DNA from: Dryomyza anilis
Taxonomy: Eukaryota; Arthropoda; Insecta; Diptera; Dryomyzidae
Direction of reading: 5' to 3'
Length of the DNA stretch: 64,000 nt
Assembly: GCA_951804985.1 (NCBI GenBank)
Contig: OX638131.1
Coordinates: 84,902,849 to 84,966,848, forward strand
Notes under the pieces: model-generated
Database searches by the model: none
What the model was told of the DNA's origin: nothing
What the model saw: only the letters and a program-made list of their open reading frames with translations
Shown: one piece after another, positions 1 through 64,000 of the stretch
Layout of the letters: every line of letters begins with the position of its first letter
Numbering within the stretch: the first letter of the stretch is position 1
Translations under genes and position numbers: made by a program

Positions 1-16
1 CAAACTGAATATACCC

Positions 17-120
17 TTTCACTCTTAGTGTAGGGTATAAAAAGGATCGACATTTGGGTAGGGATTTTTTCTTTAGGGAATAATAAAAAAATAAATTTTG
101 ACACCTAACCAGGGATTGAA
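17..120. repeat. short dispersed repeat shared with 6783-6880
   Basis: An AT-rich stretch with the words GGATCGACATTT, ATTTTTTCTTTA and TTTTGACACCTAA recurs, diverged, at 6783-6880. A related leader (ATACCCTTTCACTCTTAGTG) also occurs near 52070. I see no coding potential and cannot assign a class. Confidence 0.5.
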
Positions 121-204
121 AATGTAATCAAAACCACAATTAATTTCGAATTTAAATACATATCGCTCATTTACTTCAAGACTCTCCAAGGTAATGTTTC
201 CGTA

Positions 205-1145
205 GGGCCAGATCTACAGGTGACTTGATGACGGTCCTCTCCGAATAGTGAAATAATTGTGTTAACCTTTTCGGAGAAAGTAAGGCTGTTGCTCTCGATA
301 TTTTCAAGGCTTTTGATAGAGTGTGGCATAAAGCCCTCGTTTCAATACTAATTGCATTTGGTGTCGGTGAAACTTTTACTCGATGGATATCGAATTCTCT
401 CCAGGGTCGTTCAATACGAGTAGCGATGGATGGACCACATTCCATCAATTCTGGAGTTCCGCAGGGTTCCGTCCTATTCCCGTCCCTATTTCTAGTCCCT
501 ATTTCTAGTATCCTTCTGTCATTGACCCAGAACCCAATTCATTCCTTTGCAGATGACAGATAACATTTGTCATTCATACTCGTTCAACAACTCTTTAGAC
601 ATTGAGAGTAAAAGACGCACTATGAATGACACACTCAATAATGACCTTAAATCAATCTCCGAGTGGGCTGTTGAGTAGATTTTAATGCAATCAAGACCCA
701 ATGTTGTCTGTTATCTCAAAAAAGAATAGATTCACCCCTCCCTCCCCTCAATATCGGTGCTGTGAATATTGCGCAGTCAGCTGCTCTTGATGTTCTGGGC
801 ATATAATTAAATGTGATCTTCGCTTGAATGACACATATTTAATGTGTCGAAAGAAGCGGCCAATTCCTCGGTTTTTAAAACGGTGTAAAACATACATACT
901 TCACTCCTGCTGACTTATGTACTGTCTACACTACGTATATACAGCCTAAAGTGGAATTCAATTCGCACATTTGGGCAGGGGCTTCAACATCCTCCTTGGA
1001 GTTCCAGGACCGAATTCAACAACGTGCGATATATTTTATAGGGGATGAAAATATTTCATTGTATATTGGTTCAAATGGTGATCTCAATTATTTAATGCAA
1101 CACTGTATGTTGAAAGAAATATTGAAAGAAATTCATTTTATTTGA
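205..1145 (+). pseudogene. decayed non-LTR retrotransposon reverse transcriptase (jockey/CR1-like)
   Basis: This is the remnant of a LINE reverse transcriptase. In frame from about 210, interrupted by two stops near 249-254, it reads through GESKAVAL, then FDRVWHKALVS, SGVPQGSV and HSFADD, which are recognisable RT blocks in their normal order. After 563 the reading passes through several frames, and the C-terminal part reappears at about 951-1090 as EFNSHIWAGASTSSLEF and RIQQRAIYFIGDENI, the usual thumb-region ending of this group. There is no endonuclease domain, no ORF1 and no clear poly(A) tail, so it is a 5'-truncated, inactive copy. The clade call rests on motif style only. Confidence 0.8.
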
Positions 1146-1358
1146 TTAAAATAAATAGAAACATAAATAATACGCCCTTTTCAGAACGAAACATACAATT
1201 AATTGAATAATTAAAAGAGAACAAGATCATTTGTAACCATCACCAGCTAATTGTGGTTCATTTTTAGTGACCAATTTGCGGTGATGGTTTAGGATGGCTA
1301 ACGATGGTTTACAAATTGAGAGCGAGATTGATTGGAAACCGCCAAAATAAATGTCATA

Positions 1359-1672
1359 ATATAATATAATAGTTTGGCGCTACAGTCCTGTATAGAACTT
1401 CGGCCGAGCTCTCTCACCATTTTGAGCTGTGCGTGTTAAATTTGTACTCAAAGTGGTGGGACCTACAGTTTATTGCCGAATCCGAACGGCGGGTGAGAGC
1501 TTTTCTTAGGCAATGGTTTTACTCTCGCAAGTTTGCCATTTACTGACGAGAGGTAGCGCGGTATAGAAAAATGTTTCTATGAAAAGATGTTGTTAGCCCC
1601 AGTCCAGGTTTGAACCGGGCACCATTCGGCTCGCAGTCCAACGCACTAACCACTGAGCTACCGCGGCTACAT
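1359..1672 (-). mobile_element. tRNA-derived SINE, copy 1
   Basis: Read on the minus strand, the element starts GTAGCCGCGGTAGCTCAGTG (A-box-like) and carries a GGTTCAAACC B-box-like word. A body of about 200 bp follows, ending in GCGCCAAACTATTATA. It is flanked by a 9-bp direct repeat AATGTCATA (1350-1358 and 1673-1681), as expected for LINE-mediated insertion. Confidence 0.92.
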
Positions 1673-1681
1673 AATGTCATA

Positions 1682-2938
1682 TTATTATTTATTTTTCTAT
1701 CATTTTTCCTTAAAAATTTACAAATCCTTTATTTTATTTGAAATATCAAAACTTGTAGAACATTATGATACAAAAATTATCATTATGTTTTACACAGACA
1801 GACATATCATGGGACACAGATTGCGGCTGCGCAAAAACACATACAACATCTGTCAACTGCGCTCAAAAAATACATTTTTCATACTATATTTCTCTCACTT
1901 TATCTCAACATCAACTGTCAACTGCGTCCTTTTATCTATTGTGAATTTTCACATATGCTTAACGGCATTCGAGAAAACATTTTTCTCGTGTGTCGACGTT
2001 TTGCTGTGATTTTTGCACAAATTTCTGTGTTTTACTAATTTAACAAACAATTTTCAATTGTTTTAAAACAATACTATGAAAACATTTAACAAATTTCCTT
2101 TTGTTAAAAAAAAATATACATAACTATATTTATTGATTGATTTGTATGTGCTGTGACTCAAGTAATTAATAATTTTTCTTTGTTAAAGGGCTTTGAAAAA
2201 GAAATTTTCATAACTTTTTCCGAAGTCAACTTTTGGATGAAATATGTGAATTATTGCTATTTGAGTATAAGTTACATAGAGAAAATTGGCCATATTTTTT
2301 AATTATAGAAAGTAGAAAATTAAAAACAGAAGTGGAACTTTGGGGAATCTTCTTACGAAACATGGAAAATTTGCTTCTTCTCTTTGCCGAAATATTTTTT
2401 TAAAATCAAAAACTTATTAAAATCTATGGAATCCCAGCAAACACTGCAGCTATATATGAGCCTTTTACAGTCTCATTTCAAGTTTCATTTAAAAACAATA
2501 ACAAGTAACAATGATTCAAGGAAGTTGCTTAAAAAATCAACTCTTGAATTCTCCAATAAATTTATTACAGGAAATCAAGAAGAGCTAAAGAAATGAAACT
2601 CAAAACTTAGATATTCTGATTCTTATATTGAAAAAATGTTCTAAAATGGAAGAAATAATATTATTTTAGACAAATGAAAAATGGGTAAGTGATTTTGATT
2701 ATTTTTGATTCTTTATTTTTGTGATGTTTCTGTTTTATTATACTTATTATAATTTACAATTTTGTTGTAATTCACAAACATGTTAAAAAATACACAAACC
2801 TTAATTGATTTTTATCATTTTTTGTCATTTAATATGCGAACATTTTTAAGATTAATACGAATAATTATTAAATTTACTGTGTACATCGTAGTTCAGTTGC
2901 TCGTATTCAAAATTTCATAAGAATACATTTTAAATATA
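1682..2938. other. no gene recognised
   Basis: AT-rich DNA with only short chance open frames. The segment 2425-2580 (GGAATCCCAG, then TCATTTCAAGTTTCATTTAA and GTTGCTTAAAAAATC) is repeated at about 20405-20540. It therefore lies a few hundred bases downstream of both gene A and gene C and belongs to the duplicated unit of family 1. Confidence 0.5.
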
Positions 2939-3196
2939 ATCCGAAATACGAACACTTACTTCGTCGTTATGGTTAATACATATGTTATATACTTAAAGCC
3001 GGTTTTACAATGGTAGATTAACTCGATTTGTGGGTTAAACGTAGTTTAATCTCAGAATTCAGTTTTACAGTGACTTTAAATCGTCGTTTAAAATTATTTT
3101 AAACATCTTATGTTGCCCGTTTTTTGGCTGCGGCGCTTTCTAGTCGTCATTTTAGCTATAACTGTTAAAAGTCAAGTAATTCAAATACCAATAAAT

Positions 3197-3286
3197 AACA
3201 CGTTTTCGCCAGCATCGCTTTCTCGTTATAACTTTCAATCTAACACGTTTTCGCCAGCATCGCTTTCTCGTTATAACTTTCAATCT
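3197..3286. repeat. 45-bp perfect tandem duplication
   Basis: Two identical 45-bp units (3197-3241 and 3242-3286) beginning AACACGTTTTCGCC lie inside the TIR element. Being perfect, the duplication is probably recent. Confidence 0.95.
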
Positions 3287-3349
3287 AATGTTATAGATCA
3301 AGTGTTGTGTCAAAAATGTCTGGGAAAAAAGCATTGGATGAATTGTATA

Positions 3350-3670
3350 TTCCATGAATTGTTCATACGATGAGTTGTGCATACGATGAATTGTGCATAC
3401 GATGAATTATGCATACGATGAATTATGCATACGATGAGTTGTGATACGATGAATTGTCCATACAATAAATTGTGCATGCGATGAATTCTATATACGATGA
3501 ATTATGTATACGATGAATTGTGTATACGATGAATTGTGTATACGATGAATTGTGTATACGATGAATGTGTATACGATGAATTTGCATACGATGAATTGTG
3601 TATACGATGAATTGTGTATACGATGAATGTGTATACGATGAATTTGCATACGATGAATTGTTTACGATGA
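3350..3670. repeat. minisatellite, ~15 bp unit GCATACGATGAATTGT
   Basis: About twenty imperfect units of the form (G/T)(C/T)ATACGATGAATTGTG are arrayed inside the TIR element. A minus-strand open frame here is only a by-product of the repeat. Confidence 0.95.
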
Positions 3671-3816
3671 ATAGTCAGCGAATAAATTATAAGCTGTTCC
3701 ATATAATAGACATAATCGATAAATTATTGACACTTGCCAGTGATGCCATTATTTATCCGAATTGACTCAGCTCATTTTAAACTTTCAATGTAAAACAGCT
3801 ATCAAAGTTAAACGTT

Positions 3817-3873
3817 GTTTAAATTCATGAGACGTTTAATCTTTGTTTAATTAAACGTCTCATGAATTTAAAC
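3817..3873. repeat. 24-bp inverted repeat hairpin
   Basis: Perfect 24-bp arms (3817-3840 and 3850-3873, core CATGAGACGTTTAAT) surround a 9-nt loop near the right end of the TIR element. Confidence 0.9.
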
Positions 3874-4084
3874 AACTAGGTTTAAACTAGCACTGTAAAA
3901 CCGACCCTTAGTTTCCATAACTATGACAAACTTTTATTTCTTGATCTCTAACTTTGTTTTTCACAGCATGCGTTATAGCGTCCATTAGATCTTGTGGTAA
4001 GTTCTGCGGATTATTACTAAAATCTAGGGTTAAAATGATTGATTCAGTTGCGGTTCTTTGTAAAACTATTGGAATTTAGTGTAA

Positions 4085-6439
4085 CTATGCACAGTCATCT
4101 CTAAGCAAAGAGTCATCGACAATATCATTCTTAACCGGTTCGCACTTTAATGGAGAAGATTCTATGGTTTGACAATTGAGCTGTTGCTCCAACTTATTTA
4201 CCTCGACAACAGTGTCTACTGATTGTTCTCGTTTGACGATACTATTGACTTGATCGTTAATAACTGGTCCAAATTCTAAATTCGCCACTGGTGTTTCATT
4301 TTGTGACCCTGTGTCGCACGGTACTTCAACATCTGTAACCATGCTGTTCTTAGAGCTAGGCAATAAAATAATTTTTATATCCCCTTTTCTTGAAATACGC
4401 ACTCGGTATCTCTCATTTTCACTTTTATAAACAAACGAATATTGTTTCGATTTTGTTTTGTTGTTTAATAGTTTTATAGCTTTTTCCATTAAACCATTAG
4501 GTACTTTATCAAAATCTGTGATCAGTTTATATTGAATTAACACACTCTGTGTTTCGACGGAGTTATTTGAGATTATATTAAATTGACCTATTTTTGAAAC
4601 GTAACTTGACTGCATACTATCAGTATTATCAATCTGTACTAGTTCGTATTTTACATCATTTTCGTTGTCAACTCGTTCAGTTTTGAGAATCGGAGCGCTG
4701 CATTGCATCGTTACATCATCCTCCTGGATGTTGTTCCCACTTTGAATCAATTCAGCCGTACTAAGATCAAGTGGTTTCATCTGCTTTGTATTGATAGAAG
4801 TTGTGGTATTCATGTTGTCCTCATTCGGTGTATTGTGGATCAGGTCTTTCATAGATTTAACTCTTATATTAGTACTTTTCGGTACGTTATTGCTAGTGCT
4901 AGCATTCTCCGTATGAATTGTTCTAACATTTTTCGTAAAATTTCCAATATTACCTTCAATTCCGATTTTACTAACATTAACAGTTTTTAGTGTGATACAT
5001 TTTTCATTTACATTATCTTTCAGCCGACTAGATTTCGCAGTATTTATTGCTTTTGTATTATCGGTTGGCAATGTCGTATCTTTCATCTCTGTCAGATTAG
5101 TCATATTTTTATGAACTACTATGTTTCCATTACCACTTGGTTCAATTCTTGTTTTGTAAATAAATTTGCCAAAAACATAATCCATTATCAATCTACTATT
5201 TTTCTTGCTAGCAACCTTTTCTTTTAGAATTTGTAGAAGTCCATCGGGTAGATTGCCATGATTCTCCTTGAAGTAAATATTAATATTTCCCCTAATGTCA
5301 GTGTTCTGTAGATTACGAACGGTTGTCACTTTGTCACCTACGACAGATATGGTAATGAAAGTACCCGCTTTATATACACTACAATGGGGTGAAACGGTTA
5401 TATGTCTCGGTAGTGTAACGTCTTTATTATGCCTCAACATTGGCTCTCTCTTACTACCCATATTTACTAATATATTTGTATTTTTGTCGGTCAACGAACA
5501 ATCTGGTACATTTTCAGTTACTATTATTTTCTCTATATCATGCGTAGTATTGTCGGACGCATCTTTCAATGATCGAGCAATAATATTAACAGCTTGGTTA
5601 CATTTTTCGTTCTGATATTTAGATGCTGCAGAAATCTTATTTTTAAATACTATTATTCTGACATTACCCTCTCTGCCTATACGCACTCTGTAAATATAAT
5701 TTGTAGAAAAACGTTTACATTGTATTTTTTGACCATGTTTTCTGTCCGCCTTTAATTTATAAACATGTTCCAGTAGTACTTCCGGTAGACTATGTACGTT
5801 ATCATGATATTGCACAATGAAACTTCCACCATAATCTGTGCTCTGAGTACCACTAACAGTACTCCCGTTGTCATCTTCGACTGATATATCTTCAGTATCG
5901 CTATGTTGTGCAATGTCCGCAATTTTTTGAATTGCTTTAATCTTAGTATGAGTATCTAGCACCGGTTTCCTTTTTTCCTTAGTTGGATTTGTAACGGTAG
6001 TAGAGCTCATTGGTAATGCAATTGACTGATCGCCAATGCTTAATGTAGCTCCTACTTTCAAAAGGAAATCCATGCCCAACACCACGTTACCAACAATATC
6101 GGTAAGTACCAGAAACTGTTGCTCACAATGTATATTTCCCAATCTGACCATTATCTCCAAGGTTTCATCTACTATTTTCATCTCGCCAGTGGACAAGTAC
6201 ATTTTCTTTTTGCTAGGAAATATCGTTGCATTTTCTCGTAGTACATTTGCAAAATCTTGACTAATGTAACTCAGTGTAGATCCGGTATCAATAGTCGCCT
6301 TGACCAGATCATGACCCAGTGCAATAACAGCAATAATTCCAATTTGATCAAATGACAGCACATCGTTGGGGTACTCTACATATTCATCGGGATCGTCTTC
6401 AGGAACGAGTTTTCTTTTACCCAATGGCATCGGCAACAT
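4085..6439 (-). CDS. gene A: retropepsin-like protease with repeat domains, 784 aa
   Basis: The start is the ATG of MLPMPLGKRK, conserved in all four paralogues. There is no signal peptide, and an early KRK suggests a cytosolic or nuclear protein. Residues ~34-142 form a single retropepsin-like domain: ATIDTGSTLSYIS with the catalytic-type D51-T-G-S, then VVLGMDFL (about 119-126), the second conserved motif of Ty3/gypsy proteases. The ~62-residue repeat occurs at about 204-266, 383-443 and, divergent, 636-696. Linkers are rich in N, T, S, D and K and carry the recurring SMKDLIHNTPNEDN. It has no zinc knuckle, RT, RNase H or integrase. Compared with B-D, the protein ends before the terminal repeat, whose remains follow the stop. 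It is intronless. A homodimeric protease of retroviral type is inferred from the family, and the substrate is unknown. The open frame argues for recent function, but the truncation leaves that uncertain. Confidence 0.8.
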   Translation of the reverse strand: MLPMPLGKRKLVPEDDPDEYVEYPNDVLSFDQIGIIAVIALGHDLVKATIDTGSTLSYISQDFANVLRENATIFPSKKKMYLSTGEMKIVDETLEIMVRLGNIHCEQQFLVLTDIVGNVVLGMDFLLKVGATLSIGDQSIALPMSSTTVTNPTKEKRKPVLDTHTKIKAIQKIADIAQHSDTEDISVEDDNGSTVSGTQSTDYGGSFIVQYHDNVHSLPEVLLEHVYKLKADRKHGQKIQCKRFSTNYIYRVRIGREGNVRIIVFKNKISAASKYQNEKCNQAVNIIARSLKDASDNTTHDIEKIIVTENVPDCSLTDKNTNILVNMGSKREPMLRHNKDVTLPRHITVSPHCSVYKAGTFITISVVGDKVTTVRNLQNTDIRGNINIYFKENHGNLPDGLLQILKEKVASKKNSRLIMDYVFGKFIYKTRIEPSGNGNIVVHKNMTNLTEMKDTTLPTDNTKAINTAKSSRLKDNVNEKCITLKTVNVSKIGIEGNIGNFTKNVRTIHTENASTSNNVPKSTNIRVKSMKDLIHNTPNEDNMNTTTSINTKQMKPLDLSTAELIQSGNNIQEDDVTMQCSAPILKTERVDNENDVKYELVQIDNTDSMQSSYVSKIGQFNIISNNSVETQSVLIQYKLITDFDKVPNGLMEKAIKLLNNKTKSKQYSFVYKSENERYRVRISRKGDIKIILLPSSKNSMVTDVEVPCDTGSQNETPVANLEFGPVINDQVNSIVKREQSVDTVVEVNKLEQQLNCQTIESSPLKCEPVKNDIVDDSLLRDDCA

Positions 6440-6780
6440 ATTTGTTAGGGTAAGTGTAATTCCTACAATACTGTTTGCCCAAAGGTCTTGGTATAACCTT
6501 TGATTAGGCTAATTTTGCAGTGGTGTAACGACCACCTTCTGCCTAAAATGATTAATAAGTGGTGTATTAACAACCTGCTTAATATACATAAATACAAATT
6601 ATAGCAGTTGAGAGTAAGTCAACCAACTGTTGTTTTATCTGACCTTTGAGCACAGATAAAATATAGATAAAGTGCAGGTAATATATATGTTATAACAATT
6701 CTTATACAATCAGAAAATATTGCGTCGTATAAAATAATAATTTTTCCTCAAAATACATTTTACAAACTTCTAGACTAAGA
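6440..6780 (-). promoter_or_regulatory. conserved 5' flank of gene A
   Basis: This segment is nearly identical to 19747-20095 upstream of gene B. Parts are shared with the flanks of C and D, notably TTTTAGGCAGAAGG and CCACTGCAAAAT on the minus strand. TTTTAG could be a 3' splice site of a 5' UTR intron. A TATATTTTAT word (minus strand, ~6655-6665) is followed about 25 bp later by GTCAGAT, a possible TATA/initiator pair. No start site can be proven. Confidence 0.4.
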
Positions 6781-6782
6781 AA

Positions 6783-6880
6783 AAAAAGGATCGACATTTT
6801 GGTACTATGGTTCAGGAATTTTTTCTTTATCGAATAATTTTCAATTTTGACACCTAAACAGGGATTGATTGGCGTTGCAC
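6783..6880. repeat. short dispersed repeat, second copy of 17-120
   Basis: It shares GGATCGACATTT, AATTTTTTCTTTA and TTTTGACACCTAAACAGGG with the window's first 120 bases. Class unknown. Confidence 0.5.
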
Positions 6881-6920
6881 AAATGGCATAACAATAATTT
6901 GTACTATTCTTCACCACGTA

Positions 6921-7233
6921 GCCGCGGTAGCTCAGTGGTTAGTGCGTTGGACTGCGAGCCGAATGGTCCCCGGTTCAAGCCTGGACTGGGGCTAACAACA
7001 TCTTTTCATAGAAACAATTTTCTATACCTCGCTACCTCTCGTCAGTAAATGGCAAACCTACGAGAGTAAAACCATTGCCTATGAAAAAGCTCTCACCCGC
7101 CGTTCGGATTCGGCAATAAACTATAGGTCCCACCACTTTGAGTACAAATATAACACGCACAGCTCAAAATGGTGAGAGAGCTCGGCCGAAGTTCTATACA
7201 GGACTGTAGCGCCAAACTATTATATTATTATAT
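6921..7233 (+). mobile_element. tRNA-derived SINE, copy 2
   Basis: Full-length copy: head GCCGCGGTAGCTCAGTGGTT, B-box-like GGTTCAAGCC, body, and tail GCCAAACTATTATATTATTA. It is flanked by a perfect 16-bp target duplication TATTCTTCACCACGTA (6905-6920 and 7234-7249), the longest in this window and evidence of a young insertion. The tRNA-like head is not a functional tRNA gene, since the body runs straight on from it. Confidence 0.95.
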
Positions 7234-7351
7234 TATTCTTCACCACGTAATAATGTTTTTTATTCATAAAAATTTAAAATTATTGTAAAGTTTTGAATTT
7301 CGTTTGGCTATATCTCGTCAGTGAATTCTTCATTTATTGCAATTAAATGTA

Positions 7352-9026
7352 TACGGATAGAAAAGATTTGTTTGAATGTAATTAAAAAGTATACGAAATT
7401 ACCATACATGTATTAGGAATGAAGTGTAATTAAATTATAATCGAAACTGAATTTATTTTTGTTCACGTGTAAACATTATTATATTGTCCAGCAGAATCTG
7501 TCAAATTTACCATAAATATGTTACAATACCAACATAAAATTTTAATTGCATTTGAATAAACTATTTCTTGGCAATTTACTTGGTTAAAACTATGTTTCGA
7601 AACATAGAAAATGCTAATCAAATCTAAATACAACGTATGTTCGCAACGCTCGTCTTAATTCGATAATTTATCGACTGACGAAGTTGGCAACGTTGCGCAG
7701 CATTATCTACCTACGCCATATTTTGCCATTGTTTGAACATAATGATGTTTAGAAACAAACAAAAAAGAAATTCAGTGTTTCGATTTTCAAACAGAATTTG
7801 GCATGTTTTTTTACAAAAGCCTCCGTGAATTCCTTGCCTACGCTATGTGCTGTACTGAGATCAACTGTAACTGTACCAAATATAAAGCGAGCTTGGATCG
7901 TCTGGTTTAGCGTCTGCAGGTGCAATTGTGCATTCATTGATGCTGTCACTTGTACTTGCAGTTTAAAACCAATTATTTATTTATGCATTTAAAAATGTGT
8001 ATATGAATTCTATTATTATAATTTTCCACTGTACATGTTTAAAGATTTTTAATAAAAATAAATAAAAAAAACATTTTATTTTTATTTAATTTTCAGGATT
8101 TTTTTCCAAAAAAATTTAAATATGTTTCTATGCAAACATACTACTTTTTGTACTGAAACAACTGATATGTTTCACTGGAAACATATTTATATTCAGGTCG
8201 TTAAAAATCATGCTTTAATTTGAACATATTGTTACGAAAAGTGGCAATTTTCCCCACTGTGCAAGCAATCAACAATAATAAATGAGACGAAAGACAATTC
8301 AGCGCACTCAGCAATGTGTTAGAAAGAGAGAGAAGATCATTCAGCGTACTAAGCAATGTGCGAGAAAGAGAGGGAAGATCTATACATTAAAACACATGAG
8401 TGCCAATAGCATGCGTCATTCACGAAACGAGTAGAAGGTTCTCGAAACAAGTCGAAGCTTGTCGAAACGTGTCGAACTGATGCAAGCAGTATATAAGGGA
8501 GCCGCATCTGAAGTACAGCACTTCAGTAGTGATTGTTAAGTGGTCGAGTGCAGCTCGTGTGATAAATGTCAAGTTAAATTGGGGACATGCAGCAGTTGTT
8601 AGAATTTGTTTACTAATAAGTGGTTTATTAAAGTGAATTAATAAAGTTAATTGTTATAATTTAAACCAAACATAAGAGTGTTTTTATTTTGTACACAATC
8701 CAGCGATACGAACTCGTAGAACAGTTTCCGTAGACTGAATTTTCGTAACAATATTTATGTTTCGGTTCAAATATTTATTTTGTTTGGATGTAGTAATTAT
8801 TATGTTTCCATTAGAACATACACCATTTTCAGGGGAAACATTAAAATGTTTCCGTGATATTATAATGTAAGTCAGAGCTCATTACAACACTGTTCAAGTC
8901 TCAATACAACCCTGTTTTCAAATGATTTATCAGTCAATTGTATATTATGTTTACATAAAATTCCAAACATACATACATGTTAATGCCTGCAAAATTATGT
9001 TTGGGAGAGCCCTTTTTTTGCAGCGT
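7352..9026 (+). mobile_element. interspersed repeat, interrupted by a solo LTR
   Basis: From CGGATAGAAAAGATTTG to GGGAGAGCCCTTTTTTTGCA this segment matches 60673-62139 over its whole length, apart from the LTR at 8230-8750 and small indels. It is rich in TATGTTTC and GAAACATA words, including the palindrome TATGTTTCGAAACATA near 7590. I find no coding frame, no clear TIRs and no known family, so the class stays open. Confidence 0.8.
8230..8750 (+). mobile_element. solo LTR, gypsy-like, in an ATAT site
   Basis: The 521-bp element begins TGTTACGAAAA and ends TTTTCGTAACA, with a 4-bp duplication ATAT at 8226-8229 and 8751-8754. Internal LTR landmarks include TATATAAG (8490-8497), a TCAGTAGT initiator about 30 bp downstream, and AATAAA at 8640. 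No internal retrotransposon sequence or second LTR follows, so it is a solo LTR left by recombination. The homologous site at about 61850-61860 lacks it. Confidence 0.93.
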
Positions 9027-9460
9027 GTAGGCAAAAGATTAAGGGTATTGAGATATGCATTGGCCATTCTTTACTTTCGGAACACTACTCCACCTTTTTG
9101 TGGTTCTTGAAGAAATCTCTTGACCGTGCAAACCTCTTTTTTTTAAATTATCCAAATCCCATACAAAACAAAATTACTCAACTTGCGTAATTCTTTTTAA
9201 ATTACTCAACAAATTACTCAAAAACGTTTAAAAATAATCAACGTTTTTGACAACCAAAAATATATACAAAACAATTTTCAGTTATCTGTTTTTGTAAATT
9301 ATGAATTTTTTTAAATAAAATAATTATTTTAACATTAGAAAAACATTAACAAAATAAATGGAGAACAAAATAGAAATACCATTTGTACGGATTTATTTAA
9401 GAAGTGAACACAAAATTAACAACAGTAAATAACGCAAATTCTAATGTGAATGGATATCAT

Positions 9461-10108
9461 TAATAGCCGTATTCTTCCATTTTCGTTACAAAGTCTAGTC
9501 ATTGAAATGTTGTCATTCACCGTGTCACGCCTTTGTTATAAATAATTGTTCCTGTATTCTAATTTAAACGTGACAAATTGAAAGCTCGACACTGTGGTGA
9601 AAAGCTTTTTCAATATTAACTGTCAAAAAATTAAAATTCAAATATAAACAATTTATAAAGTCAAACTTTTGATGATATTTTACGTGAAATTTTTAATATT
9701 TGCAATAAATTTGAATTGATTACGCGACGTGAATTTGTGTTAAGGACGTTTTTGCAAATCGTAAATATAATTGCAAGTTTCAAGACCGATATAAAAATTC
9801 AAATTAATAAACACAGTTCGTTGCAAGTGATTAAAAATCGATCCGCAACAAATATCGGTTGATATAATTCATATAGCGGCATCTTTAACCGAAAAAAATA
9901 GTGCAATTCAAGCAAGTGCGTAAAAATTCCAAAAACATACAAATATTCAAGAATAAACTCCTTGTCACCTCCTCTTTAGGTGGTGACTATTTTCATAACT
10001 TTCGTCATTGTTTCTGTTGTCATTTTACTAGTAGAATATCATTTCGTGACAATTGTCACACAACTCATATTTGTCATTGTCAGTGCTCGCTAGAATAGGG
10101 CTATAATT
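9461..10108. mobile_element. nonautonomous TIR element (ATAGCC family), copy 1
   Basis: The ends read AATAGCCGTATTCT and, inverted, TATAGCCCTATTCT. Subterminal words GTCATTG and GTGACAATTGTCAC recur. A related copy in opposite orientation lies at 39229-39830, sharing the ATAGC ends and an internal CACGTCGCGTAATCAA word. There is no transposase. Confidence 0.65.
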
Positions 10109-10157
10109 TTAAAATTAGTCACAAAATGTAAGTTATACAGGCTCAGTCAGAACATAA

Positions 10158-10464
10158 TAATAATAATAGTTTGGCGCTACAGTCCTGTATAGAACTTAGG
10201 CCGAGCTCTCTCACCATTTTGAGCTGTGCGTGTTATATTTGTACTCAAAGTGGTGGGACCTACAGTTTATTGCCGAATCCGAACGGCGGGTTAGAGCTTT
10301 TCATAGGCAATGTTTTACTCTCGTAGGTTTGCCATTTACTGCCGAGAAGTAGCGTGGTATAGAAAAATGTTTCTATGAAAAGATGTTGTTAGCCCCAGTC
10401 CAGTCTTGAACCGGGGATCTTTCGGCTCGCAGTCCAACGCACTAACCACTGAGCTACCGCGGCT
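10158..10464 (-). mobile_element. tRNA-derived SINE, copy 3
   Basis: Full-length minus-strand copy, head TAGCCGCGGTAGCTCAGTGG at the right end, flanked by AGAACATAA at 10149-10157 and 10465-10473. Confidence 0.93.
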
Positions 10465-10549
10465 AGAACATAACATTATTCAAATACCAAATTTATATAC
10501 GGTAATTTAAAAAAAAAACTTTTTCAATATTTGTAAGTATTGTGCTTTA

Positions 10550-10593
10550 TCAAGAATACTTCGAATGTACTTTATGCTTCGAAGTATTCTTGA
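10550..10593. repeat. 16-bp perfect inverted repeat
   Basis: Arms TCAAGAATACTTCGAA (10550-10565) and its complement (10578-10593) flank a 12-nt loop. No flanking element is recognised. Confidence 0.85.
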
Positions 10594-10599
10594 TCTAAC

Positions 10600-11154
10600 T
10601 TCGAAAACAAAAATCCGATCACGATGTCTTCAATTTGAATTATTTTTTTGCAATCATAAAATAGACATCCTAGTGAATAGAAAAACATTAAATGAATTGT
10701 TTTATATGTATTATTTTCAACAGGATATCAGTCCAAAGTGGGCTCTTTTTTGATTTTTTTGTTAATTTTAATATTTTTTTGAATATTTTTTTTTAAATTT
10801 AAATTAAATTACTTCTTGTTAAGTAATTACATTGATATTATTACATATTATAGCTAAAGTCATGTATTTCTTTATGACTTTAAAAAATTACTAAACATTT
10901 TAATTTTTAAGTTCGACATTCGGTAACAAAAGTAGCAAATTATCAAATATTTCGAAAAAAACTTTTGTGTAAAAAGGATGCAATTTGTGTGGCTAATCCT
11001 GCCTAATGCAAAGCACACCAGGATCAATAACTACAGATATTTAGTCATATGTAAGTATAAAAATATGGGCCCGAAACGCCCCGGAGAGATCAAAAAAACG
11101 ATTTGAAAAAGTGTATTTTTAAAAAAATAGTTAAATTTGAACTTTTAATCAAGG
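10600..11154. other. no gene recognised
   Basis: AT-rich sequence without a supported coding region or clear repeat. Confidence 0.5.
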
Positions 11155-11310
11155 ATTGAAACCGTAACCGAAACCGAAACCGATATCCGTTTAAAACCGT
11201 TTCATTTTTAAAACCGAAACCGTTATACGAAAATCAGAAAAAAACCGATATCCAAAACCGATATAAACGGTTTCGGTTTTATATCGGTTTAAAACGGTTT
11301 TTAAAAAAGT
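11155..11310. repeat. AACCGAAACCG low-complexity array
   Basis: Degenerate tandem AACCGAAACCGATATC-type words. The same style of GGAACCGGAATC repetition fills the hAT-like elements at 12950-14031 and 48989-49889, so this may be a fragment of that family. Confidence 0.7.
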
Positions 11311-12224
11311 ACCTATAAATAGAAACAGAAAAACATATTTTATTTTATATAGAAGATCGTAAGTAAAATGTCATTTAATAAAATTTTGAGTTCCCAACAT
11401 TTTTTCATGGCTAAAGAATATAAGCATCTTAAAAATAAGGTCTGTAAAGCACTTTTGTAGCTGTAAATAGCTTCAAAAGTGCTTCAAAAGTCGCTTCAAA
11501 ATAGACAAAACAATGTTTTTTTCGCTTTTCTTCGCTACGCTAGTTCGTACACATAGTTTTTTTTGTTAATTGTAAAATCATGAAGTTTACTTAAGTCAAG
11601 TTCTATGTGCATTATTTCATTCAACTTATAAAACAAAAAAATAATAATAATATATGAACATTTTCACAGTGTACCTCACTTAGCTTATACATTGATTTTT
11701 GTGTTTTTCTTTTTTCACAAATCCGCTAATTCGTATGAAAGTGCAAAAACAACAGAAATGCAAATAAAGCAGGACAATAAAGCAGCATCCAAGCTTTTGA
11801 TAGAATTTTTGGCGGGAAATTTTTTTTACCACAAAGAAAACTCGTTGTTATTGTCAACTACATAGCAGTACTAGATACATACATGAAGTGTGGTGTCATG
11901 CGACTGTCTGCTGTCATGCGTCTGTCCGTTGTCATGAGTCTGTCTGTTGTCATGCGTCTGTTTGTTGCCATACGATGATACCGGATAGCAACAAAGAGTT
12001 GTCGTTGTGAAAGTGTGTATATACGAATCGTAATTCGTTATTGTTGTATTCTCTTCTTTCTTTTAGTGTTCACTTTGTAGCTTTTGAGTTCGCAAAAAAA
12101 ATGTTACCCTGCAAGATATTATTTGTGTTCTCTTTACATACGGGTTTTTTTAATCACTGACGAAAACAGAAATATGCCTATACGAAATATTCCTTATATT
12201 TATTATGAATGTATAATATACATT
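11311..12224. repeat. no gene; 18-bp minisatellite at 11895-11984
   Basis: Four or five units of GTCATGCGTCTGTCYGTT (starts 11895, 11913, 11931 and 11949, then a degenerate unit) lie in otherwise featureless AT-rich DNA. Confidence 0.75.
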
Positions 12225-12480
12225 GAACATTAGGTACAGGGTATATTAAGTTTGTGCAGATATGGTAACGCTCCTTAGGATGCGTGGCCTTTAAAGAAAA
12301 GTATATGTATTCTCGATCAACATCACGACCCGATTCCGTATAGCCATGTCAGTCTGTATATCCGTCTGTCTATCTGTTACACGGTAACTTGAGAAATACT
12401 AGTCGGAATACGATAAAATTTTGTTCCAATATGTTTCACCCAAAAAATGGTTTTGAGTGCGGAAATGAGTCAAATCATTC
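12225..12480 (+). repeat. dispersed dipteran repeat (CAGGGTATA ... GTCTGTCTATCTG)
   Basis: The sequence runs from TACAGGGTATATTAAGTTTG through TATTCTCGATCAACATCACG to AGCCATGTCAGTCTGTATAT. This order is familiar from noncoding repeats in many fly genomes. The element class is not clear to me. Confidence 0.5.
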
Positions 12481-12949
12481 AACGGACACGCCCACCTCCC
12501 ACACAAGAAACTTTTATATAACTCTTTAGAAATTTATAACTCCAAAAGTACTGGAGATACAATTACAATATTTGAAACGTATTGTTGGAATTAACCTAAA
12601 AATATTTGTTCTAAAAATGGGCGTGATCCGCCCACATTTTTTTAGTCGTATTTCTCATTTTGTTCAATAAAACCAGAATTAATGAACAAAAATGTAACTG
12701 ATTATGCCAGAAATAGGAGAATTATATAAATTAATATAATTCAATTATATTTTGTTGAAAAACTAGGTATTTCTATTTTTTGTTTATATATTTTTCATAA
12801 CAATGAATCAGTCAACTTTGCCTTTCTATTACATGTAAGGTACTCTAGGAACAAGTTTAAAACTAAAATATATATAATCCCTGAGTCTAGTTTTCAAAAC
12901 AATTTTTTTTTTCAAAATTGTTTTTAGTTCAAAAGCTACATACAAAAAC

Positions 12950-14031
12950 ATCGATGCGCGCCTTTTCTATACACCCAATGTGCGGCACGCACGAGAAGCA
13001 CGGACTTTAAAAAAGACACGAAGAAACACGAAAAAACACGACAAAACACGACAAAAAGCACGGAAAAACATAAAAAAGCAGGCTAAACGTGAAAAATAAT
13101 ATCGAAACTGTTTAGATTTTGGAACCGGAATCTTTATTAAAAATATGTGGAACTAGAATCGGAACCCATTTATTTTTTCTGATTGGAATCGGAACCGTTA
13201 TTTTAAAAACCTCGAAACCAGAACAGATATTATTGTATCTGTCAGGGAACGTAAAGAACCGGAATCGGAGCAGTTATTAAAAAAATGTATGGAACCGGAA
13301 TCAAAACCCATTTCATTTTTTGTTTGGAACTTTAAAATCTTAGAATTTTAAAAATCTTAGAACCCGAACCGGAACCGGATTTTAGCCCCTGTAATAAATA
13401 ATAAGTAGCCGCGGTAGCTCCGTGGTTAGTGCGTTGGACTGCGAGCCGAAAGGTCCCTGGTTCAAGCCTGGACTGGGGCTAACAACATCTTTTCATAGAA
13501 ACATTTTTCTATACCGCGCTATCTCTCGGCAGTAAATGGCAAACCTCCGAGAGTAAAAACATTGCCTATTAAAAGCTCTCACCTGCCGTTCGGATTCGGC
13601 AATAAACTGTAGGTCCCACCATTTTGAGTACAAATATAACACGCACAGCTCAAAATGGTGAGAGGGCTCGGCCTAAGTTCTTATAGAACTGTAGTCCCAA
13701 ACTATTATTATTATTAATAAATAATTCAATAATTAAGTTTGATACTGAAGTTTTCTCTTAAATCCATAAATAAAACAACAGATTGTTAGGAAACGGTTAA
13801 AATACCACGAGTAAAACTTAAACAACAGATTTTTAGGAAGAGGTTAGTTAAAATGCCACTAAATTTTTATTTTCTGAAGCTGGAAGTAAGGGTAAATTGG
13901 GGTAGAAACTATAAAAATCTTTAATGGGCGCGTGCCTGATTTTGGAGGCACGGAAACGTACGGATATTTTCACGCACGAACTCAGATTTTTAGGCGCGAC
14001 ACGAAAAAAGCACGGCATGCGCCCATCCCTA
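12950..14031 (-). mobile_element. hAT-like nonautonomous element, copy with nested SINE
   Basis: Read on the minus strand it begins TAGGGATGGGCGCATGCC at 14031 and continues through CACGAAAA words and a long GGAACCGGAATC-type array. This is the same organisation as the complete copy at 48989-49889. The far end near 12950 is eroded. SINE copy 4 sits inside it. Confidence 0.75.
13403..13714 (+). mobile_element. tRNA-derived SINE, copy 4
   Basis: Full-length copy with head GTAGCCGCGGTAGCTCCGTG, flanked by TAATAAATAAT (13392-13402 and 13715-13725). It is nested in a hAT-like element and therefore younger than it. Confidence 0.92.
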
Positions 14032-14148
14032 GTAAGTATAGTAAAAGTTGATACAATTTTGAATTATTGTCAGGTGTCCGTTTTAGCAAGTTTTCTCTAA
14101 ATTTTGAAATATTGCCCCATTTTAAAACCCAATACACTAAGAAAAAAG

Positions 14149-14606
14149 TGACGTAATAAAATTAAATAAAATTTATTTAAATTTGATTTAAATACTTTTG
14201 TAATAAAAAAGGTAATACTCCATGCAAAAAATATTACGTGCGTATTTAATTTCAAATAAATAAAAAAGTATTTAATTTTGTTAAAAATTTCGAAAAAAGT
14301 AAAATAAAATAATAATTTTATCTATTCCTAATCTTCTTTATATGAAATAAATAGTTTTTAAAACACCAATTTACGTATTTATGATGTTGTGATTAAACTA
14401 AAATGTTATAACCTTATTAAAAAGTGATAAAAAGTATTTACTTCAAATTTTATTACGTACGTAATAAATTTTAATAAAAAGTATTTACATCAAGTTTAAA
14501 TAAAAAGTATTTAATGTAAATACAAAAGACTACGGGTGAAAAACGTGTCTAAAAGTATTTAAATTTTTTACTTTTTTATTTAATTTTATTACTTTTTTCC
14601 CTCATT
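14149..14606. mobile_element. TIR element relic with TACACTAAG end
   Basis: The left end TACACTAAGAAAAAAGT with GTAATAAAATTAAATAAAA is mirrored by an inverted TTTAATTTTATTACTTTTTT at 14573-14600. The outermost right bases are lost. The terminus resembles the element at 40961-43309. Confidence 0.5.
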
Positions 14607-15589
14607 TCCCTTATTACTTTGATCCTACAAAAAAGTTTTGAATTTTTTATTTGATATTTCCAACATTTTATTTTAAAAACTGTCTCATATGTGTTTTCTC
14701 CCAAAATCTACTGAAATAGAATACGTCGTTGTAGAACCAAATACATTTTTATAAAAAAATTAATTTTCGAGTTTGTTGATTAAAATTATAAAGAGTAAAA
14801 GTGATGCATTTTTAAGTTCAAAAATCAACGAATAGATTTACATTTTCTTATCATGTGGTAACAAAATTTGAGATCATCGATTAAAAATTGACTAATTTAT
14901 AAAGATTTTTGTAAATGAATATTTGGCATTTTTAAAATGTATTTGGTGACTTTTCGTTCTACAACGACGATATACGTATAAGAAAAATATATTAAATTTG
15001 TAAACGATTAAAATTTAAAATCCAATCAATAAAATTCAAATTTACTGCATTGGGCATTATGTTTCCCCGATTATACATTCAATTCATTCATTGTCAGATT
15101 CAATATAAGAGAAGATTGGTTTTTATATGTTTTTTTCGTTCTTTCAAAAACATCATACATCATAACTATTTTACAATCTAAGAATTAACTGGAAAATAAA
15201 AAAAAACTTGCTATTTTTTGTTAAAAATTTTCGGCTGCGGCACTTTTACAAAGATTAATTGAAAATTTTATCATCATAACATTATATTTTATAACTTACT
15301 AACTAAATCACAAATTTTAACAAAAAATCGCGCGATTTTTTCGCCTGCAACGCATTTGTATTCATCTCACAACTATAGAAAAATGTTATAAAATAAATTA
15401 GATAAATGCCATTATAAGTTATGACATACTTAATTTTGTATGAAGTAAGTACAGGATTGAGTCTGCAAATAGTTTTGTTTCTTCTGTAAAATTATTTTTT
15501 TAAGAGGTATTCGAAAAATTCGGCGGTTTTGCAGTATCACCGACGATATATTTTTTATTGTTTCGTTAATAAAAAAAACTTAATGTTTG
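14607..15589. other. no gene recognised
   Basis: AT-rich. Near 15215-15360 it has words such as AAATCGCGCGATTTTTTCG and TTCGGCTGCGGC that recur at about 33885-34050, so it probably holds another transposon fragment. Confidence 0.45.
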
Positions 15590-15810
15590 ATTATTTATAT
15601 ATATATTTTTTTTTTACATAATAACTTAATACGAATACTTAACTTTTTAATATATAAATATTTTTATATTTTTAAAGATCTCATTACATTATTTTTTTTT
15701 ACAGAAAACCATTTCTATTGTTTTATTAAAAATAAGATTAAGACTAACGCACCGATGACGAATTAAAAAAATAGTTTTAGAGTAAATATTGTTTCTCTTA
15801 AACCTAAATG
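15590..15810 (-). promoter_or_regulatory. 3' flank of gene B with poly(A) signal
   Basis: The stretch matches 20640-20844 downstream of gene C at high identity. On the minus strand AATAAA occurs about 85 bp after the stop (15722-15727), a plausible polyadenylation signal. Confidence 0.5.
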
Positions 15811-18800
15811 CTATATGTCATCTGAAATACGTACACTTACTTCGCCGCTTCGATTAATACGTATATTATATACTTGGTCTCCATAGATACGACGAAATCT
15901 GAGTTTGCGGTTGCCTTTATTTTTCACTGCTTCCGTTATACCGTCCATTAGTTCTTGCGGTAAGTTGTAGGGATTATTACCAAAATCAACGGTTAAATTG
16001 ACTGAACTGTTTGACTGATTCAGTTCATTGTTAACCGATTGGAATTCCATATAATTATGTGATGTTAAGTCGTCGCTGTTAACATTCATTGGCGAAGAGT
16101 CTTTGGATTGACTGAGCTGTTGCTCCAACATATCGTTGTGTGCGGAACATTCAGCACTCTTGTCTAATGCCTCGCATTGTTCTTGTTGGACGATACGACT
16201 GACTTGATCGTTACTAACCGGTCCATGTTCTAAATTCGCCACTCGTGATTCATTTTGTGACCCTGTGTCGCACGGTATTTCAACATCTGTAACCCTGCTG
16301 TCCTGCGAGCCGGACAAGATACGAATTGTCATATGTCCTTTTCTTGAAATACGCGTGTCAACTCGTTCGGTTTTGACAATCGGTGCGCTGCGTTGCATCA
16401 ATTCATCATCCTTATTACGGTTGGCACCACTCTGAACCAGTTCAATTGTGATTTTATCCACGTCGTCAAATACTCTTGGCGTATCAGATATTTTCTCGTT
16501 CGTTACATTCGTCTCGTGGAATGTGCTATATTGTGTTGTATGATCTGTGATGAAAGTTGTAGTATTATTGTCATCCTCATTTGGAGTATTGTGGATCAGG
16601 TCTTTCATAGATTTAACCCTTAAATTAGGACCATGCCGTATGCTATTGCTAGTACTCGCTCTCTCGGAATGATCATTTTTAACATTAGCAGTACTATTAG
16701 TATTGCTGTCTTCAATTACCTTAGCACTAACATGAATAGCTTTTAATGTGGTACAGACATTATCATTCTGCTCATAAGATGGCGCAATATCTTTTACATT
16801 TGTATTAACGGATGGTAATAATACACTGTTAGTATTATAAGTCGCATCTTGCCTTTCAGTAAGACTAGTCGTATTTTTACATACTAATATTTTTGCTTTA
16901 CCATTTCTACTAATTTTTATTGTGTAAAGAAAGTTGCCAAAAACATGTCTAAAATTCCACATTTTACATTTCTTAGGACGAACAATATTTTTAAGCCTTT
17001 GAAGAAGTGCATCGGGTAGATTGTCATGATTGTCCATAAAGTAGACCTCGTAGTTTAACACATTGTCAGTGTTCTGATGAGTGTCATCTCCGACTGATAT
17101 ATTAATTGAAGTACCAGCTTTGTATATGCTACTGTTTGGAAAATCTTCAGGAACGCTATGAGGTATATAGTCCAGAACACCATCAAGTGGAGCCATCCGA
17201 TTTGTATCGATAGAAGTTGTAGTATTTTTGTTCTCCTCATTCGGAGTATTATCGATCAAGTCTTTCAATGATTTAACCCTTATATTAGAACCTTGCCGTA
17301 TTTTATTGCTAGTGCTAGCTTTCTCCGTATGATCTGTTCGAACATTTGTAGTAAAATTCGTAATATTATCCTCAACTACTTTTGTACTAACAATAACAGG
17401 TTTTAGTGTTGTACAAGTTTCAGTAACAGTATCGGTCGCATTTTTATTATACTGTATACAATCATTCTGAACCGGTTCGACTTTTAGATCTTTTTCGTTA
17501 TCAACTCGTTCAGGTTGGACAATCGGGGCGCTGTTTTGCATCGATACACAACCCTCCTTTGTGTTATCACCACTTCTAATCGGTTCGATTCTAGTGCCAG
17601 CTATTTGTGAATGATCTGTTGTAACAGCTTTTAGTGTGGCACACATTTCTTTTACATTATTTTTCTGCGTAGTAGATGTCGCAGTATTTATTGCTTTTGT
17701 ATTATCGGTTGGTAATGTACAAGAAGCATTATAACTCGAATCTTGTATTTCTATCAAATTTGTGGTATTTTTACGAACTACTATTTTTCCATTACCACTT
17801 CTACCAACTTTTATTTGATAAAGAAAGTTGCCAATAACGCGTTTAAATCCGCGCCTTTTATTTTTCGTTGGAGTAATAATATCTTTAAGAATTTGTAAAA
17901 GTTCCGCTGGTAGATTGCCATGATTGTCCATAAATTGAACGATGAAATTGAACTTATTGTCGGTGTTCTGATGAGTGGCATCTCCGATTGATATGTTAAT
18001 TGAAGTTCCAGCTTTGTTTATGCTTAAATCTTCTGTAACGCAATGAGGTGTATCGTCCAGAACAGGATCACGTAGTTCCATCTGGTTTGTATAGATACAA
18101 GTTGTAGTATTTTTATTGTCGTCATTCGATGTATTGTGGATCAGGTCTTTCATAGATTTAACCCTCACATTAGAACCGTCCAGTATGTTATTGCTAGTAC
18201 TAGCGTTCTCCCCATGATCTGTTCTATCATTAGCATTAATATTGATATCTTCAATTAGCATAGCACTAACATTAGTAGTTTTAAATGTGGTACAAACTTT
18301 ATTTACATTATCTTTCTGTGCAGTAGATATCGCAGTGCGATTATCTCTATCGTTACAAACTGGTGATTTATTCTGTGACCGTGAGACGCACGGGACTTCA
18401 ACATCTGTAATTTTGTTTCGCTTAGAATCAGGCAATAAGTTAATTCGAATATTTCCTATTCTTGAAATTCGCACTTTGTAGTTTGTGTCTTCATCAAAAT
18501 AAGCAAATCCTATTTTGTCGCCTCTTTTTCTTTTATTATCTGCATTCATAACATTTTCCACTAAATAATCCGGTAATTTATCTAAATCGTCACCATAATA
18601 GATGGTTAAATTGTCAATTTCATTTCTGATGCCTCTATGTTCTCTTGAAACACTCTTTGTTTCGACGGCATTATTTGAGACTTTATTACATTGCGCTATA
18701 TCGTATCTAATATTCGAAGTCGATACATCATCATAACGGCATGAATTGTCATGTCTACTTCTACTGTTTTCATAACCTTTCTTTACATTATGTTTCTGCA

Positions 18801-19746
18801 TAAGTGATGTCGCAGAATCTATTGCATTATCGGATGGTAATGATAACGAACATGAAGTTTCATTATTTTTTGTACTATCCGCATGACAAGACGTATAAAC
18901 TTGACATTTGTTTGGCTGAAGATTAGTAGTATTTTTAAGAACTTGTATTTGTCCATGGCAGCTTCTGCCAAATCTTATTTTGTAAAGAAAGTTGCCAAAA
19001 ACACGTTGAATTCTAAATCTACCCTTTTTCTTGCAAGCAATAATTTCTTTAACGGTTTGTATAAGTTCGTTTGGTAGACTATTATCATGATTGTCTATAA
19101 AGTGAACGTTAAAAATTCCCTTAGTGCTGCTGTTATCATGATTGTCACCTCCGACTGTTATGTTTATTGAAGTTCCAGCTTTGTAAAGGCTATATTGTGT
19201 CAAATCTTCTGTAACGCTATCGCCCTGCAGATGTTGAACTGGCTGCATCTTAGCACTAGTGTCTGGTACAACTTTAGTTGCTATCATAATTTTATTAATA
19301 ACGGTAGAAGAATTCAATGACAATGTAATTGACTGATCTCCAATGCTAAGTTTAGTTCCTACTTTTAGTAGAAAATCCATGCCTAACACCACATTACCGA
19401 CAATATCGGAAAGTATCAGAAACTGTTGATCACAACGTATATTTCCCAATCTGACCATTATCTCCAAGGTTTCATCTACTATTTTCATCTCGCCAGTGGA
19501 CAAGTGCATTTTCTTTTTGCTAGGAAATATCGTTGCAGTTTCTCGTAGTATATTTGCAAAATCTTGACTAATGTAACTCACTGTAGATCCGGTATCAATA
19601 GTCGCCTTGACCAGATCATGACCCAGTGCAATAACAGCAATAATTCCAATTTGATCAAATGACAGCACATCGTTGGGGTACTCTACATATTCATCGGGGT
19701 CGTCTTCAGGATCGTGTTTTCTTTTACCCAAAGGCATTGGCAACAT
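15811..19746 (-). CDS. gene B: retropepsin-like protease with six repeat units, 1311 aa
   Basis: This is the longest gene in the window and has one uninterrupted exon. I start at the conserved MLPMPLGKRK; the frame runs 19 codons further upstream but without an ATG. The retropepsin-like domain spans about 34-142, with ATIDTGSTVSYIS (D51) and VVLGMDFL intact. Repeat units lie near residues 210-275, 377-442, 598-663, 896-960, a partial one at ~1129-1155 and a terminal one at 1250-1310 ending RISDDI. The best-conserved core is NLP..LLQ..K followed by FGNFLY.I...R.G...I.V.KNTT. Each unit looks like strand-helix-strand-strand. Linkers repeat STSN, IRVKS.KDLI.NTPN and DNTKAIN-type words, so repeat plus linker was amplified together. 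There is no signal peptide, membrane segment or other retroelement domain. Function is unknown; an active protease is inferred from the intact DTGS. Confidence 0.85.
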   Translation of the reverse strand: MLPMPLGKRKHDPEDDPDEYVEYPNDVLSFDQIGIIAVIALGHDLVKATIDTGSTVSYISQDFANILRETATIFPSKKKMHLSTGEMKIVDETLEIMVRLGNIRCDQQFLILSDIVGNVVLGMDFLLKVGTKLSIGDQSITLSLNSSTVINKIMIATKVVPDTSAKMQPVQHLQGDSVTEDLTQYSLYKAGTSINITVGGDNHDNSSTKGIFNVHFIDNHDNSLPNELIQTVKEIIACKKKGRFRIQRVFGNFLYKIRFGRSCHGQIQVLKNTTNLQPNKCQVYTSCHADSTKNNETSCSLSLPSDNAIDSATSLMQKHNVKKGYENSRSRHDNSCRYDDVSTSNIRYDIAQCNKVSNNAVETKSVSREHRGIRNEIDNLTIYYGDDLDKLPDYLVENVMNADNKRKRGDKIGFAYFDEDTNYKVRISRIGNIRINLLPDSKRNKITDVEVPCVSRSQNKSPVCNDRDNRTAISTAQKDNVNKVCTTFKTTNVSAMLIEDININANDRTDHGENASTSNNILDGSNVRVKSMKDLIHNTSNDDNKNTTTCIYTNQMELRDPVLDDTPHCVTEDLSINKAGTSINISIGDATHQNTDNKFNFIVQFMDNHGNLPAELLQILKDIITPTKNKRRGFKRVIGNFLYQIKVGRSGNGKIVVRKNTTNLIEIQDSSYNASCTLPTDNTKAINTATSTTQKNNVKEMCATLKAVTTDHSQIAGTRIEPIRSGDNTKEGCVSMQNSAPIVQPERVDNEKDLKVEPVQNDCIQYNKNATDTVTETCTTLKPVIVSTKVVEDNITNFTTNVRTDHTEKASTSNKIRQGSNIRVKSLKDLIDNTPNEENKNTTTSIDTNRMAPLDGVLDYIPHSVPEDFPNSSIYKAGTSINISVGDDTHQNTDNVLNYEVYFMDNHDNLPDALLQRLKNIVRPKKCKMWNFRHVFGNFLYTIKISRNGKAKILVCKNTTSLTERQDATYNTNSVLLPSVNTNVKDIAPSYEQNDNVCTTLKAIHVSAKVIEDSNTNSTANVKNDHSERASTSNSIRHGPNLRVKSMKDLIHNTPNEDDNNTTTFITDHTTQYSTFHETNVTNEKISDTPRVFDDVDKITIELVQSGANRNKDDELMQRSAPIVKTERVDTRISRKGHMTIRILSGSQDSRVTDVEIPCDTGSQNESRVANLEHGPVSNDQVSRIVQQEQCEALDKSAECSAHNDMLEQQLSQSKDSSPMNVNSDDLTSHNYMEFQSVNNELNQSNSSVNLTVDFGNNPYNLPQELMDGITEAVKNKGNRKLRFRRIYGDQVYNIRINRSGEVSVRISDDI

Positions 19747-20100
19747 ATTTGTTAAGGCAAGCGGAATTCCTACAATACTGTTTGCCCAAAGGTATTGGTA
19801 CAACCGTGCCTTAGGCTAATTTTGCAGTGGTGTAGCGACCACCTTCTGCCTAAAATGATTAATAAGTGGTGTATTAACAACCTACTTAATATACATAAAT
19901 ACAAATTATAGCAGTTGAGAGTAAGTCAACCAGCTCTTGTTTTATCTGACCTTTAAGAGCAGATAAAATATAGATAAAGTGCAGGTAATATATATGTTAT
20001 AACAATTCTTATACAATCATAAAATATTGCGTCGTATAAAAGAATCTTTTTTTCTCAAAATACATTTTACAAATTTCTAGACTAAGTACTATGGTTTAGG
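19747..20100 (-). promoter_or_regulatory. conserved 5' flank of gene B
   Basis: Near-identical to the gene A flank (6440-6780), including TTTTAGGCAGAAGG and TATATTTTATCTG...GGTCAGAT on the minus strand. The identity shows A and B derive from a recent segmental duplication and may share control. Start site not provable. Confidence 0.4.
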
Positions 20101-20204
20101 AATTTTTTCTTTTTCATTCGTCTTTTTCGAATCGTTTTTATTGTCATTTCAAATAACCGCTTTGAACTGTCTTTGCTGTTTTATTACGATTTGGTACAAG
20201 ATCT

Positions 20205-20290
20205 GAGCCGATATCGCACGATTTTGCCGATATATCGTATCGTACTCACATCAATATCGAAACGAATGCAGACTGGGTAGTTACAGTAAA
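20205..20290. mobile_element. fragment of CGATATC-rich TIR element
   Basis: It contains CCGATATCGCACG, TATATCGTATCG and ATATCGAAACGAATG, and ends GCAGACTGGG. This matches the terminus of the elements at 42104-42501 and 45553-45945. Confidence 0.55.
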
Positions 20291-20844
20291 AGTTGCAAGA
20301 ATTTTGGATGATTGTCAGATGTCTCATGGTCATAATCTCTATTTTAAAATTTGAAAAAATTGTTTTTTTTTCAGCCCGGGTTGCCAGATCAGTTTCACAT
20401 ATCTGATCTACGGAATCCCAGTAGCCTCATTTCAAGTTTCATTTAAAAAAAGACCCTCAAATTATATAGGTACGTTATGAGAAAAATTCAAGAATGTTGC
20501 TTAAAAAATCCACTCATGAATTCTCGTATAAAGTGAGCTTTCTGACGTAAAAACTTCCATTCAATTATTTGACAATTTTATTTAAATTATGTTCTTTTCA
20601 CATTCCATTTACAAGACAACTTCCAGACATAACTTATTAAATATTTTTACATAATAACTTAATGTGAATACTTAACTTTTTATTATATAAATATTTTTAT
20701 ATTTTTAAAGATCTCATTACATTATTTTTTTTTTGTACAAAACCATTTATATAGCTTTATTAAAACTAAGATGAAGACCAATACACCGATTACGAATTGA
20801 AAAAATCGCTTTAAAGTAAATATTGATTTTCTTAAACCTAAATC
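20291..20844 (-). other. 3' flank of pseudogene C; no gene
   Basis: 20405-20540 repeats the block found at 2425-2580 downstream of gene A, and 20640-20844 repeats the flank of gene B. A minus-strand AATAAA lies near 20757. Confidence 0.55.
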
Positions 20845-23800
20845 CTATATGTCATCTGAAATACGTACACTTACTTCGCTGCTTCGATTAATACGTATAT
20901 TATATACTTGGTCTCCATAGATACGACGAAATCTGAGTTTGCGGTTGCCTTTATTTTTCACTGCTTCCGTTATACCGTCCATTAGTTCTTGCGGTAAGTT
21001 GTACGGATTATTACCAAAATCAATGGTTAAATTGACTGAACTGTTTGACTGATTCAGTTCATTGTTAGCCGATTGGAATTCAATAGAATTATGTGATGTT
21101 GAGTCGTCGCTATCATTCATTGGCGAAGAGTCTTTGGATTGACTGAGCTGTTGCTCCAACATATCGTTGTGTGCGGAACATTCAGCACCCTTGTCTAATG
21201 CCTCGCATTGTTCTTGTTGGACGATACGACTGACTTGATCGTTACTAACCGGTTCATGATCTAAATTCGCCACTGGTGATTCATTTTGTGACCCTGTGTC
21301 GCACGGTATTTCAACATCTGTAACCCTTCTGTCTTGCGAGCCGGACATTAAACGAATTGTCATAAGTTTATTTCTTGAAATACGCACTCGGTATTCCTCA
21401 TCTTCGCTTGTATAACCAAATGTATTATTAGTCGATTTATATCTGTTGTTTATTACATTTATTGCTTTTTCCAATAAACCATCGCGTAATTTATCCAAAT
21501 CTTCGCCATAATAGATGGTTAAATTGTCAATTTCATTTGTGATCGGTCTACGTTGACTTAGCACAGTCTGTGTTTGGACTGCGTTATTTGATATTTTGCC
21601 AACTTGTACTATATCTGAAATATGTATATTAGACAGTATTCTATCGGCTTCGTCTTTTACATTAATTATTGTATATTCTTTGTCATTATCATTTTTGACA
21701 TGCTCGAGATTCGAAGTAATGATGTTAGTCGATATATCACCATCTTCAATTACCTTAGCACTAACATGAATAGCTTTTAATGTGGTACGGACATTATCAT
21801 GCTGCGCAGTAGTTACCTCAATATCTATTGCATCTGTATTATCAGAAGGTAATAATACACTGGAAGTATTGTAAGTCTCATCAGTAAGAATTTCAGTAAG
21901 ACTAGTCGTATTTTTACGAACTACTATTTTTGCTTTACCACTTCTACTAATTTGTATTGTGTAAAGAAAGTTGCCAAAAACGCGTCTATAAATCCATCTT
22001 TTACTTTTCTTGGGACGAACAATATTTTTAATACTTTGAAGAAGTGCATCGGGTAGATTGTCATGATTGTCCATAAAGTACACCTCGAAGTTTAACACAT
22101 AGTCTGTGTTCTGATGAGTGTCATCTCCGACTGATATATTAATTGAAGTTCCAGCTTTGTATATGCTACAGTTTGGAAAATCTTCAGTAACGCTATGAAG
22201 TATATAGTCCACAACACCATCAAGTGTAGCCCTCTGATTTGTATCGATAGAAGTTATATTATACATGTTCTCCTCATTCGGAGTATTATTGATCAAGCCT
22301 TGCAATGATTTAACCCTTATATTAGAACCTTGCCGTATGTTTTTGCTAGTGCTAGCTTTCTCCGTTAGATCTGTTCTAACATTTGCAATAAAATTCGTAA
22401 TATTATAATACTTTTGTTCTAGCAATAACACGTTTTAGTGAGGTACAAGTTTCAGTAGCAGTATCGGTCGCATTCTTTTTCGACTTTTACATCTTTTTCG
22501 ATAACAACTCGTTCAGTTTGGACAATCGGCGCGCTGATTTGCATCGATACACAACCCTCCTGGGTGTTATCACCACTTCTAATCGGTTCGATTCTAGTGC
22601 CAGCTATTTGTGAATGATCTGTTGTAACAGCTTTTAGTGTGGCACACATTTCTTTTACATTATCTTTATGCGTAGTAGATGTCGCAGTATTTATTGCCTT
22701 GTATTATCTGTTGGTAATGTACATGAAGTATTATAACTCGAATCTTGTATGTCTATCAGATGTGAGGTATTTTTACGAACTAGTATTTTTCCAGTGCCAT
22801 TTCTATTAATTTGTATTTTGTAAACAAAGTTGCCAATAACGCGTTTAAATACGTGTTTTCTATTTTTCGTGGGAGGAATAATATCTTTAATATTTTGTAG
22901 AAGTTCAGCGGGTAGATTGCCATGATTCTCCATAAAGTGAACGATGAAATTTGACTTATTGTCGGTGTTTTGATGAATGGCATTTCCGATTGATATGTTA
23001 ATTGAAGTTCCAGCTTTGTTTATGCTTGAATCTTCTGTAACGCAATGAGGTGTATCGTTCAGAACAGGAACACGTGGTTAGTTGATCTATTTTGTAGTAT
23101 TCTTTTTGTCGTTATTCGGTTTATTATCGATGAGGTCTTTCATGGATTTAACCCTTATATTAGAACCTTCCAGCATGTTATTGCAAGTACTAGCTTTTTC
23201 CCCATTATCTGTTCTAACATTTGCAGAAATATTAGTATTGATATCTTCAATTACCTTAGCACTAACATTAGTAGTTTTTAATGTGGTACAAGCTTTATTT
23301 ACATTATATTTCTGTGCAGTAGATATCTCTATACGATTATCTTTATCGTTACAAACAGGTGATTTATTCTGTGACCGTGAGACGCACGGGACTTCGGCGT
23401 CTGTAAATTTGTTTCGCTTAGAATCAGACAATAGGTTAATTCGAATATTTCCTTTTCTTGAAATACGCACTTCGCACTTCAATGGCAATGTAATTGACTG
23501 ATCTCCAATGCTAAGTTTAGTTCCTACTTTCAGTAGAATATCCATGCCTAACACCACATTACCCACAATATCGGATAGTATCAGAAACCGTTGCTCACAA
23601 CGTATATTTCCCAATCTGACCATTATCTCCAAGGTTTCATCTACAATTTTCATTTCGCCAGTCGAAGTGAATTTTTTTTATACTGGGAAATATTGTTGCA
23701 GTATCTCCCAGTACATTTGCCAAATTTTTACTAATGTAACTCAGCTTTGATCCTGTATCAATAGTAGCCTTTTCCAGATCATGTCCCAGTGCAATAATAG

Positions 23801-23918
23801 CAATAATTCCATTTTCATCAAATGTTAGTGCATCGTTGGGGTATTCCATATATTCATCGGGGTCTTCTTCTGACTCTATTGGATCGTGTTTTCTTTTACC
23901 CAATAGCATTGGCAACAT
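20845..23918 (-). pseudogene. gene C: frameshifted copy of the retropepsin-repeat gene
   Basis: The start MLPMLLGKRK and the retropepsin half with DTGS (about 23745-23765) are present, but a ~2-bp deletion near 23662 shifts the frame just before the GEMKIVDE segment. After LSIGDQSITLPL the sequence jumps directly into an EVRISRKG repeat tail, so an internal block has been deleted. A stop at 23087 and further shifts near 23080, 22700 and 22440 follow. The rest parallels gene B from about residue 590 to its end. Repeats are recognisable at 22760-22950, 21895-22090, 21340-21540 and 20848-21030, and the last ends RISDDI as in B. Several independent lesions make this a pseudogene. It does retain one complete repeat (NLTIYYGEDLDKL...) that is only partial in B, so it records an older layout. 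Confidence 0.88.
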
Positions 23919-24180
23919 ACTTATTTAGGTTCATGTATTATTACAATAGTATTTGATATAAGGTGTTGGAATAACCTTACTATGCAGTGGCGTATGGAAA
24001 ACCTTCTGCCTAAAATTACAATAAGCGGTATGTTAACGAAACAACCAACTTAATATAAAGACGAATTTTAAGAGTTGAGTTTACCGGCTCTTTAACAGAA
24101 GGTAAATTATAAAATATAGAAGAAGTGCAGGTAATATATGTCAATAAACTTCTTAAACAATCAGACAATGGCGGATTAAA
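23919..24180 (-). promoter_or_regulatory. 5' flank of pseudogene C
   Basis: Shares TTTTAGGCAGAAGG and CCACTGCA with the flanks of A, B and D, and TATATTTTAT with A and B, but is more diverged. Confidence 0.35.
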
Positions 24181-25385
24181 CAGAGCATTTTTAACTTTTG
24201 GCATATCTCGCTGAATTAAAACATTTTCAAATACATTTTAAAATCTCAAATATCACTGATAATATAAATTAAATCCTTATTAATTATCAATTGATATACA
24301 ACAAAAAAAAATGTAATAAAAAAGTTATTCAATTGAAAGAAATAAATATTTCGACGTTTCAGGTATATGAGAACAGTTTATTAGGCTTAAAAAAATTTTT
24401 TAATTCTAAGTAACAGCAAAAAAACCAATGTATACAAATAAAATACATATTTTTATATAATTCTGGTAAACTATTTTTATTTTAATTGATATTAAAGAAT
24501 AATATTAAAGAAATACTTTTTAATATTTCAACCAATGTTACTCTCAAACTGTTTTATTCCAACAAAACTTTCAAACTGTTTTATTAAAACTTTTAAATCT
24601 GTAACATTCAATGTATGTAATAGAATCCACAGGTTGTAATTCAGAAAACAATTTGTATATTATCCTACTAATAAATGATAGTAATGTTGGTAGATCGTGG
24701 ATGTTTACTAATGCACATAACTTCAACGAATAGATATCTACTGGTGCTTAGTTATCTATTGTGTAAGCAAAATTTCGTAATTTAAGGAGCAAAAACACCG
24801 GATAGGTATGAGATATCTGTAAGGTACAAACACCAATAGATATCTACACGTTGAAGTTACGGGCATAAGTAAGATTTTCTCAGACAGAGGAAAAACGAAG
24901 ACAAACAATAATAAATTATTAAGTAAATAATAAGATTATAAGTAAAAAATTATTAATAAAAAACTTATAAATAAAAAATTATAAATAAAAAGAGTTTTCT
25001 TTTTTACTTTTAAAATACAAAGATTTTTAGCGTGAATATATTGTATTTAAATATTGCACCATATTCTATTTTTAATTGAAATTATATATTTTTTCTCTTT
25101 AAATTGTATTAATTTTTTTTATATCGATTTATTGTATCAATAAATCGAGGACATTTTTTTTTAACGCGTTCTTTTTTTCAAGACCCAGGATTTCGTCACT
25201 GAAGAATTTGTTTGACTCAAACGCCATTGAGTCGATTTCGAAAAAAAATATATAGAAGATTTGTATTTGCGTTAAAATAGGAGCAAATTTTCGATTTAGA
25301 GCAAAGTCAATGCTAAATATCTCAGGTTTGAATGAGATATCGAAAAAGGGATAACGGAATTAGACATAGAATATATAAGTCATAC
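24181..25385. other. no gene; imperfect inverted repeat at 24713-24863
   Basis: 35-bp arms (24713-24747, with CTTCAACGAATAGATATCTA, and 24829-24863) enclose about 80 bp and look like a tiny MITE. The remainder is AT-rich without supported features. Confidence 0.5.
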
Positions 25386-25560
25386 ACTGAAAAAATTACT
25401 GTAGTAAATTATACTACATTTATGTCTTCGTTTTGAAAAAATGCAGTTCTACTACATTTTGATCGTTTTTTAATACATTTGTATTAATTTGTCTGGATTT
25501 TACTACACAATATATTATAAATTCGTTTTCTACATATTGCAGAATATGTAGTATATATTT
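25386..25560 (+). repeat. TGTAGTA-rich repeat, copy 1
   Basis: Begins CACTGAAAAAATTACTGTAG and shares its order of words (CTACATTTTG, TCTACATATTGCA) with 27347-27520 and, in part, with 29460-29545. The CACTGAAAAAA start resembles the end of a mariner-type MITE. Confidence 0.55.
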
Positions 25561-25975
25561 GTTTTCTGTAGTTTTTTTTTATTTTTGAAATACGTGTACT
25601 ACATAATGCATAAAATGTATTATGCAATTATTTTGTGTATTATAGTTTAAAAATTAAAATATAAATTATTTACATAAATTATTTACATAAATTCTTCTAT
25701 TAAATATATATTATAAATTTACTATAAATTCCCCTGTATACAAAAATATTTATCTCTTAAAGTTAATTGTTTTTATAAAAATTTGATTAAAATTGAATTT
25801 ATTATATAAAATTTTAAAATTAACAGCCCTATTAAAATGTCTCTAAATATGAAAACATAATTTACTTTTAAAAACAGCTAAGTTTTGTTTATATTTTTAA
25901 AACCAAATGTTTAGCGTTTCCAATAATAAAAAAATAATGTCCAATTTAAATAAGAGCGCTTTAAAAGTTTTTTCA

Positions 25976-27319
25976 AGGGTTTTTCAACGGGGACGCTACA
26001 AAACTAGAGCGACAGGGACAGCAACGTCGCCATATTTCTTGCCGCTCTTTTGACATTTCTCTTCAGTAAGGTTTGCCATTTCATGATGGAAAGATATACG
26101 AGCCAACAACGAGTCGAAATTATTAAAATTTACTACCAAAATTCGAATTCGTATATCTTTCCAGGATGACCCTGAGCAACACACGTTGCTCAGTGAGAAT
26201 AGGAAAAGACCTCTCCGAGCCATTTCATTCCGAACGAGGTTTCAGACAGGGTGACTCCCATCGTGCGACTTTTTTAACTTATTGATGGAGAAACTTATTG
26301 ATGAAAATAGTTCGAGCTGTCAAACTCCGTCAAAGTGGCACTATCCTCAACAAAAGTGTCATGCTGCTCGCATATGCCGACGATATTGATATCATTGGCA
26401 GGAGCACACGAGCAGTCAGCGCAGCATTCTCCAGACTGGAGAAAGAGTCGCGTCGAATGGGTCTAGCGGTGAACGAGGACAAGACGAAGTTCCTTGTGTC
26501 AACAAGCAAAAAAGAGTCCGTGCGTCTTGGACAAAAAGCTGATTTTGACACCCACAAGTTCGACATTGTGAAGGACTTCGTCTATCTGGGATCCAGCGTA
26601 AACAGCAACAACGACGTCAGCCTGGAGATCAAACGGAGAATAACTCTTGCCAACAGGTGCTACTTTGGGCTCAGTAGGCAATTGAGAAGCAGAGCCCTCT
26701 CTCGCCGGACAAAAATAACGCTCTACAAGTCACTCATCATGCCCGTCCTACTTTATGGTGCAGAAACATGGACGCTGGCCACCACCGATGAGAGAGTACT
26801 GGGAGCGTTCGAGAGAAAGATTCTCCGTAAAATCTTTGGCCCTATCTGCTTTGCTAACGAGTATCGAATCAGGATGAACCACGAGCTGTATGAGTTATTC
26901 GACGACATTGACATAGTCAAGCGCATCAAGATCCAGCGGCTTCGCTGGCTAGGTCATGTCGAACGAATGGATGAAAACACTCCAGCCAAGAAGGTGCTTG
27001 AATCGAAACTCGAAGGTGGACAGCGTAGAAGAGGGCGTCCAAATCTGCGTTGGAAAGACCAAGTTGAGGACAACCTGGCAACGCTTGGTATTTCTAACTG
27101 GCGTCAGCGCGCGCAAAGCAGATCCGACTGGCGCGGCTTCATCTCAGCGGCCAAAACCGACCCACGGTTGTAAGGGCCATTTAAGTAAATAAGTAATATT
27201 TTTCCATCATGAAATGGCAAACCTTACTGAAGAGAAATGTCAAAAGAGCGGCAAGAAATATGACGTCGTTTGCTGTCCCTGTCGCTCTACTTTTGTAGCG
27301 TCCCTGTTAAAAAAACCCT
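25976..27319. mobile_element. TIR DNA transposon carrying an inserted LINE fragment
   Basis: Inverted arms of about 110 bp lie at 25976-26092 and 27207-27319. Both carry GGGACGCTACAAAA, AGAGCGACAGGGACAG and GGTTTGCCATTTCATGATGG. Just inside the left arm, 26092-26160 can be read as MERYTSQQRVEIIKIYYQNS, the style of N-terminal helix-turn-helix found in DUF4817-type insect transposases. The rest of that transposase is missing and replaced by the reverse transcriptase at 26165-27173. Confidence 0.72.
26165..27173 (+). pseudogene. RTE-like non-LTR reverse transcriptase, 3' part
   Basis: The open part (26298-27173, 291 codons) holds LLAYADDIDIIGRS, the catalytic YADD block, then GLAVNEDKTKF, VYLGSSVN, LYGAETWTL and RLRWLGHVERMDE, the classic finger-to-thumb order of this LINE group. 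Upstream (26165-26297) the same protein continues in other frames (SCDFFNLLMEK), broken by a short CTTATTGATG-type duplication and a stop. It ends at TAAGGGCCATTTAAGTAAATAAGTAA-like 3' sequence without poly(A), which suits RTE elements. Base composition is close to balanced, in sharp contrast to the AT-rich surroundings. The fragment is 5'-truncated and cannot move on its own. Clade assignment is by motif style. Confidence 0.82.
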
Positions 27320-27346
27320 TTATATGGAAGACTTGTCAAAAAGCTG

Positions 27347-27760
27347 TACACCGAAAAAATTATTGTAGCAAATTATAAGCATTTTATGTCTTTGTTTTGA
27401 AAAAAAATTATTTCTACTACATTTTGTTGGTTTTTAAATACATTTGCCTTTATTTGTTTTATTTTTTACTACACCATGTATTGAAAATTCGTTCTCTACA
27501 TATTGCACAAACTGTATTGATGTTTTGTTTTTCGTTTTCATTTGAATTCGTGTGGGATCACTGGCCAACGAATTACGAAAGGTCGTCCCTCGTGCAGGTA
27601 TAAATGAATTCTTTGGTTTCATATTGCAGAAACTGTTTTTTTTTTTTGTTTTTTTTTGCACACGGCGGATGACTGCGAAAGAGGTATATAAATAAACCAA
27701 AACTGTCCGTAGCATCTGACTATAGAGCTGCCACCTAAGTTTACCGCTGAATATTTTTGG
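27347..27760 (+). repeat. TGTAGTA-rich repeat, copy 2, and flank
   Basis: 27347-27520 is a direct repeat of 25386-25560. The two copies bracket the TIR transposon. 27540-27760 is unassigned AT-rich DNA containing a TATATAAATAAAC word. Confidence 0.5.
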
Positions 27761-28114
27761 TTTTAAAACTTAGTTGTCAACTCTGCAGTATACAAATATA
27801 TCACGCAACTGCAGATGAGTAGTTTGCTGATGTGACGCGCCATGACGTTAGCATTGAGACGGCAAATTTTTGTTGTTTTCAATGTTCGCTCTCTAATTTT
27901 TCGATCGCCACCTGTATTCTGTTCAGGCAGTAATAGTTGATATGACATCTTTATGGTTTTACCATAGTATATTATTCTTATGTGTTTTAACCGAAAAGAA
28001 ACACTTAAGTGCTTGCCATTCCTTTCGTCAGAACTGATGATACTTAGTGGTGCTTCTTCCATCTTACGATCAGGAAATTTATTGTTTTATTTATATTTAT
28101 ATTTTTATTTATAT

Positions 28115-28116
28115 AT

Positions 28117-28183
<67 letters not shown>

Positions 28184-28184
28184 T
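28115..28184. repeat. (TTTA)n microsatellite
   Basis: About 17 uninterrupted TTTA units, preceded by degenerate units from about 28085. Confidence 0.97.
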
Positions 28185-28349
28185 ATGTAAATTTTTCTTG
28201 TGGTTGTGGGTAACAATCTTTAGTTGTATTTGTACTATACAACTAAATAGTTTTCAGATTTATAATTCTTGTATATTATTTTTGTTATTAAAAAAAATTA
28301 TATTAATATTCATTCGTATAATTTTCCGAATTAATAAAAATAAATATGT

Positions 28350-29443
28350 TATATCGACGCCTCTTACGAAAACCCACACGTTTCAATTTGCTTACGAAAA
28401 ACGGCACTTTAATAATAAAATTTATTAAAACAAGCATACATTTATTTTATCCACGAAAAGAAGCATTAAATTGTATTAGCCACGAAAAAAACTTCATTCA
28501 CATTTTCTCCACAAACAAGAAGCATAGCTTTATATTTCCCACGAACAGAAACACATTTATATTATATCTACGAACAAAAGCACATGTTTAATGTTACCAC
28601 GAATAAAAGCATATATGTATTTTCGATACAGATATCCCAATAGACAATTTTGTGGGTAAGAAGTCACGATGACATGGTTTTCAGGTGTGCGACTGGACAT
28701 TATTTGCTGAGACTGTTCCAATGAATCTATTCCATTAGGCATATATAAACATGCAGGTGCTATTTGGCTAGAACTCATTTGCATCATTGGACTTTTTTGA
28801 AAAATTGTCCAATGACTCAAGTGGGTTCTGGCCAAATCCCAAAGGAACACATTAGCTGCGTTCCCGTGGTTTTTGATCCTGATCCGTAGATCATTTTCTT
28901 ATACAAAATCAAAACACACAATTAGAACCAGGTTCGTTTTTGGATCAATTACTGATCTGGTACTGTACGTATCAAGAGTAAATTTGTTTGTGGTGATGTT
29001 ATACTATTGTGAATAGCACTTAAAAAGAAGAATTTGTGTTGAAAAAGAAAGGGCAGAAGAAGACAGTGCTGCCAAATTTATTAAAATAGAACCGATGGCG
29101 TTCCCGTGAAACAGATCTGGTTCAAGTACCACGGGAACGCAGCTATTATTCAAATTAAGTTTGCTCTTGTGTACTAACAGTCTACTGGGATAACATTCTT
29201 GAATAAATATATATGCTTTTATTCTTGGGGAAATAATAGATGAGCTTTTTTTCATAGCTAAATGTAAAAGTGTTTCTTTTCGTGGCGAAAATAGAGTTAT
29301 ACTTTATTATTTCTTGGGTATAATAGAGATCTGGTTGTTTTCGTGGGCAAACTGAACTTGGTCTTCTTATCGTAGTTTCGAAAAAGGTGCTCTTTTTCGT
29401 AATAAAATTGAAACGTGTGGGTTTTCGTAAGAGGCGTCGATAT
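28350..29443. mobile_element. foldback-type element with repetitive arms
   Basis: The ends TATATCGACGCCTCTTACG are inverted with respect to each other (28350 onward and 29425-29443), and inverted similarity continues for about 55 bp. Each arm then holds degenerate ~35-bp units built around CCACGAAAAGAAGCA (left) and TTTCGTGG (right). There is no transposase. This arm structure resembles FB/Galileo-type elements, though the link is by architecture only. Confidence 0.65.
28854..29144. mobile_element. 291-bp MITE nested in the foldback element
   Basis: Perfect 17-bp TIRs AGCTGCGTTCCCGTGGT, flanked by ATT (28851-28853 and 29145-29147). GCGTTCCCGTG occurs a third time inside, near 29099. No coding capacity. 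Confidence 0.85.
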
Positions 29444-29459
29444 ATAATAAATTATCAAA

Positions 29460-30070
29460 ACAAAGTAAAATAACTACATATTATTGTAGTAATTTTTCTA
29501 CATATTTTTAAAGACACAATGTAGGCTTTTTAATACATATGTATTGAAATTTTATATAGAAAAGCTGTTAAATTATATAGTAATTTTCCATAAAAAAAAA
29601 AAAAATTTTAGCGTTTTAGCCAAACAAATTCCTAGGTGACAATTTGTTTATGAACAATTTAAAACAAAACATAAATGATGGGTTTAATAACATTTTTAAT
29701 ATTAGTACAAATGGTAGACTGCTGAAATGTGAATAACTCCCAAAAGGAAAAAAGGTAACATTTTTATTTCATATCTTTGTAAAAGAAAAATGTACATTGT
29801 ACTGTACAAAAATTTTATAAAAAACTTAAAATAATTTTTGTAAATTAGAGATAAAAATGTTAATAAATATATTCAATTTAACTTGAGACGTGGTTCCAAA
29901 AACAGTTGATTATCCTTCAGTTAAAAATATTAAAAACTAAGAGGAACTCGTGCTTTGCTGTGGACGTTTTGGTGTTATAAATGTAGTAACCAAAACAAAA
30001 ATAATTTTCCGCAAAAAACACTTTTCTCGTAAAACTTCTCCGTAGAGTTTTTTCCAGTGGAAGTTTTAGT
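29460..30070. other. no gene recognised
   Basis: A further diverged TGTAGTA-type block at about 29460-29545, then AT-rich DNA with nothing I can support. Confidence 0.45.
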
Positions 30071-30071
30071 T

Positions 30072-30170
30072 TGGTGAGTTTTAGTGTGGTAGGCTTTAGT
30101 GTGGTGAGCTTTAATGTGGTGAGTTTTGGTGTGGTGAGTTTTGGTGTGTTGGTTTTCGGTGTGGTGAATT
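30072..30170. repeat. minisatellite, ~15 bp unit GTGGTGAGTTTTGGT
   Basis: About six or seven imperfect units. A minus-strand HTKTHHTK open frame is created solely by the repeat. Confidence 0.9.
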
Positions 30171-30243
30171 TCGACGTTGAATTTACTCACATACATATAC
30201 ACATACATATATACATACATTGAAAAATACAAACATTAACCAA

Positions 30244-31105
30244 TATATAGTAGACTAGCTGGACCCGTTCACAGCATTGCCCGTGATACGTTTTTGTCAA
30301 TGAAAAGTTATATCTTTTTAAATTACGGCCCTTTTGCCCCTTTTTGGTGTCTACGTCGCCCGCTCACGTGCCACTCCCTTTGTCCAGTCCCGTTCACTTT
30401 CTACGTGAAGATTACAATGTTTAATTTGATCATTTGTTTCGATTTTTACAACTCTGCTCATGGTAGGTCAGGAGTTACATCAATTTTAATGTTTTGGTTA
30501 TATGGTGCCACGCCCCGTTTTCCAATCCCGCCCACATTCTACGTGACGATTGGAGTTTTAAATATGAGCATTTGGTTCGATTTTTATAACTCTACTCTAA
30601 GTATGTCAGGAGTTATAGCAATTTAAATGTTTTGGTTATATGGGAGATGCCACGCCCCGTGGTCCAATTCCGCCCGCATTCTACGTGGCTATTGTAGTTT
30701 TAAATATGAACATTTGATTTGATTTTTATAACTCTACTCTTAGTATGTCTGGAGTTATAGCAATTTTAATGTTTTGGTTATATGGGAGGTGCTACGCCCC
30801 GTGGTCTAATCCCGCGCATTTTTTGTTAAAATGATAAACAACCACAATATACATCATTGGGCTAAATTTCAATACTGTGGCTATCTTATGTACACAGATA
30901 TTTGCATTTCAAAATTAAAGTTTGCCACGCCCATTTTTGTACCTTAGGGGTGAATTTCAAAAAATCCCGCCTTAGTGCGCGCCTACGTCGGGAGATGAAC
31001 ACCCTGTCCAAATTTCATGTTCCTAGCTCTAAGGGTTTGGTCTGGGCGTTGATCGATCAGTCAGTCAATCAATCAGGACTTGTTCTTTTACATATATAGA
31101 TTAGT
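30244..31105 (+). repeat. interspersed element with internal ~142-bp tandem units
   Basis: Starts TAGACTAGCTGGACCCGTTC and ends CTTTTACATATATAGATTA. In between, a unit beginning CCACGCCCCGTGGTCCAAT recurs at about 30371, 30508, 30650 and 30792 (spacing 137-142 bp), each with ATTTTTATAACTCTACTC. The flanking style (GCTGGACCCGTTCACAGCAT start, ATATAGATTA end) is familiar from arthropod repeats, but I cannot fix the class. It is noticeably GC-richer than its surroundings. Confidence 0.7.
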
Positions 31106-31197
31106 TAAAATTTGAATAAATATTTTTACTTTAAAAACTACTGTACTACTGAAAAGGGTACCATGACATATCGCTCAACGAACATAATTTCCAATTT

Positions 31198-31245
31198 GGG
31201 GGTTATGTCTGCCGTTCTTTCAGACATAATCCCCATATGTTTTAA
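31198..31245. repeat. short hairpin GGGGTTATGTCTG
   Basis: GGGGTTATGTCTG and its complement CAGACATAATCCCC are separated by about 9 nt. No wider element recognised. Confidence 0.6.
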
Positions 31246-32151
31246 GCCATAACCCCAAAAGAGGGTTACGACCATTTTTTGATTTTTGGTTATTTTGTTT
31301 ATTTTATTTTTTGATTTTCCAATTAAATTAATATTACTTTTTTAAAATTCATTTATTTATTTCTTATGTACATTCATAGTACTTCAGCTAATATTTTGAA
31401 ATAAACCCAATGAAATTCGGGTTTTTCTGACCAAAGTTATGACCAGTCAAATAAATTTTAGGGAGTTGGCATATTTATTTAAAAAGAATAAAATCTGCAT
31501 ATTTTCGAACACAAATCTGATTTTAGGAAAAAAAAAAGAACGAATACGAATATATTTTTGTATTTTTTTTGTTTATATAAACGAGGACTCAATAACTCAT
31601 AAAGTTTAAAAAACAGAAAAGTACTATTAAAAAGGGAAAAAATCATATGAACATTCCATACAACTAGATGTCTAATAACTTTAAACACAATTCTTCTTTT
31701 AATAGTCAATGCTAATTTGAATTCTAATATATCTAACTGTCATTTTTTTTTTATTTTTTAAGACATTTTTGAAACATTATTATATTAGCACTTCGGATCT
31801 GATGATAAACGAGAATATGATCGAGCAGTTCAAAAATCTGATTTTTTTGGAAAAAAAATCGGTTTAACACCTCCAAAATCCGTATAAAAACAACAAAAAT
31901 ACTATGAAAAATATTCATAAAATCCCATTAAAATTGTTCAATACAAACCCAATGGAAATGTCATAATTTTGTATAGTATTCAATGGTATTTACCGATTAA
32001 AATATTTACTTATACCATTGATTAGTTTTAATAGTAAACAAATATTAATTATATGGTATTTTTTCTGATATTTTTTATGATATAAAGTTTTAATAATTTA
32101 ATAAATATATATATTTTATTTCAAACTTATATTGCTTATTCCCTGTTTAAC
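31246..32151. other. no gene; relic of a mariner-type MITE near 31905-32085
   Basis: 31915-32080 shares AAATCCCATTAAAATTG, AATGGAAATGTCAT and ATGGTATTTTTTCTG with the element at 42927-43149. The remainder is featureless. Confidence 0.5.
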
Positions 32152-32159
32152 GACTTGCC

Positions 32160-32592
32160 CATGGTTGAAGTATATACAGGTCAGTTCATCTAGACAGATA
32201 GTTGGCATACAGAATGTTGAGAATGTCAAGAATAAAATATTTAAAATAAAACAATCAATTGTCATTTTAATATTTATTTAAAGGTTATGTTTTTTGCACT
32301 TAATTTTCACTATTTTATTAAAATTTCACTGCACAAATTAACTATTTTGCGTTTTATATACACGATGGTTTAATTAAATGGTAATGTAGGTCTTTAAACT
32401 TTTTTAAATGTTGATATTTGATGATTTTAGAGTTTTGAATTTTTGTTAATTTTGTGAAATTGTAAACAAAGCATTGATGTTCTGTTTTGAATTTTTCGTA
32501 AACAAATGTTGAGACTTTCAAACAGTTTTCAAAAAAAAGTAAATGGCGCCTGAAATTTGAAGATGACTTAACCTGTATATACTTCAACCATG
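32160..32592. mobile_element. 433-bp TIR element with 8-bp duplication
   Basis: TIRs CATGGTTGAAGTATATACAG are flanked by GACTTGCC (32152-32159) and GACTTTCC (32593-32600), an 8-bp duplication with one mismatch, as in hAT-type elements. Internal DNA is noncoding. Confidence 0.75.
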
Positions 32593-32640
32593 GACTTTCC
32601 TATTGGGAGATTTTAAGGTTTAGTCAATTTTTTTATTGAA

Positions 32641-32694
32641 AATCATACGGACGAAAGTTACCAATAGTGGCAGGTAACTTTCGTCCGTATGATT
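32641..32694. repeat. 22-bp perfect hairpin
   Basis: Perfect 22-bp arms (32641-32662 and 32673-32694, core CATACGGACGAAAGTTACC) with a 10-nt loop, followed by a T-run. There is no sign of a neighbouring gene. Confidence 0.95.
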
Positions 32695-33183
32695 TTTTTT
32701 ATCCTTAAAAAATTTTGAAATAAAGACTCGGAAGTGAAGCCGAAACGACCGTATTATCTCAAATTGTGTAACTGAAATATACCACACTCTGCCACTCTAA
32801 AGACAGTTTAAGTTTGAACGCAAAAACCTTAATATTTCAAAAATTTTTGGCTAAAGTTCACTTTACCGGCCGAAGTGAAATTAAAAAAAAAAAATTGTCT
32901 CGCGCTGTATTTTTGCAAAAAAAAAAATACCAAAATTAAAAAATCGCGCCGCTCGGACCCGTGGTGACCTTGAAAAATCAAAAACCGGTGCACCTACTTA
33001 CAAGTACATATGGGTACTCAAATGAAAGGTATTTTCCTCACGATTCCAAATCTGTAATTGTTTTTCAGATCTACATCAATTTATGTAATTTCAATCATAT
33101 GTATATGTTTTATGTGCTACTTGTATGTAATAATTGAAGTATATTAGAATGTATGTACATATATTTAGAATATATGTACATAT

Positions 33184-33843
33184 CAGTGTAGGGCAAAAAT
33201 TATTTCAAATAAAAAATAAAAAAATATAAAATAACTTTCATTTATTTTTTATTTTGAGTGACAAATAATTTTATATTTATTTGTATTTCAAATAACAAAT
33301 AAATTAAATTTATTTGTTATCTTTTTATTCGTTATTTGAAAAGTTCAAATAAAAATACAAATGATTTTGTTTTCAAATATTTTATTAAAATGTGAATTAA
33401 AAACCAAGTACTTTTTAAGGATATTTGCAGCGATAATGGCTGGGACTAACATCTTTTCATAAAAATCATTTTAATAAACCGCTCTACCTCTCGGCAGACA
33501 ATGGCAAACCACACTGCCCCCGAAAAGCTCTGAGTCGAGCGTGAACTATTACAATTATTATTATTGTTGGTATATTTAACTCCAATAATGATGGCACGAA
33601 TTCTCATGGCGATCATTTGGAACATAATTTTCAAATTTTGTTTTTATTTATTGCTTCATTTTACATTTCAAATAAATTTATTTTAATTAACAAATAACAA
33701 ATAACAAATAATTTATTTGTCTCGTCAAATAAAAAGATGAAAGATAAAAATTTGATATTTGAACGAAAAGTAAAAATACAAATAAAAAAAGTATTTGTTA
33801 TGATTTATTTGAATAAAAATTTATTCAATAATGCCCTACACTG
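33184..33843. mobile_element. 660-bp hAT-like element with perfect 8-bp duplication
   Basis: Ends CAGTGTAGGGCA and TGCCCTACACTG are flanked by GTACATAT at 33176-33183 and 33844-33851. The interior is a long run of CAAATAAAAATA-type words. A worn SINE relic lies near 33436-33556. Nested inside the long-inverted-repeat element. Confidence 0.92.
33436..33556 (+). mobile_element. degenerate SINE relic
   Basis: GGGACTAACATCTTTTCAT, CTACCTCTCGGCAGACAATG and GAAAAGCTC follow the order of the SINE body. Head and tail are lost. Confidence 0.55.
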
Positions 33844-34605
33844 GTACATATATATCTATGTGCTTCTGAAAAAATGAAAAATTTCGCGCGATTTTTTTGA
33901 AAAATTTTTCACCTGCGGCGCTACATTCATACAAAAATTACTATTTCATATCCAAAATTAAATCAAAAGTAGATATATACCTTCTACTTAAAAAATGACA
34001 AATTTTTCAAAAATATCGCGCGATTTTTTTGAAAAATTTTTCGCCTACGGCGCTAAAAACAAAGAAAACCCAACATTTTCCTTCTAAATTCAATAATAAA
34101 TCAAAAATTAAAAAATAACATTAAACAAATTAAAATAATGCAAAAAAAAAATTAAAAAAATTAAAAAAAAAAAAAAAAAAATTAATATTTTTTTTATAAA
34201 AAAAACCAAAAAAAGAAAAAAAATATATATAAGCTTAAAAATCTTAAGGTTATACATTCTTATATACTTCAATTATTACATAAAAGTAACTCATACAACA
34301 TATACATATAATTGAAATAACATAAGGATTGACAGATCTGAAAAACAATTACAGATTTGGAATCGTGAGGAAAATACCTTTCATTTGAGTACCCATATGT
34401 ACTTGTAAGTGGGTGCACCGGTTTTTGATTTTTCAAGGTCACCACGGGTCCGAGTGGCGCGATTTTTTAATTTTGGTATTTTTTTTTTGCGAAAATACAG
34501 GGGGTAGCAATTTTTTTTTTTTTTTCGCTTCGGCCGGTAAAGTGAACTTCTCCCAAATTTTTTAACTTTTTCGTTTAATTCTGGTAGTTAAAAATCATTT
34601 TGAGT

Positions 34606-35037
34606 GGCAACCGTCGTTGCATATTACCCGCACTTGCTCTAATATTTCTCTTATACTCACTTTGTCAACTCTTTTTCTGTCGGTCTTTTTGTTGCTTTTG
34701 TTTTCTTTTGTTGTACTCGTTGTTATTTTAACGTCTGTAACTTGATTTGATGTTATTTCGTTATTAAGCTATTGACATTTAACAATTAGTTGTTGCTGTG
34801 GTCGTAGTTTATATTTTAATCAATAATTCAGTTAATTGTTCAACAATTATTTGTTATTTCCTGTACTGACGCTTGGCGATTCTGCTATGCAGTGATTACT
34901 TTATTTGCGGTTTTAAATGTTGAATTAAAACGAAAAATCGACAATAAAAATTCATAATGTTTCACGTTGAACGATTTCTCACTAAATGCCATTATCCTGT
35001 CATCTCTTTTACACCGTTCGTGGCACGTGTGGTTGCC
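34606..35037. mobile_element. TIR element (GGCAACC family), copy 1
   Basis: Ends GGCAACC and GGTTGCC are inverted. The body, with CATATTACCCGCACTTGCTC and TTAATCAATAATTCAGTTAA, is repeated in the same orientation at 40010-40442. Confidence 0.65.
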
Positions 35038-35580
35038 AACTTCTTGCGGAAAATACCATGTATGGTATTTTTAATGCTATGTTAACCATTATACTAGAAT
35101 AAACGTTTATAATCAATGGCTGGATTCAGCGAGCTAAACTGTTGAGCAATTTGTGCCTGAATTTCATGATAGGCGCGATCTTTTTTTTCCATCGAAACAA
35201 TTTTACGCTACATTTGCACTACCTCTGTTATCGATGACATTCAATCTCATTTTAACTCAAATATTTATAAACAAAAACGGCTGTTTCGCAACTGTTGAGA
35301 TCGCTGAATGCACCCAATGTTTGATTACATTATGTGACACTATTTTTTCATTTAATTTTAAATTCAGAATAGAAATATTTGACACTGTTCGGTATGGGAT
35401 TTTAAAATTGACTTGAACCAAGTACACGAAAAACTGAACAAATAAACAACTATGAATTTATGTTCAGAAAATTTTAAAGTTTTTAGTAATAAATATTAAA
35501 TATTTTATTATTTATAATATCTTTATTATTGTTTCTGTTCAATTATAATAATTTTAATATAATAAGACAATTCAATCGTT
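35038..35580. other. no gene recognised
   Basis: AT-rich. An open frame at 35153-35416 shows no motif or paralogue in the window and I do not call it. Confidence 0.4.
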
Positions 35581-35818
35581 TTTATTATAAAAAATGTTTT
35601 ATTTTTACAAAACCAATTATTGTAGCTTTGTTACAAATTATTTCGATGTTTATAACATGATTAATTTCACACATATTTTCGTAATTCGTTAATACTATAC
35701 GATACATTATCAAATGTTCTTTATAACCGTAGTTCGTACGAGATACGCTGGATACGCAGCAGTTACGAAATTTAATTAATCCCTTTAATATAAATTTCAT
35801 TTTTCATACAACAAAATC

Positions 35819-37888
35819 TCATATATCATCGGAAATCCCAATACATACTGCTCCGCTTCGTTTTATACGTATGGTATACATTTGGTCTCCAAATTTACGA
35901 CGAAAACCAATTTGTTGGCGTTTGCCTCTTCTTTTCATTGCTTCCGATATATTGTCCATTAATTCTTGCGGTAAGTTGTGCGGATTATTACCAAAATCTA
36001 CGGTGAAATGACTTTGATGCCGTTTATTGTTAACCGATTTGAGTTCAATGCAACTATGTGGTGTTGGGTCGTCGATTTTAACATTTTTAGTCGGTTCGCA
36101 ATTTAACTTTGCCGATTCTATAGTTTGATTGCTGTGCCGCTGGTCCAACGTAACATTATCACCACAAAAATGATTAAAAGTTTTGGACGGAACTTTTGTT
36201 ACATTACTACTGTCCTGCGAATTGGGAAATGCAAAAATTCTTACAACTCCTTTTCTTGAAAAACGCACTTTATAATTTTTATCTGCACTATAAATATATG
36301 AAAGTTGGTTTCCTCTTTTTCTTGTCTTTGCAGCGTCTACTAAATTCTCTATTAAATCACGTGGTACTTTATCTAAATCGTCACCAATATATATGTTTAA
36401 ATTGACAATGTCATTTTTGAATCGACTATTTTGAATTAACACACTCTGTTTATCGAGGGCGTTATTTGAGACTTTATAAAATTGCGATAAAGTATTATCA
36501 GCCTGCACCGGTTCGTTTTTCACATTGCTCATTTTATATTGTTTATCATTATCGTGTCCGACTTGTTCGAATCCTAGATTTGAAGTACTGATGTTAGTCG
36601 ATAAATCATTATTACTAAAGTTCTCATTGTCAATTCGTTCAGTTTTGACAATGGCGGTGTTGTCAAAACATTGAACCGTTGCGATTGTGATGATATCCAC
36701 GTCGGTATCGGGTACATATTTGTTCGTGACATTCGTATCGTGCAATGTGTTACATTTTGTAGTATGATCTGAGATGCATGTTGCATTATTCATGTTGTCA
36801 TTATTCGGAGTATTGTGGACCAAGTCCTTAATAGGTTTAAGCCTTATATTATAATCTGAAGGTATGTCACTGCTAGTGCTAGGGGAATCTTGGAAATAGT
36901 TATCAAGTTGCTGTTGAGAAATACGTATTTTGTGGCGTACATAATTGTTCGTAACATTCGTATCGTGCAATGTGTCTTTTGTAGTTGTAGTATTCATGTT
37001 GTCCTTATTCGGAGTATTCTTGAACAAGTCATTTATAGGTTTATCCCTTATAATAGAATCTGAACGTATGTTACTGCTAGTGCTAGTGGAATTTCCAAAA
37101 TAGTTATCAAGCTGCTGTTTAGAAATACGTATTTTGTAATTGTTCTGCTTAATAGTATTGTTAAGTACTATTATTTTGACATTACCTCCCTTGTCTATAT
37201 GAATATCGTAAATAAAATTTCCAAAATCACGTCTACATTGTATACTTCGACCTCTTTTGTTTTTTAATGTATTTACATGTTGGAGTAGTTCTTCGGGTAG
37301 ACTATGTACATTGTCATTATAATGCACGATGAAACTACTATGTGCCAAATCTTCAGTATCGTTATGTGTATCATCAACTGGCTCCCTCATAGCATAAGTA
37401 TTTGGCAAAGTTTTACTTTCAACCATATTTGTAACAGCAGTAGAGTTCAATGGTAAAACAATTGACTGATCTCCAATGCTAAGTTTAGTTCCTACTTTTA
37501 GTAGAAAATCCATGCCCAACACCACATTACCCACAATATCGGAGAGTATCAGAAACTGTTGCTCACAACGTATATTTCCCAATCTGACCATTATCTGCAA
37601 GGTTTCATCTACTATTTTCATCTCGCCAGTGGACAAGTGCATTTTCTTTTTGCAAGGAAATATCGTTGCACTTTCTCGTAGTACATTTGCAAAATCTTGA
37701 CTAATGTAACTCACTGTAGAACCGGTATCAATAGTCGCCTTGACCAGATCATGACCCAGTGCAATAATAGCAATAATTCCGTTTTGATCAAATGTTAGTG
37801 CATCGTTGGGGTATTCTATATATCCATCGGGGTCTTGTTCTGGTTCTGTTGGATCGAGTTTTCTTTTACCCAATGGCATCATCAACAT
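35819..37888 (-). CDS. gene D: retropepsin-like protease with repeat domains, 689 aa
   Basis: Intact single-exon paralogue, starting MLMMPLGKRK. The retropepsin-like domain (about 37-145) keeps ATIDTGSTVSYIS (D54) and VVLGMDFL. Repeat units lie at about 192-252 (SSFIVHYNDN...FGNFIYDIHI), 480-545 (NLNIYIGDDLDKV...) and at the C terminus (FTVDFGNNPHNLPQEL...YTIRIKRSG...ISDDI). Between the first two, a ~77-residue segment starting KIRIS.QQLDNYF and including DL..NTPN.DNMN is duplicated. This duplication is seen in no other copy. The protease domain is nearly identical to those of A and B, whereas the linkers differ strongly, pointing to constraint or gene conversion at the protease end. Isolated from A-C by 12 kb of transposons. 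A possible poly(A) signal (AATAAA, minus) lies near 35580-35600. Function unknown. Confidence 0.85.
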   Translation of the reverse strand: MLMMPLGKRKLDPTEPEQDPDGYIEYPNDALTFDQNGIIAIIALGHDLVKATIDTGSTVSYISQDFANVLRESATIFPCKKKMHLSTGEMKIVDETLQIMVRLGNIRCEQQFLILSDIVGNVVLGMDFLLKVGTKLSIGDQSIVLPLNSTAVTNMVESKTLPNTYAMREPVDDTHNDTEDLAHSSFIVHYNDNVHSLPEELLQHVNTLKNKRGRSIQCRRDFGNFIYDIHIDKGGNVKIIVLNNTIKQNNYKIRISKQQLDNYFGNSTSTSSNIRSDSIIRDKPINDLFKNTPNKDNMNTTTTKDTLHDTNVTNNYVRHKIRISQQQLDNYFQDSPSTSSDIPSDYNIRLKPIKDLVHNTPNNDNMNNATCISDHTTKCNTLHDTNVTNKYVPDTDVDIITIATVQCFDNTAIVKTERIDNENFSNNDLSTNISTSNLGFEQVGHDNDKQYKMSNVKNEPVQADNTLSQFYKVSNNALDKQSVLIQNSRFKNDIVNLNIYIGDDLDKVPRDLIENLVDAAKTRKRGNQLSYIYSADKNYKVRFSRKGVVRIFAFPNSQDSSNVTKVPSKTFNHFCGDNVTLDQRHSNQTIESAKLNCEPTKNVKIDDPTPHSCIELKSVNNKRHQSHFTVDFGNNPHNLPQELMDNISEAMKRRGKRQQIGFRRKFGDQMYTIRIKRSGAVCIGISDDI

Positions 37889-38090
37889 TTTAATTTTTTA
37901 TTAGATTTTGGAACAACCTTATTTTGCAGTGGCGTATGGACAACCTTCTGCCTAAAAGTATTAATAGGTGGTGTGTGAACAACTAACTGAATATAAATAC
38001 AAATAATTCGAGTTGAGAATAAATCAACAGAATGTTGCTGTAGTTGAAGTGCGGGTAATATATGTGGCAATCAATTTTGTAAAGATTATA
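37889..38090 (-). promoter_or_regulatory. conserved 5' flank of gene D
   Basis: On the minus strand TTTTAGGCAGAAGGTTGTCC and CCACTGCAAAATAAGG match the flanks of A-C. Further upstream, TATTTATATTCAGTTAG could hold an initiator. Conservation of this block in all four copies is the only evidence for function. Confidence 0.4.
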
Positions 38091-38699
<609 letters not shown>

Positions 38700-38711
38700 A
38701 ATACCAAAATG

Positions 38712-38937
38712 GAAAGGTCCGCGGTTCGATCCCCAGCGACTGCCAACATCCTTTTCATAGAAAACGAGAGTAAGCTACGAGAGTAATACACTGCCTATGA
38801 AAAGCTCTCCCCCGCCGTTCGGATTCGGCAATAAACTGTAGGTCCCACCAATTTTAGTACAAATATAACACGCACAACTCAAATAGTGAGAGAGCTCGGC
38901 CGAAGTTCTATACAGGACTGTAACGCCAAACTATTAT
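38712..38937 (+). mobile_element. tRNA-derived SINE, 5'-truncated copy 5
   Basis: Starts at GGTCCGCGGTTCGATCCCC (B box), lacking the A-box end, then runs through body and tail. A 12-bp target duplication AATACCAAAATG (38700-38711 and 38938-38949) proves that the truncated form inserted as such rather than decaying later. Confidence 0.93.
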
Positions 38938-39228
38938 AATACCAAAATGCAACTTCGCACCATATCATAAGATAAATGGCAATAGACAGACATATTAACA
39001 AAACTTTCTATTGCCATTGCAGATCTGTTGTCTCAATATCTAAATATGCTGAGAAACAAATTCACAAATTCATGAAATTTTAAATAAAAATTGAATTAAT
39101 TTATTTATGTCAATTAATTGTCGGACATTAAAGAAAATATATTACATTATCATTAATGTTGGTGAAAACGAATATATTTAGCAGAACTTTATTCTGTTAA
39201 CCTAACCGAACTTTGTAAAAACTGCCTT

Positions 39229-39830
39229 ATAGCCCTATGAGGTGAGTGACAATTGTCACGAAATCAAGTTCTAGCAATAAAGTGACAATGGAAACTATGA
39301 CAAAACTTATGAAATTTGTCAGCACCTTAAGAGGAGGTAACAAGAAGTTAATTCTGAAATATGTATGGTTGTTTTATGAATTTTTTTTACGCACTTTATT
39401 GTTTTGCACTATATTTTTACTTTAAGATATGAAATATATTCACCGATTTGAACAACTTTCAGGCAACAACTTTCATATATTTCGATTTTACTTTGTTCTT
39501 GAAAATTGCAATTATATTTACAAAATAAGAGAAACGCGCTTTACACTCGTATTAACCAAATCCACGTCGCGTAATCAATACACATTTGTTGCAAATATTT
39601 TAGAAATTTCACATAAAATAGTTTCAAATATTTATCTTTAACAATTGTTTACCTTTGAATTTTAATTTTTTGATAGTTCATTTTGAAAAAAGATTTTTAC
39701 CACAGTGATGAGTTTTTAATTTGGCACGTTAAAATTAGAATACGGTAATAATTATTTATAACAAATGGCATGACACGACGTATGACAACATTCCAATGAC
39801 TTTGTCACGAAAATGATACGCTATTAGTGT
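39229..39830. mobile_element. nonautonomous TIR element (ATAGCC family), copy 2
   Basis: Ends TTATAGCCCTATGAGG and, inverted, CTAATAGCGTATCATT. Internal words are the reverse complement of those in 9461-10108 (for example CACGTCGCGTAATCAA). Confidence 0.6.
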
Positions 39831-40009
39831 AATTTTTACTTCTACATGAAATTTTTGTTTTCCCAAAATTCCCAAATTTTGTGTTAAAAATGTGTAAATT
39901 GTATATTTCTTCATTATATATTTGAGTTTATTTTGCACTTTTTTATTATATAAATTTATATATAAATTATATAAATAATAGCCTCAAATAGTGAATTTAG
40001 TAGTTTAAC

Positions 40010-40442
40010 ATGTTGCATATTACCCACACTTACTCTAATATTTCTCTCATACTCACTTTTTTCACTCTTTAGCCTCTTTTTCACTTGTTTTGTTTATACA
40101 TTCGTTACTTTTGTTTTTTGTTGTTCTCCTTGTTATTTCAGTGTCTTGTTCTGCGATTTCCTTTGATGTTATTGACGTTTAGCAATTTGTTGCTGTTGGT
40201 AGAAGTTGTATTTTAATTAATAATTCAGTTAATTGATCAACAATTATTTGTTATTCCAGACAACAGAAATGTCGCTTGTCTTTTCTACCATACAGTGATT
40301 ATTTTACTCTTTATTTTGACTTAAAGCAAAAGAATCAACGAACGATTAAAATCACAAATTTTTACTTGCAACATTTTTTCACAGAATGTAATTTTTCTGT
40401 CATCTCTTTCATCGCCGTTCGTTGCATGCAGTGTTGCATTTA
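40010..40442. mobile_element. TIR element (GGCAACC family), copy 2
   Basis: Direct, diverged repeat of 34612-35037 (CATATTACCCACACTTACTC, TTAATTAATAATTCAGTTAA, CTGTCATCTCTTTCA). The outer ends are eroded. Confidence 0.6.
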
Positions 40443-40639
40443 ACGAAATTAATAAATCTCAAATAAAAGTACTATTTGAAATAAAAACGTACTGTGCTTA
40501 AAAAAATAAAACAACGATATAGAAATTTAATTATTTTTTAAATACATTATGATATCGAAAGTTTTTACAACAACGAATGATAAAGACTAAGCCGTATTTT
40601 TCAAAAGCATCTTCCTCAACAATTCGGAAATGATAATAA

Positions 40640-40880
40640 CTATCGTATTCACAGTTCATCGTATTTTAGTATGGTATTCGTACCATGTAGTATATATACG
40701 AAACAATAACATCCCTTATAAAAGTGAAATACCACAAGTATTGTATTTGAGAGTAGCCCTGAGGCATGTTTTTGGTGTCGTATTTTGGAAAATAAAGCAG
40801 CATTGTGAAATTGAAGACAAATAGAGCATATAAAATGTTATTTTATTTGTTTTTCTTTTCAAATCGAGGAATTTTTATGA
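40640..40880 (+). repeat. interspersed repeat, inverted copy at 60300-60605
   Basis: Shared words include CCATGTAGTATATATACGA, CCCTTATAAAAGTGAAAT and GAGAGTAGCCCTGAGG. Class unknown. Confidence 0.65.
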
Positions 40881-41580
40881 AAATTTAAAAAAATCTTAAT
40901 TTTATCAGAAAAGTGGTGCTCACAGTTCAATTGCCGCACTGTCGTGTTTGTACAATGTCGTACACTAAGAAAACGAAGATGATTGCCAGAAATATCACAG
41001 CCCTAAATATCAAGTTATTTACAAATTATTTAAATCGTATTTGAGACAAACATCTCTCAAACATCCGTCACATACGATAAATATTGCTAGCAACCATCTT
41101 CAAATTTACGATTATGTATAGCAACCATCAATTAAACATCTGACAAATAGGAAAATAGTTGATGAATATTTGGAAAAGGTACTCCATTAGAATTCGCGGA
41201 GTAATTTTTATTGAATTGAAAGAAAATGAATCAAATGTATTTTTATTTATTCTAGAATTAAAACAGTATCCTGGTACATGGTACATCCCAGTATACATCG
41301 CCATTGACATTTTAAATCCTTCGAAGGCAAAATTGTACAACGACTTGAGCTTTCTTCACAGAAGAACCAAGTCCGACCGGCGACGCTATCATCAAAGTAA
41401 ACTCTGAAAATAAATATTTTCCATCAAGTCTTGATAACTTAAATCACAGGATATTTTATTTTCACTTTTACCATTTAAATGTAATATTTGAGTGGGCACT
41501 TTTTTACACCATTGAATTTACTTAATTGTTGTGGATAAATCGAACGTAAAGAAAAAGTACGTCATTTTCCTTTTTGATGT

Positions 41581-42626
41581 TACACTCAGAAGAAAATGTA
41601 CTTTATGGTACGACCATTGATCTTATGGTTCATGTATTTATAGTTTTTTCTTTTTAAACCAAAAGTTTTCTAATTAATTCAATAGTATTTGAAAAATTCA
41701 GTACCATAAATTTAAATATTTCAATATTATTATTTTAAATAGAATAAATACTGATGTTTTAATGGTTTCCTCCTATAATAATAAACGTGGTGTAAAAAAC
41801 ATAAAACGAATACAAACATGTTCGTTTTGTACGTCATTCTGCGTGTTTACTCAAAATGGTCGCATGTATTTTTTTGTAATAATCCACATTATTAAACGCG
41901 ACATTGGTAAGGACTCAATGTATATAATGTAAATAAATTATATTTATATATTTATTCATATTTTTATTTATTAAAGAAAATAAATAATACATCGAATTTC
42001 TATTATGGCAACGGACTCAAAAATAACTGCAGACTCAAGTACTACAATTAATTATTGGAAACCAAAGCAAACATTAAATGTTTTATAACCTTTTGCAGCA
42101 AGACCCAGTCTGCCATGTCTCGGAGACCTGCGATACCTCGAAGCTTTCTCGAATAACTTCGATAAAATAGTTCTATATCGTTACATTCTCGATTCTAATT
42201 TTTAAAAATTTTCGTACATTCAAATTTTTTGACAAGATACGATATTTAAACATTAATCAAATCGATATCGCAATATTTTTCGCAGCAATCTCGAACTTTG
42301 ATCATGTTTTTCTTCGATATCGTTCCGATTTCGAAAATTTTTTAGTATCGAGAAAACTCCGACAAAACGTTCCGATATCTACCTACCATATAGGTCCAAT
42401 TTTCCGCTCGATATCGTTACGATAAAGTATCCGATATCGTGTAAATTGTCCTGCATCTCGGATTGATCTCGTAACGATATCGAAACGAATGGCACACTGG
42501 GGAAGTGTCTTTTTATGTGTGTGTTGTAAAAGTGAATATCAATTTCGACGTTTAAATAAAATAATATATACAATAAATTAACTAAAATACATTTTTGTTT
42601 TAATAAATTATTAGGAAAATGTAATT
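41581..42626 (+). mobile_element. CACTCAG (mariner-type) element, copy R1, right end lost
   Basis: Starts TACACTCAGAAGAAAATGTA and matches 57854-58510 until GTAATTCGAC, where it breaks at a CGAC shared with the adjoining direct repeat. A 398-bp younger element interrupts it at 42104. The other direct-repeat copy (near 42830) shows the unoccupied TA. Confidence 0.8.
42104..42501 (+). mobile_element. CGATATC-rich TIR element, copy 1
   Basis: Ends CCCAGTCTGCCAT and, inverted, CCCAGTGTGCCAT, with a 2-bp duplication GA (42102-42103 and 42502-42503). The interior is crowded with ATATCG/CGATAT words. The matching element at 58380 lacks the insertion, confirming both boundaries. Confidence 0.88.
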
Positions 42627-42926
42627 CGACGCTATCATCAAAGTAAACTCTCAAAAGAAATATTTTTCATCAAGTCTTGATAATTTAAATCACAGGATAT
42701 TTTATTTTCACTTTTACCATTAAAATGTAATATTTGAGTGGGCACTTTTTTACCATTGAATTTACTTAATTGTTGTGGATAAATCGAACGTAAAGAAAAA
42801 GTACGTCATTTTCCTTTTTTTATGTTAGTTAAATGTCAAAATATCGCAAAATTTTGCTGCAAATGTCCAAGAACTCAGGATGTTTGCTATCAGTCAACTG
42901 TAAATATCTCAATTTTCATTACTGTT

Positions 42927-43149
42927 GTGCACCCAGAAAAAAATTCCCTCAAATCCCATTAAAATTGGTCAATAGGACAATTATTTATTTAATAGTATAC
43001 AAAAAATAAATCTTTTCATATAAACTCAATGGCAATGTCATGGTATTTTATAGTATTTAATGTATTTTCCGATTAAAATAATAAATTATCCTATTGACTA
43101 TTTTTAGTAGTAAAAAACTATTATTTATATAGTATTTTTTTCTGGGTGT
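42927..43149. mobile_element. 223-bp MITE, CACCCAGAAAAAAAT ends
   Basis: CACCCAGAAAAAAAT and ATTTTTTTCTGGGTG are exact inverted ends. Related in sequence to the right half of the CACTCAG family. Confidence 0.75.
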
Positions 43150-43309
43150 GGCAAACATCTCGTAACTATCTGCATATATGTCTTATTCAAAAAATATTAA
43201 TAGTTTTGCTGCAACTTTATTGAAACTTATGGGATGTTTAAATATTTGCTACAAGGCGTAAATTTAAAAGAATGGTTGCAGCGAGAGTCTTGCTTGTTTT
43301 CTTAGTGTA

Positions 43310-44286
43310 CCAATACCATGAAACTGTGAATGCGCTAAATGTTTCTTCGAACGTTATAGTTTTGAATTCGTTTACTATTTACGAATATTTTTATTAATTT
43401 ACAAATTTAACAGTTTTGAATTAGGTTAGATTTAGTCACCCTGATATGGATACCCTACAGGATATCAATTTCAAGGTGTGTACGTTTAAAATCAGGGTCT
43501 GAGTTAAAAAGCTGACATGATTTCAAATAAGGTTCTCATACCAAAGTCATTATTCTGAACTAAATTTCCACTCAGGTTGTTTAAATATTCAACCCAATCG
43601 AGAAACGCGTCGGGAGACAGTTCCGACGGAATTGACAAAAAAGCAATCGAGCAACTCATAGTTATCCGACGTATATTCGAAAATTTTCATCGGAAACATA
43701 TCAATCGAGTTTCCCGTCGTGTGAACATTTACTGTCAAATTTGCTCACATTTTATTTTTATGTGAAAACATGAAATTTCAGATTTTTAGTAATTGATTGC
43801 TGAAATAAAGTAGTTTAAATTGAGCAAATAGTTAAAAATGAGTTATTTCGACTGTTTGGATGTTGGAAACTTGCTAAAATTGCTATGAAAATTTAACTAT
43901 TTCAGTACCTACTGTCGTTAGCATTTAAAAAATAGATTAAAAAATAAAATTACATTCGTTTTGTATTTGCAGTAATTTTAAAATGTCAAATAGAGGACGT
44001 TCAATCAATAAAATTGAAAACAAATTTAATTTTTACTTCGAATTTTGGCATTTAATATTGAAATTGAGAGGATAACAATGTTGCGTTGTTTTATAAATGT
44101 TTCCCGTTCCTCGCAAAACTTGATTAAATTTTATTTTCCGTCGGAAGGAGAACAATCTGACGACCTTCCGTTCATCGTGAACCTCGATTGGGCTGATTAT
44201 GTATTTTTGTAAAATACTATGGTGGTATCCAATAAAATGCATATAAGGTTTTTAATGTATATAATTCAATTTTAATCATTTTAATT
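43310..44286. other. no gene recognised
   Basis: AT-rich. The short frame at 43577-43765 has no support. 44020-44240 has slightly higher GC but no motif. Confidence 0.4.
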
Positions 44287-44289
44287 AAA

Positions 44290-45080
44290 CTAAGCTAATA
44301 AACCAAATAATTGCATAAACAATACAATGCGTTTATCATCATCAGTCTCCTGCTTCATCTGAACTAACCAATCACCGAATTTCTTATCTGTAACCTTTTC
44401 ATCATCGCTAAGTGTTGTCCAATATTTATTTGCTGCCTTACATATCGTATCTATAAATGCTGTGAAGTGATTCTCAAATTCTGTCCCGAACGATTTTAAG
44501 CCATTCTTCTTTAATGATTCCATAAACACTTCATCTTGGGTAGTAAAAGTTTTTTCGTTGTCTTCGTCAAAAAATTGACCTACTAACTGTGCCAATTCTG
44601 CGAAAAGTTGAATTTTTTCCACTATTTTGTCCTTAGGTTCCAACTCAATTTTCTCAATTTTTCCAACAAATTCTTTTATTTCTACCAACAACGGGTAAGG
44701 ATTTCCATCGGCATTATTTAAGGTTCCCACATCGGCAATGACATCTTTTAATAGTTTTTTTGCCGGTGTCACTGTTATGTCTGCTAGAGTGTAAAATTCG
44801 TAAATAACTAAGACCAAAAGTTTCCTACGGTCATTTAAAATCTCCTCAGATGATGTGTCCTCCAGATCTACTTCATTTTTTATGAATGCAACGTAATTCT
44901 TGGTATCGACATCAGATTCTTTAGTTTTTATAACATTGCATAGCGAACACTGTGTGATGTGGATTTATTTATGAAATATAAAATTAATATCTATTATATT
45001 TGTACTAAAATATAAAAGTATAAACTTACGTGTGCACATAATAAAACACCTAAAAGCAATAATATTTCTTTGAAAGACAT
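44290..45080 (-). CDS. M1: secreted helical protein, 236 aa, two exons
   Basis: Spliced join of exon 1 (45030-45080, MSFKEILLLLGVLLCAH) and exon 2 (44290-44949) across an 80-bp intron with a GTAAGT donor and CACACAG acceptor, phase 0. Exon 1 is a complete signal peptide, so the product is secreted. The mature protein (CSLCNVIKTKESDVDTKNYV...) is acidic, rich in E, D and K, strongly heptad-like and predicted almost wholly helical. Its only clear cysteines are the CSLC pair at the N terminus. Family landmarks are YEFYTLAD (about 82-89), LNNADGKPYPLLVEIKEFV, and near the end KYWTTLSDDEKVTDKKFGDWL. I do not recognise the family; a secreted, tissue-restricted product is inference. Relative to M2 it replaces AIVTPGKK with ITVTPAKK and is otherwise intact. 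Confidence 0.82.
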
Positions 45081-45122
45081 TTTGTATTCTTTAAAAGTCT
45101 ACTCGGCAGCAACTTTAATTAT

Positions 45123-45159
45123 AAACTGAAGACTTGCATAATTTAGTTGTATTTTTATA
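45123..45159 (-). promoter_or_regulatory. M1 core promoter: TATA box and initiator
   Basis: On the minus strand TATAAAAA (45152-45159) is followed by TCAGTTT, with the initiator A at about 45127, 32 bp downstream. The 5' UTR would be about 47 nt. Confidence 0.7.
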
Positions 45160-45245
45160 AACAAAGATTAATGATTTTGAATTAAATTTTAGGCGCTATA
45201 AATGCTCCAAGGTCTTAGGATCAAAAGCAATTCAAATAATACTCA

Positions 45246-45310
45246 CGATAAGAATGCAAGTAGTTCAAGATGTGCTTAATTAAATGATAAGTAGTACCGA
45301 AATATAAACT
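45246..45310 (-). repeat. conserved block upstream of the M genes
   Basis: GATAAGAATGCAAGTAGTTC, then AAGATGTGCTTAATTAAATG and GTAGTAC, recur upstream of all five copies (about 45246, 47536, 48906, 59688 and 63388), always 110-130 bp upstream of the TATA box. It may be an enhancer or just part of the duplicated unit. Confidence 0.6.
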
Positions 45311-45552
45311 ATGTTATCAATAGTATGAATTCTAATTTCTGCTACAAATTTAATCAATCTTAGTATTCACTTATACAAAGTAGGATGGATGTTATATTCG
45401 AACGTGTCAACCAATACAGGGTTAGAAACCGAAAATCTATTTTCTGCAGATTTAGTTCCAGTTCCAAAAAAAAACATAAATCAACAATTCCGGTACCAGT
45501 CACAGTAAACTAATTATTTTTATTTCGATATTAGTTGCAAATACTGTCTAAG

Positions 45553-45945
45553 CCCAGTATGCCATACGTTGCGATATTGCTACGAGATCATTGCGAGTAG
45601 ATGGAGAAATCACAGGATATCGGACCCGTTCTCGTAACGATATCGAGCGTCAAATTGGACTTAGATGGTAGGTAGATATCGGAACTTTCTGTCGGAGTTT
45701 TCTCGATACGAGAAATTTTTCGAAATCGGAACGATATCGAAGAAAAAAATGATCAAAGTTCGAGATTGCTGCGAAAAATATTGTGATATCGATTTGATAA
45801 ATGTTTTAATATCTTTTCAAAGAATTTCAATGTACGAAAATTTTTAAAAATTAGAATCGAGAAAGCAACGAGATCGAACATTTTTATCGAAGTTATTCGA
45901 GAAAGCTTCGTGGTATTGAAGGTCTCCGAGACATGGCAGACTGGG
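45553..45945 (-). mobile_element. CGATATC-rich TIR element, copy 2
   Basis: 393 bp, ends CCCAGTATGCCAT and (inverted) CCCAGTCTGCCAT, flanked by AG (45551-45552 and 45946-45947). It sits in opposite orientation to copy 1. The paralogous sequence near 60010 (ACGGTTTAAGGTTTACGC) is uninterrupted and confirms the 2-bp duplication. Confidence 0.9.
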
Positions 45946-46561
45946 AGGTTCTCGCACAATTTCTGTTCGAGTTCTAATTCCAATTCTATTTCCACACTTT
46001 TTAACAGAAAAGGCAATTAGCCCATCGTTTTGTGTAGAACATGTTGAAAGTACTTGCATTTGTCTTAGGGTGTGTGCGAATTCGACTAAATTGCTGACTA
46101 AACTAAATTGAAGGGCCTTTCATTCGATCGCCATTTGGTAACCGGTAATTGTTAAAGTCCATAATCGATCGATTATCAATTGTCTGTTTGCTGTCATCCA
46201 ATTTAGTTCAATTTAGTCTGTTCAAAAATTTGCTAAATTGAAAAGTCGAACATTGCATTACCGACAAAATTTAGTTTAGTCAGCAATTTAGTCGAATTCG
46301 CACACACCTAATATATGTTTCACTAATTATTCGATTGAAACAAATTTAAAAAGTTAAATATAACTACTCTACAAAATAATGTATCGTTTTTAAGAAAATT
46401 AGTATCAAAGTGGCCCTTTAACCACTTTTTAGAATACTAGTGCTTTAAACAATAGTATAGAATAATAGTCCTTTAAACAACTAGTTCGATAAAAATAATG
46501 CAGATATAGTGTTTATGTTTTTAATAATGTATATATTTGAATTTTAAACATTATGTTTAAA

Positions 46562-47346
46562 CTAGTCCTGTAAATCAAAAAATTCTGAAAACAAATCAAT
46601 GCGTTTCACTTTATCAGTTTCCTGCTTCATATGAATTAACCAATCACCTATTTTTTTATCTGTAACCTTTTCATCATCGCTAAGTGTTGTCCAATATTTA
46701 TTTGTAGCAGTATATATCGTATCCATAAATGCTTCGAATTGATTCATAAATTCCGTTTCGAACGAGTTTAAACCATTCTTTTTTAATGATTTTATAAACA
46801 CTTTATCTTGGGTGGTTAAAGTTTTTTCGTCGTCTTCGTCAATTAATTTATCTAGTAAATCGGATAATTCACCGAACAGTTCAAATTTAACGAACACATT
46901 TGCTTTTGGTTCCTTCTCAATTTTCTCCATTTTTTCAACAAATTCCTTTATTTCTACCAACAAAGGATACGGTTTTCCATCGGAATTATTTAAGATGCCC
47001 ACCTCGGTAATGACATCTTTAAGCAATTTTTTTCCCGGTGTCACAATGGCGTCGGCTAAAGTGTAGAATTCGTAAACAACTAAGACCATAAGTTTTGAAC
47101 GTTCATCTAGAATCTTCTCAGATGACGTGTCCTCCACATCCAATTTATTTTTTAACAATGCAACGTAATTCTTAGTCTCGACTTCAGATTCTTTAGTTCT
47201 AATAACATTACATAGCGACAACTGTGTGATTTTTGAAATAAAAAATGTACATCTATTATATGTGTACTATAATATTTATAAAAGCATAAACTTACTTGTG
47301 CACATAATAAAACACCTAAAAAAAGTACTATATGCTTGAAAGACAT
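46562..47346 (-). CDS. M2: secreted helical protein, 236 aa, two exons
   Basis: Exon 1 47296-47346 (MSFKHIVLFLGVLLCAQ, signal peptide) and exon 2 46562-47221, with an intron of 74 bp, donor GTAAGT and acceptor CACACAG. Mature start is LSLCNVIRTKESEVETKNYV, so the first cysteine of the CSLC pair is replaced by leucine, leaving an unpaired cysteine. The middle of the protein (EFVEKMEKIEKEPKANVFVKFELFGELSDLLDKLIDEDDEK) is a highly charged helix with coiled-coil character. The end KYWTTLSDDEKVTDKKIGDWL then HMKQETDK is typical of the family. No frame defect. Together with M1 and M3 it forms a compact minus-strand group with about 1.4 kb between copies, as expected from unequal crossing-over. Function unknown. 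Confidence 0.85.
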
Positions 47347-47388
47347 TGTATTTTATTTAAGGATCTGTTTGAAAGAAGCTTTAGTTCT

Positions 47389-47423
47389 AAACTGAAGAAT
47401 TGCATATTTTATTTGTATTTATA
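47389..47423 (-). promoter_or_regulatory. M2 core promoter: TATA box and initiator
   Basis: TATAAATA (47416-47423, minus) lies 30 bp upstream of the initiator A at 47393 in TCAGTTT. The start codon follows about 47 nt later. Confidence 0.75.
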
Positions 47424-47930
47424 TAAGAAAAATTTCATCATTTAAAATTAATTTATTAGCATTCTGATAGAAATATTATATAAATAATTGCAAAGGTCAT
47501 CGGTTCAAATGGAAGGTATTCAAAAGAATACTCACGATAAGAATGCAAGTAGTTCAAGATGTGCTTAATTAAATGATAAGTAGTACTGAAATATAAACTA
47601 TGTTATCAATAGTATGAATTATAATTTCAGCTACAAATCTAATCAATCTCTGTTTTGTATTCACTTATACAAAGTAGGATGTTGTATTCGAACGCGTAAA
47701 CCAACAAAATTGAAGAAAGTGTGTTTTATACAGGGTTAGGAACCGAAATTCTATTTTCTGCAGATTTAGTTCGGGTTCCAAAAAAATAATGATTATCAAA
47801 GTGGCTCTTTTACCCCTTTTTAGAATACAAATAGTAGTTCTTTAAACAACTAGTTTACAAAAAAAAACAGATGTAGTGTTTATGTGTATATTTATGTATC
47901 TATATTTTTAAATTTTAATAATAATAATGA

Positions 47931-48718
47931 TTAGTCCATTAAATCTAAAAATTCTGTAAACAAATCAATGCGTTTATCTTCATCAGTCTCCTGCTTCATC
48001 TGAATTAACCAATCACCAATATGTTTTTCTGTAACCTTTTCCTCAACGCTAAGTGTTGTCCAATATTTATTTGAAGCAGTATATATCGTATCCATAAATG
48101 CTTCGTAGTGTTCCACAAATTTCATTAAGAATGAATCTAAATCATTCTTTTTCATTGATTCCATAAACAGTTCATCTTCGGTGGTTAACGTTTTTTCCTC
48201 GTCTTCGTCCACGATTTTACTTATTAAATTGGACAATTCACCTAACAGTTTAAATTTAGGCACCATATTTTTCACACTTTCCTTTTCCATCTCAATTTTC
48301 TCAATTTTTTCAACCAATTCTTTCATTTCTACCAACAACGGATAGGGTTTTCCATCGGAATTATTTAAAATGCCCACATCGGCAATGACATCTTTAAAGA
48401 ACTTTTTTCCCGGTGCAACAATGGCGTCGGTTAAAGTGTAGTATTCGTAAACAACTAAGGCCTTAAATTGTGTATGTCCATCTAAAATCTCCTTAGATGA
48501 CGTCTCCAGATCCAATTTATTTTTTAACAATTCAACGTAATTCTTAGTTTCGACTTCAGATTCATTACTTCTTATAACATTGCATAGCGCACACTGTGTG
48601 ATTTTTTAAATAAAAAATGTAAATCTATTATGTATATTTGTACTCTAATATAAAAGCATAAACTTACTTGTGCACATAATAAAACACCTATAAATAGTAT
48701 TATATGCTTGAAAGACAT
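47931..48718 (-). CDS. M3: secreted helical protein, 237 aa, two exons
   Basis: Exon 1 48668-48718 (MSFKHIILFIGVLLCAQ) and exon 2 47931-48593, intron 74 bp with standard ends. Mature N terminus CALCNVIRSNESEVETKNYVELLKNKL. Shares the EMEKES insertion (KIEKIEMEKESV) and the LETSSKEILD form with M5, so M3 and M5 are sister copies. It differs from M1 and M2 in YEYYTLTDAIVAPGKK and in LSVEEKVTEKHIGDWL. No lesion. The upstream DNA to about 50.2 kb also matches that of M5, apart from one transposon, which fixes the duplication unit at more than 2 kb. Function unknown. Confidence 0.85.
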
Positions 48719-48760
48719 TGTATTTTATTTAAGGATCTGTTCGGCAGCAGCTTTAATTAT

Positions 48761-48795
48761 AAACTGAAGTTTTGCATATTTTGTTTGTATTTATA
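48761..48795 (-). promoter_or_regulatory. M3 core promoter: TATA box and initiator
   Basis: TATAAATA (48788-48795, minus) and initiator A at 48765 in TCAGTTT, spacing 30 bp. Confidence 0.75.
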
Positions 48796-48988
48796 TAAGT
48801 TAAATATCATCATTTAAACTAATTTTTTAGCGTTCTGAATAGAAAAATTGAATAAAAATCTGCAAAGGTCTTCGGATCAAATGAAGGGTATTCAAAACAA
48901 TACGTACGATAAGAATGTAAGTAGTTCAAGATGTGCTTAATTAAATGAGTACTACTGAAATATGAACCATGTTATCTATAGTCTGAAT

Positions 48989-49889
48989 TAGAGATGGGTG
49001 CGTGCCGGGCTTTTTTCGTGTCACGCCCGAAAGTCTGAGTTCGTGCGTGCAAATCTCCGTGCGTGCTAGTTACTATCGTGCCCGTGCGTGTCCGTGCCTC
49101 CAAAATCATTAAAGATTTTTTTATATAGTTTCTACTAGAGATGGGCGCGTGCCGGGCTTTTTTCGTGTCACGCCCGAAAATCTGAGTTCGTGAGTGCAAA
49201 TCTCCGTGAGTGCTAGTTGCTGTCGTGTCCGTGCCTCCAAAATAGGGCACGCGCCCATTAAACAATTTTTTTTATAGTTTCTACCTCAATTAAAAAAAAA
49301 TCTTACGTGGTATTTTGACCTTTTCTTGAAAATCTGTTTTACTTATGAATTTAAGAGAATAAAACAGTATCAAACTTAATTTTTTAATTATTTATTACAG
49401 AGACTAAAACCTATTGCAATATCGGTTGCGGTTAGGGTTCCAAGAATTTTAAAATTGTGGTTCCGGTTCCGATTCCAGTTTCAACCAACAACGGTTCCGA
49501 CTCCGGTTCTTTGGGTTCCCTGGCAGAAACTATGATATATGTTCCGGTTCTGGTACCGAAATTTTTAAAATAGCAGTACCGATTCCACCCAGAAATAAAT
49601 ATATATGTTCCGATTCCAGTTCCGGTTCAATACAATTTTAATAACGATTTGGTTCCAAAAATCTAAACGGTTCCGGTATTATTTTTCCCGTTTAGCTTGC
49701 TTTTTCATGTTTTTTTCGTGCTTTTTTCATGTTTTGTCATGTTTTTCCGTGTTTTTCGTGTTTTTTAAATCCCGTGTTTTATCGTGCTTCCCGTGCGTGC
49801 TTACTCGTCGGGCTCGTGCTCGTGCGTGTCACCTATCGGCGTGCCCGTGCGTGTACGTGTTATCAAAATCAGGTACGCGCCCATCTCTA
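48989..49889 (+). mobile_element. complete hAT-like nonautonomous element, 901 bp
   Basis: TIRs TAGAGATGGG(T/C)GCGT are flanked by GTCTGAAT (48981-48988 and 49890-49897), the 8-bp duplication typical of hAT. A second TIR-like start at 49136 shows that the first ~147 bp are tandemly duplicated. The interior is a degenerate GGTTCCGGTTCC array and CGTGTTTTT words. Absent at the paralogous site 63463-63470. Confidence 0.92.
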
Positions 49890-50000
49890 GTCTGAATTAT
49901 AATTTCAACTACAAGCATAATCAATATATGTTACATATATACTTACAACATATGAGTATGTTGTTTTCGAATGTTTTTATATGAATATAATTCGGTTGGT

Positions 50001-50205
50001 TACACACTCAGAAAAAAACTAAATTAACAATTATTTGTACCATTGAAATTGGTCTATAGGATGGCATACCATTAGTTCAATAATTTTCAAATCGTTAGTA
50101 CAATATGTTGTTACAAATTTTATAATGTACCCTATTAATTACAATAGCAAGAACTACTAATATTTAATGAAACGTATTATTAATTTTATGGTCAGATTTT
50201 CTTCA
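50001..50205 (-). mobile_element. CACTCAG element fragment near M3
   Basis: TACACACTCAGAAAAAAACT and 200 bp that match 63576-63790 and the inverted right end of 57854-58733. Truncated inwards at about 50205. Confidence 0.75.
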
Positions 50206-50923
50206 AATTCTCGCCATTTGACGAGAATAAACTACCTTCTACTATTTGTTACTGAATTAAAAGTGATTTAAATTGAAAAAGTAAAGTTTTAAAATGTTAC
50301 TAAAAAATTTGTTATAATAAATCCATAAAGAAATTTGGAGCAATAATTAAAATAAAATTTAAATTTTTATTTCACACATATATTAGAAATGGTCAAACGT
50401 AATTTTAAATAATATGTAAAACGCTCACAAAAAGTCCTTATGTTAATCCCACGTTAAAAACGTTATCATTGATACAAAATTTTATAGAAAAAAGTGTTTC
50501 TTTTATATGGAGGAACACCGCTACAAATTCCAGTAGTGTGTTTAGAAATAATTGAACTAATTTTGAACAAAATTTGAGCCCAATGAAAATGAGCGTTTTC
50601 TCCGAAATTCGAGTTTCAAAACTTGATAATAATTTAATAATTATAAACTGATTTAGAAAAAAATAGTGAAAACCAGAATGAAATACTATGTTAAATTCTG
50701 TAGAAAATAGACAATTACAATTTTAAGACTTTATTGGCCTAAATAACAGCTTTCGAAATTACATCTAAAGGACAAGTGTTTTTTTTTAACATAACAATTT
50801 TTAAAAAGTTTGGAATTTCGAAAAAAAAAAGTCAACTTATATGTTTTTTATACATGTACAATGCTATTGACCAAGTTTATATTAAAATAAAAGAGCAAAC
50901 ATTATTTAATTTCTATTTAAAAA
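50206..50923. other. no gene recognised
   Basis: AT-rich DNA without supported coding, repeat or element structure. Confidence 0.5.
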
Positions 50924-51848
50924 CACGCAGAGAAAAACATGATTGAGACATGATTGTGTCAAAAAAACTATGGTTATAGCAATAATAGTATGATTGTTAT
51001 TATCATTCCTGATTGTCGTAATCATTCCCACTTTTTTAAAATGATTGTGTCTTTCATTAAATGATTTCTGCAATCATATTATGATCAAATTGTATGATTA
51101 GATTATGTAATGATTGTGACAAAAATGTAATTCGAGTATGCATGATTGCCAGAATCATGTTCATTATTGTGTCAATCATATTAGCATTGAAGCTTGATTG
51201 ATATAATAATAGTATGATTGCTGTTTGACAGCTGATGACAGCTGTTGACAGTTTGGCAGATTCAGTATTAAATTAGATTTCGCCGTGGCGGGTCAGCGTC
51301 GAACGCTAGTGAATTTTAATGTCCATTTATAAAAAAATGTGATACAAATAGTGATAAGTTAAGAAAAAACTTCGTTTTAGATCCTGAACAACAGAATGAG
51401 ATCTGAGATACATGCTGAATTAAAGGCGTCCTCACTTCAGCTACAATTACAATTTTTCTACACCAGCGAACGTCAGCGTCTTTGCAACAAAATGGCGTTA
51501 CAAAGACGCTGACAAATTAAGAAAATGAAGCGACGGAGCAGAGTTATTTAATAATCTTTAATAAAGTGTTTTTCTATTAAATATTGGTGTTTTTTTTAAT
51601 AAAGTAGTATTCTTAAATTTATTTGTTTCAGGTTAACGCAATCATTCAATGATTTGTGCATTAAGTGACGCTTGTGAAAACATGATTGAAACAATCATGC
51701 AATGATTAAAAACATGATAGAATCATTGGAAAACATGATTGAAACAATCATGTAACAATCATGCAACATGATTGCTACAATAATAATTTCAATCATTAAA
51801 TGATATCGTCAAAACATGATTGTGGTGATCATGTTTTTTCTGTGCGTG
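50924..51848. mobile_element. TIR element filled with CATGATTG words
   Basis: Ends CACGCAGAGAAAAACATGAT and, inverted, CACGCACAGAAAAAACATGA. About thirty ATGATTG or CAATCAT words occupy the outer 300 bp on each side. The centre (51250-51600) is unlike the arms and includes AAAGACGCTGACAAA and GCGTCTTTG words. I see no clear target duplication and no ORF. Confidence 0.75.
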
Positions 51849-52603
51849 AAGATACTTTTTAAATAAAGAGTATCGGTGCATGGTACCAGTAATAAAAAAA
51901 CACTCGATTTCGCCAGGAATTCTCTAAGAATCTAGAATCCAGATATTTTTTTAATGAATGCATACGTACTCAAACGAAACGTTGAGTACGTATGATCCCA
52001 GCTTTTAAATCATACGACAAAGTATGTTTTTTTATTTGTATATAAAAAATTAATGGTAAAACAAAATTAATATACCCTTTCACTCTTAGTGTAAGGTATA
52101 AAAATTGAGAGAAATATTGAATGAAATATTCAAAGACTGAAACGAACGAAACGTTTGAAATACGTTATACGTATTTTGGACAAAGGGGACTAGAAACGAA
52201 TCATAATCACACAATAATAAAAAGATACTTGAGGGGGATAAGGTTGTTTTTTTACATGTTATGATTGTACTACCCATAACAATAATTTGGTCTCTTCGTA
52301 GGATAAAAAAACGATAATTTCAACACTGGCGTAATACTTTTGGCTCGAGTAGGCACATTTTATTGTGATTTCAAGGTCAAATTTTTGAATTAAGATTTTC
52401 TTAAAACCTTCATATCTTCTAAACGGAGCGTCCTAGTAGGCGCATTTTGTAGTGATTTGAAAGTCAATTATTTATGGCAAATTTCATATAATTCACTACA
52501 GTAGTACCGAAGGAATCCCGGTTTGAAAATAGATTTTTTTAAAAAAATGTAATAACAAAGAACTTTTTCGATTCAATAAGAATACAAAAATTAAACATGG
52601 ATA
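51849..52603. other. no gene recognised
   Basis: Contains an inverted CGTACTCAAACG word pair near 51965-51990 and an ATACCCTTTCACTCTTAGTG word at 52072. Nothing else supportable. Confidence 0.45.
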
Positions 52604-53867
52604 CCGTCAACTGGGGTGACTTTGACCCGAAAAACTGTAAATGATGATTTTGTAATGCTTTTAATTCGCTATTTTGTAATGGAATTAATATTTCACTATT
52701 TTATAAAATATTGTAAGTATGTCCTCTTTAAGCATCCGCAATGAAAATTTCATGGTGTAATAACAGTAATTATAAAAAAATAGAAATAAAAATGGTTCAA
52801 AGTCACCTCGCGCGTGAGGTGTCTTTGGCCCAAACACTTTTATCACCAATTTTATCTATGTTTTTATGGAACTATAAGATGGCTATGATACTATATCATC
52901 ATAAGTGTTTTACTGAAAATCCAGATCACTTGAAATCCATTTATTTCGAATAATAAGCATGGTAATAAGGATTAATATGAAAAAGATAAAAAGCATTTTG
53001 TATTTTTCATTAGAACAAGTTTATTAAATGGAATTAATTAAGTAAATTAGTCAACTGATATGTGATATCAATTACAAAAAATAAATTCTGACTATTTTAC
53101 ACTTCTTTACTAAAAGGGCTTACCTGGATCTATTTTTTTAATATTTCTAGATAAATAATGGTCACTTCCAGTTTGTACCCGCCTTAGTCTTGCAAATAAC
53201 TTAACTCCGTTGTTTTTCATTTATATCTCTTTTCATTTATATCAATATCTGACATTAAATAAAAAAAACTAACTAAAATTCAAACACGTTTATTTTAAAA
53301 ATGAGAAAATATAGTCTATATTTAGAATAGAATGGAACAAATAAACCCACAATTTCACATGTTATTTTAACATTGGGTATACACGTTCGAATTATTTGAT
53401 GTGGGTTTTAACCGGGTCATAGTCACCCCCATGTATAGTTTGGGGCGACTTTAACTCGGGCCAAAGTCACCCCAAAAACATTAATTTTAAGAACGATTAA
53501 ATAAAATAAATAATTAAAAATAGTAATGGACTAAAATGAAAATATATATTTGGTTTATTAGAAAGAAAATATATTAATTTCTAACATAAACAATGTAACG
53601 TATTAATAGCATACGTATATTTTACATACTAAATTGATTTTGTGCGTATATAAAATTAATGATTTTTAGCTACATTTACAAAGATATTAATATGTTGTAA
53701 TATGAGTGTTAAAAGTTAAGGAAATAGCATAACGCAGATAGAAAATTATTGTAAAAAAATGAAATCTGTAAGTCACTTGGATGCTGAGAAAATTCGATTC
53801 GATTCGAAAATTATTTTTTGTTTGGCCAAAGTCACCTCTGGAAGTCTAAAGTCACCCCAGTTGACGG
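52604..53867. mobile_element. 1.26-kb TIR element with GGGGTGACTTTG motif
   Basis: Ends CCGTCAACTGGGGTGACTTT and, inverted, CCGTCAACTGGGGTGACTTT are identical over 20 bp. The words AAGTCACC, GGGGCGACTTT and GGCCAAAGTCACCCC recur inside (about 52801, 53450-53475 and 53823). No transposase frame longer than 70 codons. Superfamily not recognised. Confidence 0.82.
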
Positions 53868-53994
53868 AATATTTTAAAAATATTTCATTTAATTTTGTCA
53901 TATCGAAAAGTTACCAAAATGATTAAAAAGTTACCAACCTGACAAAAAGTTACCAATTTTGGTTGTAAGTTTGCAAGATTATTATGATTATACC

Positions 53995-54397
53995 TACACT
54001 CAGAGGAAAAACACATTTTAAAATCAAGCACAGTCATAGTTGTTTTTAAAATTTTCAACTATTGATCATACAACCATGTTTTAATAATGCAAAATTATAT
54101 ACTACAAAATATAATACTAGGTTGAAATACATCGAATCAAAAATTACAACTTTAAATTAAAAATGCATTTCCAATTTTAAGTTGCAGCAATCTAATATCA
54201 AGATTGCACCAACTTTGATTTAAGATTATATCAACTTAAAAAAAATATAAAAAATGCAACGCGTTTTCATTTCAATCTTAAATAAACGTTGCTCGTTGGT
54301 GAATTAAAAAATATCAACCTTACTCGACTTTCATGACGGCTTTTGCTTGATTTAAGGTTGGTTTTGCTTGATTTTACAATGTTTTTCCCTGAGTGTA
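53995..54397. mobile_element. 403-bp mariner-type MITE in a TA site
   Basis: TACACTCAGAGGAAAAAC and its inverted partner ending CTGAGTGTA, with TA at both edges. The interior has inverted AATTTTAAGTTG and CAACTTAAA words. Confidence 0.82.
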
Positions 54398-54489
54398 TTA
54401 TTCCTATTACTACATTTATTATTAAACATAATATTAAACTATAACATTTTTATTTTTACACATTATGTTATTTAAAATGTTGCTGTACT

Positions 54490-54967
54490 ATTTTTCTTAA
54501 CCATGGTTATAACACCTTTTATGTTCTCATCAGTTTACAATAATTGATTGTAATACTTGAGTCTGCATTTAGTTTTGAGTCCGTTGACATAACAGAAGTT
54601 TGAGGTATTATTTATTTTCTTCAATATATAAAGAAATGTTAAATATAATGAATTTGCATTGAGTTCTTACCAATGTCGTATTTAATAATGTGGATTATAA
54701 CGACCATTTGGAACACACTCGCAAAATGACGTTTGTATTTGTTTTTATGGTTTATTTATTATGCCACGCTTTTTTATTATAGGAGAAAACCATTAAAATA
54801 ATTGTATTTATACTAATAAACATAATATTGAAATATTTAAATTACTTCGAATACTATCAAATTAATTAGAAAACTTTAAATTAATATGAAAAAACTATTA
54901 ATACATGAGCCATATAATCAATGGTCGTACCATTAACTACTTAATGGGATATTTTCTTCTGAGTGTA
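54490..54967 (-). mobile_element. CACTCAG element, minus-strand copy, inner part deleted
   Basis: Reads in reverse as TACACTCAGAAGAAAATATC, then the left half of the 57854-58733 element down to GGTTATAACACC. The right half is missing. Confidence 0.78.
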
Positions 54968-55554
54968 GGGTTAGGAACTGATATTTTGTTCTTGCATATA
55001 TGCAAATAGTTTAATGAAATGAGTACTACTAACAAATTTAAACCTATCAATAGTGTGAGTCTGCTAAAATCACTTATCGGTTATTCCACGTCAAACCGGG
55101 GACTTTTGAGATTTTCTATTTTTGATTTCGTTGAAACTTTCTAGTCTTGTTCTATGTCAAAAATATTTTACACGTGTTTCATGTTGTTAAAAAAAATAGT
55201 TTTTAATACATTAAAAAATGTCGTTGAATTTCAACATTTTGCATTCAGTTAAATGACTGTAGCACGTGAACCATAAGTTCAATATTGAAAAAATTTGATC
55301 TCATTTAAAACATCTAATACAAACATAATAAGAAATGATGGTCCGAAACCAATTTTGGTGGTCAGCACATAATTTTTTTTTTTTTTACTATCACAAAATG
55401 CCTGAGTGTTTGTGCTTTTAAATAGCTCTACACCAGCGAAGGGCAGATGTACACTATCACAGACTGAATATTTATTTGTGCTATTGAAGAGCTATACACT
55501 TAAAACAATGTTTGGTTGAAACCTCATTTGAAAACTTATTTTTTATTATTAAAT

Positions 55555-55557
<3 letters not shown>
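54968..55557. other. no gene; possible old M-gene upstream relic
   Basis: 54968-55075 (GGGTTAGGAACTGATATT, then AAATGAGTACTACT and ATCAATAGTGTGA) resembles the conserved DNA upstream of the M genes in the same orientation. No M exon follows. The rest is featureless. Confidence 0.4.

Positions 55558-55603
<46 letters not shown>
55558..55603. repeat. (AT)n microsatellite
   Basis: About 23 AT units, immediately next to the LTR start, supplying its ATAT target. Confidence 0.95.
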
Positions 55604-55607
<4 letters not shown>

Positions 55608-57707
55608 ACGAAAAGAGGCAAGCAATCAACAATAATAAATGTGACGCAAGAGAATTCAGCGCACTAAGCAATGTGTTAGAAAGAGTCGGAAGATCATTCA
55701 GCGCACTAAGCAAGGTGTGCTGAAAGATCAGCACATTGAATCACATGAGTGCGAATGAGATGCCAATAGCATGCGTCATTCACGTCAACGAGTAGAAGGT
55801 TCTCGAAACATGCCGAAGCTTATCGAACTGATGCAGTATATAAGGGAGCCGCATCTGAGGCACAGCACTTCAGTAGTGATTGTGAAGTGGTCGAGTGCGT
55901 CTCGTGTGATAAATTTCAAGTTAAATTGTGGACATGCAGCAGTTGTTAGAATTTGTTATTAGTAAAGTTGTTTATTAAAGGGAATTAATAAAGATAATTG
56001 TCTTTCACTTTCAAAGCATAAATGCTTGAAAAAATTTACCCACTAATAGTAGTTGGGCTCGTAATAAACGCATGTAGTTGTTAAAATATCTACAATATTA
56101 TTTATGTTATTTAAGCTTCAATCTACATATGAGTTGACTTTTTGACAGATTAACATTAAAATGTGTGCAATTATTAACTATATTACACATACGGTTAAAA
56201 GGTGATGATACAACATAATTTCTTCTACTAAATGGAAAATAGAATAATGTATCACCATTTCTACTACTTCTACGATTTTGGTTAATGGTAATATATCGTA
56301 GAAGCTCTGGTGAATCCAATTTACCAGTAATGAGTTGATGTATATATTACATCGGCATTTTTTCTGCGATCTTCAAGTGATTTCAAGTTTAATAGCTTCA
56401 ACCGATCCTCGTGTGGTGGTAGATTTTAATTATCAACCCAATTTAAACCTTTGAGAGCGAATCGTACAAAGTTTTATGTATTCGTTCGATACGATCAGTG
56501 TGCACTTTATAAAAAGGAGACCATACTTGACTTGCATATTCTAGAAGACATCGTACTAGAGTATTATACAAAGTTAATGTAGTTAAAGGACTATTAAATT
56601 CTTTAGCGTTTGATAAAACCAAGCAATTAAGAGACTTTTTTTTACATATATGTTCAATATAAAGTTTGAACGATAAAGTGGGATCAACAAACAGACCTAG
56701 ATCCTTTACTATATATACTCGACTAACATTTTCCTCTTTTAACATATAGTTATACTCTATATTGTTTCTCTTTCGAGAAAATACCATAGACTGACACTTA
56801 TCTGGATTAAGTACCAAATGGTTCTTAAAACACCAAATCTCAAAAAAAATTTAAATCTGTCTTTAGTAATTTAGCGTCCTAATAGTAATTTCTCATCCGT
56901 CATCGGCATAAATTAATAGATTGGAGTACTTTATATTGTATATGACACCATTAATTGACAAAATAAATAAAAGAGGTCCAAGATGGCTATCCTGATGTAC
57001 CCCGGATGTTGCAATAAAAGGTGAAGATGCAACTTTTCTGAAACGTATTTGATATGACCGATCAGATAAATAAGATTGTATCCATTTTACAAAGAATTCT
57101 GGAAAACCAAGTATCTTTAAATTGAACAATATTATATTGTGAGGAAGTTTGTCAAAAGCTTTACTGAAGTCAGTATATATGCAATCAACTTGATATCCTG
57201 ACTCGATTTGGCTAGTTGTGAATGAGGTGAAATCCAGTAGGTTTGATACCGTGGATCTACCGGTAACAAATCCATGCTGACGTGTTGTAATTACATGTTT
57301 ACAATGAATTTTTACATGATCATACACAATGCGTTCAAACAATTTCGGGATAGATGAGAGTTTGGTAATTGGTCTATAATTGGTAACATCGTTTTTGCAC
57401 CCTTTTTTAAAATTGGACTTATAAATAAGTTTTTCCAAAATTTTGGAAAATTACCTTCATTAATTGATTTATTAAATATGATACTAAGGGGCATACATAA
57501 CGACGCACCACAGTTCTTTAAAACTGTAGCAGGAATACCGTCTGGCCTAGAGCTATAATCATCATCAATTGACGAAATGTATTGCAAGATTAAATCCCGT
57601 GTAAAGGACATACAATTTAAACCAAACAAAAGAGTATTTTTATTTTGTATACAATCCAGCGATAAGAACTTATAGAACAGTTTTCCGTAGACTGAATTAT
57701 CGTAACA
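55604..57707 (+). mobile_element. second solo LTR, split by a LINE
   Basis: 55604-56000 and 57614-57707 together match the LTR at 8230-8750 (start TGTTACGAAAA, TATATAAGGGAGCCGCATCT, end CGTAACA), with ATAT at 55600-55603 and 57708-57711. The interruption is the LINE fragment on the minus strand. No internal retroviral-type sequence. Confidence 0.9.
56001..57613 (-). pseudogene. jockey/CR1-like LINE reverse transcriptase, inserted in the LTR
   Basis: 5'-truncated element on the minus strand. From the right it reads PDGIPATVLKNCG and a PLSIIFNKS segment (57312-57600). After a frameshift near 57420 comes NYRPITKLSSIPKLFERIV, QHGFVTGRST, YTDFSKAFDKLPH and LLIYADDG (56893-57438), then, after stops, LNPDKCQSMVFSR and LLEYASQVWSPFY (56443-56817). 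The YADD catalytic block survives, but the PQG block is altered (SGVHQDSHLGPLLF). Two shifts and several stops make it inactive. It differs from both other LINE copies in this window. Confidence 0.88.
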
Positions 57708-57853
57708 ATATCTATAAAACTTTCTTAAAAAATTTAATTGTAGACTGCGATAACCTCGTGCGCACTGATTTGGCGGTTACAACAATCTCATGCCACAAAC
57801 TCATACTCACAGACTATTTAGTTGGTTGCCACAACAAACCAAGTTTCTGTGTC

Positions 57854-58733
57854 TACACTCAGAAGAAAATGTACCATTAAGTACTTAAGGTACGACCATT
57901 AATATTATGGTTCATGTATTAATAGTTTTTTCTTTTTAAATCAAAAGTTTTCTAATTAATTCAATAGTATTTGGAAAATAAATTTAAATATTTCAATATT
58001 ATTATTTTAAATAGAATAAATACTGTTGTTTTTATGGTTTCCTCCTATAATAATAAACGTGGTGTAAAAAAAACACAAAAACGAATACAAACATGTTTAT
58101 TTTGTACGTCATTCTGCGTGTTTACTCAAAATGGTCGAATGTAATTTTTTGTAATAATCCATATTATTAACCGTGGCATTGGTAAGAACTCAATGTATTT
58201 AATGTAAATAAATTATATTTACATATTTATTTATAATTATATTTTTATTTATTACAGAAAATAAATAATACATCGAACTTCTATTATGGCAACGGACTCA
58301 AAAACAACTGCAGACTCAAGTACTACAATCAATTATTGGAAACCAAAGCAAACATTAAATGTGTTATAACCTTTTGCAGCAAGAAGTGTCTCTTTATGTG
58401 TGGGTTGTAAAAGTGAATATCAATTTCGACATTTAAATAAAATAATATATACAATAAATTAACTAAAATACATTTTTGTTTTAATAAATTATTAGGAAAA
58501 TGTAATTCGACTTTAGCATAAAATTAATAATGCGTATCATTAAAGTTGTATAGGTCTTTCTTATTGTAATTAAAATATCACATTATAAAATGTATGGTAT
58601 AACCACACATTGTATTAACAGTCTCAATATTACTGAACTAATGGGACGCATCCTATTGACCAATTTTAATGGTATAAATTATTGTTTTTCTATTGAAATA
58701 CTATCAATTTACCATGATTTTTTTCTGGGTGTA
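57854..58733 (+). mobile_element. CACTCAG (mariner-type) element, complete copy R2
   Basis: TACACTCAGAAGAAAATGTA at the left and TTTTTTTCTGGGTGTA at the right; 876 bp between TA dinucleotides. It is the only copy with both ends and serves as reference for R1, 50001-50205, 54490-54967 and 63576-64000. No transposase. Confidence 0.88.
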
Positions 58734-58817
58734 GGTAAAAAAAACTACTTAATAAAATACAGATATAGTTTAAATGAATGTATATAATATTTGAGTTTTA
58801 AACATTTTCTTTAGAGA

Positions 58818-59548
58818 CTAGCCTAATAAATCAAATAATTCTGTAAACAATTCAATGCGTTTCATTTCATCAGTCTCCTTTTTCATTTGAATTAACCAAT
58901 CACCCAATTTCGCATCAGTGGCCTTTTCAGCATCGCTAAGTGGTGTCCAAAATTCATTTGTAGCCTTATATATCGTATCTGTGAATGCTATGAAGTGTTC
59001 TTTAAATTCCGTCCTGAACGATTCCAAACCATTCTTCTCTAATGATGCCATAAGCGCTTCATCTTGGGTAGTTAACGTTTTTTTTTCTCGGCATCGTCAT
59101 TGATTTTACCTAACAAGTCGGCCAATACGGCGAACAGTTGAATTTTTTCTACCACATTTATTTTTTCTGTTATATCAATTTTGTCCATTTTCTCAACAAA
59201 TTCGTTGATTTCTACCAACAACGAATGTGGTTTTCCATTGGAATTATTTAAGATGCCCACATCGGAAATGACATCTTTAACGAATCTTTTTCCCTCGAAA
59301 ATAACTAAGACCATAATTCTTGTACGTTCATCAAAAATCTCCTCTCTTCACATCCAATTTCTCATTTAATACTGCAACTGTGGTGTCTTCGGATTCTTTA
59401 GTTCTTATAACATTGCTTAGCGAACACTGAGTTTTTGATGAAATATAAAATTTATATTTATTATAATTGTATTTAGATTGGAGAAGCATAAACTTACTTG
59501 TGCACATAATAAAACACCTAAAAATAGTACTATATGCTTGAAAGACAT
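58818..59548 (-). pseudogene. M4: broken copy of the secreted helical protein gene
   Basis: Promoter, exon 1 (59498-59548) and splice sites look normal, but exon 2 (58818-59426) carries several lesions. CSLC has become CSLSN. The segment before EDTSSEE is shortened and shifts frame into a stop near VKRGDF. About 13 codons covering YEFYTLADAIVTP are deleted (VLVIFEGKRFVKD). A further shift lies in the acidic run near 59080 (DDAEKKKR). The last 77 codons (LEKNGLESFRTEF ... KLGDWLIQMKKETDE) are open. With three independent defects this is a pseudogene. It lies 10 kb from M3 across a transposon block and remains in the same orientation as its relatives. Confidence 0.88.
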
Positions 59549-59590
59549 TGTATTTTATTTAGGGATCTGTTCGGAAGCAGCTTTAATTCT

Positions 59591-59625
59591 AAACTGAAGA
59601 ATTGCATATTTTATTTGTATTTATA
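59591..59625 (-). promoter_or_regulatory. M4 core promoter, retained
   Basis: TATAAATA (59618-59625, minus) and TCAGTTT initiator (A at 59595), spacing 30 bp as in the intact copies, so decay is confined to the coding part. Confidence 0.65.
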
Positions 59626-59689
59626 TAAGAAAATTTCATCATTTAAAAGGTCTTCGGTTAAAATGGAAGGTATTCAAAAGAATACTCAC

Positions 59690-60640
59690 GATAAGAATAC
59701 AAGTACTTCAAGATGTTTTTAATTAAATGATAAGTAGTACCGAAATATAAACTATATTATCAATAGTATGAATTATAATTTCAGCTACAAATCTAATCAA
59801 TCTCTGTTTTGTATTCACTTATACAAAGTAGGATGTTGTATTCGAACGTGTAAACCAACAAAATTTTTAAAAAAATCCGGTTTAAACATACAGGGTTAGG
59901 AACCGAAATTCTATTTTCTGCAGATTTAGTTCCGGTTCCAAAAAAAAAACATGAATCAACAATTCCGGACTACACTAATTATTTTTATTTCGATATCAGT
60001 TGCAGATACGGTTTAAGGTTTACGCACAATTTTTGCTCGAGTTCGAATTCCAATTTCATTTCCACAATTTCTAATATAAAAAGCAATTCGCTCATCTTTT
60101 TGTGTTTGAAAAATGTTGAATTTGTTTTAAAATATGGACCAAAACGCAAAAAACGAAACCATTATTTCAATAAATAGTTATAGTGTTGTTGATTCCTTCG
60201 AATTCCACATGAATTTCATGGTATTTTTCGAATACCTAATCGTAGAAATAATGAATTATTATTATCTAATGTGAAATTTAAAAATTAAAGGATTTTTTTT
60301 TACTTTTCATCCGTAAAAATCGTATTTGAAATTATGTTTTGAAATTATCACAAATATTCCTCGATTTGAAAAGTTAAACAAATAGATTAACATTTTATGT
60401 GCACTATTTGTCTTCAATTTTACAATTTTTCTTCATATCACAAAATACGACACCAAAAAACATTCCTCAGGGCTACTCTCAAATACAACACTTGTGGCAT
60501 TTCACTTTTATAAGGGATGCAACAACAAATTGACGTTTCTAAATTATTGTATCGTATATATACTACATGGTACATATACCATACGAAAATACGATGAACT
60601 GTAAGACAACTTCAAATTTACTTCCAAATAATGTAATGTA
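59690..60640. repeat. M-array upstream repeat and inverted interspersed repeat
   Basis: 59690-60120 matches the DNA upstream of M1 (including CAGGGTTAGGAACCG, CTATTTTCTGCAGATTTAG and the empty site near 60010) and, for its first half, M2. 60300-60605 is the inverted copy of 40640-40880. No gene. Confidence 0.7.
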
Positions 60641-60672
60641 ATATCTACTCTGAGAACGTTTATAACACCTAC

Positions 60673-62139
60673 ACGGATAGAAAAGATTTGTTTGAATATG
60701 TTTGAATGTAAGTAAAAAGTAATACGAAATTACCATACATGTATTAGGAATGAAGTGTAATTAAATTATAATCGAAACTGAATTTATTTTTGTTCACGTG
60801 TAAACATTATTATATTGTCCAGCAGAATCTGTCAAATTTACCATAAATATGTTACAATACCAACATAAAATTTTAATTGCATTTGAATAAACTATTTCTT
60901 GGCAATTTACTTGGTTAAAACTATGTTTCGAAACACATAAAATGCTAATCAAATCTAAATACAACGTATGTTCGCAACGCTCGTCTTAATTCGATAATTT
61001 ATCGACTGACGAAGTTGGCAACGCCATCGTTTGAACATATTGATGTTTAAAAACAAACAAAAAAGAAATTGGATTTAAATAAATGTATTCTTCCAACATT
61101 CTTCTTGTATATCATTTTAAACATACTTATGTTTGAAAACAAACAAAAAAAAGATGAATTCAAATGTAAATAAAGGTATTTTTGCAGCTCTCTTCTTGTA
61201 TATAAAGTTGACACTCGGTGATCGGCATTTTCTGCGTACGAGTCTTTAATTGTTCGTTGAGAAAACGTGTCGGTAATAATTATGTTATTTGTAAATTAAA
61301 TAAATATATAAATATTTTTACAAAAAGTACAAATAGTAACAGAGTATTATATAGTTCAGTATATAATTTCTGAAACTAATGTGAAAAAACCACAAATAAA
61401 AATCTGTGTTTCGATTTTCAAACAGAATTTGGCATGTTTTTTACAAAAGCCTCAGTGAATTCCTTCCCTACGCCATGTGATCAACTGTAACTGTACCATA
61501 TATAAAGCGAGCCTGGATCGTCTGGTTTAGCGTCTGTTGGTGCAATTGTGCATTCATTGATGCTGTCAATTGTATTGCAGTTTAAAACCACCAATTATTT
61601 ATTTATGCATTTTAAAATTTGTATATGAATTATATTATTATAATTTTCCACTGTGCATGTTTAAAGATTTTTAATAAAAATAAATAAAAAAAAACAACAT
61701 TTTATTTTTTTTTTATTTTCAGGATTTCTTACCAAAAATATTTAAATATGTTTATATGCAAACATACTACTTTTTGAACTGAAACAACTGATATGTTTCA
61801 CTGGAAACATATTTATATTCAGGTCGTTCAAAATCATGTTTATTTTGAACATATTTATGTTACGGTTCAAATATTTATTTTATTTGGATGTAGTAATTAT
61901 TATGTTTCCATTAGAACATACTCCATTTTGAGGGGCAACATTTAATGTTTCCAGGATATTATAATGTAAGTCAGAGTTCATTACAACACTGTACAGTTCT
62001 CAATACAACCCTGTTTACAAATGATTTATCAGTCAATTATGTTATTCAATTATATTATGTTTACATAAAATTCCAAATATACATGTTAATGCCTGCATAA
62101 TTATGTTTGGGAGAGCCCTTTTTTTTGCAGCGAGTATGT
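60673..62139 (+). mobile_element. interspersed repeat, second copy of 7352-9026, without LTR
   Basis: Same boundaries CACGGATAGAAAAGATTTG and GGGAGAGCCCTTTTTTTTGC. It lacks the LTR at about 61855 (TTTTGAACATATTTATGTTA), and has an extra ~320 bp around 61070-61390 (with AAACAAACAAAAAAAAGATG) that the other copy does not share. Confidence 0.8.
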
Positions 62140-62417
62140 TTCACAAATTATACGATTGGAACAAATTTTAAAAACTAAAATATAATATGGAGATCCCATA
62201 CGTAATTTCTAAATATTTCGCGAATGCTGATTTTGTCTGCATATGCAGTTTTTGCCTATTAATTATCATTTTCAAGAAAATGACTATCAAAGTTGCCCTT
62301 TAACCACTTTTAAATAATAGTTCTTTAAAAAACAATTTTTCAAAAAAAAAAAAAATTATATATAATGTCTACGTGTCTATTTTATGTACCTATATATTTA
62401 AATTTTAATCATAATGT
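62140..62417. other. 3' flank of M5
   Basis: 62260-62400 resembles the 3' flank of M2 and M3 (CTTTAACCACTTTT, GTTCTTTAAA). No other feature. Confidence 0.5.
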
Positions 62418-63201
62418 TTATTTCAATAAATCTAAAAATTCTGAAAACAAATCAAGGCGATTATCTTCATCAGTCTCATTAATCTGAATTAACCAATCAC
62501 CAATTTTTTTTTCTGTAACCTTTTCCTCAGCGCTAAGTGTTGTCCAATATTTATTTGCAACCTTATACATCGTATCCATAAATGCTTCCAAGTGTTCCAC
62601 AAATTCCGTTCCGAACGAATCGAAATCATTCTTTTTTATTGATTCCATAAACACTTCATCTTCGGTGGTTAAAGTTTTTTCGTCGTCTTCGTCAATTAAT
62701 TTATCTAGTAAATCGGATAATTCACCGAACAGTTGAAATTTAGCCACCATATTTGTCACACTTTCCTTTTCCATTTCAATTTTCTCAATTTTTTCAACAA
62801 ATTCCTTCATTTCTACCAACAACGGATAGGGTTTTCCATCGGAATTATTCAAATTGCCCACATCGGCAATGACATCTTTAAGGAATTTTTTTCCCGGCGT
62901 CATAATGGCATCGGTTAAAGTGTAGAATTCGTAAACAACTGAGACCATAAATGTTGTACGTTCATCTAAAATCTCCTTAGATGACGTCTCCAGATCCAAT
63001 TTATTTTTTATCAATTCAACGTAATTTTTAGTTTCGACTTCAGATTCTTTAGTTCTTATAACATTACATAGCGCACACTGTGTGATTTTAGAAAAAAAAA
63101 ATGTACATTTATTATGTATATTTGTACTAAAATATTAAAGCATAAACTACTTGTGCACATAATAAAACACCTATAAATAGTATTATATGCTTGAAAGACA
63201 T
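62418..63201 (-). CDS. M5: secreted helical protein, 236 aa, two exons
   Basis: Exon 1 63151-63201 (MSFKHIILFIGVLLCAQ, identical to M3) and exon 2 62418-63077; intron 73 bp. The donor has lost one A (GTAGTT instead of GTAAGT), which may weaken splicing, although GT remains and a frame joined as in the others gives a full-length protein. Mature start CALCNVIRTKESEVETKNYVELIKNKLDLETSS; acidic helical core with KIEKIEMEKESV; end KYWTTLSAEEKVTEKKIGDWLIQINETDED. Relative to the others one codon is missing in QMKQETD (QINETD). Coding frame otherwise intact. Closest to M3. Function unknown. Confidence 0.8.
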
Positions 63202-63243
63202 TGTATTTTATTTAAGGATCTCTTCGGCAGCAACTGTAATTAT

Positions 63244-63278
63244 AAACTGAAGTTTTGCATATTTTGTTTGTATTTATA
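63244..63278 (-). promoter_or_regulatory. M5 core promoter: TATA box and initiator
   Basis: TATAAATA (63271-63278, minus) with TCAGTTT (initiator A at 63248), spacing 30 bp. Confidence 0.75.
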
Positions 63279-63575
63279 TAAGTTAAATATCATCATTTAA
63301 ACTAATTTTTTAGCGTTCTGAATAGAAAAATTCAATAAAAATCTGCAAAGGTCTTCGGATCAAATGAAGGGTATTCAAAACAATACGTACGATAAGAATG
63401 TAAGTAGTTCAAGATGTGCTAATTAAATGCGTACTACTGAAATATGAACCATGTTATCTATAGTCTGAATTATAATTTCAACTACAAGCATAATCAATAT
63501 ATGTTTCATATATACTTATATAAAATATGAGTATGTTGTTTTCGAAAGTTTTTATATGAATATAATTCTGATGGT

Positions 63576-64000
63576 TACACACTCAGGAAAAAAGCTAAAT
63601 TAATAATACTTCAATAAAAAAAAAACAATTCAATGTACTATTGAAATGTGTATATAGGATGGCATTAGTTCAATAATTTCACATCGTTAGTACAATATGT
63701 TGTTATACCATACATTTTATAATGTACCCTATTAATTATAATAAGCAAGAACCACTAATATTTAATGATACGTATTATTAATTTTATGGTATAGACGAAT
63801 TCTATTATCCTAATAATTTATTAAAACAAAAATGTATTTTACTTACTTTATTGTATAATTTATTTAATATGACGAAATTTAAATTCTTATCTAAAAAATC
63901 ACACATAGAGGAAGGCACTCCTCGTTGTAAAAGGTTATAACATATTTAATGTTCGCATCAGTTTACAATAATTGATTGTAATACTTGAGTCTGTATTTTT
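63576..64000 (-). mobile_element. CACTCAG element upstream of M5, running off the window
   Basis: TACACACTCAGGAAAAAAGC onwards matches the inverted right end of 57854-58733 and reaches GGTTATAACATATTTAATG and ATTGATTGTAATACTTGAGT before the window ends. Its position relative to M5 equals that of 50001-50205 relative to M3, so it predates that duplication. Confidence 0.82.

Follow-up and report, generated by a model that had tools for sequence, protein, structure and literature searches.

Tandem copies of a retropepsin-like protein with an element-derived repeat module in Dryomyza anilis

The genome of Dryomyza anilis (OX638131.1) carries five copies (A, B, C, D and E) of a coding sequence that joins a retropepsin-like domain to several ~62-residue units, all in one tandem array of ~43 kb, as delimited by a protease search that scored 65 of 864 candidates and a unit search that scored 73 of 73. 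Both parts are homologous to pieces of Ty3/gypsy-type elements. We regard it as probable that the array derives from an element protease and ORF3 module that became a host exon, was tandemly duplicated, and is spliced from shared leaders to yield a protease with tethering units. A preliminary description of the window, that is, the whole 64,000-nt stretch analyzed, was largely right in what it observed, which is partly confirmed here, and its interpretation is partly supported.

The four copies inside the window, A, B, C and D, all lie on the minus strand, with copy E just to the left of the window. A, B and D are long single-exon minus-strand ORFs, uninterrupted from the ATG. The copies and one remnant are as follows.

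35819..37888, minus strand: copy D, intact 689-aa ORF, retropepsin-like domain plus three units (ORF, profiles)
15811..19746, minus strand: copy B, intact 1311-aa ORF, retropepsin-like domain plus five units (ORF, profiles)
4085..6439, minus strand: copy A, 784-aa ORF, retropepsin-like domain plus three units, last unit lost by frame
3911..4075, minus strand: remnant of the C-terminal unit of A, out of frame (unit profile, 33 bits)
20845..23918, minus strand: copy C, broken, with the protease divided between two frames and further stops and shifts beyond it

Copy A is C-terminally truncated, since the unit that would end it (3911-4075) is in another frame. In copy C, four units are spread over two frames, and the DTGS and VLGMDIL motifs are both present but in different frames, while in copy E the protease is open from window position -980 down and the remainder is broken. 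The four copies initially counted are thus all there, and their tandem arrangement holds for every copy of the single ~43-kb array, but the total is five, C and E are broken and A is truncated. Given two broken copies out of five and one more that is truncated, the array may be in decay. Identity to D reaches 67% for A over the first 271 D residues, 72% for E over the first 227 and 80% for B over the first 185; these values, together with units that score 42-109 bits across A, B and D (the profile seeds themselves taking the top four places), rule out chance resemblance among the copies.

The DTGS and VLGMDFL motifs already noted at the N-termini of A, B and D are retained there and are invariant in A, B, D and E. 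The N-termini match retropepsin profiles, Pfam PF13975 scoring above its cut-off in B (29.5 bits) and D (31.4 bits) and 0.1 bit under it in A (28.1 versus 28.2 bits); NCBIfam returned no match for B or D at E<=0.1. Close relatives of these domains are proteases that open the pol frames of elements in the same genome, as the following identities illustrate.

37454..37831, minus strand: D protease domain, 41% identical to the L017 pol N-terminus
19321..19698, minus strand: B protease domain, 40% identical to L017 pol
6014..6391, minus strand: A protease domain, 42% identical to L017 pol

Residues 1 or 2 to 145 of D align at ~40% identity (E down to 7e-24) with elements whose pol frames are 1276-1298 aa long, and the match extends through the stretch ahead of the protease domain. 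In a protease tree, a long branch (1.39) leads to the cluster, with either L068 or the L015/L017 group as its sister, the two placements not being separated, so that the exact donor element is not fixed.

One element copy (L017/L058/L069) displays the full architecture, with gag, a PR-RT-RNaseH-integrase frame and an Ulp1 ORF: L017 pol holds the protease (among the closest to that of the cluster), RT and RNaseH, L058 the integrase, and L069, directly 3' of this integrase, an ORF3 identified as Ulp1/C48 (76 bits). The element protease occurs at no fewer than 57 places outside the cluster among the 65 of 864 candidates scored, and at least 22 of these 57 are followed on the same strand by an ORF3 match 1-9 kb further 3', compared with a mean of 0.095 and a maximum of 2 in a shifted control. 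This count is a lower bound because 90 of 428 ORF3 candidates were scored, a sampling under which the other 35 protease places had no nearby ORF3 match. A third ORF bearing Ulp1 and the module is itself an unusual feature for gypsy elements; no LTR element with Ulp1 is named in the part of the literature on Ulp1 with LTR/gypsy elements that we covered, mostly as listed titles.

The repeated units were mapped with a profile seeded on four sequences (the three D units and one B unit), which detected three units in A, five plus one remnant in B, and three in D, all listed below as unit-profile matches.

37145..37348, minus strand: unit D1
36209..36415, minus strand: unit D2
35822..36025, minus strand: unit D3, C-terminal, first row of structure model 2
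18919..19125, minus strand: unit B1
18415..18621, minus strand: unit B2
17755..17958, minus strand: unit B3
16861..17067, minus strand: unit B4, first row of structure model 1
15814..16014, minus strand: unit B5, C-terminal
5630..5833, minus strand: unit A1
5096..5296, minus strand: unit A2
4343..4546, minus strand: unit A3, overlapping a direct tblastn match to the L069 ORF3 C-terminus

Each open ORF thus holds 3-5 units by profile search, rather than the 3-6 first proposed. The C-terminus of L069 ORF3 matches unit A3 in tblastn (window 4358-4516, 40% identity over 53 aa, E 5e-7). Conversely, an HMM built from cluster units alone recovered element ORF C-termini at 32-38 bits in nine loci (L049-L057), at 21 bits in L060 and at 16 bits in L069, the best score on reversed sequences being 7.1 over 3755 ORFs. 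The nine loci are 9 of 25 unit-like places, fetched after an initial weak match to D (E 0.3-0.8), and all nine matched. By sequence homology, the unit is the counterpart of the module with which the Ulp1-encoding third ORF of Ty3/gypsy-type elements ends; hence the earlier notion of an unknown repeat, with the protease fused to new domains, gives way to a protein whose two parts are both element-derived. The best unit match (L049-L057) and the best protease matches (L015/L017) belong to different element families. No unit at E<=1e-3 was found outside the cluster in a genome search with all 73 candidates scored. The units do not pass as Emfourin (PF20242) by profile: of 21 unit sequences, 2 give a match at E<=1, the better one at E 0.0045, and scores of 16.1 and 14.8 bits for two element ORFs fall short of the 27-bit cut-off. 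Searches of protein collections for homologues gave no match, and none for the element ORF3 either, so this silence is uninformative on novelty.

The sharing of a unit and a protease by both architectures could also arise in the reverse direction, with elements later capturing a host protein made of a retropepsin-like domain and repeats. We consider this highly improbable, as the protease is pol's own enzyme at 57 or more places outside the cluster, and several dispersed element families carry the unit, their Ulp1 ORF having at least 95 genomic matches, whereas the cluster is one locus.

A more serious alternative, which we nonetheless judge unlikely, holds that the copies are decaying, internally deleted gypsy remnants lying in tandem by chance. 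Every recognized coding part is indeed element-derived, C and E are broken, and one element copy (L068/L050) combines gag, protease, Ulp1 and unit, the four ORFs scanned there giving no match to RT or integrase. Around the cluster, tblastn with element queries at E 0.01 detected no gag, RT, RNaseH, integrase or Ulp1 across 164 kb, in line with the originally reported absence of gag, RT and integrase. The remnant reading would take as an old LTR pair the 410-bp direct repeats that flank D (34616-35025 and 40012-40426, 71% identical). Inspection of the repeat ends by eye, however, revealed no PBS-like or PPT-like sequence, TG...CA or target-site duplication, and the best conserved part of the repeat consists of a consensus donor and a motif complementary to the acceptor flanks; we read the pair as a duplicated first exon. 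As for the other copies, the flanks of A contain no repeat over 22 nt, the direct flank repeats of B and C (200 and 208 nt) correspond by coordinates to blocks of neighboring copies, and that of E (109 nt) to a dispersed repeat. Also against the remnant reading, no cluster-type copy was seen elsewhere in the genome among the scored candidates (65 of 864 for the protease, 73 of 73 for the unit), and the ORFs of 1311 and 689 codons are intact.

Selection also bears on the remnant reading. Between paralogues, protease dN/dS ranges from 0.24 to 0.45, with bootstrap upper bounds below 1 in six of six pairs, although these low values may partly reflect gene conversion. Unit dN/dS spans 0.33-1.04, and of 14 unit pairs only 3 have an upper bound below 1. 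The protease is therefore under purifying constraint and the units are not clearly constrained, their fast evolution being compatible with relaxed as well as antagonistic evolution. A gypsy-type protease under such constraint, in a single tandem cluster that lacks gag, RT and integrase, supports the initial proposal of a domesticated retrotransposon protease.

The D repeats and the acceptor flanks carry short, mutually complementary motifs of a docking/selector-like kind, with the putative exons and sites located as follows.

40057..40306, minus strand: x40, a candidate first exon, noncoding (5' end undefined; its donor GT starts at 40056)
34661..34903, minus strand: x34, a candidate first exon, noncoding (5' end undefined; its donor GT starts at 34660)
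40017..40031, minus strand: docking-like motif of x40 (selector reverse complement, one mismatch)
34621..34635, minus strand: docking-like motif of x34 (motif search)
38047..38061, minus strand: selector-like motif before the D acceptor
24123..24137, minus strand: selector-like motif before the C acceptor
19977..19991, minus strand: selector-like motif before the B acceptor
6670..6684, minus strand: selector-like motif before the A acceptor
37951..37957, minus strand: conserved putative 3' splice site TTTTAG|G before D (predicted first exon-2 base 37951)

The predicted first exon-2 bases at the other acceptors are 6542 (A), 19849 (B), 24009 (C) and -858 (E). A motif ahead of all five acceptors is complementary to one just past both candidate first-exon donors; at up to one mismatch it has seven sites in 164 kb, namely the five acceptors and the two donors, and six in the window against 0.03 expected. 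Docking-selector duplexes reach -33 to -42 kcal/mol, compared with means of -20 to -23 over 40 mononucleotide shuffles, one shuffle tying the observed energy of the x34-D duplex (-32.8). Among 70 GTRAGT sites, 16-nt pairing with all five acceptor flanks occurs only at the x34 and x40 places, which account for three of the sites, one of them inside the x40 docking motif; the next best pairing is 11 nt. These docking/selector-like motifs may let shared leader exons join each coding exon, and the cluster may consist of alternative terminal exons rather than separate genes. The term "gene family" used at first may go too far, since the shared first-exon candidates and motifs allow for one or two transcription units.

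Taken further, one or two host genes might each choose, by docking/selector pairing, among up to five alternative terminal exons that encode a whole protease-unit protein. We deem this possible but doubtful; it is compatible with our preferred explanation, in which it swaps "gene family" for "alternative exons". The 164 kb contain two exon-1-like sequences against five selector-bearing acceptors, and although no exon 1 belonging to A, B or E could be detected, all three pair with x34/x40 at -36 to -42 kcal/mol. Such competition can arise, by a published route, when one arm of a stem is partly duplicated (PMC6071210, partial text). On the other hand, x34 lies 28 kb from A and 35.5 kb from E, the inverted motif might instead bind a protein, and unrelated promoters invisible to homology might serve A, B and E. 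The docking copies number two, where a docking/selector arrangement is expected to have one.

Returning to the proposed domesticated host exon, the homologies, the absence of the other element domains and the protease constraint are observations from which we infer a deletion and an order of events. A Ty3/gypsy-type element of a lineage still in the genome would have lost all that lay between the beginning of pol and the end of ORF3, leaving a protease and an ORF3 C-terminal module as a host coding exon. Within the protein, the module would then have multiplied to 3-5 copies, set on long polar linkers, while tandem duplication of the exon would have produced five copies, with long ORFs left in A, B and D. 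One or more noncoding first exons at ~40.1 and ~34.7 kb are predicted to be spliced to the coding exons, helped by pairing of the docking motif just inside the intron with the selector before each acceptor. The N-terminal domain, with its DTG and LGMD motifs kept, is predicted to dimerize as an active retropepsin, and the units may be binding modules that direct it to a target. The parental element carries this module on its own Ulp1 protease, so that the simplest target to propose would be that element's particle or a host factor used by it, which tentatively casts the protein as a candidate restriction or regulatory protease. More speculative still is a single regulated locus in which competing docking/selector pairing joins one or two leaders to alternative protease-unit terminal exons, a defense built from both ends of the element it would control and diversified in a Dscam-like manner.

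The known domesticated retroelement genes are mostly derived from gag or env. The cluster would represent a protease-led domestication in an insect, and its relatives with long open frames in the same genome provide a clear before-and-after pair; no insect family of domesticated retropepsins appeared in the part of the literature covered by title or abstract start. That the module accompanies a cysteine protease in one setting and an aspartic protease in the other suggests that it is a portable domain for targeting, and the docking/selector-like motifs would link tandem duplication of coding exons with the choice of alternative terminal exons.

Among known systems, mammalian ASPRV1/SASPase is likewise a lone retropepsin-type protease of retroelement origin, described as a domesticated retroviral-like aspartic protease (PMC11402058, partial text), and all four weak matches of the D protease to PDB sequences are to ASPRV1 (E 0.27). 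ASPRV1 keeps a Gag-like domain according to the same partial text, whereas none was found in the cluster; there the protease is joined instead to 3-5 copies of an ORF3-derived module, and five copies of the whole stand in tandem. The L017/L058/L069 Ty3/gypsy element shares with the cluster a homologous pol N-terminal protease and the ORF3 C-terminal module, but the cluster is without gag, RT, RNaseH, integrase and Ulp1 and is not dispersed. Ginger1 DNA transposons (Ulp1/OTU) also place Ulp1 beside a gypsy-type integrase (PMC2836005, partial text); they are DNA transposons, whereas Ulp1 is here a separate ORF after an RT-bearing pol. Finally, the docking/selector RNA pairing model for mutually exclusive exons of Dscam1 and other genes (PMC6071210, partial text) resembles our arrangement in that one donor-side motif is complementary to several acceptor-side copies, but differs in that the alternatives of the cluster would be whole coding terminal exons, with two docking copies and splicing predicted from sequence.

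The preliminary description had proposed four minus-strand genes; A, B and D indeed run from ATG to stop without interruption (784, 1311 and 689 aa, respectively), but the cluster comprises five copies, and the remaining ones are damaged. In C, the protease is divided over two frames, with stops and shifts further on and four units in two frames. E, which begins at window position −980 and thus outside the window, retains an open protease, the remainder being broken. The last unit of A persists out of frame at 3911-4075. B and D therefore look whole, A truncated, and C and E broken. The gag-asp_proteas profile (PF13975) matched the first ~150 residues of B and D above its cut-off of 28.2 (29.5 and 31.4 bits), in agreement with the retropepsin assigned to this N-terminus, whereas A fell marginally short (28.1 bits). 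A profile search seeded with four units counted three in A, five plus one remnant in B, and three in D. Directly downstream of A, at 3337-3672, lies a 16-bp tandem array of 21 copies. The window also contains the following features:

44232-63313, minus strand: separate tandem family with ORFs of 224-238 aa at 44290, 46562, 47931 and 62418, and a further copy near 58760-59660; 44290 had no match over cut-off in Pfam or NCBIfam, and 62418 none in NCBIfam
26286-27173, plus strand: reverse-transcriptase fragment, LINE type by eye; RVT_1 slightly below cut-off
56893-57776, minus strand: reverse-transcriptase fragment, LINE type by eye only

To trace the origin of the protease, D was compared with the whole genome (656.6 Mb in 69 contigs, the window being C2:84902849-84966848). 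Scoring of 65 out of 864 candidates yielded at least 73 matches, 57 outside the cluster, all inside D residues 1-173. Among the candidates scored, the top element proteases were ~40% identical to D from residue 1 or 2 to 145, in reading frames as long as 1298 aa, and a lower-scoring fragment (L004) reached 44% identity over residues 29-145. Because the long matches take in the stretch ahead of the protease domain (MPLGKRK versus LLSTSAGKR), homology covers the entire pol start. One such element (L017) is ordered as a gag ORF with a zinc knuckle (recognised by eye), protease, RT, RNaseH and then integrase (L058). In a protease tree, the four open cluster copies grouped together (100/100) on a long branch, with their sister group not resolved.

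The repeat unit had been taken for a new domain, a proposal that did not hold. The genome search with the post-protease part of D, all 73 candidates of which were scored, returned 50 matches. The cluster accounts for 23; the other 27 lie elsewhere and are weak, and 25 of these span one unit (E 0.3-0.8). Several of the latter are preceded, at a distance of 3.6-5.8 kb, by a protease place, and nine of the 25 were therefore analysed further. All nine have an ORF whose very C-terminal end is formed by the unit, which scores 32-38 bits with an HMM made of cluster units only; two other element ORFs score 21 (L060) and 16 bits (L069). Over 3755 ORFs, the top reversed-sequence score was 7.1, and the next forward scores after L069 were 9.1 and 8.9. 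Candidate units noted by eye in L063 and L066 were not supported by this profile. The Ulp1/C48 profile (PF02902) matched the two longer of four scanned unit-ORF pieces (60.6 and 31.4 bits) and neither of the two shorter ones. Furthermore, 3' of the L017 integrase lies a 579-aa ORF (L069) with Ulp1 (76 bits) and a single unit at its end, in the same element that bears one of the closest proteases. In a tblastn search, the C-terminus of this third ORF (ORF3) directly hit cluster unit A3, with 40% identity over 53 aa and an E of 5e-7. The unit is homologous to the C-terminal module of the element Ulp1 ORF. Scoring of 90 of 428 candidates gave at least 95 genomic matches to this ORF. At no fewer than 22 of the 57 protease places, such a match follows at a distance of 1-9 kb in the same orientation, as compared with a mean of 0.095 and a maximum of 2 in shifted controls. 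This pairing, together with the L069 unit beside a close protease, evidences that both parts really occur in one kind of element, represented by:

C2:74096501-74100314 (L058:2-1564 and L069:2-1414): gypsy-type element whose third ORF, 3' of integrase, has a Ulp1/C48 cysteine protease and a small C-terminal module
C2:49740200-49746400 (L068 and L050): apparently internally deleted element copy with gag, protease ORF and Ulp1-module ORF

ORF3 stretches in four places are 96-99% identical over 358-471 residues. To our knowledge, no LTR element with such a third ORF has been described; the papers listed by searches of an incomplete literature collection named neither an LTR element with Ulp1 nor an insect family of the domesticated-retropepsin type.

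Queries for gag, RT/RNaseH, integrase and Ulp1 found no match in 164 kb around the cluster (tblastn, E 0.01), which bears out the absence of gag, RT and integrase claimed previously; the 14 matches of element queries there are the five proteases (that of C in two pieces) and two units. In its simplest form, the history would involve loss of all sequence lying between the pol start and the ORF3 end, after which the module would have multiplied within the protein and the exon in tandem. In L068/L050, gag, protease and Ulp1 were found and RT and integrase had no match in the four ORFs scanned, so internal deletions seem to arise in this element lineage; other places with like protease-to-unit spacing suggest several copies of the deleted form.

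All five ATGs are preceded by a conserved block containing a predicted 3' splice site, TTTTAG/GCAG. Upstream, a 290-bp stretch that may serve as a leader exon occurs in two copies that are 72% identical (71% over 410 bp when a poorer part is included), ~2.1 kb before the acceptor of D and 10.7 kb before that of C. This repeat around D might be an LTR pair, although inspection by eye revealed no PBS, PPT or target-site duplication. Both copies end in AAA/GTGAGTAT plus a motif reverse-complementary to ATATTACCYGCACTT, which lies 107-140 nt ahead of every acceptor. At one mismatch, the motif occurs six times in the window versus 0.03 expected, and its seven sites in 164 kb are the five acceptors and two donors. 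The exact motif was found in 13 of the 69 loci examined, all of them cluster loci, and in none of the element loci among these. Predicted duplexes range from −33 to −42 kcal/mol, against shuffle means of −20 to −23 (40 shuffles each); for the duplex of D with the candidate first exon at ~34.7 kb, the best shuffle equalled the observed energy. Out of 70 GTRAGT sites, only two donor places (one counted twice) pair 16 nt unbroken with all five flanks, the next best reaching 11, and the likeness of the two exon-1 copies drops immediately past the motif. We read these motifs as a putative docking/selector arrangement, with docking on the donor and selection on the acceptor side. Ivanov and Pervouchine (PMC6071210) derive such an arrangement from a duplicated stem arm. 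The inferred intron of D also harbours an (AT)n array (38214-38325), and the 5' leader of E, but not those of A-D, an inverted duplication with arms of ~35 nt and hairpin potential (L034, about 9056-9138).

Among A, B, D and E, protease dN/dS was 0.24-0.45, with bootstrap upper bounds below 1 in all six pairs. Unit values spanned 0.33-1.04 over 14 pairs, three of which (B2-D2, B2-C3 and B3-E4) had an upper bound below 1, and the post-protease parts gave 0.35-0.57 at dS 0.84-1.48. As judged from these ranges, the protease is conserved whereas the units evolve fast, with the proviso that gene conversion could depress protease dN/dS.

The unit matched no Pfam family at cut-off, and its structure model (strand-helix-three strands, pLDDT 76) returned no confident structural relative. 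The cluster protease retains the retropepsin motifs, and its modules are homologous to those on an element's Ulp1 protease; the protein would dimerise and cleave, with the modules selecting the target. That it acts on the parental elements is a rather doubtful proposition, which would be compatible with the fast evolution of the modules, the turnover of copies and the occurrence of closely similar element copies; other roles would be compatible as well. Domesticated retropepsins are already known, ASPRV1 (PMC11402058) being one. What appears new here is the joining of a retropepsin to the ORF3 module of its own lineage, the multiplication of that module, and the RNA motifs.
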